From contig CM020618.1 in assembly GCA_009829735.1 (NCBI GenBank), forward strand, positions 14,180,568-14,244,567: a DNA stretch of 64,000 nt, in the 5' to 3' direction. Made by a program: the position numbers and the translations under genes. Within the stretch, counting starts at the first letter, position 1, and each line of letters starts with the position of its first letter. The notes below the pieces were generated by a model. The model saw nothing but the letters and a program-made list of their open reading frames with translations, made no database searches and was not told where the DNA came from. The DNA is from Pyropia yezoensis (lineage: Eukaryota; Rhodophyta; Bangiophyceae; Bangiales; Bangiaceae). Positions 1 through 64,000 of the stretch are shown here, piece by piece.

Positions 1-156
1 CCACACACCATCCTCTTGTTTGTCAGTGGGGGGTTTGCCCCACAACAGGGACAGAGTGTGTGCGACTTGCACATCTTCCGGTTCCCCCGACACGGGAGGC
101 AGCCCTTGCACACCGCCCCAACTTGGGTGCGGTGTGTGCGAGTGGTTTTTGCCACA
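1..156 (+). repeat. B-family LTR, 3' end only
   Basis: This is the last 156 bases of the B-family LTR; it aligns without gaps to 11784-11939 and stops exactly at the LTR terminus GCCACA. The next base starts in the middle of element A's LTR (equivalent to base 9642 of A's 3' LTR). The simplest reading is that a B element, or a solo B LTR, inserted into A's 5' LTR, with the rest lying left of the window. The expected 5-bp duplication would be GTTTT at 157-161; its partner is outside the window. Confidence 0.85.
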
Positions 157-637
157 GTTTTCACTGCGTGTTTTCGTGTCTTTCCCCTTTTTCCCACTGG
201 GTTTTTTTCGGGGATTGGCATCTGTGTGTGGGGGGATTTTCGCTTGCTTTTCGCTTGTGTTTGGCGACCGGGGGTTGATTGGTGACCCTCGGCGCCCCAG
301 TGTAACCCCGGTGTAGGGGATGCGCTGGAGGACCTGGTGGAGGTCAGACGCCTTGCTGGCGCTCGACCCGCCAGAGGCACCCTCTAGGGGCCCCACTCTA
401 GGCCCCTGGAGGGGCCAAGGGGGAGGTTCTTGAGGGGTGCTCCGGGGTCTCCCCGGGGCCAACTTGTAAAATCAACGGTTCTTTGGGTTCTTGCTCCCTC
501 GGGCTTTTGTCCTTTTACCCTTGCCTCTGAAGTACCGGGCGAGTGGATCACGCTGGGACCTTTACCCGTTCCTTCCTGACCCCGTTGTGGTTTCTTGTGT
601 GTGTGGACCCTGGGCAAAGAAGGGCCATAACGCTACA
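157..637 (+). repeat. Element A 5' LTR (distal 481 bases)
   Basis: Matches 9642-10120 almost base for base and ends in CGCTACA like the 3' copy. The first ~100 bases of the LTR (equivalent to 9541-9641) are absent because a B-family LTR adjoins at 156/157. Confidence 0.88.
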
Positions 638-641
638 TCTT

Positions 642-658
642 TGGTGGAGCAGCAGGGG
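642..658 (+). promoter_or_regulatory. Primer-binding site of element A
   Basis: TGGTGGAGCAGCAGGGG begins 4 bases after the LTR end. The same sequence follows the LTRs of families B (11942), C (37980, one base different) and the A-like copy at 34784-34800. It starts with TGG, as expected for pairing to a tRNA CCA end. I could not name the tRNA. Confidence 0.7.
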
Positions 659-782
659 AGGGCCATATTCTTCTCCCGTATCGGGAAGGCCCTCTCCTAT
701 CCTTGGTGGCGCTGTGGTTTTTTTGGTCCCTTGATCCTGTTCGAAGTACCCTTTGGTTCAGGTCGATTGCCGTAGGGCCAAC

Positions 783-2504
783 ATGGCGGACCTTCCCCCT
801 GCTGGGCGGGGCCGCGGTGCGCCCTCGGACGCATCGATGGTGACACCCGCTGGTCGTGGTCGTGGGGCCCCTAGTGCTCCTGAGATTCACGGCGGAGGCG
901 GGCCCTCTGGTATTCCACGCCGGCGTCAGACGCCGTCGGCTGTCATTCCTTCTGATTCGCGTCGAGACGAAGGGACCGGGATTCGAGGTGGAACCCGTGT
1001 CCCCGGTCCCGCAGATGATTCCGGCCCGACAGAGCTTCATTCGGTCCTTGAGACTTTCCGTGACGAGATTTTGGCCACAGTGTGGCAAGCCCTGAGCCAG
1101 AGCCCCGCTGGTCGGGGTGGGTCCGTTGGTCCCGAACGATCCCCTGGTTCCCGACGGTCCAATCGTACTAGTTCCCGTCGCCGTCGGTCCCGACGTCGTC
1201 GTTCATCGGGCTCCTCATCCTCTTCCGGGACCTCTTGGTCCTCTTCCTCTAGTGCGGAGTCCACTGGCGCGCAGGGTGGCGTGCGACCTGGCCCCGAGAT
1301 CCTTAGCTGTTCCGATGATCGCTTTTCCAAGGTCCTAGACTATTGTACCTATCGACTCCTGAACAAGAAGAACACGTATGGGACCCGTGAAGCGAAGAAG
1401 ATGGGCCGTGTGGCCCGTAACATGAGACACTCTTTTTCCGGTTATCCGAACTTCTCCGGTAAGGATGGGCTCAAAGTGTTTACCTGGCTCCGTCAGCTGG
1501 TGAAGGCCTGTAACGACAATGGGGTCTCTGAGGGTATGGCCCTTTATGTGATCCCTCAGTTCCTCTCGGGCGACGCGGAGTTGCGGTACTCACGGGCCCT
1601 ACCTGATTCCACCAGCGCGTCGGGGGGCGCCTCGATCACTAGTTACCCGGAGGCCGTCAATTGGTTCCTGGAGACCTATGCTGAACCCCATGCGCTCGCG
1701 GTGGCCCAGGACAAGTTTAGCAGGGCCACAAAGGAACCGGATGAGACTATTGGGGCCTTTGCTCTGCGGCTCCGTGGGCTCACCGAGTCGGTTGGAAACA
1801 TCCACTCGGAAGAGACCATGAAGCAGCAACTGATCCAAGGGCTCCCTGAGTTCCTACGGACCGATGCGTACGTCTTAAACGGTCCGAAACGGACCTATCA
1901 GCAGCTCGTTACCTTTGCTTCTGGGAAGCACAAGGCGGCCACCGACGTGATCAAGATGGCCCAGGGCCAAGCGTCTTCTTCGCGGGGCTCTACATCCGGG
2001 GCCACACGTCGGCCCGTTGATTTCAAGCCCCGGAAGCCCACTGATTCTGAACCGCTGCTGACGGTGGACTCGACGGGCCCTACAAAGGTTCTGCAGCGGC
2101 CCGTGGGAAAGGAAACGGACAAGATTGACCCTGGCAGGACGTATGGGTTCTTGAACAAGGCCCCCACGGTTCCGTATGTCAGGGGCCGAACTCTGGACAG
2201 TCGACTCCCCTTTCGGCGCTACCTCTGTTGGGAGACGGGCCACATGGCCCACCAATGTCCCACCCTGACGGAGGCTCAACGCAAGATGGTCCAGAAGGCC
2301 CGTGATAACTTCCTTGGAGCCACACGGGGCCGGAGTCAGTCTACCGAGGTCCATCCTAAGGCGGATCACGTGTTCCATCGTAAGACTCGGATCGCTATGG
2401 TCCAGGCGCTGTGCGAGGGGATCAACCTCTCGGACGACGAGGCGGACCGTGATGATCCCGAGAACGATGGCCCTGAGGACCCCAAGCCCCTGGGAAAAGA
2501 GTAA
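783..2504 (+). CDS. gag: Element A gag
   Basis: Open frame of 573 codons starting at the ATG in the context CCAACATGG, which is also found at the gag start in families B and C. The N-terminal third is Gly/Arg/Ser-rich with an Arg-Ser tract (about 1140-1260). The centre carries the retrotransposon gag domain, with the motif KACNDNGVSEGMALYV (near 1505-1550) that aligns with the B and C gags. Near the C end lies a zinc-knuckle-like segment, CWETGHMAHQC (about 2227-2260). Gag forms the virus-like particle and binds the element RNA. The upstream in-frame codons to 753 have no ATG and were not used. Confidence 0.85.
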   Translation: MADLPPAGRGRGAPSDASMVTPAGRGRGAPSAPEIHGGGGPSGIPRRRQTPSAVIPSDSRRDEGTGIRGGTRVPGPADDSGPTELHSVLETFRDEILATVWQALSQSPAGRGGSVGPERSPGSRRSNRTSSRRRRSRRRRSSGSSSSSGTSWSSSSSAESTGAQGGVRPGPEILSCSDDRFSKVLDYCTYRLLNKKNTYGTREAKKMGRVARNMRHSFSGYPNFSGKDGLKVFTWLRQLVKACNDNGVSEGMALYVIPQFLSGDAELRYSRALPDSTSASGGASITSYPEAVNWFLETYAEPHALAVAQDKFSRATKEPDETIGAFALRLRGLTESVGNIHSEETMKQQLIQGLPEFLRTDAYVLNGPKRTYQQLVTFASGKHKAATDVIKMAQGQASSSRGSTSGATRRPVDFKPRKPTDSEPLLTVDSTGPTKVLQRPVGKETDKIDPGRTYGFLNKAPTVPYVRGRTLDSRLPFRRYLCWETGHMAHQCPTLTEAQRKMVQKARDNFLGATRGRSQSTEVHPKADHVFHRKTRIAMVQALCEGINLSDDEADRDDPENDGPEDPKPLGKE

Positions 2505-2649
2505 GGGGGAGCAGGCCAAGAAGGTCCACTCCCCGTCGGCCCGATAGTTCATGTTCGATTGCTTCTGCGCTGGGCTTCTCGAAGATCCTTCGGGGCCCTA
2601 CTCCACCTGTACCTACTGCGTCTACAAATGATTCTAGGGGACCCAAGTC

Positions 2650-5600
2650 GTGTTTACCCCACCTGACTCGTCGGTCCAGGACGTGGCGTCAACGTCGGGC
2701 GGGGATGAAACGGCCCTGCGGGTTCAAGGGGACACTGCTCGTTTTACGCAAAAGAAACTTTGCTTTAGATGCTTTGGTCCGGCTGGATACCGAGGACCCG
2801 AGACCGACGATGGCGGTCTTGGACACTGGAGCCGGGCCCAGTGTAGTAAGGGAGGACGTGCTTCCTGAGGACTGGAGAAACAAGACAGCGCGGGCCCCTA
2901 TGAAGACCCATGTTTGTGATGCCTCGGGCCAGTTGTTGAAGGCCCGTGGACTCGTTGAGTTGTCCGTTATTGTGGAAGGAAGGGCCATGCCGTTTGAGTT
3001 TATGGTCGTGAAGGCCCTTTCTGTCGCTGTGATCCTGGGGATGGACTTCCAGAAGGAGCACGTGTAAGCCATCTACCCTGGGACCGAGTCGGTACTTTGG
3101 TCCAGTGGGATCCTTACGTTTGCCAAGCGGGCATGGGTCGGCAAGAAACAGAAGGCCTTGTCCCTCAAGGGGAACCCCGGTCCGATATGATCCGAGCGCC
3201 CTGTGCCTGTCAAAGGGCGTAACGTTGGCGCCAAGGTCCATCCAGGCCGTCTACGTACGCTGCGGGACCGAGGGCCGATGCCTGTTGTACGAACGGCCCC
3301 ACAAGATGGCTAAGAAGGGCCTACGACTCCACAATGCTTTGGCCCATGTTAAGACCCGAAGGGATTTCCGACTGTACCTGATGAATCTGTCCAAGAGGCC
3401 CGTAAACCTGCCCAAGAACTTTGCAGTGGGCCTCGCGATCCCATATGATGGTCCTGTTCAAGAGATCCCGTTCGAGGAGTTGCCCGAGCCTTGTGAGGGG
3501 GCCGACCCGTTGGTTACGTTGGTGCCCGCTGAGGGAGCCACGTCGCAAGTGGCGGAGCTGGAGGAACCGCGGGCCAAGATGGTCCAGACCGGTGACCCTG
3601 TTCCCCCGATTGAGAGGCCCAAGATGGACAACGTTGGTCCGGAGCCTATGCCGCGGGTGGCCTGTGAACTGATCCCTCCGGCCCTACACGGCGCGGTATG
3701 AGAACTGCTGGACCGATACAAGGGACTCTGGGATGGCCAGCTGGGCCGGTTGGACATCACCCCTCATCGCATCACGTTGAAGGAGGGAGCACGGCCCATA
3801 AGGTCCCAACCGTATCGTACTGGGCTCCACAATCGGGACCTCATTAGGGAGCAAGTCGAGAAGCAGCTGAAGCTCCAAGTCATCGAGCCGTCGCAAGCCG
3901 AATGGTCCTTTCCTGCCGTTTTGGTCCCTAAGTCTGATGGGACCCCCCGATTCTGTGTTGATTACCGTCGGCTCAACGACCTTACGGTCAAGGACACTTA
4001 CCCCCTCCCCCGGATGGACGATTGTATTGACTTCCTGGGGGAGGCGACCGTTTTCTCTATGTTGGATGCCAACGCTGGTTATTGGCAGATCCCTGTGGCC
4101 CTCGAGGACCAGGACAAGACGACATTCACCTGTCACGAAGGGACCTATAAGTACGTCCGGCTCCCCTTTGATCTCACTAACGCGCCCGCTACGTTCCAAC
4201 GGGCCATCGATATGATCCTTTCTGGAGTCAAGTGGAAGACGTGCTTGGTTTACTTGGATGACGTGATTGTTTTCTCTAGGTCCCATGAGGAGCATCTGGC
4301 CCATCTTGAGGAGGTTTTTGAGTTGCTATCTAAGGCTGGTGTGTCCCTCAAGGCCACGAAGTGTCACCTGTTCCAGGATGAAGTCGAGTACTTGGGCCAC
4401 ATCGTCGGCAAGGGCCAGCTCCGGCTCAATGAGAAGAACCTGATCGGGCTCCGTCATGCAAAGGCCCCAAGGACCAAGAAGGACCTGCGAAGTTTCCTTG
4501 GTATGTGCAACGTGTACCGTCGGTTCGTAAGGGACTGCGCCAAGGTCGCTCGTCCCCTTTTGGCCCTGACGAGTACTAAGGTCCCTGACCCGTTGCCACC
4601 ATTTACCCCGGAGCAAATGGACGCGTTTGAGGACCTCAAGTACCGCCTGACCCACACTCCCATTCTGGCCCTACCGAGACGCACGGGTCTGTACATCGTT
4701 GATACTGACGCCATCGCAGCCCAAAATAGGTGCGTCTTGCTCCAGGAGCAAGAGGACGGGTCCTACCGGCCCGTTGGATACTGGAGTCGGGTCCTGACGG
4801 CGGCAGAGAGGAACTACAGCACGACGGAGCGGGAATGTCTGGCCGTCGTGTGGGCCCTGTTTTTGCTAAGGCCCTATCTTCAAGGGACCCGCTTTATTGT
4901 CCGCACGGACCACACGGCCCTCAAAAGTTTGCTACATATGAATGGGGCTCATGGACGTCTATCCCGCTGGCGCTTAAGGCTCGCAGAGTTCAACTATACC
5001 GTGGAGTCAAGGCCCGGTCAACACCACCACGCGGCGGACGTTATGTCGCGACTGGCCACGTCGGGCGCGGACCGCGGACCCATACCGGAAGAGATCCCGG
5101 CCCTACTGACCCTAGCCAACTTCGCAAGGGGCTGGGTCCAACCGAGTTTCAATAGCGACAAGCGGTACCCGCCCATGACGGTTCAGAGGATTCTTGAGGC
5201 CCAAGCCAAGGACCCCCGATGCAAGGAGATAAGAGACCACATGAACCAGAATGCTAATTCTCGGTTTGGGGAGATTCCCGATGGCCTACTTGTTCGCCTG
5301 GCCCCCTTGGACCGTGCGGTGCAGATACTGGTCCCGAAGAGCCTACAGATGGAGATCCTTATGCTCGAACACGAGCCGGGCCACGCGGGACACCCGGGAG
5401 TCAATAAGATGTACTCGTCGCTCCGTCGGTCCTTTTACTGGGACTCAATGATCACGGACGTGTACGCCTTTGTGTCCCGGTGTTCGGCCTGTGCGAAAGG
5501 CAAGGTCCAAGGGCGCCGGCGGACCAACCCACTCCGGCTCTTCCCGGCCACTGAACCGTTTACCGATCTGTGTCTTGACCTGCTGGGCCCCTTACCGGAG

Positions 5601-6821
5601 ACCATTAATGGCAACAAGTATTTGGTGGTCATGGTGGGCCGTTTCACAAAACTAACCCGTGTTGTCCCTGTGGACCGTGAAGACGCTGAGACCGTAGCGT
5701 CGGCCTTTTTGGACACTTGGGTAGCTTCCTATGGACCCCCCGATACTTTGCTAACCGACAATGGGCCCCAGCTTACCTCAACTCACTTCCGGGCCGTGTG
5801 CAGTATGATTGGTATCAAGCATCTTACCTCGACCACATACCACCCACAGACCCAGGGCCAGGTTGAGCGTTATAACAGGACCATAATGGCCCAGTTGAGG
5901 ACCTACATTGAGGACCACCAGGACCGATGGGAGGAGCTTGTATTCGTGTTGACGGTGGCCTACAACTCAAGGCCCCAGCAGAGCACAGGCGTGGCCCCGT
6001 TGGAGCTCGTGGTCCCAGAGAGGGTCCGGACATATGCTTTGGACCAGTTGCCGAGTTCTCCGTATCCCAAGAAGTTCACCGGGTCCGCTAAGCAGATGCG
6101 CGAGGCTCGACGGGCCCATCTTCGTGACCTGGCCTTCAAGGTCCGTAACAACCTCGAGCTGGCCCAGAAGGGATACAAGAAGAGTTATGATTGTCGGGTC
6201 AATACGGTCAACGAGACCCTCAAGGCCGGCGATTGGGTCTATGTGGACACTTACGACAAGGAGCGCAAGAAGTTGGATCAGATTGTTGAAGGGCCCTACC
6301 AGATCCTAAGACGCGATGGCCACACCTTCACGGTGATGGCCAAGGGGTTCCCTGACAGAGTCAGCAGTGACCATGTGGCCCGAGCCCCGACCCCAGCGGG
6401 AGAGATGGACTCCTCAACAATGCTTCATGGCCCGCAGGAACCGGTCGTACCACTGGACCATGAGGACACTGGGAAGCATTCTGTCTGGGAACGCTTTGTC
6501 GCTTGGGACCGTGACACTGATGGGGACCTCTGGCTCAAGGTACGTTGGTGGGGGTACGCCCCCAGCGAGGACACTTGGGAGCCCTGGTATAAGTTCGACC
6601 GGCGCAAAGTGACCCAGTATTGTTTCCGAGTCGGGACCGAGCCCCCTATGCTGGAGGAACGGGCCCTAGCTCTACTGGAACCATTGAAGGCCATCTACTC
6701 TGTTTGGCCCTGGTGTCTGAAGCCGGGGGCGGAAATGTGCCCTCGTGGTGGACCGCTGGAGTACCCTGGCCTTCGATGCTCTGGCCCTGTCCCATGTGAC
6801 CCACCTCCTGGCCTTCACTAG
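2650..6821 (+). pseudogene. pol: Element A pol region (protease, RT, RNase H, integrase, chromodomain-like)
   Basis: Protease-like motif DTGAG near 2822-2836. The long open stretch 3750-6821 holds reverse transcriptase (GTPRFCVDYRRLN near 3940; YLDD near 4250), RNase H (about 4690-5060), the integrase HHCC zinc region (about 5370-5500), the integrase core (LDLLGPLP near 5575, LTDNGPQ near 5752, GQVERYN near 5857), and a chromodomain-like end (LKVRWWGYAPSEDTWEP near 6535-6585). Domain order RT-RH-IN is Ty3/gypsy type, and the chromodomain-like end suggests the chromovirus branch. The region is broken, about two to four times. Confidence 0.85.
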
Positions 6822-7083
6822 GCCCATGGTCCGTGAGACAATGGTGGAAAGTATGGGCCCACATTGCCATTGACCAAGGGTCCCATGCCTGACTGAGTTG
6901 GGACTTACCCCTTGGACTCGTATAGTGTTGGAAGGGCCACAAGTGTCAGTTGATTTGGACACTCAATTCGCTGGACTCGAACTGCTCTCACGGATGGCAA
7001 GCAAACACAGGTTTATAATGGACAACATGGGCTCTACTAAACAAAAGAGCCAACAATCCATCTATCAACGACCCCAAGTTGAC

Positions 7084-9009
7084 TCAGTATGGGGCCCGGC
7101 TCTCGGCCCGAGGGTCCTCCTCTTCGTCGTCCACATCGGACCGACCACGTACCCGCGACCCCGACGTGGTCCCCCACTCCCGCTGAGCCTCCCGGGTCGC
7201 ACAGACCAACTCCTTCCCAAGGTCCTGGCGGATCCCATGCCGGTCCACGAGGTCCAGGAGCCGCTTGTAGTCTGGGACCTCCGAGCGCACTTGGTCCTGC
7301 GCCCACCCGGCTACACGGGTCCCAAGGTTCACCATCGTATGGAGACTAGCCGCGAGGAGGGGTCCGACCGGGGCCCCCTCCAGGTTGCCCATAGGGCCCC
7401 CGACCACACCGCGAAGGGCCCCGACGACTTGCGGTGGGATACCACCCTCCAATTGGGCCAACTCGGAGTCAGGGTCGTCTCGGTGGCCCATGAGGTTGGC
7501 GAAAAGGATGGCCGGACCCGAGGAGGGCCCTTGGCGATGACCCGTGGAACCGGCTGACCCAACAGCGCGGGCCACGACCGGACCGGGAAGAGCAGCGCCT
7601 TGAGAAGCGGCACCCTCGGTCCCTAGGTCCACTGCGAGCTCCCGACTCTCCAACACGTCAGAAGAATAAGGTAGGTCCAATGGGGCCAGGTCCTCATCGA
7701 CCCGGACCCCCCAGGTCCCGTCCGTTGGTTCGAACCGCACTTGGACCCAGGAAGTTCGCATACGGTCCTTCGGGTTCACCTTGTGGAGACGGGCCACTAA
7801 ACCGGGGACCGGGGCCACCTTGTCAAGTAGGTCCAGAAGAAGCTCAAGGTCCCGCTCGGCCACGGAGTCCAACCCCGACTGGGTGCGACAGATCACCTTG
7901 GTCCCTACACGACGGATCCAGGTTCGAAGGGTCCGGGAGAAGAGCCACAACTGGCAGGATAGCCGGGCCGTACGGAGCAGAAGGACCCCCGCGTGCACGG
8001 CCCACTCGGACCGAAACACGGCCCAGGTGAAGGTATCGATGGCCCGCAGTAGGTTCCCGAAGTAACAAAGGACCGGTGGCAGCTCCGTGGTGGCCCCAAA
8101 AGGGACCTCGACACCAACCCACCACTGAGGGACCCGGACATAATGGGCCCCACGGTCCATGGCGGAACAACTTGGGAACTCTTGTTGATGCCAGTCCACG
8201 AAGATCCGATGCTTGTCCCGGTGGTGCCGGTTGGTCACCAGGTACTGACGGGCCGGCTGGAACCCGTCGTAACCGAGAAATGGAGAGGCCTTGATGACGT
8301 ACTGGCCCGATGGGGCCGCCGGCAACGGCGCGGACCCGGCAATCGCCTTGTCCCGCTCCTCCTTGAACCGAACCACGTAGCCCACCTCGTCCAAATGACG
8401 GACCACGGTGATCGACTCGGACCGGTCGGCCCGCATTGGAACACGGGCCTCGGGCATGTTGACCATCTGGCGGAAGAAGGAGTAGCCAGTACAGGGCCCG
8501 TCGATAAACTGCAGGGTCGTGCGGGCCTTTGAGGAAGTAACCCAACCCCTGGCCCTCTCGCGGTCCCACGCAACACGGCCCTCGGGCCCAAACTGCTCCG
8601 GGAACCCGCCGATGATGTCGGTGTACAGCTTGCCCGCCCCCGGCTCCTCTTGTCCGCCGTGGTCGTTGGGCCCATCGTGACCAAGGGGCCCATCAGGAAC
8701 CGCTCCGCCGTCGACGTCCTTCGTGGTCCGCGACGCCGCTGCGTCGGGAACGTAAGGGCCCTTGGAAAACAGGGGGGCCGAAGGTGAGAGAGGAGGTGGA
8801 GGGGCCAGGCGATCCGCAAGGTAGCTGGCCAGGTGAGGGACCGATGAGTATGGTGGTGGTGGAGGCCGACTCGATGGCGCGCGTGGGTCCGATGGCCCGC
8901 GCTGCGTATGAGTGAGTCGGGTGGCCAGAGTAGAGACGGTCGAAGGGACCCGAGGGGGCCCGCTTACGTCCGGGTCTTCCTTCCCGACAGGAGGCGGACC
9001 CGGCGGCAT
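7084..9009 (-). CDS. Opposite-strand protein of element A (unknown family)
   Basis: Read against gag-pol, tail-to-tail with pol and starting ~530 bases inside the 3' LTR. The open frame extends up to 9333, but the upstream part is low complexity; the ATG at 9007-9009 (GCCATGC) is preferred, giving about 641 residues. After a Pro-rich N-terminus comes a folded-looking core: QYLVTN, then WWVGVEVPFG, then a Trp/Leu-rich stretch with WAVF and EWAVH, then LELLLDLLDK and TSWVQVRF. The same blocks in the same order occur in the opposite-strand ORFs of B (18067-20010) and C. No envelope, RT or other known domain is evident. The function is unknown. I judge it a real gene because homology across diverged families implies selection on this frame. 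Confidence 0.75.
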   Translation of the reverse strand: MPPGPPPVGKEDPDVSGPPRVPSTVSTLATRLTHTQRGPSDPRAPSSRPPPPPYSSVPHLASYLADRLAPPPPLSPSAPLFSKGPYVPDAAASRTTKDVDGGAVPDGPLGHDGPNDHGGQEEPGAGKLYTDIIGGFPEQFGPEGRVAWDRERARGWVTSSKARTTLQFIDGPCTGYSFFRQMVNMPEARVPMRADRSESITVVRHLDEVGYVVRFKEERDKAIAGSAPLPAAPSGQYVIKASPFLGYDGFQPARQYLVTNRHHRDKHRIFVDWHQQEFPSCSAMDRGAHYVRVPQWWVGVEVPFGATTELPPVLCYFGNLLRAIDTFTWAVFRSEWAVHAGVLLLRTARLSCQLWLFSRTLRTWIRRVGTKVICRTQSGLDSVAERDLELLLDLLDKVAPVPGLVARLHKVNPKDRMRTSWVQVRFEPTDGTWGVRVDEDLAPLDLPYSSDVLESRELAVDLGTEGAASQGAALPGPVVARAVGSAGSTGHRQGPSSGPAILFANLMGHRDDPDSELAQLEGGIPPQVVGALRGVVGGPMGNLEGAPVGPLLAASLHTMVNLGTRVAGWAQDQVRSEVPDYKRLLDLVDRHGIRQDLGKELVCATREAQREWGTTSGSRVRGRSDVDDEEEDPRAESRAPY

Positions 9010-9540
9010 GGCCGCGGCAACTCCCCCCCCTTCCCCCCGTACCACAGCACTCGACCCCTCCCCTGACGCTCTGCGGCAGAGGGGGATGGGGTCAAGCGTG
9101 CCGTGGGGGTGGCATGCCGCGCCCTCCCCTCGCCCCTTCCCCCCTGTCTCTGTCTCTCTCTCTGCTACGCCCTCCCCCCCCTTCCCCCCCTCTCTCTCCC
9201 TGGCGCGTGTGGCCCCCGTTGTGACCCCTCTCGGCGGGCCCTCTCCGACACCCGTGGACCACGCCTCCCCCCTTCTAGAAGGCGACCACTGTCGAAGACA
9301 CTGGCCCAGCGAGTCGTTGTGTGCGGTTCTCACCCCCCGGACCCATCGGTTCCTCCCCTCGGCCCGCTCGAATCTTGTTCCTTGTTCGCCGGCGGGACGC
9401 TCGGCCTTTGTGAGGGGGCCATGTGGCGTTCTGAGCCTTTGGGGACAGGCGGGCCCTTGGGGAGGTGACTTGGGACCCGGCGGGCTATCCTACGTGGAGC
9501 CCTTCTCTTGCCGGGGCCCCTTCTGTCAGTGACTCGGGAC

Positions 9541-10120
9541 TGTGGCGACACACCCGGGATCCTGATTGGTCCCACCCAGGGAGGCGGATTTGGCCGGTGG
9601 AGGTGGCCTTACTGGCCATTGTGGCCATTTGTTTCGTATTTGTTTTCACTGCGTGTTTTCGTGTCTTTCCCCTTCTTCCCACTGGGTTTTTTCGGGGATT
9701 GGCATCTGTGTGTGGGGGGATTTTCGCTTGCTTTTCGCTTGTGTTTGGCGACCGGGGGTTGATTGGTGACCCTCGGCGCCCCAGTGTAACCCCGGTGTAG
9801 GGGATGCGCTGGAGGACCTGGTGGAGGTCAGACGCCTTGCTGGCGCTCGACCCGCCAGAGGCACCCTCTAGGGGCCCCACTCTAGGCCCCTGGAGGGGCC
9901 AAGGGGGAGGTTCTTGAGGGGTGCTCCGGGGTCTCCCCGGGGCCAACTTGTAAAATCAACGGTTCTTTGGGTTCTTGCTCCCTCGGGCTTTTGTCCTTTT
10001 ACCCTTGCCTCTGAAGTACCGGGCGAGTGGATCACGCTGGGACCTTTACCCGTTCCTTCCTGACCCCGTTGTGGTTTCTTGTGTGTGTGGACCCTGGGCC
10101 AGAAGGGCCATAACGCTACA
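9541..10120 (+). repeat. Element A 3' LTR
   Basis: 580 bases, from TGTGGCGACACAC to CGCTACA. The start is set by the TGTGGC opening shared with family B and with the longer A-like LTR at 34805-35447, and by weak homology continuing left of the part shared with the 5' copy. Confidence 0.78.
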
Positions 10121-10218
10121 CGCCCGTTCGCGTCTGGTGGCCGCGGTAAACAAGACGGCGGGGGCAGATGGCTCGGCCGCTGGCGGCTAGCTAGTGCGGT
10201 GGCCGGCCAACTGCTTCG

Positions 10219-10534
10219 AGGACGACGGGGCTGTGGTGCCCGACGTGTTGCCGGGCGGCCGCCGTGACGGGTATTGCGCAAGTGCTGGGGCGGACGTTAG
10301 GCGGCTGCGTGGCGCCACATCGTCTGCGGTAGGCGACGGTGTCGAGTTTGGAGCGGACCACCGCACCAGGCGTGTTGCAAGCGGTTAAGGTGGTTGCTCT
10401 GGCGGCGGCGGTGGGTGCCTTTGTTGCAAGCAGAAGACCGGTGCGGCGCCGCGGCAGCTGCGCCTAGGACGACCAGGCGGTGGCGCCCAACGGGTCACTG
10501 GGCGGCCGCCGTTTTGTATGGCGCGCAAGCGCTG
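10219..10534 (+). repeat. Two diverged copies of a ~70-base unit, 247 bases apart
   Basis: 10219-10288 and 10466-10534 both read AGGACGAC...GTGG-GCCC-ACG-GT...GGGCGGCCGCCGT...TAT-GCGC-CAAG-GCTGG, roughly 75% alike by eye. This suggests an old local duplication with a ~247-base period. Confidence 0.6.
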
Positions 10535-10735
10535 GTGTGCCCGTGTGAAGGCGACAGGGTGCTTCCTTCGGATTCTGCATCGCCTGGCCTTGACGGCGGT
10601 GGAAGGCGCCGAGAGGACGCCCTCGCCGTTCCAGAATCGTGTGGCTGTTGTGGTGGGTGTGGCGACCGCGGCGAGTGCCTCGGCTTCAACCACACGAGGT
10701 CCTGCATAAAGCTTGAACGCGGACCTTCAATGGCT

Positions 10736-11269
10736 CTAGTTCTTGATTTTTGCATTAGGCCGGTCGACTGGGGCGTGTAGAACCTCAGTAGGACATCCAT
10801 GTAGGGCCATTAAAGAGCCATAGTACGAACCTCTGACGATCCCGTCGTTGGGGCCGTGCACCACAGACGTGGGCGACACCCACGCTGACTCAGCTCCCGC
10901 AGCGGCACTTATGCGCCGCACATAACCGGCGTGCACCCACCGCTTCACCTCCTTGACACACCAGGGAAGCTCGGCGGCGGACACTGAGTACCCCTTCGAG
11001 CGTGTCGGCGCTGGGGTTGAGACCCAGGGGATGCGCAACCCATAAAGGATGGCGCGCAACACCCAGGGTCCCACGTCTAGCGCGGCCCATGCTTCCGCGG
11101 CAAGGCGGAGCGTGGAGAAAGGCGAGCCGGTCGCCGCCGCCTCGTCGTCCTTCGCCACCTGCCGCTCCCGCCGAAGCTGCTGCAGGTTAGGGCAGCGTCG
11201 GCTCTTGCGTGCCTTTGGCGCGGCCACGCCCCCAGGCACGCGCGGCCCTAGCTGAGATAGCCCGAGCAT
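10736..11269 (-). pseudogene. Fossil RT fragment of a DIRS-type retroelement
   Basis: A 177-codon minus-strand frame. Its middle aligns with the region just before and into the reverse transcriptase of element D (24000-24220): VLRAILYGLRIPW against VLRLLRFGLKLPW, then HAGYVRRIS against TAGFVRKLS, then WVSPTSVVHG against CVSPAFVSHV. The frame runs out of homology on both sides, so only a fragment remains. It is clearly diverged from D and represents a second, older lineage of tyrosine-recombinase retroelement. Confidence 0.65.
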
Positions 11270-11465
11270 TTTGGGCGTTGATCATCCGAAGGCGCCAGGC
11301 TGGTGCACAGCGTGCCATTTATTCAGAGCATTATTTCAAGATCCCCCTAGGCCAGCGACCTTCAACAGCACCACGGCTGTGTCCTTTTCTTGTCCACAAT
11401 TGGACAGGGTGACCTTACTTGTGAGAGTTGGCTGCTAAGTGGTTATCTGGAAAATTAATTCGTAT

Positions 11466-11470
11466 GTAAA
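11466..11470 (+). repeat. Target-site duplication of element B, left (GTAAA)
   Basis: GTAAA directly before the LTR start; an identical GTAAA follows the 3' LTR at 20826-20830. Confidence 0.92.
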
Positions 11471-11939
11471 TGTGGCAGTATTGACCCCCAGGTAGGGGGG
11501 CAACACGTGCCATGCACGGGGCGGCAGGCCACTAGCCTGACCCGTTCCTCCCCCTGCATTTGGGTCCATATTCCCTAAGTTTGGGATAGTTAGCTTAGTA
11601 GTAAATCCAACTTGGATTTGAGGGTTTTCTGCATTTATCGTCTTGAATTTTCGTGTGGCCCGGTGGGCAGGTGCTGGGGTGGGAGATTCTGAGTGGCGAG
11701 ATTCTGAGGGGACCCTGGGGGGATAAGGGGAGGGACAGCGGGGCTTGGCCCTGCGTCCCCGTCCCGACCAAGAAACTGTTGGACCACACACCATCCTCTT
11801 GTTTGTCAGTGGGGGGTTTGCCCCACAACAGGGATAGAGTGTGTGCGACTTGCACTTCTTCCGGTTCCCCCGACACGGGAGGCAGCCCTTGTACACCGCC
11901 CCAACTTGGGTGTCGTGTGTGCAAGTGGTTTTTGCCACA
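11471..11939 (+). repeat. Element B 5' LTR
   Basis: 469 bases, TGTGGCAG...GCCACA. It contains a short palindrome AAATCCAA-C-TTGGATTT at 11603-11619, followed by TGAGGGTTTTCTGCATTT, an island also recognisable in the A-like LTR at 34805-35447. Confidence 0.93.
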
Positions 11940-11941
11940 TT

Positions 11942-11958
11942 TGGTGGAGCAGCAGGGG
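11942..11958 (+). promoter_or_regulatory. Primer-binding site of element B
   Basis: TGGTGGAGCAGCAGGGG, two bases after the LTR end; identical to the site in element A. Confidence 0.7.
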
Positions 11959-12058
11959 ACAGAGGTAAACTTCACCTCCGGGTGCACCCGGGTGTAGGGG
12001 GCCCTCTGTCTCAGACGGACGGTGGACTTGGACCGTGTCATACGGATCGTCAGCCAAC

Positions 12059-14005
12059 ATGGCCGGTTAGGACCCCCCGTCGTCTGGGGAGTACACGGGT
12101 GACGCACGTACTTCAGTGCCTTTGAATACTGGTGAGACACAGGTAGGTTTACCTGGGGTCGCAGAGGGACTAGAGGTCCCTCAAACCAGCAGGACTGGAA
12201 GTACGGGCGGGCAACAGGCCACCCCGACTCAGTCGGGAGTTCACTCGGGTGACACTTCTGATGTGGGTGGGCCGAAGTCTGGCCACCGTGTGGTATACTC
12301 AACGGGAGCGTCCCAAGGGGTGAGGACTGTCCCCGCGGGTTCCACCCCGGTTGGAGCCAACTTTGGCATGGAGCCTTCGCCAACTAGGCTTTCGGAGGAC
12401 GGCGGACCTCCGTTGGTCGGCGATGGGCTCGCGCCCATGCCCCCGGTTGAGACCCCCGAGGAACGTGGTTACTCCTCAGGTGGACTCCCGGAGGCGGACC
12501 GAGACTCAACTGGAGTCGACAATCCACTCCTCGTGGAAACTGTCCGTTGGGAGGCGACCAATGTGTTGCGGCAGACTTTGCCGGACCTGGTGGTCACGAT
12601 GACGAATACTATTCTGAATCAGATTGTGGCGAGTTTGCCAGATGGCCTTAATGTCCAGACCGGATTGGGGCCTTCGAGCTCGCAGGCGCCGGGGGAATCC
12701 CTCCTCACGCCTACCTCTGGTCGCCCCGAACAGGGGGCGACACCTGGGACTCCCAACGAGGAAGCCACACCATACTCGGTGGGGCGTACGCCCTTCATGG
12801 GGGAGTTCCCCCCGGAAACGCCGGCGGCTACACCAAGCGCGCCGCGCCGGACTACAGGCACTGAGGGTGAACTTACCCCAGTGCCACAGCGGCTGTTCCC
12901 TCAACGTGAGGTGCCGCCCAAGATCCAGGTAGCCAACCCGGTCTACCAGAGGATCTTTGACTGTGAGACCTATGCCCTCCACAACCAGTCGGTGGCGTAT
13001 GGTCCTGACCAGGCCCGAGCCATGGGCCGTGCCAAGAAGAATGCACTTCACTCTTTTGGGCACAAAGCGGAGTGGGATGGAACTCCTCCCCTCCGTGTCT
13101 TTGAGTTCCTACGTCGTTTCACGAAAGCCTGTGACGACAATGCCATAAGTGAAGGTATGGCTTTTTACGTGCTACAGGAGTTTACGAAGGGAGACCTGCG
13201 GACAGAACTTATGTCCGTCATGCCCAGCTCCTCAAGTGGAGGCGCTGGGGAGGTGACGTCCTATTTGGAGCTCGTCAACTGGTTGTTGAGAGCCATGGTT
13301 GATGAAGCGGCGTTGGCTTCTCAAGTCGAGGAGTTAACGCACGCCCATCAGGAAGAGTCGGAGGACGAGTTGTCCTTTGCTGAGCGAGTTCGTAAGCTCA
13401 ACAATCTTTGTGGGTTTCTTCATCCACAAGCTGTGGTAAAGAGTCGGTTTGTGGAGGGGCTCCATTGGTCAGTCCGGATGGAGACCCGGGAGCATAACAC
13501 TGCCCGGGCGACCCTGGCCGAGTTGGCGAGGTTCGCCTACCGCAGAGGCGAGGCCTACCGCAAGTTGCGGGAGGAACAACGCCAGGAGCGTCAGTCCGAG
13601 TTGGGCAAAGAACGGGAGGAGGCGCGTGAGGCCAGAGAGTTGAGAGAGGCATGCCGTATCCGCAAGGAGAGGGTGGTAGCTGCCGTGGGAACATCGCAGG
13701 GTATCTCTTCGTCTTCCCCAGTTGGGAAGACCCCTCCGGGAACTGACCATCGGTGTTGGAACTGCAACTCCGATGGACACTGGGCATATGATTGCCCCAA
13801 GTTGAGTAAACGCATCCAACAACTTGTTAGGAATGCGAGTAAGAAGTCGGCTACGAACGAAGTACGTTCACGCCGCGAGGGTGGGTCTCGACCGGTGGGG
13901 GCGGTCGCCACACCATCGGCGAAGGGGGCGGACACGTCGTCCTCGGACTCGTCGTCTTCCCCTTCGTCCTCAGCTTCGGACGCCAAGTCGGCGGGAAACG
14001 AATGA
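12059..14005 (+). pseudogene. gag: Element B gag
   Basis: The start is placed at the ATG in CCAACATGG, conserved with A (783), C (38185) and the minus-strand B copies. The long frame is open from 12116 onward. An acidic, Pro/Thr/Gly-rich N-terminal third is followed by the gag domain (KACDDNAISEGMAFYVL near 13128-13178), a charged helical stretch rich in Arg/Glu (about 13540-13680) and a canonical zinc knuckle CX2CX4HX4C (CWNCNSDGHWAYDC near 13757-13797). Its stop overlaps the pol start as ATGA. It looks broken about once, near its start. Confidence 0.85.
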
Positions 14006-17000
14006 CCGTTGGAGCTGGTCGTCCGAAGCTCACAACGGCAGGCTCGGCCAAGTGGGTCAAGAGGACGAATCAACCGTGCCGGATACTGCGGCGACCTAAG
14101 GGAGTCCGCCCACCTCGGGTAGGACTCCCCAAGAACATAAACCCACGTCGGGTCATCGCGGTGCTCACGGGTGAGAACTTCCAGGTGGCTGGACGGGTGC
14201 AACTTGCCCCCGGCCGTGCCTGTTGTGCCCGTATCGTACTTGATACCGGGTCAGGAGCCTCCTTGATACGCAAGTCGCTATTACCAAAGGAGATGAAGCT
14301 CCAACGCTGGAAGTCTAAAGCTGACCATCTGATCGATATCAATGGTGGGGTACTTCCCATCGTTGGTGCCGTGACCCTATCAACTAGTTTGGGGACCCAT
14401 GAGGTCGACGTGACCTATGGAGTAGTTGAGAATATATCGGTACCCCTGCTTCTGGGTACCCCGTATGTTGTTACACAAGTGCGTTTGATTTGTGGCCCTG
14501 AGTATTGGGTCAAGTTGATGAATGGGGAGACTATCCCCATCCTTGGTAAGGGAACGTCTGTGGCTCCTGGGACAGTCTTACAGTCGAAGCCTGTTTGCTC
14601 TGTGAGGGAACGGTTTACTGCTACCCTGCGTTTAGCCCGTAAAGACACGTTGCCCCCTAACTCGGTGGCGCACGTTGATGTTGTAACTGATTATACGGGG
14701 AACGGGTTGGTGCACCCTTACCCCCATCTTGCTCGCAAACACCAAGTGCATGTTGCCCTTGGCACTATGGACTCCAAAGCCGGAGTCCCGTGGAGGGTCC
14801 AGGTGATGAACCTGAGCTCCTCGCCCAAGTACTTCAAGTCGGGAGCCAAGTTCGGCTATATCGACCAACATGAGGGACCGGTAGTAGCGGTCACCCTCAA
14901 TGCGGGCGCGAGGAGCGACCCGAAGTCCGGAAGGGAGAAGCACCAAGCCAAGTCGGCCGCCTCTCCTCGGCCCCATGTGAACATGGAGGGTGTTGCACCC
15001 AGGTTGACGGTTCAAGTTGAACGCCTCTTGGACCAATATCACAAGTTGTGGGATGGTCAATTGGGACTCATGAGAGCTACCCAACACCGGAACGAGTTGA
15101 AGCCCGGTGCACCCCCTATACGCCAACAACCGTATAGGGGAGGACCCCGTTCAAGGGCCCTCGTTAAGGAGCAAGTTGCTCGCATGGAGGCCCTCGATGT
15201 GATGGAGGCCAGCAACGCCGACTGGGCGAGTCCGGTGGTTATCGTCCCCAAAGTTGATGGGACCCCACGGTTCTGTATCGACTACCGCAAGCTGAACGAG
15301 AGCACGGTGAAGGACAGTTATCCCCTACCTAGGATGGACGACTGTCTGGACTCTCTGGGGGAGGCGAACGTGTTCTCTACCCTGGACTGTAACGCGGGGT
15401 ATTTGCAAATCGCCATTGCCCCGGAAGACAGGCATAAAACTACCTTTACCTGTCACTGTGGTACCTACCAGTGCAAGCGACTACCGGTTGGGTTGTGCAA
15501 CGCGCCGGCAGCTTTCCAGCGCGCTATGGACATGATTCTGGCCGGAGTACGGTGGCAGATCTGTCTCGTGCTCCTAGACGATATCATTGTGCTCTCCCGA
15601 AGTCCGGAGGAACACATTGGCCATCTTGGCCAGGTGTTCAAGCTACTTGCTGACGCCGGTGTGTCACAGAAGGCGAGTAAGTGCCACCTCTTCACTCAAG
15701 AGGTGGAATACTTGGGACATGTTGTCCGTCCGGGGCGCCTCAGTGTCAACGAGAAGAACTTGAGGGCCATCCGTAAGGCTCAGTACCCCCGGACCCAGAC
15801 CCAGATGAGGAGCTTCCTCGGGATGTGTAACATGTACCGACGTTTCACCAAGGGCTTCGCCAAGGTGGAAAAGCCATTGAATGAGTTAGTGAGCTCAACG
15901 CTACCGAAGAACCTGCCTCCCCCAAGTCGGGTGGAGCAGGAATCCTTTGAGACTCTTCGGGACCTTCTGCTGAAGCCCCCTATCCAGGCTATTCCCAGGT
16001 TGGGAGGCCACTACATCCTGGATGTGGACGCTAGCTACGACCAACTTGGTTGTGTGTTGCTTCAGCAGCAGCCGGACAAGGAGTACTTGCCGGTGGGATA
16101 CTTCAGCAAGGGGCTGAACTCGGCCGAGAAGAACTACGGGGTCACCGAGTTGGAAGGACTCGCAGTGGTATGGGCGGTGACGTCACTTCGTCACTACCTA
16201 GAGGGTGAGAAGTTCCTTATCCGCTGTGACCACCGCGCGTTGCAGTTCATCTTTAAGACGGACTGTACGAACACTCGTCTCAACCGGTGGAGGGTGCGAC
16301 TGGCACCCTTCAACTTTGATATTGAGTACCGACCTGGCAGGCAACATGCCCTTGCCGACGGCCTTTCTCTGGTACCTACCGAGGGGCTGGACACAAACTC
16401 AGTCGATGAGGACATCCCCATCGTGTGGGTAGTCACGCGCTCGGGTCAGGTGTTGAACCCCGAGGCGCCAGGGAACAAGAAGTACTTGCCCCTGTCCCTG
16501 GACGAGGTGGTGAAGGCCCAGGCCGAGGATCCCTTCTGCCAGTCGCAGAGGGATACACTGGATAGAGTGGCGGCGACGCGGTTCTTTCTGGGAGACGATG
16601 GCCTCCTCATGAGGAGGGGGGTATTCCAGGGGACCGAACAACTTGTCGTCCCCGCATCCCTCAAGGACAGTATCCTTGAGAGGGAGCACAACGCTCCCAC
16701 GGGTGGACACCTGGGGTCTAGTAAACTGTACCAGACCCTGAGGACCAGGTACTACTGGCCGTCCATGGTCGTGGACATCTACATGATGATACTGATGGAT
16801 CGGCGGCCTACTACGGCTATGTTACTGCTCCCGGCCAAGGGGCCCTTTGCCGCGTTGGCGATGGACATCCTTGGGCCCCTGCCAGTGACCGAGGAGGGCA
16901 ACCGGTACCTCCTTGTCATCTGTGATCGCTTCACGAAACTTACGCGAGCAATCCCTCTGGCAGAGATCACGGCCATATCGGTCGTGTCAGCCTTCCTAGA

Positions 17001-17913
17001 TCACTGGGTTGCCGCGTATGGCATGCCGGACAGTACACTATCGGACAATGGACCGCAATTTGCGTCTGTACTGTTTCAGGGAGTGCTGGATATGTTGGGG
17101 GTTAAGGCAGACTATGCCACCCCCTACCACCCACAAACTAATGGGCAGGTGGAGCGCTTCAACAAACCTATTGTTCGGCAGCTGCGCCACTGTGTGAGTG
17201 AGCACGTGAAAACGCGGGACCAATACATTTCTATTCTGACCACTGCCTACAATTCGCAGGTTCACTCATCTACCGGGGAAGTACCCCTCGCTTTCGTGAC
17301 CCCCCGTCGCGTAGGGTCTATTGCCGTGCGGCGGCCGCTCCCAACTAGGGAGGGTGGTGGCAGTACGCCTTCTCCGACTGAGAGTAAGGTGGCGTTCGCT
17401 GCTAGGCTTGAAAACCTCATCCCTAAAGTCAGGGCTGAGATGGACAAAGCGCAAAAGCGCTACAAGCGTACTTCTGACAAAAAGGTGCGCAATGCTAAGC
17501 ATGTCCCCGAGCAGGGTGACTGGGAACTGGTTCACTCACACACCCCAACTGGGGGTAAGTTGGTATTTCAGACGAAGGGGCCGTACCAGGTCCTTCGTAC
17601 TGATGGGCGGCGCTTCACCAACGAAAGTCGCGATGGGGTCCGCACAGTGAACGGACAGGACGTGGTCAAAGTTGCACCACCGCCTGCAGGCGACCCAGCT
17701 TGGGCGCGTGCGTTGGAGGCGTGGCGCCTCCCCTCGCTGCCTGGGGCCAAACATGGCCCGCAGGAGTACGTGTTCGATAAGTTCATCGACCACGGCTGGG
17801 ATGAGGACACTGACCGCCTCATGTTGAGGGTGCGTTGGTTTGGCTACAAAGCCAAGGATGATACGTGGGAGTATGTGGAAGACCTTCCCGCTGAGAAGGT
17901 CCGGGCGTACTGA
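14002..17913 (+). CDS. pol: Element B pol polyprotein
   Basis: One open frame of 1303 codons. Aspartic protease DTGSG at about residue 80; reverse transcriptase from about residue 400 (GTPRFCIDYRKLN near 418, the LDD signature near 523); RNase H from about 670; integrase zinc region from about 900; integrase core with MDILGPLP (~954), LSDNGPQ (~1013) and NGQVERF (~1047); chromodomain-like end at about 1250-1300 (LRVRWFGYKAKDDTWEY). It starts at an ATG that overlaps the gag stop codon (ATGA), the same in the minus-strand copy at 32027-32030, which suggests stop-restart translation or frameshifting. Confidence 0.9.
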   Translation: MTVGAGRPKLTTAGSAKWVKRTNQPCRILRRPKGVRPPRVGLPKNINPRRVIAVLTGENFQVAGRVQLAPGRACCARIVLDTGSGASLIRKSLLPKEMKLQRWKSKADHLIDINGGVLPIVGAVTLSTSLGTHEVDVTYGVVENISVPLLLGTPYVVTQVRLICGPEYWVKLMNGETIPILGKGTSVAPGTVLQSKPVCSVRERFTATLRLARKDTLPPNSVAHVDVVTDYTGNGLVHPYPHLARKHQVHVALGTMDSKAGVPWRVQVMNLSSSPKYFKSGAKFGYIDQHEGPVVAVTLNAGARSDPKSGREKHQAKSAASPRPHVNMEGVAPRLTVQVERLLDQYHKLWDGQLGLMRATQHRNELKPGAPPIRQQPYRGGPRSRALVKEQVARMEALDVMEASNADWASPVVIVPKVDGTPRFCIDYRKLNESTVKDSYPLPRMDDCLDSLGEANVFSTLDCNAGYLQIAIAPEDRHKTTFTCHCGTYQCKRLPVGLCNAPAAFQRAMDMILAGVRWQICLVLLDDIIVLSRSPEEHIGHLGQVFKLLADAGVSQKASKCHLFTQEVEYLGHVVRPGRLSVNEKNLRAIRKAQYPRTQTQMRSFLGMCNMYRRFTKGFAKVEKPLNELVSSTLPKNLPPPSRVEQESFETLRDLLLKPPIQAIPRLGGHYILDVDASYDQLGCVLLQQQPDKEYLPVGYFSKGLNSAEKNYGVTELEGLAVVWAVTSLRHYLEGEKFLIRCDHRALQFIFKTDCTNTRLNRWRVRLAPFNFDIEYRPGRQHALADGLSLVPTEGLDTNSVDEDIPIVWVVTRSGQVLNPEAPGNKKYLPLSLDEVVKAQAEDPFCQSQRDTLDRVAATRFFLGDDGLLMRRGVFQGTEQLVVPASLKDSILEREHNAPTGGHLGSSKLYQTLRTRYYWPSMVVDIYMMILMDRRPTTAMLLLPAKGPFAALAMDILGPLPVTEEGNRYLLVICDRFTKLTRAIPLAEITAISVVSAFLDHWVAAYGMPDSTLSDNGPQFASVLFQGVLDMLGVKADYATPYHPQTNGQVERFNKPIVRQLRHCVSEHVKTRDQYISILTTAYNSQVHSSTGEVPLAFVTPRRVGSIAVRRPLPTREGGGSTPSPTESKVAFAARLENLIPKVRAEMDKAQKRYKRTSDKKVRNAKHVPEQGDWELVHSHTPTGGKLVFQTKGPYQVLRTDGRRFTNESRDGVRTVNGQDVVKVAPPPAGDPAWARALEAWRLPSLPGAKHGPQEYVFDKFIDHGWDEDTDRLMLRVRWFGYKAKDDTWEYVEDLPAEKVRAY

Positions 17914-18066
17914 GCCCGGAATGAGATAGACCCTAACAGCCCTCCCTCAACGTGAGGGAAGGCCGTGCAACAGTGCCAAGAGAGTGCTTCAAGTCGAAGT
18001 GGTACGCAGAGTGGCTTTTAACTACAGCCCTAACCCTCACACTCTCACAACAAAGGCAGCCGCCAA

Positions 18067-20010
18067 CTAGGCATGCATGCTAGACTCACCAACCCCACGG
18101 CCCTCGCCCTCACGTAGAGGCGAGCGGCGAGACCCACGGCGATAACGCTCCCCACCAGTCGGCGGGGCCGGCGGCTCCAAGTCGGACCCGTCGCGCCCCT
18201 CACGATCGCGCAAGTGGCGACGACCGCGGCTGCTCTTCTGCTTAGTCTTGCGCGCAAGTTGACGACGCAGACGCCGGACCGACTCTGACTCAGACGGAGT
18301 CGAGGACCCCGAGACGGAGTAAGACAACTCGTCTTCCGACACGGAGGGAGAGCGCCGCGAGTGTCGGCGACGACGGCGAGGAGGCGAGTACGCCCGGCTC
18401 GCGCGACGTTTGCCACGCCCAAGTGGGGCTGGCTGGGGCATAATAGCCCCGATGCGAGCCAACTCGGCCGTCATAAACTCCGCCACCGACTCGCAACTCG
18501 CGGTCGCCACTGCAGTACGAACGCGCTCCTCAAGTTGAGGAGTCTCGGAAGTTTGGAGGGTTGCGGTCGACGCGGCCAACCAGGAAATGGTGCGCACCAA
18601 CGTGGTGATCATCATCTCTGAGGTTAGAGGCGTGGGCGGTAACACCAACTTGGGGTATACCGTCAGGAGGGTGGCCCCCAAGTTGGGGGACACCGGGGTG
18701 GACGACTCAATGGCCACGCTAATCGGGATGTCCCCGTGCGGTTGGTAGGGGACAGGAGGAAGCGGAGGGACACGCCGAGGTGGCGGAACCCGGGTGTAAC
18801 TGCGACCCCGACTTGGGGCCCCCGCAGTAGGTTGAGTCATATGGTCATCATATGAGGGCACAGCCATAACTATGGGCTTGTCCGGGGGTGGCGCAGTGTG
18901 GCGATCCACTCCCGGGGCATACGGGTAGTCCCCGATGCCCAACCCCTCTCGTAGGACCACACGGCCGTCGTGAAGTTCACGAGCGACCCACACGAACTGG
19001 CGAAGTGCGCCATCGTCCTTGGGCCCACGAGTGGGGCGGCGCAACTTGTGCTCAATGCTCTCCCACTCGATAAGCTTGTGGAGACGGAGCATCTCCTCAA
19101 GTAGAGTGAGTTGTCCTGGTGAGCACCCCTCAGCAACTAGCTGAGGGGTGAGCTGTTCCAAACCTTGGATAAGCCGGAGGGGGAGATGCCAGAGCATCCC
19201 CCGCCGCTGAACACAGGACACCCAGGTCGACATGACCTCGAGGAGCCACTGGGTGGCCAACATGGCCCACACCAGGTGATCAGGGCCAGCCGTCAACATG
19301 ACGGAGCTGAAGTGGTCAAGCAACCGTGGCAGCAACGCCGGGAACCCGTAGGGGACCTCAACTTGAGGCCACCACTCGGGCTTCTTCGGGTAGTATTGCT
19401 CCTTACTGGCAGCAGACTGCTGAGGAAGCTCAAGTTGAGCCGAGGTCACCAAGTAGGGACCTCGCCGGAAGTCCTTCTCCATCCGCACATCAAAGTGATG
19501 AGTGTGCGGATCGGCCTCGTGAAGGTACGGGGGGCGAGTTGCCACCGCGTCCCAAGTAAAGGTCGGCAAGTCGCCGGGACCCGGGATAGTTCCTCCGCGG
19601 TCCACCATGGCCTTGGCACGCTGTACGTCCTCGACCTCCTCGTCGTCCAGGAAGGCAAACTGGTCCGTCCTGAAGCCGGCAGGGAACCCGAATTTACGGG
19701 AATACTTCTCCCGTAGGCGGTCCCATACCCGACCCATCGCTGCGCCAAGTCGGCCACAGCGGAGAACAGTCAACCCCTCCTCATAGAGAAGCCAAGCGGG
19801 GTAAAACCACCGCCTCAAGGCCTCACGCGGGACAACTTGTCCCGCCTCCGGGGGAGATCCCGCCGTCAACCCAAAGCCGGTTGACGCGGGAGTCCCATCC
19901 CCCGGAGCGATCGCGGAGTCCCCGCCGGAAGTCCCGGCGGGCGCTGCACCGTAGGAGGTGTCCTCCATACGCTTGTCGAGAGAGTCCGTCTCCACTCCCG
20001 GGGTCGCCAT
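18067..20010 (-). CDS. Opposite-strand protein of element B (same unknown family)
   Basis: Convergent with pol, about 150 bases between the two stops. The frame is open to an ATG at 20181, but the ATG at 20008-20010 (GCCATGG context, kept in the other B copy at 27.9 kb) is the better start, giving about 647 residues. Core: PYLVTSAQ, EWWPQVEVPYG, a helical Trp-rich stretch with WAML and QWLLEVMSTWV, then LLEEMLRLHK and FVWVAREL. The C-terminal quarter is Arg/Ser-rich and basic (about 18090-18430), like a nucleic-acid-binding tail. It aligns block for block with the A and C opposite-strand ORFs. Function unknown; no envelope-type membrane segments were seen. Confidence 0.8.
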   Translation of the reverse strand: MATPGVETDSLDKRMEDTSYGAAPAGTSGGDSAIAPGDGTPASTGFGLTAGSPPEAGQVVPREALRRWFYPAWLLYEEGLTVLRCGRLGAAMGRVWDRLREKYSRKFGFPAGFRTDQFAFLDDEEVEDVQRAKAMVDRGGTIPGPGDLPTFTWDAVATRPPYLHEADPHTHHFDVRMEKDFRRGPYLVTSAQLELPQQSAASKEQYYPKKPEWWPQVEVPYGFPALLPRLLDHFSSVMLTAGPDHLVWAMLATQWLLEVMSTWVSCVQRRGMLWHLPLRLIQGLEQLTPQLVAEGCSPGQLTLLEEMLRLHKLIEWESIEHKLRRPTRGPKDDGALRQFVWVARELHDGRVVLREGLGIGDYPYAPGVDRHTAPPPDKPIVMAVPSYDDHMTQPTAGAPSRGRSYTRVPPPRRVPPLPPVPYQPHGDIPISVAIESSTPVSPNLGATLLTVYPKLVLPPTPLTSEMMITTLVRTISWLAASTATLQTSETPQLEERVRTAVATASCESVAEFMTAELARIGAIMPQPAPLGRGKRRASRAYSPPRRRRRHSRRSPSVSEDELSYSVSGSSTPSESESVRRLRRQLARKTKQKSSRGRRHLRDREGRDGSDLEPPAPPTGGERYRRGSRRSPLREGEGRGVGESSMHA

Positions 20011-20337
20011 GGCTCTCCCCAAGTTGGGGAGAGACTCCCTGGCTACAGCGGCACGAGACCCGCCTCGAGTTGAGGGGGACTCGGATCGTGCGTAGACGGG
20101 TAGCCTCCCCAGCGTGGGGCGGCCCCGTGTAAGGTGAAGGGGAGGTGGTGGTGATGGTGAGGTGTGAACCGAGGAGAGCAAGCTGCCGAGTGGGCAAGCT
20201 TGAGGAGAGGGGCGGTCAACGTGACCGCCTCCACATCCGCGTTACGTACTCAAGGGGGGGACAGCAAGTCGCGCCCCCCCCCCCCAACGCCGAGACGTGC
20301 GTTTACGCACCCCCTCACAGGGCCGACCGGGTCGGTC

Positions 20338-20356
20338 GGAACTGAGGAGAGGGGAG
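20338..20356 (+). promoter_or_regulatory. Polypurine tract of element B
   Basis: GGAACTGAGGAGAGGGGAG lies directly before the 3' LTR; the same tract adjoins the equivalent LTR in the minus-strand copy (27562-27580). This is the expected plus-strand primer. Confidence 0.8.
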
Positions 20357-20825
20357 TGTGGCAGTATTGACCCCCAGGTAGGGGGGCAACACGTGCCATG
20401 CAAGGGGCGGCAGGCCACTAGCCTGATCCGTTCCTCCCCCTGCATTTGGGTCCGTATTCCCTAAGTTTGGGATAGTTAGCTCAGTAGTAAATCCAACTTG
20501 GATTTGAGGGTTTTCTGCATTTATCGTCTTGAATTTTCGTGTGGCCCGGTGGCCAGGTGCTGGGGTGGGAGATTCTGAGTGGCGAGATTCTGAGGGGACC
20601 CTGGGGGGATAAGGGGAGGGACAGCGGGGCTTGGCCCTGCGTCCCCGTCCCGACCAAGAAACTGTTGGACCACACACCATCCTCTTGTTTGTCAGTGGGG
20701 GGCTTGCCCCGCAACAGGGACAGAGTGTGCGCGACTTGCACTTCTTCCGGATCCCCCGACACGAAAGGCAGCCCTTGTACACCGCCCCAACTTGGGTGTC
20801 GTGTGTGCAAGTGGTTTTTGCCACA
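20357..20825 (+). repeat. Element B 3' LTR
   Basis: 469 bases, same ends as the 5' LTR, about 12 differences. Confidence 0.93.
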
Positions 20826-20830
20826 GTAAA
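20826..20830 (+). repeat. Target-site duplication of element B, right (GTAAA)
   Basis: Matches 11466-11470. Confidence 0.92.
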
Positions 20831-21297
20831 CGCAAGGAACAACCCTTACAGTGACTTCCAATCTGGTGACTTGGGTTCTTCTGTGGTGGCGTACGAATAT
20901 CAGCTCTTTCGGATGATCAAATGCTGCGACTCATTGGTTGTGCAGAGCTAACTCTGCCTCACACTCCTGGGTTCCCATTGCCACTATTTTTTATTCCAAT
21001 GTGCAAATGCAGATGGTGTTTGCTCGACGAGCACACGAGAAAGGGGGCCTGACGGGCAGCCAGAGTGACGCGAAGCAATGCGTCTCCCAAGGGCAAGGCA
21101 GGCGGTCGAGAACAGCGAGGGCGACTGCACCGTCTGTGAACGGTGGCTTAAGCACCGGCAACGGCGGCTAGCGATCTTTCACGGCAAGAAAGCGGCTGAG
21201 CCAGCCCAAGGCTTCCCCGAGAGGTTGCGGCGGGTCTCGACTGGCACCGCTGCCCCCTTGCGGCATTTTTTCTAACTATCTAGGGTTCAGCGTCGGC
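20831..21297. other. Unique flank right of element B
   Basis: Less GC-rich DNA continuing the pre-insertion target from 11465. No repeat match elsewhere in the window and no convincing gene; a 65-codon frame at 21078-21275 has no recognisable homology. Confidence 0.5.
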
Positions 21298-22193
21298 GGG
21301 GATGATCGCCGGCGTTTCCGAGGGGAACTCCCCCGTGAGGGGTGTACGCCCCACCGAGAATGGTGTGGCTCCCTCGTTGGGAGTCAAAGGGGTCGCCCCC
21401 TGTTCAGGGAGACCCGAGATAGGCGTGAGGGGGGATTCGCCCTGCGCCTGCGGGCTCGAAAGCCCCAATCCGGTCTGGACAGTAAGGCCATCTGGCAAAC
21501 TCGCCACAATCTGATTCAGAATAGTATTCGTCATCGTGACCGCCAGGTCCGGCGAAGTCTGCCGCAACACATTGGTCGCCTCCCGACGGACAGTTTCCAC
21601 GAGAAGTGGATTGTCGACTCCAGTTGAGTCTCGGTCCGCCTCCGGGAGTCCACCTGAGGAGTAACCACGATCCTCAGGGGTCTCAACCGGGGGCATGAGC
21701 GCGAGCCCATCGCCGACCAGCGGAGGTCCGCCGTCCTCCGAAAGCCTAGTTGGCGACGGCTCCATGCCAAAGTTGGCCCCAACCGGGGTGGAACCCGCGG
21801 GGACAGTCCTCACCCCTTGGGACGCTCCCGTTGAGTATACCACACGGTGGCCAGACTTCGGCCCACCCACATCAGAAGTGTCACCCGAGTGAACTCCCGA
21901 CTGAGTCGGGGTGGCCTGTTGCCCGCCCGTACTTCCAGTCCTGCTGGCTTGAGGGACCTCTAGTCCCTCTGCGACCCCAGGTAAACCTACCTGTGTCTCA
22001 CCAGTATTCAAAGGCACTGAAGTACGTGCGTCACCCGTGTACTCCCCAGACGACGGGGAGTCCTAACCGGCCATGTTGGCTAACGATCCGTATGACACGG
22101 TCCAAGTCCACCGTCCGTCTGAGACAGAGGGCCCCCTACACCCGGGTGCACCCGGAGGTGAAGTTTACCTCTGTCCCCTGCTGCTCCACCAAA
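21298..22193 (-). pseudogene. Truncated B copy (B3): leader and 5' part of gag
   Basis: Minus-strand match to the first part of the B gag (12116 onward), the leader and the primer-binding site (CCTGCTGCTCCACCAAA ending at 22193). Homology to B stops near 21298. It adjoins the LTR at 22194 as its 5' LTR, and that same LTR also serves as the 3' LTR of the next B copy. Confidence 0.85.
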
Positions 22194-22565
22194 TGTGGCA
22201 AAAACCACTTGCACACACGACACCCAAGTTGGGGCGGTGTACAAGGGCTGCCTCCCGTGTCGGGGGAACCTGAAGAAGTGCAAGTCGCACACACTCTATC
22301 CCTGTTGTGGGGCAATCCCCCCACTGACAAACAAGAAGATGGTGTGTGGGCCAACAGTTTCTTGATCGGGACGAAGAAGCAAGGCCAAGCCCCGCTGTCC
22401 CTCACCTTATCCCCCCAGGGTCCCCTCAGAATCTCGCCACTCAGAATCTCCCACCCCAGCATCTGCCCACCGGGCCACACGAAAATTCAAGACGATAAAT
22501 GCAGAAAACCCTCAAATCCAAGTTGGATTTACTACTGAGCTAACTATCCCAAACTTAGGGAATAT
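22194..22565 (-). repeat. B-family LTR, distal part (left of element D)
   Basis: 372 bases matching the same span of the LTR at 34093-34464, ending GGGAATAT where element D starts. Confidence 0.9.
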
Positions 22566-22795
22566 GATCCGGTTGGAGCGGCGGAGCCAGGGGGTACCCC
22601 GCGACCGAGAGGGAGGCGCTACTGTGGGGCATGGACGGCCGTCGGTAGATTTTGAAATCTTGCCGGCGGCGGCGGCGGCGGCGGCGCGTACGCACCGCCC
22701 CCCGCGGCCCCTGCCTTTTAGGCCGCGGCCGTGGCGCCCCGGTCCGCCCCACAGGAGCGGCAAGCACTTCCCTGTCTCGCGCTTGTTGCGCGAGC
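22566..22795 (+). repeat. Split direct repeat A1 of element D
   Basis: Starts GATCCGGTTGGAGCGG and ends CTCGCGCTTG. It includes a near-palindrome GATTTTGAAATC followed by a run of CGG triplets. About 95% like A2 by eye. Confidence 0.9.
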
Positions 22796-22846
22796 CTGGG
22801 AAGGTTCCCGGGGCGTCGCCCTGCGGTTACGCTATGGATTGTCGTC

Positions 22847-23826
22847 ATGCCCCCCCCCCTCTCAGATGCAGACCGAGCTGCCACGCGGGCGACCGCCGCA
22901 GCCGCCGCCGCCACGGCTGCCGCCGCCGGTGGCGGCGGCGGGGTCCCAGACCCCCTCCCGGCACGGGGCGTCGAGGGCGCGCTGCTCCGCATTCAGCAGA
23001 CCCTCGACTCCGTCTCTACTCGCCTCGCGGCCGTTGAGGCCGATCGGGAAGCCGAGCGGGACCTTCCCCCGCTCGTACCCCCCGTCCTCCCCGCTCCCCT
23101 CGCCCCCGCCCCCGCCGCAGCAGCTGCAGAAGGCGCGGCCGGCGCCGACTTGGGCTTCCCGCCGCCGGCCTCGCCGACGTCATCGCAGTCACCGTCGCCG
23201 AGGTCATCAAGCAGCAGCAGGCCAAGGACAAGGAGCACGACACGGCCGTCAAGGACGACCTCTTCTCCGACGAGAAGGCCGGTCGCGTGGCGACCCTCAC
23301 CAAGCCCCTCGACTTCTTCCTCCTTCCGAGCTGCGCCCGCACCGACTTCCCCGCCCCCTTCCGGCTCGAGACGTGGCGGTACTCGGCCGACTGGCCGGTC
23401 ACGCGGCGGGAGCAGCGCAGCGCCGCGGCTGCCGAGGCCGGCCATCTCTCCATCGTCGGCGCGTGGAGCTCCAAGATGCACAACGAGATCCAGTCGTTCT
23501 GCGGCACCGACGGCGTGTCCGACGTCACCGAGCTGCAGCAAATGCTCCAGCGCTCGCGCGTGTACCTGCACCAGATCGCGGAGCTCTGCGCTTGCCACTA
23601 CGACGTGCTCAACTACGACGACGAGGACATCGCGGCAGAGATCCAGTCGCGCGTCCTCGGCAGCGCCGGCGACCATGCCTCCAAGGCGCTCGGCAACGTG
23701 TACAAGGAAGTCCGCGCGTACCGGAACAAGGACATCGTCAAGTCCCTCTCCGCCGCCCAGAAGAAGTCCCGGCGCGGCCGGCGGGGGAAGGCCTCTGCCG
23801 CCGCCGCCGCCGCCGCCGGCAACTAG
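22847..23826 (+). pseudogene. Element D gag-like region
   Basis: Begins at an ATG after the A1 repeat with a Pro/Ala-rich start, a short coiled-coil-like stretch (LLRIQQTLDSVSTRLAAVEA near 22980-23040), then a more structured part at about 23170-23770 (TLTKPLDFFLLPS, ETWRYSADW, ELCACHYDVLNYDDEDIAAE) with a basic Ala-rich end. The position before RT and the RNA-binding-like basic end fit a DIRS gag. About one break. Confidence 0.65.
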
Positions 23827-26800
23827 CCCCCTCGCCGGGGGCCCAGGCGCCGGGGGGACCTCACCGCCCCCCCCTCACCATGCGGCCAAGACCGCGAGCG
23901 CCGAGGAGGAAGGTGCCACGCCGCCGAAGAAGCCGCCGGCGGCGTGGGCGCGGCAGGCGGGAGACGCATGGCGCAAGATTGGCGCGCCACGCTGCGTTCT
24001 CCGCCTCCTCCGCTTCGGCCTGAAGCTACCATGGGCGGACCCCCACCGGCGACCGCGTACGCGAGCGAGAGCGTATCCGGTGCCGGAGGGGGACCGTACC
24101 TTTGTGGCTGAGGAGCTGATGCGGTGCCAGACGGCGGGCTTTGTGCGGAAGCTGAGCGGAGCGGAGCGCGCGGCGGCGCGTTGCGTGTCCCCAGCCTTCG
24201 TCTCCCACGTCCGCCCCAAGCCCAGGTTGGTGATCGATCTCAGGGACGTGAACGAGCTGCTGGAGGACAAGCCGTTTAAGTACGAGGCACTGCCCGAGTT
24301 TATAGCTTCCCTCCAGCTGTACGACCATCTTATCTCTTGGGATATAGAGGACGCCTTTCATCACGTTGACATCCTCCCCGACGATCGGACCTACCTCAGC
24401 TTCACCATTGATGGTGAGGTCTACGACGCCATCACCATGCCTTTTGGACTGTCCATCGCCCCGTGGGCGTGGACAAAGGTGATGCGCCCAGTGCTCGCGC
24501 ACCTGCGCGCGGTGGGCTTCGACCTCATTGGCTATGTTGACAACCATGGTGCCGCTGCCCCCGGCCCAAGACCAACCAGCAAGGCGGGCGCAGCCGCCGG
24601 CTTCCGGCTGGTGCAGCGGCTATACGCCAAGCTCGGCCTACAGCTGCACCCCGACAAGGGCGACCGCGAGGGGACGCAGCAACTGGCGCTGCTTGGCTTC
24701 ACCATCGATACGGCGGGCAACAGGCTGACGCTTCCACCGGAGCGAGTCGCCAAGGTGAGCGGCGCCGCCATGGCGCTGCTATCCTCGGCCGGCAAGAACC
24801 GGCGGTACGTGCGGGTGAAGGCGTTGCAGCGGATGGCGGGGCTGGCGGTGTCGACCAAGCTGGCGATCACGGCGGCGCGGCTGCACACCCGATCCCTGTA
24901 CAACGACCTTCGATCCGGTGACGCAGTCGGCGACGATCGGCCCGAACTCGCGGACGATCGACCCAAATGTTCAAATTTGAAAATGTACGCCCGATCGGAC
25001 CGACCGTCGGCCGATCGTCGCGATCGTCGACATCGCGACGATCGTCGATTGTCGCACCAGTCGATCCGAGACCTGCGATTCTGGGCCGGGCTGCGACCGG
25101 GTCAGGAGTTTGGCCGTCTGCCATGGCACCCCCCCACCTTCGCCACGCTCTACACCGACGCCTCTGGCGCCGGGTGGGGCGGCGGGCTGACGGTCGACGG
25201 CGTCAAGTACGAGGCCCGCGGCTTCTTTGGCCCGGGGGACGCCACCAAGCACATCAACGCCAAGGAGATCTTGGCGGTGACGCTGTCGCTGTTGAGATTT
25301 GAGGAAAAGCTGTGGGTGGGTGCGGTGGTCCGCCTGTTCGTGGACTCACAGGTGGCGCTAGCGTTTATTGCTGCGCTGTCTTCCCGCTCCCCGGCGCTTG
25401 TCCGGGAGCTGCGGAGGCTGCACGCCGTGGCGCGCCGCCTGTCGGTCGCCCTGGACGAGCACTGGATCCCGACGGCGGAGAACTCCTGGGCCGACGCGTT
25501 CAGCCGCGACCAGGACCGCACGGACTGGTGCTTGGGGCGGCGCTTCTTCCTGTCCCTGGACGCCGCGTACGGGCCCCACACGGTGGACCTCTTTGCGTCG
25601 GCGACGACGTCGCACTTGGCGCGCTACAACTCCCGTCGCCGCGACCCGTCCACCGAGGCGGTGGACGCCCTCTCCCAGTCGTGGTCGGGCGGCAACAACT
25701 GGGCCAACCCGCCGTTCTCCCTCGTCCCGCTGGTGCTGCGCCTCATCGCCGCGCAGCGGGCGACGGCGACCGTCATCGTCCCGGTGTGGAGGGCGCAGCC
25801 GTCGTGGAGGCCCACCCTCCAGCAGGCCGACGAGGTGCTCTACTTTCCCCGCGCGGCCGGCGTCTTCCGGCACGGGGCGGCGGCCGCGCCTCGGCGTCGG
25901 CCGCATTGGACAGTATGCGCGTTCCGGTTCACGGACGGGGGGCGACGGCCCGGTCGGCGGCATGGACGCGGTCCTGCGTCGTCCTCGGCGACCACCGTCG
26001 CGTGCTACCTCGGGTCCATCTTCGAGCGCGACACGGTCGCGCCAGCGACGCTGCAGGGCTACCTCACCCCGATCAACGCAGTGCACGCGTTGATGCAGAT
26101 GGAGCGGCCTGCGGTCGGTCCCCTGCTCGTGGCGCTGCGGCATGGCTACGCCCGAGCGAACGCCAACATCTCTGGCGGCCTGCGCGTCAAGCGCGTTCCG
26201 CTTCCCGCAGCGGCGCTGCTGCGGTTTGCCAACCTGGGTTTGACCACGGCTGACGCCGGCCTCCGCCGACGGCTGGCGGGGCTCGTCATGACGGGCCTGA
26301 CCTTCTCGCGCCCGGGCGGAGGGGCTAACCTCCGCCGCAAGGACGTCACCCTCACGGGTGACAGTATCAAGGTGCAGATAATGCACTACAAGCACGGCGC
26401 GCGGACGGACCGTGAGCGCATCCTCATCAACCTGCAGAGGCGCAGTGGCGGCCGCGACGACGCTTTCTTCCGGCTGGTGCACATGCACCTGTTGGCCATC
26501 GCCATGGCGACGGCGGACGGCGACCAACCCTGCTTCTCCCCCGTCGGCGACCTGCGGCCCCTGCCGACAGATGTGGCGACCGTGTGGATGAGGGAGGCAA
26601 TCTACCACTTGGACTTCCACCCGCCCGACGGCGGGATGTACGCCGGCCACTCCCTCCGCGCCTGCGCGGCTACGAGCGACCGCTCGATTGGGGGGGAGCT
26701 GGACGCGTGCGCCCAGCTAATGGGCATGAAGGACAAGTCGACGGACGTCGTCTCCGCCTCGTACGTAGACGCACCCTTCGACGCAGACGACGCTGCCCGG

Positions 26801-26836
26801 GAGCTGTACGACCGCTACCTGCGGGTGCGGCGCTGA
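23827..26836 (+). CDS. Element D RT - RNase H - tyrosine recombinase
   Basis: Open frame to 26836; the true start is uncertain because the frame is open far upstream. Reverse transcriptase about 24000-24900 (LVIDLRDVNELLEDK near 24225, MPFGLSIAPWAW near 24440, YVDN near 24532). RNase H about 25145-25530 (LYTDASGAGWGGG, HINAKEILAV, SWADAFSRDQ). Then the linker typical of DIRS elements (HTVDLFASATTSHLARYNS, NWANPPFSLVP near 25580-25730), sometimes compared with methyltransferases. Last comes a tyrosine recombinase (about 25980-26836) with GHSLR near 26645 and the likely nucleophile Tyr in SASYVD near 26762. The recombinase replaces an integrase: a DNA circle is inserted by strand exchange. Confidence 0.85.
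25012..25044 (+). repeat. 13-base perfect hairpin arms in a CGATCG-dense stretch
   Basis: CGATCGTCGCGAT (25012-25024) and ATCGCGACGATCG (25032-25044), seven bases apart. The surrounding 24910-25070 holds about seven GATCG motifs. It lies in the RT-RNase H connection, where the protein reads as a string of Asp and Arg. Confidence 0.8.
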
Positions 26837-26899
26837 CCGGCGGCGGGCGCCGTCGGCCACCACCCTCCTCTGGGTGGCGTCGCCTCTCCGATTGAGTTC

Positions 26900-26928
26900 G
26901 CAACAAGACCGTGACTCCACGAGCGGCG
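26900..26928 (+). repeat. Short direct repeat B1 of element D
   Basis: 29 bases starting GCAACAAGACCGTGACTCC; identical to 27429-27457. Confidence 0.88.
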
Positions 26929-26934
26929 GGGTTT

Positions 26935-27156
26935 GATCCGGTTGGAGCGGAGCGGAGCCAGGGGGTACCCCGCCACCGAGGGGGAGGTGCTACTGTGGGG
27001 CATGGACGGCCGTCGGCAGATTTTGAAATCTTGCCGGCGGCGGCGGCGGCGGCGGCGCGTTCGCATCGCCCCCCGCGGCCCCTGCCTTTTAGGCCGCGGC
27101 CGTGGCGCCCCGGTCCGCCCCACAGGAGCGGCAAGCACTTCCCTGTCTCGCGCTTG
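26935..27156 (+). repeat. Split direct repeat A2 of element D
   Basis: Direct copy of A1 (22566-22795), six bases after B1. Confidence 0.9.
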
Positions 27157-27428
27157 CCTCCTTCCTCCCCTCCTGCCACCGGCATTCTCCCCCACTGCCG
27201 CGGGGTCTCACCTGTCTGTATGCTCCGTTTGGTTCTCCCGCTCCGCCGCGGCCATTGCTTGGCCGCGTGGAGTCTGCCGTGCCAGCCTCCTTTTCTCCCT
27301 GTCTTTGACTTGGACGGTGCGCGCCGACCGCAAGGCCGGGCGCACCGAGGCGACCTACCTCACATTTGCATTGCTCTACAGCCCAATAGGGGCTACTTGT
27401 ATCTCATGAATAAATTCGACAGTCCGTG

Positions 27429-27457
27429 GCAACAAGACCGTGACTCCACGAGCGGCG
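27429..27457 (+). repeat. Short direct repeat B2 of element D
   Basis: Identical to 26900-26928, six bases before the right end of the element. Confidence 0.88.
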
Positions 27458-27463
27458 TGGTAT

Positions 27464-27561
27464 GGGCCCAAATGCAGGGAAAGGAACGGGTCAGGATAGT
27501 GGCCTGCCGCCCCTTGCATGGCACGTGTTGCCCCCCCTACCTGGGGGTCAATACTGCCACA
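27464..27561 (-). repeat. B-family LTR, proximal part (right of element D)
   Basis: Continues the LTR left at 22565 and ends TACTGCCACA, the LTR start on the minus strand. The polypurine tract of B2 follows at 27562-27580. Confidence 0.9.
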
Positions 27562-27724
27562 CTCCCCTCTCCTCAGTTCCGACCGACCCGGTCGGCCCTG
27601 CGAGGGGGCGTGTAAACGCACGTCCAGCGTTGGGGGCGCGACTTGCTGTCCCCCGGGTACGTAACGTGGGCGTGGAGGCGGTCACGATGACCGCCCCTCT
27701 CCTCAAGCTTGCCCACTCGGTAGC

Positions 27725-27958
27725 TTGCTCTCCTCGGTTCTCACCTCACCACCACCAACACATCCCCTTCACCTTCCCATGGGCCGCCCCACGCTGGGGA
27801 GGCCACCCATCTACCCACGATCCGAGCCCCCCTCAACTCGGGGCGGGTCTCGTGCAGCTGCAACCGCCCTGACTCTCCCTAAATTGGGGAGAGCCATGGC
27901 GATCCAGGGGTTGGAGAGTCTAGCATGCGTGCCTAGTTGGCAGCTGCCTTTGTTGTGA
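27725..27958 (+). pseudogene. Remnant of the opposite-strand gene in B2
   Basis: Matches the first part of B's opposite-strand ORF (RGRPTLGR, PSTRGGSRAA, LGRAMA). Only the N-terminal part remains; the conserved core is absent from this copy. Confidence 0.8.
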
Positions 27959-28047
27959 GAGTGTGAGGGTTAGAGCTGTAGTTAAAAGCCACTCTGCGTA
28001 CCACTTCGACTTGAAGCACTCTCTTGGCACTGTTACTCGGCCTTCCC

Positions 28048-31000
28048 TCACGTTGAGGGAGGGCTTTTAGGGTCTATATCATTTCGGGCACAGTATGCCG
28101 GGAGCTTCTCAGCGGGAAGGTCCTCCACATACTCCCACGTGTCATCCTTGGCCTTATAGCCGAACCAACCCACCCTCAACTTGAGGCGGTTAGTGTCCTC
28201 ATCCATTCCGTGGTCGATGAACTTATCGAACACGTACTCCTGCGGGCTCTGTTTGGCCCCAGGCAGCGAGGGGAGGCGCCACGCCTCCAACGCACGCGCC
28301 CAAGCTGGGTCGCCTGCAGGAGGTGATGCAAATTTGACCACGTCCTGTCCGTTTACGGTGCGGACCTCATCGTCACTTTCGATGGTGAAGCGCCGCCCAT
28401 CAGTACGAAGGACCTGGTACGGCCCCTTCGTCTGAAATACCAACTTACCCCCAGTTGGGGTGTGTGAGTGAACCAGTACCCAGTCACCCTGCTCGGGGAC
28501 ATGCTTAGCATTGCGCACCTTTTTGTCAGAAGTACGCTTGTAGCGCTTTTGCGCTTTGTCCATCTCAGCCCTGACTTTAGGGATGAGTTTTTCACGCCTA
28601 GCAGCGAACTCCGCCTTACTCTCAGTGGGAGCAGGCGTACTGCCACCGTCCTCCCTAGTTTGGAGCGGCCGCCGCACGGCAATAGACCGCACGCGACGGG
28701 GGGTCACGAAAGCGAGGGGTACTTCCCCGGTAGATGAGTGAACCTGCGAATTGTAGGCAGTGGTAAGAATAGAAATGTATTGGTCCCGCGTTTTCACGTG
28801 CTCACTCACACAGTGGCGCAGCTGCCGAACAATAGGTTTGTTGAAGCGCTCCACCTGCCCATTAGTTTGTGGGTGGTAGGGGGTGGCATAGTTTGCCTTA
28901 ACCCCCAACATATCCAGCACTTCCTGAAACAGTACAGACGCAAATTGCGGTCCATTGTCCGATAGTGTACTGTCCGGCATGCCATACGCGGCAACCCAGT
29001 GATCTAGGAAGGCTGACACGACCGATATGGCCGTGATCTCTGCCAGGGGGATCGCTCGCGTAAGTTTCGTGAAGCGGTCACAGATGACAAGGAGGTACTG
29101 GTTGCCCTCCTCGGTCACTGGCAGGGGCCCAAGGATGTCCATCGCCAACGCGGCAAAGGGCCCCTTGGCCGGGAACAGTAACATAGCCGTAGTAGGCCGC
29201 CGTTCCATCAGACGGTTCTGCGCACAACTTGTGCAGGCAGCCACCCAACTGTAGATGTCCACCACCATGGACGGCCAGTAGTACCTGTCCTCAGGGTCTG
29301 GTACAGTTTACTAGACCCCAGGTGTCCACCCGTGGGAGCGGTATGCTCCCTCTCAAGAATACTGTCCTTGAGGGATGCGGGGACGACAAGTTGTTCGGTC
29401 CCCTGGAATACCCCCCTCCTCATGAGGAGGCCATCGTCTCCGAGAACGAACCGCGTCTCCGCCACTGTATCCAGTGTATCCCTCTGCGACTTGCAGAAGG
29501 GATCCTCGGACTGGGCCTTCACCACCTCGTCGAGGGACAGGGGCAAGTACTTCTTGTTCCCTGGCGCCTCGGGGTTCAACACCTGACCCGAGCGCGTGAC
29601 TACCCCCACGATGGGGATGTCCTCATCGACTGGGTTAGTGTACAGCCCCTCGGTAGGTACCCGAGAAAGGCCGTCGGCAAGGGCATGTTGCCTGCCAGGT
29701 CGGTACTCAATATCAAAGTTGAAGGGTGCCAGTCGCACCCTCCACCGGTTGAGACGAGTGTTCGTACAGTCCGTCTTAAAGATGAACTGCAACGCGCGGT
29801 GGTCACAGCGGATGAGGAACTTCTCACCCTCTAGGTAGTGACGAAGTGACGTCACCGCCCATACCACTGCGAGTCCTTCCAACTCGGTGACCCCGTAGTT
29901 CTTCTCGGCCGAGTTCAGCCCCTTGCTGAAGTATCCCACCGGCAAGTACTCCTTGTCCGGCTGCTGCTGAAGCAACACACAACCAAGTTGGCCGTAGCTA
30001 GCGTCCACATACAGGATGTAGTGGCCTCCCAACCTGGGAATAGCCAGGATAGGGGGCTTCAGCAGAAGGTCCCGAAGAGCCTCAAAGGATTCCTGCTCCA
30101 CCCGACTTGGGGGAGGCAGGTTCTTCGGTAGCGTTGAGCTCACTAACTCATTCAACGGCTTCGCCACCTTGGCGAAGCCCTTGGTGAAACGTCGGTACAC
30201 GTTACACATCCCGAGGAAGCTCCTCATCTGGGTCTGGGTCCGGAGGTACTGAGCCTTACGGGTGGCCCTCAAGTTCTTCTCGTTGACACTGAGACGCCCC
30301 GGACGGACAACATGTCCCAAGTATTGCACCTCTTGAGTGAAGAGGTGGCACTTACTCGCCTTCAGTGACACACCGGCGTCAGCAAGTAGCTTGAACACCT
30401 GGCCAAGATGGCCAATGTGTTCCTCCGGACTTCGGGAGAGCACAATGATATCGTCTAGGTACACGAGACAGATCTGCCACCGTACTCCGGCCAGAATCTT
30501 GTCCATAGCGCGCTGGAAAGTTGCCGGCGCGTTACACAGGCCAAACGGTAGACGCTTGCACTGGTAGGTACCACAGTGACAGGTAAAGGTAGTTTTATGC
30601 CTGTCTTCCGGGGCAATGGCGATTTGCAAATACCCCGCGTTACAGTCCAGGGTAGAGAGCACGTTCGCCTCCCCCAGAGAGTCCAGACAGTCGTCCATCC
30701 TAGGTAGGGGATAACTGTCCTTCACCGTGCTCTCGTTCAGCTTGCGGTAGTCGATACAGAACCGTGGGGTCCCATCAACTTTGGGGACAATAACCACCGG
30801 GCTCGCCCACTCGGCGTTACTGGCCTCCATCACATCGAGGGCCTCCATGCGAGCAACTTGCTCCTTAACGAGGGCCCTTGAACGGGGTCCTCCCCTATAC
30901 GGTTGTTGGCGTATAGGGGGTGCACCGGGCTTCAACTCGATCCGGTGTTGGGTAGCTCTCATGAGTCCCAATTGACCATCCCACAACTTGTGATATTGGT

Positions 31001-32030
31001 CCAAGAGGCGTTTAACTTGAACCGTCAACCTGGGTGCAACACCCTCCATGTTCACATGGGGCCGAGGAGAGGCGGCCGACTTGGCTTGATGCTTCTCCTT
31101 TGCGGACTTCGGGTCGCTACTTGCGCCCGCGTTGAGGGTGACCGCTACTACCGGTCCCTCGTGTTGGTCGATATAGCCGAACTTGGCTCCCGACTTGAAG
31201 TACTTGGGCGAGGAGCTCAGGTTCATCACCTGGATCCTCCACGGGACTCCGGCTTTGGAGTCCATCGTGCCAAGGGCAACATGCACTTGGTGCTTGCGAG
31301 CAAGACGGGGGTTAGGGTGCACCAACCCGTTCCCCGTACAATCAGTTACAACATCCACGTGCGCCACCGAGTTGGGGGGCAACGTGACTTTACGGGCTAA
31401 ACGCAAAGTAGCAGTAAACCCTTCCCTCACAGAACAAACAGGCTTCGACTGTGAAACTGTCACAGGAGCCACAGACTTTCCCTTACCAAGGATGGGGATA
31501 GTCTCCCCATTCATCAACTTGACCCAGTACTCAGGGCCACAAATCAAAGGCACTTGCGTTACGACATAAGGGGTACCCAGAAGCAGGGGTACCGATATAT
31601 TCTCAACTACACCATAGGTCACGTCGACCTCATGGGTCCCCAGCCTAGTTGGTAGGGTCACGGCACCAACGATGGGAAGTACCCCGCCTTTGATATCGAT
31701 CAGATGGTCAGCTTTAGACTTCCAGCGTTGGAGCTTCATCTCCTTTGGTAATAGCGACTTGCGTATCAAGGAGGCTCCTGACCCGGTATCAAGTACGATA
31801 CGGGCACAACAGGCGCGGCCGGGGGCAAGTTGCACCCGTCCAGCCACCTGTAAGTTCTCACCCGTCAGCACCGCGATGACCCGACGTGGGTTTATGTTCT
31901 TGGGGAGTCCCACCCTAGGTGGGCGGACTCCCTTAGGTCGCCGCAGTATCCGGCACGGTTGGTTCGTCCTCTTGGCCCACTTGGCCGAGGCTGCCGTTGT
32001 GAGCTTCGGACGACCAGCTCCAACGGTCAT
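28048..32030 (-). pseudogene. pol: B2 pol
   Basis: Same domains as B pol: protease (DTGSG near 31790), RT (YLDD near 30455), RNase H, integrase (MDILGPLP near 29130, LSDNGPQ near 28960) and chromodomain-like end (about 28090-28200). Closely similar to element B. Broken about once. Its start again overlaps the gag stop as ATGA at 32027-32030. Confidence 0.88.
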
Positions 32031-33973
32031 TCGTCTCCCGCCGACTTGGCGTCCGAATCTGAGGGCGAAGGGGAAGACGACGAGTCCGAGGACGACGTGT
32101 CCGCCCCCTCCGCCGAGGGTGTGGCGACCGCCACCACCGGTCGAGACCCACCCTCGCGGCGTGAACGTACTTCGTTCGTAGCCGACTTCTTACTCGCATT
32201 CCTGACAAGTTGTTGGATGCGTTTACTCAACTTGGGGCAATCATATGCCCAGTGTCCATCGGAGTTGCAGTTCCAACACCGATGGTCAGTTCCCGGAGGG
32301 GTCTTCCCGACTGGGGAAGACGAAGAGGTACCCTGGGAAGTTCCCACGGCAGCTACCACCTTCTTCTTGCGGATTCGGCGTGCCTCTCTCAACTCTCAGG
32401 CCTGGCGCGCCTCCTCCCGTTCCTTGGCCAACTCGGCTTGACGCTCCTGGCGTTGTTCCTCCCGCAACTTGCGGTAGGCCTCGCCTCTGCGGTAGGCGAA
32501 CCTAGCCAACTCGGCCAGGGTCGCCCGGGCAGTGTTATGCTCCCGGGTCTCCATCCGGACTGACCAATGGAGCCCCTCCACAAACCGACTCTTTACCACA
32601 GCTTGTGGATGAAGAAACCCACAAAGATTGTTGAGCTTACGAACTCGCTCAGCAAAGGACAACTCGTCCTCCGACTCTTCCTGATGGGCGTGCGTTAACT
32701 CCTCGACTTGAGAAGCCAACGCCGCTTCATCAACCATGGCTCTCAACAACCAGTTGACGAGCTCCAAATAGGACGTCACCTCCCCAGCGCCTCCACTTGA
32801 GGAGCTGGGCATGGCGGACATAAGTTCTGTCCGCAGGTCTCCCTTCGTAAACTCCTGTAGCACGTAAAAAGCCATGCCTTCACTTATGGCATTGTCGTCA
32901 CAGGCTTTTGTGAAACGACGTAGGAACTCAAAGACACGGAGGGGAGGAGTTCCATCCCACTCCGCTTTGTGCCCAAAAGAGTGAAGTGCATTCTTCTTGG
33001 CACGGCCCATGGCTCGGGCCTGGTCAGGACCATACGCCACCGACTTGTTGTGGAGGGCGTAGGTCTCACAGTCAAAGATCCTCTGGTAGACCGGGTTGGC
33101 TACCTGGATCTTGGGCGGTACCTCACGTTGAGGGAACAGCCGCTGTGGCACTGGGGTAAGTTCACCCTCAGTGCCTGTAGTCCGGCGCGGCGCGCTTGGT
33201 GTAGCCGCCGGCGTTGCCGGGGGAAACTCCCCCGTGAAAGGCGCACGCCCCACCGAGTATGGTGTGGCTCCCTCGTTGGGAGTCCCAGGTGTCGCCCCCT
33301 GTTCGGGGCGACCAGAGGTAGGCGTGAGGAGGGATTCCCCCGGCGCCTGCGGGCTCGAAAGCCCCGGTCCGGTCTGGACATAAAGGCCATCTGGCAAACT
33401 CGCCACTATCTGATTCAGAATAGTATTCGTCATCGTGACCGCCAGGTCCGGCGAAGTCTGCCGCAACACATTGGTCGCCTCCCGACGGACAGTTTCCGCG
33501 AGGAGTGGATTGTCGACTCCAGTTGAGTCTCGGTCCGCCTCCGGGAGTCCGCCTGAGGGGTAACCACGTTCCTCAGGGGTCTCAACCGGGGGCATGAGCG
33601 CGAGCCCATCGCCGACCAACGGAGGTCCGCCGTCCTCCGAAAGCCTAGTTGGCGACGGCTCCAAGCCAAAAATGGCTCCAACCCGAGTGGAACCCGCGGG
33701 GACAGTCCTCACCCCTTGGGACGCTCCCGTTGAGTATACCACACGGTGGCCAGACTTCGGCCCACCCACATCAGAAGTGTCACCCGAGTGAACTCCCGAC
33801 TGAGTCGGGGTGGCCTGTTGCCCGCCCGCACTTCCAGTCCTGCTGGCTTGAGGGACCTCCAGTCCCTCTGCGACCCCAGGTAAACCCACCTGTGTCTCAC
33901 CAGTATTCAAAGGCACTGAAGTACGTGCGTCACCCGTGTACTCCCCGGATGACGGGGGGTCCGAGCAAGCCAT
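32027..33973 (-). pseudogene. gag: B2 gag
   Basis: Starts at the ATG in CCAACATGG (33971-33973), as in A and C. Gag domain (KACDDNAISEGMAFYVL near 32870-32920) and zinc knuckle CX2CX4HX4C near 32235-32275. Broken about once. Confidence 0.87.
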
Positions 33974-34092
33974 GTTGGCTGACGATCCGTATGACACGGT
34001 CCAAGTCCACCGTTCCTCTGAGACAGAGGGCCCCCTACACCCGGGTGCACCCGGAGGTAAAGTTTACCTCTGACTCCCGCTGCTCCACCAAA

Positions 34093-34560
34093 TGTGGCAA
34101 AAACCACTTGCACACACGACACCCAAGTTGGGGCGGTGTACAAGGGCTGCCCCCCGTGTCGGGGGATCCGGAAGAAGTGCAAGTCGCACACACTCTGTCC
34201 CTGTTGTGGGGCAAACCCCCCACTGACAAACAAGAGGATGGTGTGTGGTCCAACAGTTTCTTGGTCGGGACGGGGACGCAGGGCCAAGCCCCGCTGTCCC
34301 TCCCCTTATCCCCCCAGGGTCCCCTCAGAATCTCGCCACTCAGAATCTCCCACCCCAGCACCTGCCCACCGGGCCACACGAAAATTCAAGACGATAAATG
34401 CAGAAAACCCTCAAATCCAAGTTGGATTTACTACTAAGCTAACTATCCCAAACTTAGGGAATATGGACCCAAATGCAGGGGGAGGAACGGATCAGCCTAG
34501 TGGCCTGCCGCCCCTTGCATGGCACGTGTTGCCCCCTACCTGGGGGTCAATACTGCCACA
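34093..34560 (-). repeat. B2 5' LTR
   Basis: 468 bases with family-B ends; the primer-binding site lies inside at 34074-34090 (one base unlike B's). It abuts an A-like gag fragment at 34561 and appears to have inserted there. Confidence 0.9.
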
Positions 34561-34783
34561 CCCTGAGCCTTCACCTCCGCCCGCCGGCGTAACTTGGGAC
34601 ACGTTCGACGGCGCACCGCGGCCCCGGCCCCGACCGTCAGGGGGTAGGTCCGCCATGTTGGCCGTCGACACTCGACTAGCAGGCCGTCAAGCCCCGCTAG
34701 GAAGAAACAGGAACCACGAGAGAACGGCGATCCGCTACCAAAGAGGGAGAGAGGCGTCCTGATGCAGGAGATAGATTGCCCCT

Positions 34784-34800
34784 CCCCTGCTGCTTCACCA
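34784..34800 (-). promoter_or_regulatory. Primer-binding site of A'
   Basis: Minus strand TGGTGAAGCAGCAGGGG, four bases after the LTR end, one base unlike A's site. Confidence 0.65.
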
Positions 34801-34804
34801 TTAA

Positions 34805-35447
34805 TGTAGCGTTATGACGACCGCGTGCCCACAGGGAACCCAATCCACCCCAGATGGACCACGGGTAACCACAAGAAGGAACGGGCCAGGGAACCCCACG
34901 CGCGCTGGCCCACCTCAAGGTCCGAGGTAAAGGTAAAAGGCTTTTGCCCAAGGGGAAGGAGAAGCCCAAAGCAACGTTGTTTTACAAGAGGGACCTCGTC
35001 GGGACCCCGGGCCAAGCCCCTAAGATCCCTCCAAAGAGCTCCCCAGGTGACCTCCCAGGCGCCCTCCCCAGCGGGCCAGGTGCCAGCATGCACCCGGCCT
35101 ACACTGGAGCGCACCGGGGCACCCGCGCCAACAATAATCCCTCGAAAGAAAAGCAAGTGAAAACCCCCCACACACACACGCAATCCGCCCGAAAAACCCA
35201 ATGGGGGAAAAAGGGCGAAAAGCACGAAAATACGCAAGGAAAATCGAGAAGAGACAAATGCATAGAAAACAGTCAAATCCAAGGGCACCAAGTCCAGGGG
35301 GGTACAACCGCCTGCCTTGGTCAGTCCACAACGGGCGGCAAGCAAGGCCCGCCATCCCGTAACGGACGACCAATGCTCCGCTGACGCCCCAACGTAGACC
35401 AGCACTCCGCTGTCTCCGGAGGAGGAACGAGGGGCACAAACGCCACA
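34805..35447 (-). repeat. A' LTR
   Basis: 643 bases, TGTGGCGTTTG...CGCTACA on the minus strand. The central part matches A's LTR (the TTTTCGTG and TGGGTTTTTCGG and GTGTGTGGGG blocks). Upstream it carries CTTGGATTTGA...TTTTCTATGCATTT, shared with B's LTR. Confidence 0.75.
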
Positions 35448-35884
35448 GATCAGATGGAAAGCTTTAGACCTCCAGCGTTGGAGCTTCATCTCCATTAGAA
35501 ATAGCGACTTGCGTATCAAGGAGGCTCCTGACCCGGTATCAAGTACGATACGGGCACAGGTGGCACGGCCGGGGGCGAGTTGCACCCGTCCAGCCACCTG
35601 GAAGTTCTCACCCGTCAGCACCGCGATGACCCGACGTGGGTTGACGTTCTTGGGTAGTCCTACCCGAGGTGGGCGGACTCCCTCATGTCGTCGCAATATC
35701 TGGCAGGGTTGGTTCGTCCTCTTGACCCACTTGGCCGAGGCTGCCGTTGCGAGCTTATGACGGCCTGCTCCAACGGTCATTCGTTTCTCGCCGACTTGGC
35801 GTCCGAATCTCAGGGCGAAGGGGAAGACGACGAGTCCGAGGACGACGTGTCCGCCTCCTCCGCCGAGGGTGTGGCGACCGCGAC
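35448..35884 (-). pseudogene. B-family fragment: start of pol and end of gag
   Basis: Minus-strand match to B's protease region and the gag-pol overlap (pol start near 35781), then the acidic Ser/Asp end of gag. It abuts the A' LTR on one side and a B LTR piece on the other, neither of which is the normal neighbour. Confidence 0.8.
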
Positions 35885-36172
35885 AAAGCAAGGCCAAGCC
35901 CCGCTGTCCCTCCCCTTATCCCCCCAGGGTCTCCTCAGAATCTCGCCACTCAGAATCTCCCACCCCAGCACCTGCCCACCGGGCCACACGAAAATTCAAG
36001 ACGATAAATGCAGAAAACCCTCAAAATCCAAGTTGGATTTACTACTAAGCTAACTATCACTAGCTTAGGGATTATGGACCCAAATGCAGGGGGAGGAACG
36101 GATCAGGCTAGTGGCCTGCCGCCCGTTGCATGGCACGTGTTGCCCCCCTACCTGGGGGTCAATACTGCCACA
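35885..36172 (-). repeat. B-family LTR, partial
   Basis: Matches the LTR from AAGCAAGGCC (compare 44770) to the terminus TACTGCCACA. Confidence 0.85.
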
Positions 36173-36305
36173 CAAGTCACAGACTCCTTGGACGAACAGG
36201 GATGCAAACTGGGGGTCATTGTCTGTTAAGACGGAGTCTGGAGGGCCGCGGGCAGCTATCCAGTACTCGCCGAAGGCTGACGTGACATCCAGGGCCGTAA
36301 TGGTC
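36173..36305 (-). pseudogene. C-family integrase fragment
   Basis: About 44 codons matching C's integrase core around LTD-x-x-PQFASLF (compare 40300-40430). It is sandwiched between B pieces. Confidence 0.8.
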
Positions 36306-37079
36306 CTTGGCGTCCGAATCTCAGGGCGAAGGGGAAGACGACGAGTCCGAGGACGGCGTGTCCGCCTCCTCCGCCGAGGGTGTGGCGACCGCGACGACCG
36401 GTCGAGACCCACCCTCGCGGCGTGAACGTACTTCGTTCGTAGCCGACTTCTTACTCGCATTCCTGACAAGTTATTGGATGCGTTTACTCAACTTGGGGCA
36501 ATCATATGCCCAGTGTCCATCGGAGTTGCAGTTCCAACACCGATGGTCAGTTCCCGGAGGGGTCTTCCCGACTGGGGAAGACGAAGAGGTACCCTGGGAA
36601 GTTCCCACGGCAGCTACCACCTTCTTCTTGCGGATTCGGCGTGCCTCTCTCAACTCTCAGGCCTGGCGCGCCTCCTCCCGTTCCTTGGCCAACTCGGCTT
36701 GACGCTCCTGGCGTTGTTCCTCCCGCAACTTGCGGTAGGCCTCACCTCTGCGGTAGACGAACCTAGCCAACTCGGCCAGGGTCGCCCGGGCAGTGTTATG
36801 CTCCCGGGTCACCATTTGGACTGACCAATGGAGTCCCTCCACAAACCGACTCTTAACCACAGCTTGTGGATGAAGAAACCCACAAAGATTGTTGAGCTTA
36901 CGAACTCGCTCCGCAAAGAACAACTCGTCCTCAGCGTCTTCCTGGTGAGCTTGGGTAAACTGCTCAACTTGAGAAGCCAACGCTGCTTCATCCACCATGG
37001 CTCTCAAAAACCAGTTGACGAGCTGCAAGTAGGACGTCACCTCACCAGCGCCTCCACTTGAGGAACTGGGCATGATGGA
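36306..37079 (-). pseudogene. B-family gag fragment
   Basis: Minus-strand match to the central and C-terminal B gag including the zinc knuckle (near 36500-36535). Broken; ends in the middle of the gag domain at the LTR piece. Confidence 0.85.
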
Positions 37080-37212
37080 TGTGGCAAAAACCACTCGCAC
37101 ACGCGACACCCAAGTTGGGGCGGTGTACAAGGGCTGCCTCCCGTGTCGGGGGAACCGGAAGAAGTGCAATTCGCACACACTCTGTCCCTGTTGTGGGGCA
37201 AACCCCCCACTC
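37080..37212 (-). repeat. B-family LTR, distal 133 bases
   Basis: TGTGGCAAAAACCACTCGC on the plus strand is the LTR end. It is joined directly to gag coding sequence rather than to the primer-binding site, so this is a rearranged junction. Confidence 0.82.
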
Positions 37213-37290
37213 GACATGACGTCCAGAATCCGGGGGGAACGAGAGGGCCAAGGTAAAGAAGAAGGGGGGGGGGGACAGAATCGGAGCAGG
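37213..37290 (+). other. 3' interior end of another C copy
   Basis: Matches 43628-43705 just before C's 3' LTR, including the first codons of the opposite-strand gene and the G-rich polypurine tract. Such sequence should not precede a 5' LTR. The LTR that follows is therefore shared by this remnant and element C, as in the B2/B3 tandem. Confidence 0.78.
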
Positions 37291-37975
37291 TGATCGTGAC
37301 CGGGGTGAAGACGCTCGACCTCGGCACCGGTGTGGACGTGCTCGAGGCTGTGCACGGTGGCACCTGGTTCGGCCCGAGGACGTGCCGGACTAGGGAGGGA
37401 GCTGTGTAGCATCCCTGGCCCCGACTATGCGCCGACCCGGGACTACAACCAGAGGGCACCAGGTGCCAGAACACGCCCGCCGTGTGGTGATGGTTGGCGG
37501 CCGTGGCCCGTGCCCGGCACTGGGATGCAGTGGACTACGCTATCCACACGTGAGAGAGGGATTTCTGATGGGTTTTTGCATACTTGTGAGGGACTTGATT
37601 TGAGAGAATTTGAGTGTGAGATTAGTGAGTGGGAATAGAATTAGTAGTGATAGTGGCCCCCGACGTGACGAGGTTAGACTCGGGTCGGGGCCACTCGGGG
37701 TTATGGGGGGGCTACCTGGCCAACGTGCCGAGGCTCCCCCAGATGCACGTTAAGAGGGACAGCGAGGCGCCCTTGGCCCGCGCCCTCAGGAAAAAGACAA
37801 CTGCGTGTTTGCTTTCCTCTTCCCCGTGTGCACTACCGTGCGTATCTGTTTGCTCTGCGAGCAGGCACGTGAGGCAAAAGGCAAACCACTCTCGTAGTTC
37901 CCCTTTCTGTGCTACCTGTCCCTTTCCCCCGAGGGATATTGACACGTGTCTGAGAGGATCGAGTTTTATACCACA
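37291..37975 (+). repeat. Element C 5' LTR
   Basis: 685 bases, TGATCGTG...ACCACA. It holds a near-perfect inverted repeat GTGGCCCCCGAC / GTCGGGGCCAC at about 37653-37695 and CTTGATTTGAGAG at about 37600, resembling CTTGGATTTGA in the B and A' LTRs. Confidence 0.87.
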
Positions 37976-37979
37976 TATT

Positions 37980-37996
37980 TGGTGGAGCAGCAAGGG
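37980..37996 (+). promoter_or_regulatory. Primer-binding site of element C
   Basis: TGGTGGAGCAGCAAGGG, four bases after the LTR; one base unlike the A and B sites. Confidence 0.7.
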
Positions 37997-38184
37997 ATTG
38001 GAGTGTTTGAGAAGAGACATTTGGGAGCAGCGGTTGGGTTGTTCCTGTTCTGTCTTTTTCTGTGGTTTGGGAATTATTTGCACCCGTTCACGGGAATCCC
38101 ATTCCTGGCTCTCCAACCCTTCTCTTGTGGTCTTGCCATCTTTGGACACGCAGGCAACTGGACTGTGGCTGTCAAGAGACCAAC

Positions 38185-39825
38185 ATGGCTACCCTCCTTG
38201 GCACGACGGTGCCCGAAGGGGTAGACCCCGCGTCCCTTGACGCATCCCTGGTCACCGCGGGGGACGGTGCCCAACCCGGCGTTCTCCCTACTGGTGAAGC
38301 AGACCTGGGTGTGACATCCGATAGCGGACTGGAGTCCACAGGCGGCCAAGTACCTCCTGCTCCCGTTCCTCCGGCTGTTCCTCCTGTGGGAGCCACCTCG
38401 GCGTCAACGGCGTTTGAGTCCGCTCGCAGCAGACGTCTCCCTCCTGTCGGTTCTACTCCTCAACCTTCAGGGATAGCCCCTGGTGTGTTGACTCCTGAAC
38501 CCACACATGGCAGCTGGGTGTATACACCTCTTCCTGTGGGCACTAGCAGTCCCAGAGGCACCGCTGTAACTGGTTCTACGGGTCACCCTGAGACCTCGAC
38601 TCCTGGGACCGGCCAAGTCTTTCCCCCCCTTGCATCCTACGGGGCGGGGAGCTCCAAGACCGGTAACCGGAGCAGCCGGAGGCGTCGGCGTCGTCGCCGT
38701 CGCTCTAGCACCAGCGAGACCAGTTGCTCCAGCTCTGAGGAGGGATATGACTGGGACGCATCTCCTGGTCCCACTCGGCGCAGGCTGGTCGAGTTTGACT
38801 TCCCTGCCCACCAAGTGGGAGATGCCACCCTGAACAAGGTCACGTATGGGGGTAACTACCGGCTGGAGAACCAAGACCAAGGTTACACCCGGAAGATGGC
38901 CAAGAAGATGGCATCCCTGAACCGGCGAATGCAGCCGAGCTTCGGGGGAAATCCTAAGTCTTCCGGGAAGAGACCGGCGCTTATATTTGCCTTCCTACGC
39001 CGGTTTGTCAAGGCGTGCAACGACAACGATGTGTCCGAGGGCAAGGCTCTCTACCTCCTGGTTAACTTCATGACCGGAGAAGCGGAACAGCGTTTTGCAC
39101 AGGTTCTACCAGACTCTGCCGGACACATTTTCGGGCGTACCGTTGGGAGCTATCCGGAGGCGGTCAACTGGCTCCTGTCCAACTACGCTGACGCGGACTC
39201 CCTGCGTACGGCAGTCGGCAGGCTGAACCGGGCAACCATGGAGAGACAAGAGACTCCAGAGGCCTTCGCTCGTCGTGTCCGGGAGATGAGCGAGGCTTGT
39301 GGCAACGCTTACCCTGAGTACAGGCTCAAGATGATCTTCTCGGAAGGGCTTCCTGAATATCTTCAAGTGGATGCGGAAAACTACAACCAGGAACATCAAG
39401 AACATACCTTCCAGCAGTTGATGGCCTACACCCAGGGCAAGTACCGGCAAGCCAAGGCCCTCCAAACTCCCATGGTGTCAATTCCTAAGCCGTTGTCGCG
39501 AGTTCGTCCCGGACCCGACAAGTATAAGGGAGGTGATAGCTCAGTACCGGTACTCGCAGTTGGCGAGGCCTCACCCGTTGGGTCAGGGGACAAGTGGGGC
39601 GGCTTCGTTTCCAAGGAGCAACCTTCCCTGGTCGCCCCCAAGCAGGTCAAGAACCAGCGATTCCGGTCTTGTCGGAGACTCCCGCAGCCGAGACCGGTCC
39701 TATCCCGGAGGAAATACCTTGCTTCATCCTCCCGAATGTCGGACGTGGCTGGCATGCTCCCCTATGTGACACACCTGAAGCTCATCAACCGGTGGCCATT
39801 CACCGGATGCTGGAGGCACAACTGA
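38185..39825 (+). CDS. gag: Element C gag
   Basis: Starts at the ATG in CCAACATGG. Thr/Ser/Pro-rich N-terminal third, an Arg-rich patch (RSSRRRRRRRRRS near 38667-38705), then the gag domain with KACNDNDVSEGKALYLL (near 39013-39063). The gag match fades after about 39500, and the last part of this frame runs over the integrase frame, so the natural gag end cannot be placed. Confidence 0.8.
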   Translation: MATLLGTTVPEGVDPASLDASLVTAGDGAQPGVLPTGEADLGVTSDSGLESTGGQVPPAPVPPAVPPVGATSASTAFESARSRRLPPVGSTPQPSGIAPGVLTPEPTHGSWVYTPLPVGTSSPRGTAVTGSTGHPETSTPGTGQVFPPLASYGAGSSKTGNRSSRRRRRRRRRSSTSETSCSSSEEGYDWDASPGPTRRRLVEFDFPAHQVGDATLNKVTYGGNYRLENQDQGYTRKMAKKMASLNRRMQPSFGGNPKSSGKRPALIFAFLRRFVKACNDNDVSEGKALYLLVNFMTGEAEQRFAQVLPDSAGHIFGRTVGSYPEAVNWLLSNYADADSLRTAVGRLNRATMERQETPEAFARRVREMSEACGNAYPEYRLKMIFSEGLPEYLQVDAENYNQEHQEHTFQQLMAYTQGKYRQAKALQTPMVSIPKPLSRVRPGPDKYKGGDSSVPVLAVGEASPVGSGDKWGGFVSKEQPSLVAPKQVKNQRFRSCRRLPQPRPVLSRRKYLASSSRMSDVAGMLPYVTHLKLINRWPFTGCWRHN

Positions 39826-41276
39826 CGGATCCTCAATGCTTGGAGCTTCGCCACCAAATGGACCTGAACCGGAACAGTCGTTTCTCCGAGTCTACGGATG
39901 GACTCCTGGTACGGGTGTCACCCTTCGATGGGGCAACTCAAGTCTACGTACCCCGAAGTCTACGAGCTGACATCCTACGCCTGGAGCACTCGTCTCCCCA
40001 GGCCGGACATCCTGGTATCAATCGGATGTATGCTTCAATGCGACGACATTACTACTGGGAAACCGTGGCCAGTGACGTCAATAAGCACCTGGAGGCTTGT
40101 GTTTCTTGTGCAAGGAACCGGTGGTCCCAGAGGAAGAAGACTTCCAAGCTACGCCTATTCCCTGCGGCGGAGCCCTTTGCAAGCTTAAGCATGGACATCT
40201 TGGGGCCCCTACCTGGAACATCCAGCGGCAACATATACCTGCTCATCATTTGTGACCGGTTCTCCAAGTTCACTCGAGCAATCCCGCTGAGGACCCTTAC
40301 GGCTCTGGATGTCACGTCAGCCTTCTGCGAGTACTGGATAGCTGCCTACGGCCCTCCAGACCCCGTCTTAACAGACAGTGGCCCCCAGTTTGCATCCCTG
40401 TTCTTCCAAGGAGTCTGTGACCTGATAGGCATCAAGAACTTGTTCACCACGACGTACCACCCGCAATCGAACGGCCAGGTGGAACGATTCAACCGGACCC
40501 TAGTGGACATGCTACGGCACTACGTGGAGGAGCACCAAGAAGACTGGGACGAGCTCCTGGCTGTCCTCACTCTAGCCTACAACTCCCGAGTTCCGAGTTC
40601 CCGGACAACGGGGGTCGCTCCACTCGACTTTGTCACCCCAAGGCGGTTGACCAACTTCTCCCTGGAAAGAATACCAGACGGTCTCCAGCCTGCATTGAAG
40701 TCAGGTCCCAAGGCCAAGGATGTGTTCCTGGAACAATTGAAGCTCCTGCTCCCCAGAGTCAAGGAGTCAATCTCAAAGACCCAGGAGCGATACAAGCGGG
40801 ACTATGACAAGGGAGTTCGGGAAAAGAACAAGGAACTGGGTGGTGGCGACTGGGTTTTTGTGGACAACCATAGCAAGACCCGGGGGAAGCTGGACTCTAA
40901 GACGGATGGACCTTATAAGATCCTGAATACGGATGGCTGGACCTTTCTTCTAGACGTGAATGGCTCCCCGTACCGGGTGAGCAGCGACCATGTCACCCGA
41001 GCTCCACCGCCAAGCAAACGGGACTTGACCCGGCGCAAGCGGGCCGCAGTACCCTGGCTATCCCAAGAAGAAGGCCGGGAATATGTCTATGTCAAGTTTG
41101 TCGACCATGCCTGGAGGGACGGGCGCTTGTACCTGCGAGTACGCTGGTTCGGTTTGAACCCGGCAGATGATACCTGGGAACCCTCAAACCGGTTACCCAT
41201 CGCGGACGTCTGCGCCTACACGCGACGGAACGAGATTGAGGGCACTCCAGTGGCCAGAGCCGGCAAGATCCTGTAA
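39594..41276 (+). pseudogene. pol: Element C integrase and chromodomain-like end
   Basis: Open frame. From about 39702 it matches the part of A pol just before integrase (GPIPEEIP). HHCC zinc region about 39985-40125 (HPGINRMY, CVSCARNRW); integrase core with MDILGPLP near 40193, LTDSGPQFASLFF near 40369 and NGQVERFNR near 40471; chromodomain-like end about 41080-41200 (LRVRWFGLNPADDTWEP). The upstream pol domains are absent from this element. Confidence 0.85.
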
Positions 41277-41514
41277 TCGGACTCGGAGGAGGACAAGGAG
41301 AACGGGGCTGATCAAGACCCTCAGGACGAGCCGAGCTCACCCGCAATGGACGCGGAACAAGAGGATTGAGAAGAAGGGAACGGGTGTATCAAGGAAAACA
41401 CGCAGTGCAAGCATGGAACTATCAAGAAAAACAAGCACCCGCTCGAGCAACCCTTCTCTCCGCCTCTTCCCTCCTCGCTTCTCCCAAGACTCTCACCCTC
41501 CCTGCCTTCAAGTA

Positions 41515-43632
41515 CTACTCCCGGCGCGGACGCTGCGCCGCGGGAGCGTCCTCCAGCGCTGCCTCAGCGGCACGACGGGACCCGGAGGAAGGCGGGATGA
41601 CGTAGTGCGGTGGGCGAGGCGCTTCCAGGAGTGACGCCATCGGAGTAGTACCAGTAGTTGCCGGGCGCTCCCGCTCATACAGATATGCCTGTCGGCGCCC
41701 CTGGAAGGCAGTGAAGGTCTCTGACCACTGCTGGGCCAAGCCATGCCGCGTCAAAGTCGCCAGAAGTTCGCCAACCACCGGGCTGTCCGACATCTGGCCG
41801 CTGTCCGCGCAAGCAAACACTCGGTCAACCACGTTGTTCAAGACGCTAGCGTAGGTGCCCAGCACCAGAGAAGTCCCGACGCCTTTGACTTGCACAGGAA
41901 GACGACCCAGCTGGTCTTCAATCATGCCAACGTCATACTGGTCGCACGTCGGGCCACCTTGGTTCAGGTACCAGTCAGGCACCCGGAAGCGGGTAAGGCG
42001 CAGAGTCGGCGCCGGGATCTCGAACCGCTTCGAGGATGCCACTACCGGACGGTCCACGACAGCCCCGGAAACCGGAGTCCCCAACTCAAGAGGAGGCACA
42101 GGGCCGCCGACGTTTGAAGAAGGCGCCCGAGGCAGAACGGCCGGAGTAGTCGGCGACCGCACGGCCACGCCCAGACTCGCTGGAGACAAGCGCGGTGCCG
42201 GAGGAGCTCGAAGCACCGGCACAGACGGAGCAGAACGCAAACGCGCCGGCGACGTTCCAGGCGAAGCCACCGAGACGACAGGTGCAAAAGGAGCAAGCGG
42301 AGCCGCCGCAGACGCCAGACCAACCGCTGCGGCCCAACCCGACTCTTGTACCGGCGGCCCAGTTGGCAGGAGATCGAGGGCGACCGGAGCAGGAAAGCCG
42401 CCTAGCTGCGGCCACGCCGGAAGCGGCGTCGCCAGCTGCACCTTGGCCGGAGTAGACTGGTAGACTACCTGCACCCAACCGGAGCCATCCCGACGCGGGC
42501 TGTTCTGGTCGGCGATCGCGTTCAAGAAGCTCCGGTCCTGCACCGGCAGCCGACGCCGGAAGTAGATCATCGCCTGGAAGAGCTCCTTGTACTCCTCGTC
42601 CTGGCTGCACAGGAAGTCGACGGTCAACTTGTCAACGATCCAGACCATCAGAGGGTCGGGGAGGAACCAAAGCCGGTTGGACACTAGGACCTCGTGGAGC
42701 CAGTGGTTGGCCGCCAAGACTGTCAACTCGGAGGTGTACATCATGTACGAAATCGAGTGGAAGAAGCCCTTGATCGACGCCTGGGTCAAGGCGTCCAAGA
42801 AGTACTAGGTGAAGGGGATGCTGGATGGAGCAAACCCGACTGGGATCTCGATTTCCTGCTGCTGCGGGGTGACCTTGGGGTAGTACGCCGCCCTGTTGGC
42901 CTTGTCCAGCTTCCAGAACTCCTGATGGTTGTAGCTCACAAGGAAGTCACGCTGACGCCCGCGTCGCTCACCTTGCTCCCGTGCCGGCGACAACTTGGAG
43001 TATTTCCGGGTCAGGAAAGGCGGCTCCAGAGCGACCATGCTCGGACGGGGATCGCAGTTCAGGCTCCCCGACCCCTTGAGCGCCTCGTCCCAGACCTTGA
43101 GTGCCCGATGGACGTACCCTTCCTCCTCTGGCCACCGGAGAACGGACGCAGACACGCGACTCTCGGTCAAGGGTAGATCCAGCACCAGCGCGAAGGGGAG
43201 ATCCTCCAGGCGAGCAACCCAAGAGGAACATGAGAAGCTCTGGGAGCGGTCTTGTGCCAGGCGCATCTGGTCCGCCGTATGAAGGCGAGTCTGATCCATC
43301 TCGGTCAAGACCCCGCGCTGGAGTTCCTTGCGCCAGATGTCCAAGCAATCCTGTTGGCACTGGGCCGCGCTGGCGTTACCGACCACCGTGGAGTAGCGCC
43401 GGCCCGCCAGAGGATCCTGCCCAAGAAGCATCTCCGGGAGACCCACCGGGGGGGTCTGGACCGGGAGCAACGCAGAAGCCGGGGGAGCCCGATCCGTCCC
43501 CGCCGTGGCGACCGGCGCCGGCACCGACACCCGAGGAAAAGGAGGCAGGAGAGGGGCGCGCCTACCCGAGTTCTCCTCCGCAACACTCGCCGCCGGAACC
43601 ACGGGCCCAGCTTGGATCTCGGAACTGGACAT
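41515..43632 (-). pseudogene. Opposite-strand gene of element C (same unknown family)
   Basis: Convergent with pol. The likely start is the ATG at 43630-43632, about 70 bases inside the 3' LTR; the open frame beyond it runs into the LTR. Blocks in order: DFLVSYNHQEF, AAYYPKVTP with EIEIPVGF, then a helical Trp-containing stretch (NHWLHEVLVSNRLWFLPDP), and SGWVQVVYQS, all alignable with A and B. Pro/Ala-rich regions flank the core. It looks interrupted about once. Function unknown. Confidence 0.75.
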
Positions 43633-43665
43633 GAAGCCCAGAATCCGGGGGGAACGAGAGGGCCA

Positions 43666-43705
43666 AGGTGAAGGAGAAGGGGGGGGGGGACAGAATCGGA
43701 GCAGG
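43666..43705 (+). promoter_or_regulatory. Polypurine tract of element C
   Basis: AGGTGAAGGAGAAG followed by a run of G and ACAGAATCGGAGCAGG directly before the LTR; the exact primer end is uncertain. Confidence 0.6.
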
Positions 43706-44390
43706 TAATCGTGACCGGGGTGAAGACGCTCGACCGCGGCACCGGTGTGGACGTGCTCGAGGCTGTGCACGGTGGCACCTGGTTTGGCCCGAGGACGTGC
43801 CGGACTAGGGAGGGAGCTATGCAGCATCCCTGGCCCCGACTTGGCGCCGACCCGGGACTACAACCAGAGGGCACCAGGTGCCAGAACACGCCCGCCGTGT
43901 GGTGATGGTTGGCGGCCGTGGCCCGTGCCCGGCACTGGGATGCAGTGGACTACGCTATCCACACGTGAGAGAGGGATTTCTGATGGGTTTTTGCATACTT
44001 GTGAGGGACTTGATTTGAGAGAATTTGAGTGTGAGATTAGTGAGTGGGAATAGAATTAGTAGTGATAGTGGCCCCCGACGTGACGAGGTTAGACTCGGGT
44101 CGGGGCCACTCGGGGTTATGGGGGGGCTACCTGGCCAACGTGCCGAGGCTCCCCCAGATGCACGTTAAGAGGGACAGCGAGGCGCCCTTGGCCCGCGCCC
44201 TCAGGAAAAAGACAACTGCGTGTTTGCTTTCCTCTTCCCCGTGTGCACTACCGTGCGTATCTGTTTGCTCTGCGAGCAGGCACGTGAGGCAACAGGCATA
44301 CCACTCTCGTAGTTCCCCTTTCTGTGCTACCTGTCCCTTTCCCCCGAGGGATATTGACACGTGTCTGAGAGGATCGAGTTTTACACCACA
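43706..44390 (+). repeat. Element C 3' LTR
   Basis: 685 bases, same length as the 5' copy, ending ACACCACA. Confidence 0.87.
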
Positions 44391-44587
44391 CTCACCAGTA
44401 TTCGAAGGCACTGAAGTACGTGCGTCACCCGTGTACTCCCCAGACGACGGGGGGTTTGAACTAGCCATGTTGGCTTACGATCCGTATGACACGGTCCAAG
44501 TCCACCGTTCCTCTGAGACAGAGGGCCCCCTACACCCGGGTGCACCCGGAGGTAAAGTTTACCTCTGTCCCCTGCTGCTCCACCAAA
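44391..44587 (-). pseudogene. B-family copy B4: gag start, leader and primer-binding site
   Basis: Gag start codon at 44466-44468, leader, and primer-binding site at 44569-44585. The rest of gag is replaced by element C's LTR end. Confidence 0.82.
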
Positions 44588-45015
44588 TGTGGCAAAAACC
44601 ACTCGCACACGCGACACCTAAGTTGGGGCGGTGTACAAGGGCTGCCTCCCGTGTCGGGGGAACCGGAAGAAGTGCAAGTCGCACACACTCTGTCCCTGTT
44701 GTGGGGCAAACCCCCCACTGACAAACAAGAGGATGGTGTGTGGTCCAACAGTTTCTTGGTCGGGACGGGGAAGCAAGGCCAAGCCCCGCTGTCCCTCCCC
44801 TTATCCCCCCAGGGTCCCCTCAGAATCTCGCCCTTCAGAATCTCCCACCCCAGCACCTGCCCACCGGGCCACACGAAAATTCAAGACGATAAATGCAGAA
44901 AACCCTCAAATCCAAGTTGGATTTACTACTAAGCTAACTATCCCAAACTTAGGGAATATGGACCCAAATGCAGGGGGAGGAACGGGTCAGGCTAGTGGCC
45001 TGCCGCCCCTTGCAT
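44588..45015 (-). repeat. B4 5' LTR, distal part (left of element E)
   Basis: 428 bases of family-B LTR ending CCCCTTGCAT, where transposon E begins. Together with 54037-54077 it totals exactly 469 bases. Confidence 0.9.
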
Positions 45016-45042
45016 CGTCACTAGTCGCTTTTTTCCGCTCAG
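45016..45042 (+). repeat. Element E left terminal inverted repeat
   Basis: CGTCACTAGTCGC...CGCTCAG; about 17 of 27 bases pair with the right end, and both tips are exact (CGTCAC and CGCTCAG). Contains CACTA three bases in. Confidence 0.82.
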
Positions 45043-47276
45043 CCCCCGTGTCAACACTCTTGATACGGTTTTCCCGTGTCAGGCGTGGGCGATGAGATGG
45101 GCCTTGATGCATATCAGATTTCGCTCATCCTTGAACCCGTGAGCGAGGTGCTTCAGTCTCGAGTGAAATCTGCGCAACGCACTCTAATTGGGCCAAGCGG
45201 TACTGACCGTGGATCGCGAGAGAGGGGCCCCTTGACCCTCGCACGCCGCGACTCGACTCGCTGCCCTTCTCGTGAACGGCTCCTCTCGGCGACCCTCCTC
45301 GCCAACACCCCGCCCCACTCCCCACCCCCTCGCGCCCCCTCTCTCTCACAGAACGTTTCTGCCGCCCCCCTCAAAGCACCTCGTCCTTGTGGCGACCACC
45401 CAACGCCTGGCCTCGAAGAACCTGCTACGGTTGCGGCCGCCCTCCTGCTGAGGGGCGCCGCCGCCGGAGCAAGCGTGGAGAGTGCTTTTTGACAGAATGC
45501 ACGGCGCAAGGCCTTTCCGGGGTGTTCCTGCAAGCACTCACCAAGAAGAGGGTTGTTTGAGGGGAGATGAGGTGATCGAAAAGGAAAGAGCAACCGGCGA
45601 CTATCTCATCAGAGCAGGCTCACTGCACTATGCTCTGCACTCGCCAACGCGCCGCACACCTACACCCCAACGGCCGTTTCCTACAACGGCGCACGCCCGC
45701 AGAAGGAAAAAAAGCGTTGAGGAGAAATCGTTGCTCGCTATGAGCGGCACCCTCATCTCCCAGCTCTCCCGGCGTGGCGCCCACACCCCTACGGCGGAAG
45801 AGGTCCGCAAAGTGGGGCACTACGTGCACAACGCGGAGGAGGTTCTCGACTGGCACCTTGGCCAACCGCACTTGGCGACAGCCGGTCTCCGAGTCTCCCT
45901 GCACCTCCCAGCGCAGCGGAGTGCACCCACGCGAGGAGAGCGGTCCTTCCTCGCCTTCTACTGGAATCAGCTGGGCCACCACCGCAAAGTCACAATCCTC
46001 TTGTCGTATCAGGAGGAGAACCCGTCCAAAGCGCTCCGGCGCAGAGGGCAGAGAGTCAACGCCTCGGTATGCGACGTAGTCGTGCCACGGCGCCCCGCGG
46101 TAGTTGGGCGACGCCCGCACAAGGTACCGCTCATCACAGCGGCCGGGCGTGCGGGCAGTGAAGTGCAAATGCGAAGGGACGTGGACTTCGTCGCCGCTGT
46201 CTAACCTCAGCAGGGGGCCAATGTCCCCAAAGCCAGGCTGCGTCGCCAAGTCAGCCACAGCAGCTGCGGAAAGATGGGCACCCACCGGTCCGAGCTGCCG
46301 GTCGGCGGCAGCAGCTGGGTTGAGCTCTGCGCCCTCAGAGGCGGCTGCAGCACCGCCGCGCCCGTAGACGGCAGGAGAAGGCACGACAACCGCGCCAGTG
46401 CCGTCGTCCGTATCTTCCTCCACACTCTCTCCGTCGGCGTCATAGCCGTCCGCGTTCGATGCGGCAGTAGCAGCGCCTGAAGCCTGCCCAGCGCGCAAAG
46501 CCTTGTTGCGCCGACTGATGACGCGCATGCCGCTGGCGTGGCGGACAAGCTGCCGCATGTAGCCACTGCTGCTCTTGTTAGTCCTGGGGTAGTACCCTTT
46601 GTCCTCCTTGTGCTCCTGCTCGTTGGTGCTGGTGTCGCCGTTGAGGATGTTCCCATGCAGACGCACCGCGTCAAGGAGGTGGCACAACAGCTTATGTACC
46701 TTGGTGGTGTGCAGAGGCCCCAAGATCGGGGTCACGTAGCGCAAGACGAATGTTTGAGCCTGCGTGGCAAGCTACTCCCCCTCACGCAGCGTCATTGGTG
46801 TGACAGTAGCGACGCCCAGCTTCCGCGTGATACGCCCGACGAGCAATGCGTACTCTGCGAACATAGCAGTGATGGCCGCATGTGGAGGGGTGTCAGGGAA
46901 GGCCTCCCGATAGGCAGCCCAGTCGAAGCGTGCGTTAGACTGCGACGCTTTCTTGTCCTCCTTGTCGGCCCCGAAGTTGGCGGCAGCACGCTCCGGCTCA
47001 TCGTTCTCTGCACTTGGCGCGTCGTCCCCGCCACCGTCTTCCGCAAGAATATTTTGAAGGAAAGACTGCGCCTGGCCGCCGGAAGTGCCAGAGTCACCCG
47101 CGTCCGCATCGGTCGAGTCGGGGACCTCCACGTCCGACGCCGTGTCAGCTACCTTCCCCTGCTTGGGTTTACCGCGGTCAAACAGGCCGTCGAACAGGAA
47201 AGGGAGGATCCAAACTCCCAGTCGCTGCTCTCGGCCTGTAAAGGTCGATTGCTTGTCTTTGCTGGACAGTATGTAC

Positions 47277-47441
47277 CTGTAGAAGATGGAGGATACAAAA
47301 AGAGAACGAAAGAACAGTGAAAAGCGAGAAGAGCAAGTGGTCAGCAGCGGCGTCCGCGCCTGTCGCAGAAGTGCAGGCCCACGCAGCAGCTCGGCCGGCA
47401 GTGCAGCAATGAGAGAGTCACTCAGTCGTATATAAACTTAC
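47277..47441 (-). other. Intron 3 of the element E transposase
   Basis: Donor GTAAGT, acceptor TTCTACAG; phase 2 on both sides. Confidence 0.72.
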
Positions 47442-47611
47442 GGTGATGTGCGAGACGCCCTGCAGCGGCGACCCAGGTACTGATTACGCCCGTTCCCCTC
47501 GGCTTAAGTGGCAATCAACGAGCCGCACAGGGGCACATAGCCAGCACAAAGCGACGGGAAGATGTCGATCAATCGGTGCACCAGCAAGCGGGTGACTCCC
47601 AAGTCAAGAAT

Positions 47612-47746
47612 CTGACAGGATGCAAGCGTAAGGTACAGACCAGGTGTGGAAGGCCAGTCAGCATTCATATCTAGGAGCAACAGAGCGACACAGCAAGGGG
47701 AGAAGCGAGCACGGGAAAGAACAAAACGATCAAACGCCCAACTTAC
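47612..47746 (-). other. Intron 2 of the element E transposase
   Basis: Donor GTAAGT directly after FDVLH, acceptor CCTGTCAG; phase 0. Confidence 0.75.
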
Positions 47747-48330
47747 ATGTAGGACGTCAAAGCCGATGATCTTGTACAACAGGAACGGCGCCGTGGTCAA
47801 GCCCGCCACGGCAGCCAACGCCGGCGGATAGCTGTTCATACTGACAGACTTCTCCATTTGCAGGCGGCGCTGCCGTTCTCGGCCTTGCTGCAGGAGACCA
47901 AATGCTTGTAGCTGCTTGTGCAACGTGTTGAGTAATGTCCGCTGCTTGGAGGTGAGCGCCGCGGGAGACGCCATGGACGCCTGGGGGGCCATGCACGCGG
48001 AGCACGGGTGGGCGCACTGGCCTGGCTTTAGACAGAGGATGGCTCTTTCCTCCGGCTGGTCGCACAGGTACATCAGCACACGTGGGAAGCCGAGCAGCTC
48101 CCGTCCATCGGCGTCCACGAACTGTACGCCAGTGTGACTGGCTTCGACGAGATCCCGTAGTGCGAGGAAGAGAACGTGTTGCAGCACCGCAATACGACGA
48201 CAGCGCGACCGCTCCGCACCCCCCTTCCCTTTCTCTGTGGCTACGGAGGGCACGTAAGCCACAGTTATCCACTCGTCCTCGTCCGTCTCCACGTTGACAA
48301 CGCGGATACGCACAGGATACAGCTTGTGCG

Positions 48331-48527
48331 CTGAAGGGGCAGACAAGGGAAGGACAGGACAGACGCACAACAAACAGAAAAAAGCAGATAGCCCATTAGC
48401 ATCCACGTGATATCGACCATGGTCACAGCCAAGAGGACCAGCAGCTCACTTATACACTAGACCATCCACGGCGCGCTCCGACTCAAGCCCTCTCCACGTC
48501 ATGTGATGTGACAGCACAGCAACGTAC
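48331..48527 (-). other. Intron 1 of the element E transposase
   Basis: Donor GTACGT after SWSG, acceptor CCCCTTCAG; phase 1 on both sides, joining the two halves of a conserved motif. Confidence 0.78.
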
Positions 48528-49620
48528 CGCCAGACCACGAAAGGACACTACTGTCGCTGTAGACGTAGATAGCAATAACAAACGCCTCTGATCCATAAGA
48601 GGCCACCACCTCTGCCTCGCAGGCGCGGAAGGCGTCGCCGTCCAAAGGGTCTTCGCGCAAGTCGGTGTGCGGAGCCGGCATCCCGTCGCCACTCCACAGG
48701 CGCAACTTCTTGCCCGACCTCAACCTCTTGAGCGCCTCCCGCAGAGAGCTCCGGAAGAACGCCTCGAAGGTAACACCCGACTCCTCGATAGCGCATGCCA
48801 TCCACCCTTCATCGATGACCGCCTTGTCAATATCTTCCGCAATGGCCTGACGAAAAGCATGTGCAGACTTGAACGATTGACGCAGCGGCACACTTGTACC
48901 GTCGTCGTCTGCCGCCTCAGGTGCCGTCCGCTCCCACAAACGAAGGAACACATACAACTTCGTCTGCAGCTCATTCGACAGGTTGGCGTCGCACACAAAC
49001 TCTTGTAGGGCACGCAGGCGCTCGCTGTTGAACTGCCCAGGCCGTGCCCGCTTGCGCGCGCGGACAAGCGGCGCAGCCCGCTCCGTGTCCATAAACTTCT
49101 CAAAGAACAAGCGAACCCGACTCACCAGTGTTAGGGCATCGTCGTCTTGCTCCACAGCAGTGGCTGGCTGCGCGCCAGCAGCTCGCGCACCGCCGTCACG
49201 CCGTCGAACCGCGGGGGGGGTGGGGCAAGCCTCCACAATTTCCGAAGCCAGGGCCAAGAGGGCGTCCGTGTCTGCGTCGCCGGTCGTTTCCGCAGGGGCA
49301 TTGCTAAGCCGATCGCCGCTCTCGTCACCACCACCTTCGCCACTGCCTCGTCGACGGCCGGACAGCGTCTCGCCACCGCCAGCCCTGCTTCCAAAGGTCC
49401 CTCTGAGATCTGCTCCGTGCGGGGAGGCACGACCGGCAGCAGCATCAACAGGTAGAGCAGAGCGTCCGGGCCCACTTCCATCAGGGGGGCGCGAAGGCCA
49501 CCGTAAAAACTTCGTCCTGTTGTGCGTCCGCAGATGGTAGGAAAGGTTGCCGCGGTTGGGGAGAACGCGACGACAAATCATGCATTGTAGCTCGTTGCGA
49601 GTGGGTGGGACATCGGACAT

Positions 49621-51453
49621 GGTCGTGTGAGACAGCGACCCACAGACTCTGGCGGTGCCGCCGGTGCCCCTCGCTTGCAAACCCCTCCAAGTGCTCGCCA
49701 CCAAGCTCTTTCAAGCCAGCCAGGCGGCCCACGGAGCGTCACAACAGACACAACATGCAAGCTCCAGCCCGTACGGGTCTCCAACGGGCCACCTCTCCCA
49801 GCCCTGCCGATGTCCGGAAAAGTATACCTTCCCGGTGTCCTCCCAAAAATCCTCCTGGGCCTGGCGCAGTCAGTGATATTCGAAGCGCTACAAAGGGTCG
49901 AACATGTGTCAATGTACCCCAGAAAGACGAAAGACACATCTGCAAAGCGGAGCGTCAGGGAAACACCCAAGCAATGCACCCCACGCATGCCGAGGCCCTT
50001 CCCGCAAGAGGCCCTGGAGCCACCATCCCGAGTATCGTTGCGTCGCAATCCCTCCACTCGCACATACATAAAACCAGCGCGAGCCATAGCGCCGCGGCGG
50101 AGAGCCGCGCAGGTGCCAAGCAGCTGAACGGGTGGTTGGCGGCGCAGCAGCGCAGCGAGCAAAGGAGCACCAGAGCGGGAGAGGACCCCGCAAGTTGTGC
50201 GGCGGCAGTGCAGCAATGGCTGGCGTGGACATCCCCAGGCGTCGCCCGTGGCGACAAGGGGATTGTGCGTAGTGTCTCTCGGCTTGACAGGCCATGCTTC
50301 ACGGCCGCGTGGGAGCGCGGCATGCGCGAGTGCGGCGCAACACTGTCGTGGTGTTGGGCGCGACACCGGCGAGATTGAATACAAGCGTATCTCGTGACGC
50401 GAAACGTCAATTCGTAACTTTTCTCCAAATACTTCGTTGAGCCGGTCGCCAAGTTGATCCCATTCCACGTAAAAGTTCACAGAACGAGACTGTTGTGTGG
50501 CCCCTGTTGGTGGGGCTCCCCACAATCGGGCCTGCTTTGGGGCTCCCAAGACGAGTTGAGCGGCACCTTGTGTGCAGGCAGGACAACTTCTTCCAACGCG
50601 CCGACCGGCGAATGACTTGTGTCGTAGTGTCAGCACGCTTGCGAGTATTGTTTCCAACAACCCGTATCTCCTGGCTTGGCTGCCTGAGCAATCCTGCCGA
50701 AGCCGCAGCACCTCCTCGGGCTTTCCCTTCTCCCCCACTCCAGCACCCTCTCCGCGGCAGTGGTGTCGTCTTGCTGTCTACGAATCGTGGCAGCAGATTT
50801 TCCGCGCTGTCGCGCAGCCGTCTGCGGCGGACGCCTCCGGGCACGACGAGCGTAGATGCTCATTGTTGTCAGTGTGCCCCCCGGCTTCACACACGGGCAC
50901 CCTCCTTCCTCGTCCTCCCCTCGCCGTCCACCCTGGCAAGCATCCGTGCTGATTTTCGTCGCGCCTGTGCACCTCCCCGGGCTCGGGGAGCGTGCTCGCT
51001 CCGCCATGGAGCCGCACGGTCAACCACTGGCTCTCCTGTCTTCGGCATCTCCCCCTGGGATTGCCTTCGCTTCGAGTGTCTCGGAGGAAGGAGGGCGCCG
51101 TGGGGTGCCGTGTGCGATGGAGTGGCTTGGGTGAGTGAGTGCTTCGAGCATGGCGAGATATGTCTGCGACCCAAGTAGGCTGAGGGGTGTGTGCGTGGAG
51201 AGCCGCTCTTGCTCGGGGGCTTACCTCTGTCTGGGCGGGGGTGTGGTCTCCGAGCCGAGCGCGGTGCATGTCGGGGGGTATAAGACTGTTGCCTCGGTAT
51301 CCGCAGCTGTCTGACTCCATCGCTCATTACCCTCGTCGCCTGCTTCTCCACCTCTCTCGTATCTTCTGGTGCTCCCGACCACTGCATCGATCCCGCCTCT
51401 CACCCTAGCCCCTCCTTTGCATCCACTTGACCCGTTCAAGAACCTTCGAGACG
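49621..51453. promoter_or_regulatory. Divergent intergenic region of element E
   Basis: 1.8 kb between two outward-facing genes, so it should hold both promoters. A TATA-like GTATAAG lies at about 51278, ~175 bases before the plus-strand ATG. I saw no clear TATA for the transposase side. Open frames here on both strands look like chance products of high GC. Confidence 0.5.
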
Positions 51454-53346
51454 ATGCCGCGTGCGAAGCGCCCTGCTACACCGGTTGGCGGTGCCCGCAC
51501 TGCCGCACGCCGCCGCGTTGGCCTGCAGGCGACCAACCAGGCGGACCCGTCGCCGGGCACAGCAGGCGGGGAGCCGGAAAGCTTCGTAGTCGTCCCAGCG
51601 CCCGCTCCAAGCGGGAATGCTCAGGGCCACGCGGCCGTGGTGGCTGCGGGTGGCATGGGCACCACGCCCCGCCCCCCGGTGCAACGCATGTCTGCGCGTG
51701 CAGCCGGCCGCCGAAAGGGCAGGCAGGCGGCCATCGGTAATGTACCGAGCGAGAATGGTGGCTCGTCCGCAGCCAATGTCAACGTCTCTCCGGTTCCGGG
51801 CTTGGTCGTGCGCCCCATGATGCCCGACACGGGTTCTTCGTCGGCAGCGGGATCACGCCGGACCCAGACTACTCTATCAACCGGCCCTGACGTTGCCGCT
51901 GCGGGCGTGGCTGCCGACGCAGCGGACTTTGCTGGTCTTCCGTCCATTGCCGGGGGATATTCTGGTGGCACAGCCCCTGGGGGGGCCGTGGCGGCGGCGC
52001 CCTCTCAGCCTATCACGACCGCGCCATCTGTTGGCATGGCGGGTTGCATTGGTGGGGCGGACGTGGTGGCGGTGCCCGTCCAGCCCGAAGCGCTGGCGCT
52101 GTCGAGCGGCATGGCTGGTCCGGATACTGCGGTGGCCGCGGGATGTGCACCATCAGCTCCCTCTGTCCCAGGGCCGTCGGGTGGCGCGGCGCGCCCGACC
52201 GCTGCATCCGCCTCGGTCGAGACGCCTACAACGCCGGCGTCTGCTGATCCCTCGAGTACCCCGCCGGGAACGCCCGCGCGGAGCACCACCGTCTTGACGG
52301 ACGCAGTGGCCCGCGGCACGGGTCCGCTGCGCGCCCAGCTGGACGGCGTCACCCGTGCTCTTGAGGAGCTAACGGAGGCAGTCAACCAGCTGCGGCTGAG
52401 CCACGAAGCCCTCGCGCGCGGCTATGAGCGCGTCATTCTTTCCATGGCTTTGATGCGCAGTGACAACGTCAAGGCGTTTGAGATTCTCGAGTCCAAGATG
52501 GACCTCCTGCGCGCATCCCCGGGCGGCGGCACGGCGACGCCGTCTGCGCTTAGTATCATCGAGAAGATCACGGAGATCAAGCGCCTAGTACGGGGCCACC
52601 AAGTTGAGCGAACGGGCAAGACGACGCGCAGCGGGGACGTCTGCCTCAGCGCTGCTCGTAGCTGGAAGAAGTACGTGTCGGTGACCGCCGGCTTCCTCGG
52701 GGTGGATGAGGCCGAGGCGTCGGACTGGCTGCAGTCTTACGTCGACATGCCGACGCGCAAGGACCCCTCTGTGGTGAAGCGCATTCGTCGGAGCGCTCCC
52801 ATTGCTCGCGTCAAGGCCCACTGCATCTACCAGTGGAAGGATATCGTCATGGCGGCGTACTTCGCGGCTATTGGGCTCACCCGTGACGCTGTTGCGGCCC
52901 AGCAGGCTCTCCAGCTGCTCTCAGACATGGCCTACCTTCTTTCTGTGCGTGGTTTTCCAGCCATGCTTTGCGCCCTGGAAGCGCTGCTCCTGCACCAGGG
53001 TGCCGGCTTCCGCATTGTCGAGCCCATCTCTGCGGGTGACCGTAAGGTCATCCACTGCACGCTGGGTCACGTGGCCCTCGTAACTTCCTTTGTGCGCTAC
53101 GTCCTGGAGGGGATAGCGGGCTTGCGACCGGCGCACGGGGGGGTCGGGGAGGGTATCTTCGACGTATGGGTGCTGGAGCTTCCTCGCGTAGATGGCGTGC
53201 TCCCGCACGACGACGAGGAGCACGATGGGCTGCGCCTTGTAGACGGCACCGACCCCTGCCGCGGGCAGGCGCCGGAGGATGGTGAGGAGGGACCCACCGA
53301 CCTAGGTGAGCCTGCCGGTGACGGCAGTGGTGACGCTGACGTTTAA
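51454..53346 (+). CDS. Element E second protein, unknown function
   Basis: 630 codons, starting at the first ATG of the frame (GACGATGCCG). Residues 1-280 are low-complexity Ala/Pro/Gly/Thr with a basic start (PRAKRP, RRRVGL). About residues 290-350 are predicted coiled coil (LRAQLDGVTRALEELTEAV, then EILESKMDLL). The C-terminal ~240 residues look folded, with WKKYVSVTAGFLGVDEAEA, DWLQSYVDMP, HCIYQWKDIVMAAYFA, and an acidic tail. No match to a family I know. Its place next to the transposase recalls the accessory DNA-binding protein of plant CACTA elements (TNPA type), but that is analogy, not homology. It might instead be captured host DNA. Confidence 0.6.
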   Translation: MPRAKRPATPVGGARTAARRRVGLQATNQADPSPGTAGGEPESFVVVPAPAPSGNAQGHAAVVAAGGMGTTPRPPVQRMSARAAGRRKGRQAAIGNVPSENGGSSAANVNVSPVPGLVVRPMMPDTGSSSAAGSRRTQTTLSTGPDVAAAGVAADAADFAGLPSIAGGYSGGTAPGGAVAAAPSQPITTAPSVGMAGCIGGADVVAVPVQPEALALSSGMAGPDTAVAAGCAPSAPSVPGPSGGAARPTAASASVETPTTPASADPSSTPPGTPARSTTVLTDAVARGTGPLRAQLDGVTRALEELTEAVNQLRLSHEALARGYERVILSMALMRSDNVKAFEILESKMDLLRASPGGGTATPSALSIIEKITEIKRLVRGHQVERTGKTTRSGDVCLSAARSWKKYVSVTAGFLGVDEAEASDWLQSYVDMPTRKDPSVVKRIRRSAPIARVKAHCIYQWKDIVMAAYFAAIGLTRDAVAAQQALQLLSDMAYLLSVRGFPAMLCALEALLLHQGAGFRIVEPISAGDRKVIHCTLGHVALVTSFVRYVLEGIAGLRPAHGGVGEGIFDVWVLELPRVDGVLPHDDEEHDGLRLVDGTDPCRGQAPEDGEEGPTDLGEPAGDGSGDADV

Positions 53347-53563
53347 GTGTCCCGTGTGTGAGTGGCGTGGGCGTTTGAAGGAGGCGTACGCCTTCGTGTC
53401 CTGTTTGAGAGGCGACGACCACGTCTTCTTCTTTGGGTCGTGGTCGCGCACCCTTGTTCACCCGCGCTCTATCTCTTGCCAGTGTGGTTTTTTTTGCCTT
53501 GCCGCGTGTCTGTGTCTTCGTCGTGAGTGTGTGTGTGCTGTGTTGTGTGCCATTCGGTGGGGC

Positions 53564-53653
53564 CGCCAGACTCTATCGGTAGGGCGCACGACGCTCTACC
53601 GGAAGGGACGCCAGACTATATCTGTAGGGCGCACGACGCTCTACCGGAAGGGA
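53564..53653 (+). repeat. Two tandem 45-bp units in element E, subterminal
   Basis: 53564-53608 and 53609-53653 share CGCCAGACT-TAT, then GTAGGGCGCACGACGCTC and TACCGGAAGGGA. A degenerate GTAGAGGCCGG / AGTAGGGGCCGG continues to ~53710. Subterminal repeats are usual transposase-binding sites in CACTA-like elements. Confidence 0.7.
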
Positions 53654-54007
53654 CGGGCACCCCGCGCTGCTGGTAGAGGCCGGCACCGGACGCTAGCAGT
53701 AGGGGCCGGGGACGTTGTATTGACGGCTGCCGTACGGCAGACGCCCACAGGAGAGGTGTCTAGAGCGTGCTGGGGCGTGTGATTCTCATATAAAAGAGGC
53801 TCAAGGGAACAGTGTTTTCATCGGGCTGGCGCACGTGATTCTCCCATAAAATATTGCCTTTCCATTGGTGGCACGGGTCGTGATCAGGAGTGCATCTCGT
53901 GTTACCGTCTCCCGTGACGTCTCAGCTGAATCCGCATCAGGCCGTATCGATTTCCCCTCACTGATGGGTTTCTCGTGGCGCTCAAGTTTGCGCTCGGATT
54001 ACCCGAA

Positions 54008-54034
54008 CTGAGCGCAGAAAGTCAGTTGGTGACG
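54008..54034 (-). repeat. Element E right terminal inverted repeat
   Basis: CTGAGCGCAGAAAG...TTGGTGACG, inverted relative to 45016-45042. Confidence 0.82.
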
Positions 54035-54077
54035 ATGGCACGTGTTGCCCCCCTACCTGGGGGTCAATACTGCCACA
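54035..54077 (-). repeat. B4 5' LTR, proximal part (right of element E), with AT duplication
   Basis: ATGGCACGTG to TACTGCCACA. The first two bases repeat the AT at 45014-45015. The LTR's outer end at 54077 abuts the minisatellite. Confidence 0.9.
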
Positions 54078-55560
54078 GCGGCGACGACACCGCAGTCGGG
54101 GGGGTGACGGGCGGTCGGTAGGTGCCCACTGCGCCACCGCAGCCAGGCGGCGACGGGCCACTCGCCCGGCACAGCTGGGGCGGCGCTGACCGCTTCTGCA
54201 TCGCAGCCGGGAGGGTGATGGCCTGCCGATAGGTGCCCACCGCGCCAGCGCACGCGGTGGGGCGACGGCTACCCGCCCGGCACAGTCGGGGTGGCGCCGC
54301 CGACGGCGACGGCACCGCAGCCGGGGAAGTGTCGGCCGACCGGCAGCTCCCCACAGCGCTGCCGCACCCAGGGGGGCGACGGCCACCCGCCCGGCACCAT
54401 CCGGACGCCGGCGGCCGCGACCGCATCGCAGACGGGGGGGTGAGAAGCGGCCGGGGGGTGCCCACCGCGCCGCCGTACGCTGGGGGGTGACGGCAACCCG
54501 CCCGGCACCATCGGGAAGCCGACGGCCGCGACCGCATCTCAGACTGCGACGGCCACCCGTCCGCCACCATCGGGGCGCCGCCCGACGGCGACGACACAGG
54601 GGGCGATGGCTGCCCGCCCTGCACGGGCGGGCACCGGACGGCCGCGGCTGCACGGCAGCCGGTGGGGAGACTGCACGCTTCCAGGTGCCCACCGCACCGC
54701 CGCTGGCCGGGGGCGATGCCCACCTGCACGGCACCATCGCGGAGCCACCTACCGCCACGAGACAGGGGGCGACGGCTACCCGCCCTGCGCCGGCGTGGAG
54801 CGGACGGCCGCGACTGTGCGTCGGCCGGTGGGGAGACGGCCCGCTGCCAGGTGCCCACCCCACCGCCGCTCGCAGGGGGCGACAGCCACCCGCCCTGCAC
54901 CAGTCAGGGGGCGACGGCTACCCGCCCTGCGACAGCGGGGAGCGGACAGCCGCCAGTGTACGACAGCCGGTGGGGAGACGGCCCGTCGCCAGGTGCCCAC
55001 CGCACCGCCGCTGGCCGGGGGCGACAGCCACCCGCCCTGCACCAGTCCGGAGCCGACGGGCGTGACCGCACCGAAGCCGCGGGGGTGACGGCCCGCCGAC
55101 AAGTGCCCACCGCGCCGCCACAACCAGAGCGCGACTACCACCCGCCCTGCACCAGCCGGGAGTCCACGTTCGCGACCGGCCGCTGCCGGGGAGGTCACGG
55201 CCCGCCGCCAGGTGCCTACCACGCCGCCACACCAAGCTGGCGACGGCCACCCGCCCGGTTCCAGTAGGGCGCCGCGGGCCACGACCGCATGGCAGCCCAT
55301 GGGCCGTCGGCCCGCCGCCAGGTGGCCGCCGCGCCGCCGCGCCCAGGTGCGTCGTCCCCGCCCAGCACTGGCGGCGTCCAGGTGTCCTCTGCACCCGGCT
55401 GCTATCAGCCAGCAAGCACGCCGGTCCGGGCGGCACCGCCCCACGCTCAGAAAAGGGAACGCTGCTGCAGCCGGCCCGTGGCGGCGTCCCGGTCAGCTGA
55501 CGGCGGGCGCCGCGGGCAGGGGGCGGCAGGCGGCGGCACCCCCGGCGGGGTGCCGGCCCA
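54078..55560 (+). repeat. GC-rich minisatellite, ~110-bp unit
   Basis: Units share a GGTGCCCACCGCGCCGCCG block, a GGCGACGGCCACCCGCCC block and a GACCGCATCGCAGCCGGGG block. The first block recurs near 54123, 54234, 54346, 54459, 54682, 54855, 54987, 55103, 55211 and 55319, so spacing is 108-116 bases with a few longer steps (132, 173, 223), the last spanning two degenerate units. Several frames are open only because stops are rare at this GC content. Confidence 0.8.
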
Positions 55561-57959
55561 CGGCCTCACCCCATTGCGATTCCAATTGCGATTAATAAAC
55601 AAATCCAACTCCTGTGTTCGACCTCGATCCCATGCTCTTGGTCACGCGCTGCTCGCGCGAGAGGCGGCCTCGTGGGTGGCTTTGGTATCCTTGCAGCTGG
55701 CGTCAAAAGTAATAAAACACCAGATTATCTGCGAACAACGCCTGCCTAAAACGCCGGCGAAGATTCCGGGTTCGTAAGCCTGCAGATGTTCGTGACGATG
55801 GCGCCACTGATAGGTGGGTAGCTGGCTATATATACATAGGGGAGGGCGCCTGTGGTCTCGGGTGCGCTCCCCACCACTGGGAGAAAACCCCCGCCGGCCC
55901 GCGGCTGCACCCTGACCTCCCCGCGCGCCGTTCTCCCCTCCCCTCCTCCCCCCCCCCCCCCGCGCCGCCCCGTTTCCCCCCCTCCCCGCCCCCCCCACCG
56001 CCCATCACCCCCGCGCCCGCACCGGCACCGCCTCACGACTTCCCACCCCCCCCCCCCTCCCTCTTTGCCCACTTTGGTCACCCTGAGTGGGGCGGGATCC
56101 GTCGCCCGCACCGTGGCGCCGCCTGGCAGCAGCGAGTGTCTGCCCGATTAGTGGGAGGGGGGGGGGGGGGGGGGGGGGGGAGCGGGGGGGGACGGCGGAG
56201 GGGGGGCTCGGGGGGGGGGGGCGGTGCCAGCTCCTTGCCGCGGCCGCCGTCGGCGTGTGGCGGCACGGGCCCGTGGACCCCCGGGGGTGGCGCAAATCGG
56301 GCCGCGGTGCGCCCCCCCGCTCCCGCCGCGGTTGGTGCTGTGCACGCAGAGGCTGCCGGGCGTCGTGCGGCCGGCCGCCGCGGCTGGGCGGGCGGGCGGG
56401 CTTTGAGGGACAGAGGGGAGGGGAGTCACTCCCACGGTGGGGCGGAGCGGCCGCCCAGCCGCCCGGCCGCCCGGCCGTCTGCAGTTGCCCCTGGCCGGCC
56501 GGGCCGGCCGCCGCGTCTGACGCGGCCGGCCGGTCGCGCCGCCGGCCGCAGTGGGGCGAGCGCCGCGCGGCGGGTTGCCGCCGGCCGTGGCCGGGCGGGC
56601 AGCGGGAGCAGCGGCGGCCGCCTGGCCACACCGCGCCACTAGGGTGGCCGGCCGGCCGGCCAGGAGCACCCACACAGGCCTCGGTTGCCTAAAGGCCACA
56701 CCCGGCCGGCCTCCCAGTCAATGGCAACGCGAGTGGGGAGGCCGGCTGGCGGTGCGACCGCATCCGCCCCTCCCCCGAACCCCTGAGAGAGACCCCATTG
56801 GGCGACCAGCGCACCGCCCGCCCGCCCGCCCGCCGGCCCGCCGCTCTTCTCCTCCCCCTTCCCCCCCGCCCAGCTCCCGGTCCTCCTACCCCTACCCCCC
56901 CCCCCTCCCCCCCCACCCCTTCTCCCGCACCGCGCCGCTGCCGCAGGCAGCGACGCGCCGCGCCTCGTGTGGGCCGTGGACGACACTCGGCAGTCACGGC
57001 GGGTGCGGTGGTGGTACGCGTGGCGCGCCCACCGCGACTCGGCAGGCGGGTCCACGTGCGCTTTCACCCCCCCCGCCTGCCGCCTCATCCCGCCGGCGTC
57101 CACGGATGGGGGGGGGGGGGGGGGGAGTGGCGCGTGGCGGTCCCCGTGGCGGACGGCGCGCTTACCCCTCCCCTATCTCCCCGTCCACGAGGCGCGGCAG
57201 GGGTATCGCCCAAAGGACGACCCCGGGGGGCGGGCGGGGTGCACAGAGGGGGGCGGCCGCCCTGCCCCGTGGTGCTCGGTGGCGGGCGGGGGGGGGGGGG
57301 GGGGCGGCCGCCCCCTCCGCACCACCCCCCGCCTCCCTCGGCCCTCCCCCACCCCCCTCCGCCCCACCTTCAACGCCCCCCCGCCCCCCCCCAAGCTTCC
57401 ACTCCCCTCTCCCCACCCTCCCCCCCTGGCGCGCCACCGACAGCCCCCCCTGGCAGCCAGCCGCTGCTGCTCCCTCGCCCCGCCCGTCCTCTGCTGCTGC
57501 AGACGCCGCCACGGATCGTTGCCCCTCCCCGCCCGCACGCACGGCGGTGGCGGGCGGCCGCGGCGGCGGCCGCGGCGGCGACAGGCGGGGGAAGGGGGGC
57601 TGGGCTCGCCTGCCCCTGCGGCGCGGCGGCGGCGGCCAGCCACGGCCCCCGACGGCCGCTGCGCTCACCGTCGCGCCCGTCCACGCGGCGGCGGCGGCGG
57701 GGGGGGTGGCGGCGGTGGCGGCAGCGACGGCGGCGGGGGGCTGCCGGCGGCGGCGGCGGCAGCGGCAGCGGCAGCAGCGGCGTGCACGCCGCGGCGGTCA
57801 GGGGCGGCCGCGCGCTCTCCCCCGCGGCGCAGTGGGCACGGCCTCGACGACCCCGCCGCCGTTGCGCACCGACACACTCCGCCCCATCCCCCCCGTCCCC
57901 CCGCCCCCCGACCCCTGCCCTGCTTCACCGTCATCTGACGGTCGGGCGCGCCGCCCGCC
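55561..57959. other. Intergenic, GC-rich low complexity upstream of the host gene
   Basis: AATAAA at 55597 and TAATAAAA at 55712 could end transcripts from either side. A TATA-like CTATATATACAT lies at 55826-55837. From 55900 on, the DNA is C- or G-rich with uninterrupted G runs at 56157-56180, 57108-57125 and about 57288-57304. Overlapping long open frames in several phases (for example 56551-58104) consist of Pro, Arg, Gly and Ala only, and I do not accept them as genes. Confidence 0.5.
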
Positions 57960-58967
57960 ATGGGCAACCTGCCGTCCTCCCTCCTCTTCCGCCCCCCCCC
58001 CCTGCCGCTCTACTCGGCCATTGACAACCACATCACCGTCCTCCTCCCCGAATCGCCCACCGCCCCCGCGCGGCTGCTGCGCCACCCCCTCACCTGGCTG
58101 GTGACCGCCCGCGGCGACCGCATCCCGGCGGTGTGGATCCGCGTGCCCGGCGCGGCGGTGACGCTGCTGTACGCGCACAGCAACGGGGAGGACCTGGGCG
58201 TGGCGGTCCGCACGGCAGTGGTGCTGGCCGAGGAGACGGGCTGCTCCTGCCTGGCGTTTGACTATACCGGCTACGGGCTGTCCCACCCGGTCGGCGGGGG
58301 GGGGAGTGGCGCGGGGGGGGGGGGGGGAAGCTCTCCCCGGTTGTGGACTATGGTGAAGACGTCAGCGTGGGGGGGGGGAACGGCGGCGCGGCGGCGGCGG
58401 GTGGCCGCGCGCCCCCCGATGTGCCGCGGGCAACCTACTCGTCCCCCATCCCGCAGTCGCCAACGCCGCCGCCGGCCCCGACGCAGGCGCGGGCGCCACC
58501 ATTTACCCGCCAGTTTCCTGTCGCGCGGGTGCCGTCCAACCTCCCGTCGGGCGCCAGTGGTGGGGGAGGCGGCGGCGGTGGCGGCGGACGACGTGGTGGC
58601 GGTGCCGGGGGGGGTGGCGGCGGAGGCGGCGGCGGCGGCAGCAGCGGCGGAGGCAGTGGCGCTGGGGGGGTGAACGGTAGTGCTGGCAGCGGCGGCGGCG
58701 GCAGAAGCGGCCTCAGCGGCGTCAGCGGCGGCGGCGGCGGCGGTGGCGGCGCTAGCGGTGGCGGGGGCGGGGGCGGTGGCGGTGGCGGGGGCGGTGGCGG
58801 TGGCGGTGGCGGGGGCGGGAGCGGACGGGGGCGCGTCAACCCCGCGAGGGCGGTGCTGAAGCGGTCGGTGCTGGCGCCGTGCATGCAGGTCGTCACCGCG
58901 TCCGACGAGGAGGTCGAGACGGTTACCACCCGCGTCGGCAGCGGCGGCAGCGGCAGCGGCAGCGGCA

Positions 58968-59004
<37 letters not shown>

Positions 59005-61207
59005 GGCGGTGGGCGGCGATGCTGTGGCCGCTGCCGCCGCTGCGGCGGTCGCGGCGGTCGGCGGCCCGCCGTCCCGCGACGCGTCGTCGGCGGCCACGTC
59101 TGCGACCGGCGGCGGCGGCGGCGGCGGCGGCGGTAGCGCGAGTGGGGGGAGAGGCGGCGCCGCGGGGGGCGGCGGCGCCGAGCCCCGCCCGTCTCGCCGG
59201 TCACTGTCGTCGCCCGAGCGGCGGCTCCCGTCGGCGGGGGGGGGGCTCCACCACCGCGGGGGGGCTGGCCGCCCCTGGTGGCGCCAGTCCCGCCGAGGCG
59301 AAGCGGGCGGGGTGGGGGAGGGAGACGGCGGCGGCAGCAGCGGCAGCGGCGGTGGCGGCGGCGGCAGCGGCGGTGGTGGCCGCAGCAGCGGCGGGGGTGG
59401 CGGAAGCGGCGGGGGTGGCAGCGGCGGCGGCGGCGGCAGCGGCAGCGGCACGCTGGGCAAGGCCGCTTCGTACCGGCCGTCGGCACTGCCGACGGTGCCG
59501 CCGCGGCGTGGCTCCTCCCCCGGCGCCGGCGGCGCCGTGCGGTGGGACCGGGGCGAAGGGGGTGCGGCGGCCGCGACGGCGACGGCACTGCCCCCCCCCG
59601 ACGCTTCGGAGCTGCCGCCCGTCGGGGTGCCCTCTGAGCTGGCCTGCTACGCCGACGCTGTCGCGGCCTACCACCACCTGACCGCCACGGTGGCGCCCGC
59701 GCAGGTGGTGCTGGTCGGCCGCTCCCTCGGCTGCGGGGTGATGGTGCACCTCGCGTCGCGGTTCCCCGTTGGCGGCCTCATCCTCCTCTCCCCCGTCGCG
59801 TCGGCGCTGCGCGTCGCGCTGCCGCTGCGGCTGATGAGCCTCCCCTTTGACGCCTTTGACAGCGTCAAGGGCATCCGGTCGGTCGAGGCGGCGGTGCTGG
59901 TCGTCCACGGTACCGCCGACGAGACGGTGCCCGTCGCGCACGCGCGGATGCTGGTGCGCCGTGCGCGGCGGGGCGTGCCGCCGCTGTGGGTGGTGGGGGG
60001 GGGGCACAATGACCTGCTCGGCACCGCCCACCGGGGGGTGGTGCTGGCGCGGCTGCGAGAGTTTCTGGCGGGTCTCGCCGCCGACCCAACCGACGGGGGG
60101 GAGGGGGGGGAGAGGAATGGGGGGGGGGTCGGTGGCCGGGCGGTGGGTACTACCGCGGGTGCGGCCCCCAAGCGGGGCGGAGGGGCCACCACCGCCGACG
60201 CCGCCGCCGCCGCCGAAAAAGCCCGTGGCGGTGGCGGCGGCGGCGGGGGCGGGGAAAAGCCGGCGCGCGGCATTGGCAGCGGCATTTGCGGCGGCGGCAG
60301 CAGCGGGAGCGGCGGCGGCGGCAGCGGGGGCGGCGGCGGCGGCGCCCGGCGGGGGCGGGGCACCAAGGGCGCCCCCGCCCGCCGCGCCCTGTCTGCCCGC
60401 GTGCCCCGCGTGGCGCCGCCGCCCGCGGCGGGTCGGCGGGGGCGGGCCAGCGCCAGTGGCGGCCTCCCCGCCGACAGCTTCTGGGACGGCACGGACGTGG
60501 GCGGGGGCGGCGACGGCTTTGGCGGCGCCGTCGGCGGGGGCATTGGCGGCGGCCGGGACGCGCGGCCGCCGCCCCGGTCGCTCGGCTCGGCTATCCCCTC
60601 CATTGGCGCCGCCGCCACCGCCGCCGCGGCGGCGGCGGCGGTGGCCCGGCCGGGCGTCTTTTGGGCGTCCACGCCCCCCGGCGGGTACGCCGCCGCCGTC
60701 GACGACAGTGACGGTGCGGCCGCAGGGGGGGGGGGTGGCCCGGGACGGGCCGTCGCGCCCCGGTCGGGGAGCGCCTCCCCCGCCACCACCATCACCACCA
60801 CCACCACCACCACCACCGTCGCGATCGTGGCCCCCGCCGGCGAGCCCGGCATCCCCCCCCCGCTGCTCTTTCCCCACGCGCGGGAGCTGTCCGCCCCCCC
60901 CCCCGACGGCGGCGTGCTCGCTATCGGTCCCCCTCCACCACGACCGCCGCCGCCCGTGACGGCAGGGGCCGCCACCGCCTCTCCTACCACCGCCGCCACC
61001 GGTGCGGCCGCCGACGCGGCGGCGGGGGCGGGTGCCCCCGCGGGGGAGGGTCCGGGTGGCAGCGACAGCGGCGGCGGTGGTGGCGGTGGTGGTGGTGGTG
61101 GTGGCGGCGGCGCGGCCGCCGCCGCGTCGGCGGTGGGCGCCTGGGCGGGCCGCGCGTCGCGGCGGCGGCGGCCCGTGTGCTTTACCGGCGGCACAACCGT
61201 GCACTGA
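57960..61207 (+). CDS. ABHD17-like alpha/beta hydrolase (host gene)
   Basis: Plant ABHD17-type serine hydrolases remove fatty acyl groups from proteins at membranes. Start MGNLPSS in GCCATGG, as in plant homologues (MGG/MGN, possibly myristoylated at Gly2). First part 57960-~58289: VTLLYAHSNGEDLG and LAFDYTGYGLS. Second part from ~59612: VPSELACYADAVAAY, nucleophile Ser in GRSLG (near 59733), Asp in HGTADETVP (near 59918), His in GGGHND (near 60004). The two parts are in different frames, separated by ~1.3 kb encoding mostly Gly. A phase-0 intron 58290-59611 (donor GTCGGC, acceptor TTCGGAG) would join GYGLSHP to LPPVGVPSE and give 641 residues. Alternatively the Gly-rich stretch is coding and a G-run carries an indel. 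After the hydrolase core (~60080) an open Gly/Ala/Pro extension of ~370 residues runs to the stop; the family normally ends before this. Confidence 0.78.
58290..59611 (+). other. Candidate intron or Gly-rich insertion in the ABHD17-like gene
   Basis: Dense GGC/GGT/GGG triplets with several G-runs. Open as Gly-rich protein in one frame from 58343. It sits exactly where the family has a short, continuous GYG-x-S...PSE segment. The donor is weak (GTCGGC), so the splice call is tentative. Confidence 0.5.
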
Positions 61208-61699
61208 GGGGGGTTGGGGGGGAGCGGGAAGGGTGGCGGAGAGGGGCAGGCAGCAGGGCGATTGGGATAGCTCGCAGTGGCGGAGGGGGTGGGGGAGGGC
61301 CTGGGCGGGTGCCACAGACTGGCGGCAATGAACAGGGCCACGTACCGCCGACGGCGGTCCCTTTCCCCTCTTGCCCTCCCCCACCCCAACCCTTTCCGCT
61401 CAAGGCACCTCTGCCTTAGGGGGGGGGGGGGGGGCAAAGGAAAAGAACAGAGCGGCGCGGCGTCACCGCGTCCCCGACGACCGGGCGGGGGGCTGCTAGC
61501 TGACGAGCGCGCGCCGTCGGCCGCGCTGGCGGGGGGGGTGTGGGACGGGGCGGCTGCCCACGTGCGGCCGCCGCCGGGAGGACAGGGGACCAAGACGAGG
61601 AAGAGGGAGGGGCGGCGGGCGCCGTCGGTCGCGGCCACCACCCAGCCCGACCCAGTCTTCCTCTCTTTGCATGAAGGGGTCATGGACAGGGCCATGAGC
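61208..61699. other. Downstream region of the host gene
   Basis: Probable 3' UTR and spacer, G-rich, with a 17-G run near 61419. No gene recognised and no canonical AATAAA seen. Confidence 0.4.
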
Positions 61700-61704
61700 A
61701 GGGT
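61700..61704 (+). repeat. Target-site duplication of element F, left (AGGGT)
   Basis: Directly before CAGTGAGGCAC; an identical AGGGT follows the right end at 63558-63562. Confidence 0.7.
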
Positions 61705-63557
61705 CAGTGAGGCACTTCCATGAAATCACATCCTGTCACGCAAAGTCACAAATTCTCTTTGCAGCCTGGCCCTTCTCTTCGAGTCTTTGGCACCCCACTA
61801 CCAACAGATCGGTGCATGCCCACGTAATGGGCGACACACCATCGTCTTCACCAGAGTGTGCGCTTTACGTCCATGTATGGTTTCTAAGAAAAACATTGAA
61901 AACTGGCCACGTGGTGGTCTCAAGGGTGCATCATCCAAAATACCTGCTTGCTCGTCGCTTACTCCATGTACCCTCCACCACCAGGCACCTACGGATGGAG
62001 CTACGCCCCAAGTTATCTCCCATAGACCACCTCTACTGATGCAAAAAACGCGATGAGTTTGTATGGTGTGCAGCCCAAGAGAGGGGTCTTTTTCACAAAC
62101 TTGGTGCCAAAAACAGCCATTTCTGCCCCCCCCCCCCACAGACTGGAGAAGGACGGCCGCCATGCACTGGCATTGCCCATACTATAGCTGTGTGTCCCTG
62201 TGAGCCTCAGGGAACACGAAAGTCCCACTGCCGACATCTCAACATGGACCCAGGGCCGGGTCTTTGCTCAACGTCGGACCCTTGTCCTGAGGCCTGTCGC
62301 TACAAAGACATGGTGCACCCACACAGGGATGAGCGCCTTTATCTGTTCCATGGTCTTCAGCAAGGACCCTGTACGGTTCCTGGCCAAGAGACGGGAGCTC
62401 AAAGGTTGTCTGGACCATCATGTGGCGAGCTTGGCGCCGGATGTGCGTTCAGGGGCGCGCGGGTAACCGCACTGGAGTGTGGGGGGGGGGGGGGGGGCGT
62501 CCCCGGCAGGTGACCAGTGGGTGCGGTGCGGGAGTGCCCTGCCCAGTCTGGGGCCGCGGGGAAGGGGCTCCCGCGCAAACTTTCGAAAATCTTGCCCTCC
62601 CCGCCATTGAGATCCAGGCATGTGCACACATCCAGACACCCCCACCCCGCTCCCCACCTGTAGGAGCAGCAAGCAAAGCGGTGCTCCGCGGTCCGTGCCG
62701 GTGCGTGGGTGCCCGCGGAGCTGCCAATCAGTATGAAACTTAATATGGAGCGACAGGGTCTTGGTCCCGTTCGGCCGGTGCACTAAAAAACATGGGCAAA
62801 ACCTGCCCAGATGGCGCTATGCAGCGCTTCTTCGGTACGGCGGGGGGAGCGCACTCGCAAGTCTTCTGCCCCTGTGCAATAGGAATCGGACTTTCGAGAT
62901 GTTTCGATCGACGTCGAATTAGGTATCTACTCTCTGTGTGAGCAAGCCAGAGTGGTTCCTTTCTGTACAAATCCGCTTCTTTTCTGCAACCATGCGCTGG
63001 GAACATGGAGCATGTTTGAGTACCGGCAGTGGGATTTTCATGTGCCAGCAAGCTCACAGGGACTCAGATGTATAGTTAGGGCCACGGTGGTGCCCGGTTG
63101 CTATACTTCTCTTGGCGATGGGAGGAGGTGCTCAAAGACAGCTGTTTTCTCCTGCTTTCTTTTTTGACCAAGCCCTATCCTAGCCAACATGCAAAGGTAC
63201 ACACCGCATTTTTTGGCGTACTAGAAGCAGGACGGGTAGAGGAAGCCATTTTGGTGCGTGGTGTTGCTCTTCGATGCCTGGTGGTGTTGGCATCATGGGG
63301 TGAGTGACGAACGGGTGGGCATGCTTTGGTACTGTACGGATGACGGCAGCAGGTGGCCGATTTTCAATCTTTTTCCACAAAAAACACATGGGCATGGAGC
63401 CCAAGCTGCGGGGAGCACAATCGTGTGCCGCTCGTGGCGTGGGGCGCACTGTGTGCTGGGCAGTGGCGTCACAGGACAAGACGGGGGGGGGGGTACAGGC
63501 GGTAATCTCGCATGCGATTCGAAGCTCAGATCTGCGATCGATGCACGTGCCTCACTG
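61705..63557. mobile_element. Element F: non-coding transposon with long inverted arms
   Basis: 1853 bases. Both tips read CAGTGAGGCAC inward. Diverged inverted arms reach roughly 500-570 bases in: CCATGT...GAAAAA-ATTGAAAA--GGCCAC and CCACCACCAGGCA (about 61870-61985) face their complements at about 63275-63395. Deeper, GTCCCTGTGAGC and TCCCACTGCCG (about 62192-62240) face complements at about 63020-63065. The centre (about 62290-62990) is unique and has no convincing gene, so the element is non-autonomous. 5-bp duplications with these tips fit no superfamily I can name with confidence. Confidence 0.7.
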
Positions 63558-63562
63558 AGGGT
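63558..63562 (+). repeat. Target-site duplication of element F, right (AGGGT)
   Basis: Matches 61700-61704. Confidence 0.7.
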
Positions 63563-64000
63563 GCACCAGCGGGAGACTAAATTGAGACCAAGAAGGGCCG
63601 CGGTGGGGGCCCCGGCAGCGTCGTCGTCGCGGCGGGCGGCACCCCCCTTCCCCCTCCGCCGCTGCTTGCGGGGCGCGGCAGTGCGCTAGCTGCAGGCGAA
63701 CGTCTCTGCGTCAACAGAGGTGGCAGGAGCGCTGGGGCGGCACCTACGGCAGCCTTTGGAAGAGTCGTCGTCGCGCCACCGCTGCCACCACTGCCGCCGC
63801 TTATTGTCCTCGCCGAACCGCTCCCGCTGCCGCCACTGGCCATGCTGCCCCCGTTGCAACCGCTGGGCCGGCCGCCGCCGCTGCTGCCGCCGCTGCCGTT
63901 GCTGTTGCGACTGCCCGCGAGCAGCCGCCTCCGCAGGTGCCCCCCGCCCACGCGACAGAAAGGCCCACGTAACAGGCGTCCCACGCCAGGTCGACGGCCG
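63563..64000. other. Low-complexity DNA at the window end
   Basis: GC-rich triplet-like sequence. A 135-codon minus-strand frame (63577-63984) is almost wholly Gly/Ser/Pro/Ala and is not enough to call a gene, although it could be the edge of a low-complexity host gene beyond 64000. Confidence 0.35.

Follow-up and report, generated by a model that had tools for sequence, protein, structure and literature searches.

The Pyropia yezoensis window (the whole stretch of 64,000 nucleotides analysed here) holds three LTR elements, A, B and C, which represent three families in one red-algal Ty3/gypsy clade with an opposite-strand third gene that lies tail to tail with pol and points inward from the side of the 3' LTR. 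This antisense gene is real, selected and anciently inherited, and it has no match among the protein families searched. Repeats make up 48% of the P. yezoensis genome, LTR elements being predominant among them (PMC7423979), and antisense ORFs between pol and the 3' LTR are already known from plant and fungal elements (PMC7264820, PMC11963269).

The elements and their antisense genes

Element A is bounded by plus-strand LTRs at 157..637 and 9641..10120, both with approximate edges; the 5' LTR has 99.2% identity with 9642-10120 and is preceded by a B-type LTR fragment (1-160). Its gag open frame (753..2504, plus strand) can be aligned with those of B and C and has a zinc-knuckle score under the Pfam cut-off, while its pol (3750..6821, plus strand) has Pfam matches for reverse transcriptase (RVT_1, E 9e-33), RNase H (RT_RNaseH, 1.4e-31), integrase (rve, 6e-14) and, below the curated cut-off, a chromodomain (Chromo, 0.031). 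The antisense gene (7084..8721, minus strand) sits in an open frame of 7084-9489 and encodes a conserved protein of 545 aa.

Element B has LTRs at 11471..11939 and 20357..20825 (plus strand, 97.4% identity, with edges that were read), with a target duplication, GTAAA, at 11466-11470 and 20826-20830, and a polypurine tract, seen as a purine run at 20344..20356 on the plus strand, that abuts the 3' LTR. Its gag frame (12116..14005, plus strand) includes a zinc knuckle (zf-CCHC, 2e-05); its pol (14002..17913, plus strand) encodes reverse transcriptase, RNase H and integrase by Pfam, with protease and chromodomain (Chromo, E 0.0017) under the cut-off, curated in the latter case. The antisense gene (18067..20010, minus strand, 647 aa) lies in an open frame of 18067-20241, and its start ATG is retained in 19 of 20 copies. 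A second, inverted B copy (27461..34560, minus strand) has its pol split into two frames and lacks the interior of the antisense gene: the missing part corresponds to B 18096-19989, and the blocks 16792-18096 and 19989-20456 correspond to 29211-27907 and 27917-27461. Both A and B thus possess the LTR pair, the gag and the order RT – RNase H – integrase that characterize a Ty3/gypsy LTR retrotransposon.

The window copy of C does not have a complete gag-pol, its RT region being gone, but many other C matches have pol frames of 1371 aa. Its LTRs lie at 37217..37975 and 43632..44390 (plus strand, a 98.0% repeat with edges that were read). From the gag alignment and the gag-to-integrase spacing, the gag (38062..39825, plus strand) runs into the deletion, the gag-to-integrase distance being 1.09 kb versus 3.76 kb at C3:26445187/26448945; of pol only the integrase portion is present (39594..41276, plus strand), protease, RT and RNase H being absent from this copy. 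The C antisense gene (41515..43632, minus strand), whose ATG includes the first base of the 3' LTR, consists of two open stretches in the same frame, 41515-42804 and 42808-43857, and because of the in-frame stop between them (42805-42807) the window copy is not intact. Of the other 139 top-scoring C matches, 133 are free of stops across the N-terminal 275 residues, the part searched.

In all three elements, then, the antisense gene lies past the pol stop and before the 3' LTR and runs opposite to gag-pol, with a stop-to-stop gap of 262 (A), 153 (B) or 238 nt (C). With respect to its extent, the sequence-only reading gave the same span for B (18067-20010), but it counted the defective C copy among the long ORFs and started A at 9009, for which ~8721 is the better read; the residue at the latter position is Met in the related proteins P0001 and L052 and Lys in the window copy. 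The 107-Mb genome contains at least 208 scored copies of B and C (at least 68 and at least 140, respectively), and some copies with a long pol frame lack an intact antisense gene.

Homology, selection and co-descent

The same reading proposed that these opposite-strand ORFs are homologous, and the comparisons bear this out. Profile-profile alignment gave E values of 7e-11 (A-B), 1e-20 (A-C) and 1e-6 (B-C); the A-B match, whose absence would have told against the proposal, is thus significant. The BLASTP scores of 50.4, 65.1 and 39.3 bits for these pairs are far above the top of 300 shuffles per pair (26.9, 27.3 and 26.2 bits); no other pairing of frames between families scored above 29.6 bits (E 0.005), a value reached by sense-strand frames of A and B. 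The ordered blocks it described are also there: the motif P-x-W-W-x-x-(V/Y/L)-EVP-x-G occurs in A, B and the further families D, D2 and E, with the variant IEIPVG in C, followed by Trp-rich helices and then a WVQV/FVWV strand. D, D2 and E also resemble B, at E values as low as 5e-41, and a genome search with a D query recovers the B copy C1:35942332 at 5e-9. Two members of the family are hypothetical proteins of Pyropia vietnamensis at NCBI (P0006, P0007). In line with the claim that the LTRs of A, B and C are unrelated, self-blastn found no mutual match between them at E <= 1e-20 among rows over 120 nt.

Codon comparisons show purifying selection on the antisense gene of B and C. Its pN/pS is 0.17 in B (20 copies), against 0.21 for the end of B pol, and 0.29 in C (30 copies; 0.19 in the core). 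The values of the antisense gene in these young B and C copies are far below the value near 1 that the sequence-only reading had named as fatal to its proposal. Between A subfamilies the antisense dN/dS is 0.23-0.34; within family A itself just two close copies were compared, giving 0.43 (close) and 0.73 (decayed), and two E copies gave 0.52 for the antisense gene versus 0.13 for pol. The remaining threat named beforehand, that these frames mirror a coding plus strand, does not hold either, because the gag-pol-strand frames over the antisense gene carry many stops per copy (means of 12.6-24.2 in B and 6.4-12.4 in C). The phase-matched mirror frame has a low pN/pS as well (0.24 and 0.34), which is an expected outcome.

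The orientation is constant wherever it could be checked: the gene is opposite to pol in 145 of 145 pairable rows (62/62 in the A group, 63/63 in C and 20/20 loci in B), and at four of six loci of further families, the remaining two being without an own pol within range. Integrase and antisense-core trees for six families are identical in shape, with one weak fork, and the identities of the two proteins are correlated (Spearman 0.87 over 21 pairwise values, which are non-independent). These phylogenies show joint descent of the antisense gene with the integrase across the six families. Its general description is that of a long antisense ORF in the interval between pol and the 3' LTR (aORF-3R), kept under purifying selection.

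The protein and its possible role

The earlier statement that the protein is not recognisable stands within Pfam, NCBIfam, PDB and the literature searched. Neither Pfam nor NCBIfam gave a match above cut-off and PDB gave no significant one; the antisense proteins showed no recognisable DNA- or RNA-binding domain, and among the papers listed by full-text literature searches there was nothing on this protein. The core, about 300 aa of helices plus a hairpin, appears in two structure models of modest confidence (pLDDT 59 and 49). B has a clear Arg-rich tail, which is weak in A and short in C. The usual hydropathy limit for a membrane helix is about 1.6, and no stretch reached it in a scan of 13 proteins, in which the maximum 19-residue values were 0.98-1.58 and the C proteins were just below the limit (1.54-1.58). 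Duplication of gag was considered as a source of the gene and rejected (hhalign against gag, E 0.44 for the A group and 0.61 for C).

We give about even chances to a nuclear accessory or regulatory role for this protein. An antisense promoter within the 3' LTR or adjoining it would drive its expression; the C start codon overlaps the edge of this LTR. The product would be soluble and would comprise a Trp-rich helical core with a beta hairpin, a disordered linker, a helical part at the C-terminus and the Arg-rich tail, which is clearest in B. As an element-encoded factor acting in the nucleus, it might control LTR transcription, counter silencing, or handle the element RNA or integration complex. 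We propose that it acts at least partly in trans, and hence that deletion copies could still spread.

Elements without the gene exist, so that the gene may be dispensable.

A structural or replication accessory, with a part in virus-like particles, in reverse transcription or in integration and not in regulation, would fit with selection in B as strong as that on the end of B pol and with the co-descent with integrase. We nevertheless consider it rather unlikely, as the protein has no relationship to gag, long-pol copies occur without the gene, and separate antisense expression would presumably uncouple its dosage from that of gag-pol. Still less probable is that a host gene or other cargo was captured once and then carried along. 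The P. vietnamensis proteins mentioned above could be so interpreted, and stand-alone copies are possible: for 41 of 103 A-group rows no integrase row is listed within 6 kb, and L072 has no pol in range. However, six families share the gene with trees of the same shape, selection acts on it inside the elements, it belongs to no Pfam family, and its strand and position never vary in pairable copies. That the antisense RNA alone matters, for example by limiting copy number via double-stranded RNA, is most improbable; such a transcript would be complementary to the element RNA, and a role of this kind has been discussed for plant elements (PMC7264820), but the codon-position pattern and the pN/pS of 0.17-0.29 indicate selection on a protein. 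RNA and protein roles could, of course, coexist. Finally, the stretch from pol to the 3' LTR is where an env-like gene would sit, and the C protein nearly attains membrane-helix hydropathy, but this reading is the least probable of all given the opposite strand in every pairable copy and the lack of a significant match among viral structures (the nearest being a phasivirus glycoprotein, E 0.57).

Antisense genes of other elements

Among the closest parallels are the plant Tat/Retand elements (Grande gene23, RIRE2 and Retand ORF4 with Transposase_28), which also have a long antisense ORF in the interval from pol to the 3' LTR; most copies retain it, and a nuclear role is suspected (PMC7264820, PMC11963269). 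The maize Grande antisense product is nuclear, with an antisense promoter upstream (PMC7264820). The sequence-only reading had invoked the Tat group, and the arrangement is indeed known from those plants, but the protein is not theirs: Transposase_28 (PF04195) gave no hit at E <= 1 in 13 aligned members, the window proteins and the proteins of four more families, nor was it found by a six-frame genome search. The host here is a red alga. Retand is classed as non-chromoviral, a point on which A and B may differ, the ends of their pol giving sub-threshold chromodomain matches (E 0.031 and 0.0017).

HBZ and APH-2 of the deltaretroviruses are likewise encoded antisense at the 3' terminus of an LTR element, a parallel in the way of working only. 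The antisense proteins searched here have no bZIP or leucine-zipper match in Pfam at E <= 1, and their core of about 300 aa comprises helices and a hairpin. A further parallel is the ParB/methyltransferase accessory protein of the Ectocarpus Sola1 element, which is also encoded opposite to the main gene, but in a DNA transposon and with an identifiable methyltransferase domain, of which none was found in the antisense proteins (PMC12477816).

Somewhat more tentatively than the nuclear role, we suggest a whole clade of ambisense eukaryotic retrotransposons in which the antisense gene is older than the divergence of at least six families, its undescribed protein controls the expression of its own element or counters host silencing, and its invention was separate from that of HBZ in retroviruses and of the antisense genes in plant Tat elements. 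If this is true, LTR elements repeatedly acquire antisense regulators in one and the same position. The antisense ORFs of plant LTR elements, whose function is unknown (PMC7264820), are a standing puzzle, to which the red alga adds a gene family with codon-level selection, fixed orientation and integrase co-descent over deep divergence. Now that two unrelated proteins are seen to occupy this slot, the role of antisense genes in LTR elements becomes testable.

Element anatomy and the antisense frames

LTR retrotransposons predominate among the repeats that make up 48% of the P. yezoensis genome, according to its published description (PMC7423979). In the window, the LTRs of the A element lie at about 157-637 and 9641-10120, are 99.2% alike and enclose gag (753-2504) and pol (3750-6821). 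The two B LTRs, 11471-11939 and 20357-20825, are 97.4% alike; gag spans 12116-14005 and pol 14002-17913, a purine tract precedes the 3' LTR, and GTAAA is duplicated at the target site. The C LTRs occupy 37217-37975 and 43632-44390 (98.0% across the repeat), with gag and integrase present. Pol identity is 47% between A and B, and the integrase part of C is 45% identical to A and 42% to B. The LTRs of the three, called unrelated in the sequence-only reading, show no mutual match at E <= 1e-20; nonetheless, an identical TGGTGGAGCAGCA stands a few bases past each 5' LTR (642-654, 11942-11954 and 37980-37992) as a putative primer-binding site.

The window C copy is without protease, RT and RNase H (gag-integrase distance 1.09 kb vs 3.76 kb at C3:26445187/26448945), but the C family itself is not defective, since many other C matches in the genome hold a 1371-aa pol frame. 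Broken B-family pieces (35448-37216 and 44391-45015) flank the C element; part of a B LTR lies on both flanks, so the C site has been rearranged, and a simple target duplication is not seen.

Each element carries a long opposite-strand frame, tail to tail with pol, with stop-to-stop gaps of 262 (A), 153 (B) and 238 nt (C). The B gene starts at 20010, where 19 of the 20 copies retain the ATG. For A, the frame proposed at 7084-9009 is indeed open, but 9009 is a Met lying upstream of the conserved protein, which starts near 8721, a position occupied by Met in a database homolog (P0001) and the genome copy L052 and by Lys in the window copy. The C gene begins at 43632 with an ATG that takes in the first base of the 3' LTR; an unspliced C transcript would have to start inside the LTR. 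The window C copy has a single in-frame stop (42805-42807).

Several other features lie in the same window. A DIRS-type-looking element (22565-27156), nested in a B-family fragment and bounded by 96% direct repeats, has a single frame of 1394 aa that matches RT and a Dam-type methyltransferase and has an end that by eye is tyrosine recombinase-like. A Plavaka-type transposase remnant (47504-49704; Pfam E 1.3e-8) adjoins a frame that scores weakly for a C2H2 zinc finger, and a GC-rich array of related repeats (54079-55338) has periods of about 110, 142 and 166 bases. Finally, 57960-61207 (about 75-80% GC) holds a possible host alpha/beta-hydrolase gene with Pfam scores below cut-off and long Gly/Ser-rich low-complexity inserts.

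Homology and relatives of the antisense proteins

The claim that the A, B and C proteins are homologous holds up well. Their BLASTP scores (A-B 50.4, A-C 65.1 and B-C 39.3 bits) exceed the best of 300 shuffles per pair (26.9, 27.3 and 26.2 bits) and the best of the other cross-family frame pairs (29.6 bits, E 0.005). Profile-profile comparison gave E-values of 7.3e-11 (A-B), 1.1e-20 (A-C) and 1.3e-6 (B-C), with gag as a negative control at 0.44 and 0.61. A search of the genome (107.5 Mb, 11 contigs) with the conserved core of the A protein picks up C-family copies at E-values around 1e-11 (e.g. G000:C2:31028158, 2.3e-11).

Among 5.8 billion proteins, 7 match A, 1 matches B and 2 match C, and two of the A matches are "hypothetical protein" entries of Pyropia vietnamensis. 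Searches of viral contigs and prokaryotic genomes confirmed no relative, and the antisense proteins gave nothing above cut-off in Pfam or NCBIfam and nothing significant in PDB sequence or fold comparisons. The arrangement itself is of a known kind, the nearest plant system being Retand, but a Tat/Retand-type gene was rejected because TRP28 (Transposase_28), the domain of the Retand antisense proteins, was tested and found neither in our proteins nor in the genome search. The protein family turned up neither in the libraries searched nor among the papers listed in the literature searches.

Position, descent and selection

The antisense place is fixed wherever it was checked. When 103 of the 134 A-group antisense matches were set against all 121 integrase matches with a partner limit of 6 kb, 62 (with 58 integrases) paired, all 62 on the opposite strand and downstream at 830-1784 nt; the other 41 have no integrase partner within 6 kb. 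Among the matches listed for C, 63 of 140 were pairable and all 63 agree, leaving 77 with no partner among the integrase matches listed, and orientation agrees at 20/20 B loci. A distant match (L061) led to a further family, D, and a search with D led to D2 and E, also reaching a B copy at E 5e-9 (C1:35942332, within L010). At four of six fetched loci, L067 (D), L069 (D2), L070 and L071 (both E), pol is downstream on the opposite strand. L068 is interrupted by a B element, and no pol was in range in the stretch fetched for L072. The L072 gene (746-2029) belongs to a D2-like antisense family about 33-36% identical to D in many genome matches; these copies may form a seventh family or exist independently of pol.

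The gene has descended jointly with pol. With seven tips drawn from six families, the integrase and antisense-core trees agree in shape, (A,C), (D,D2), (B,E), with a weak B-E fork (73/82) and a long C branch in the core tree. Across 21 pairwise comparisons, which are not independent, integrase and core identities correlate with a Spearman coefficient of 0.87, and A-C identity is 46% for integrase vs 24% for the core. The simplest reading of these sequences would be that the gene was already in the families' common ancestor and was inherited with pol, evolving faster.

The protein is also under selection. The pN/pS ratio is 0.174 over 20 B copies (variable sites at codon positions 1/2/3: 67/59/189) and 0.292 over 30 C copies (206/173/307; C core alone 0.190), not near the 1 of neutrality; the pol end of the same B copies gives 0.211 (46/44/108). 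The possibility that these frames merely mirror a coding plus strand might draw on the low pN/pS of the phase-matched mirror frame, 0.24 (B) and 0.34 (C), but this is expected because third positions are shared, and that frame is full of stops. It fails on the gag-pol-strand frames over the gene, which average 12.6, 24.2 and 17.6 stops in each B copy and 6.4, 11.0 and 12.4 in each C copy. Stop-free genes number 59/68 in B and 134/140 in C (N-terminal 275 residues, the window's own counted), figures that overstate intactness since only the best candidates were listed. A subfamilies among themselves show dN/dS of 0.23 to 0.34, with dS mostly high; less favourable are A-L051 (0.43), A-L052 (0.73, the L052 copy having stops) and two E copies (0.52 vs 0.13 for pol).

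Copies without the gene and a possible nuclear role

Five integrase loci with 1336-1442-aa pol frames and no listed antisense gene proved on reading to have an intact gene in 0/5. L064 keeps a C-terminal remnant; the other four gave no tblastn match at E <= 1e-3, with an N-terminal stretch visible by eye in L066. Among the A-group matches listed, 63/121 integrases have no antisense match within 6 kb, partly because the lists are incomplete. An inverted B copy in the window (27461-34560), whose pol is also split, lacks the interior of the antisense gene. The protein is therefore either dispensable in cis or supplied in trans.

Predicted models of A (pLDDT 59, pTM 0.50) and B (pLDDT 49, pTM 0.42) share the order of a 26-residue helix, short strand, helices, beta hairpin, disordered linker and C-terminal helices, but they are not independent, as their alignments share sequences, and are too poor to support a new-fold claim. 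The highest 19-residue hydropathy, 1.58 in the C protein, falls just short of the usual limit for a membrane helix. The B protein ends in an Arg/Ser-rich tail, which we take to resemble a nuclear localisation signal. Antisense transcription would probably come from the 3' LTR side, and the product may be a nuclear accessory or regulator, given the basic tail, no relation to gag, no clear membrane features and the analogy with Grande and Retand. The antisense product of maize Grande is reported to be found in the nucleus and to come from a promoter lying upstream (PMC7264820), and DNA binding is proposed for the Retand TRP28 proteins (PMC11963269). We would give a nuclear role for the antisense protein roughly an even chance.
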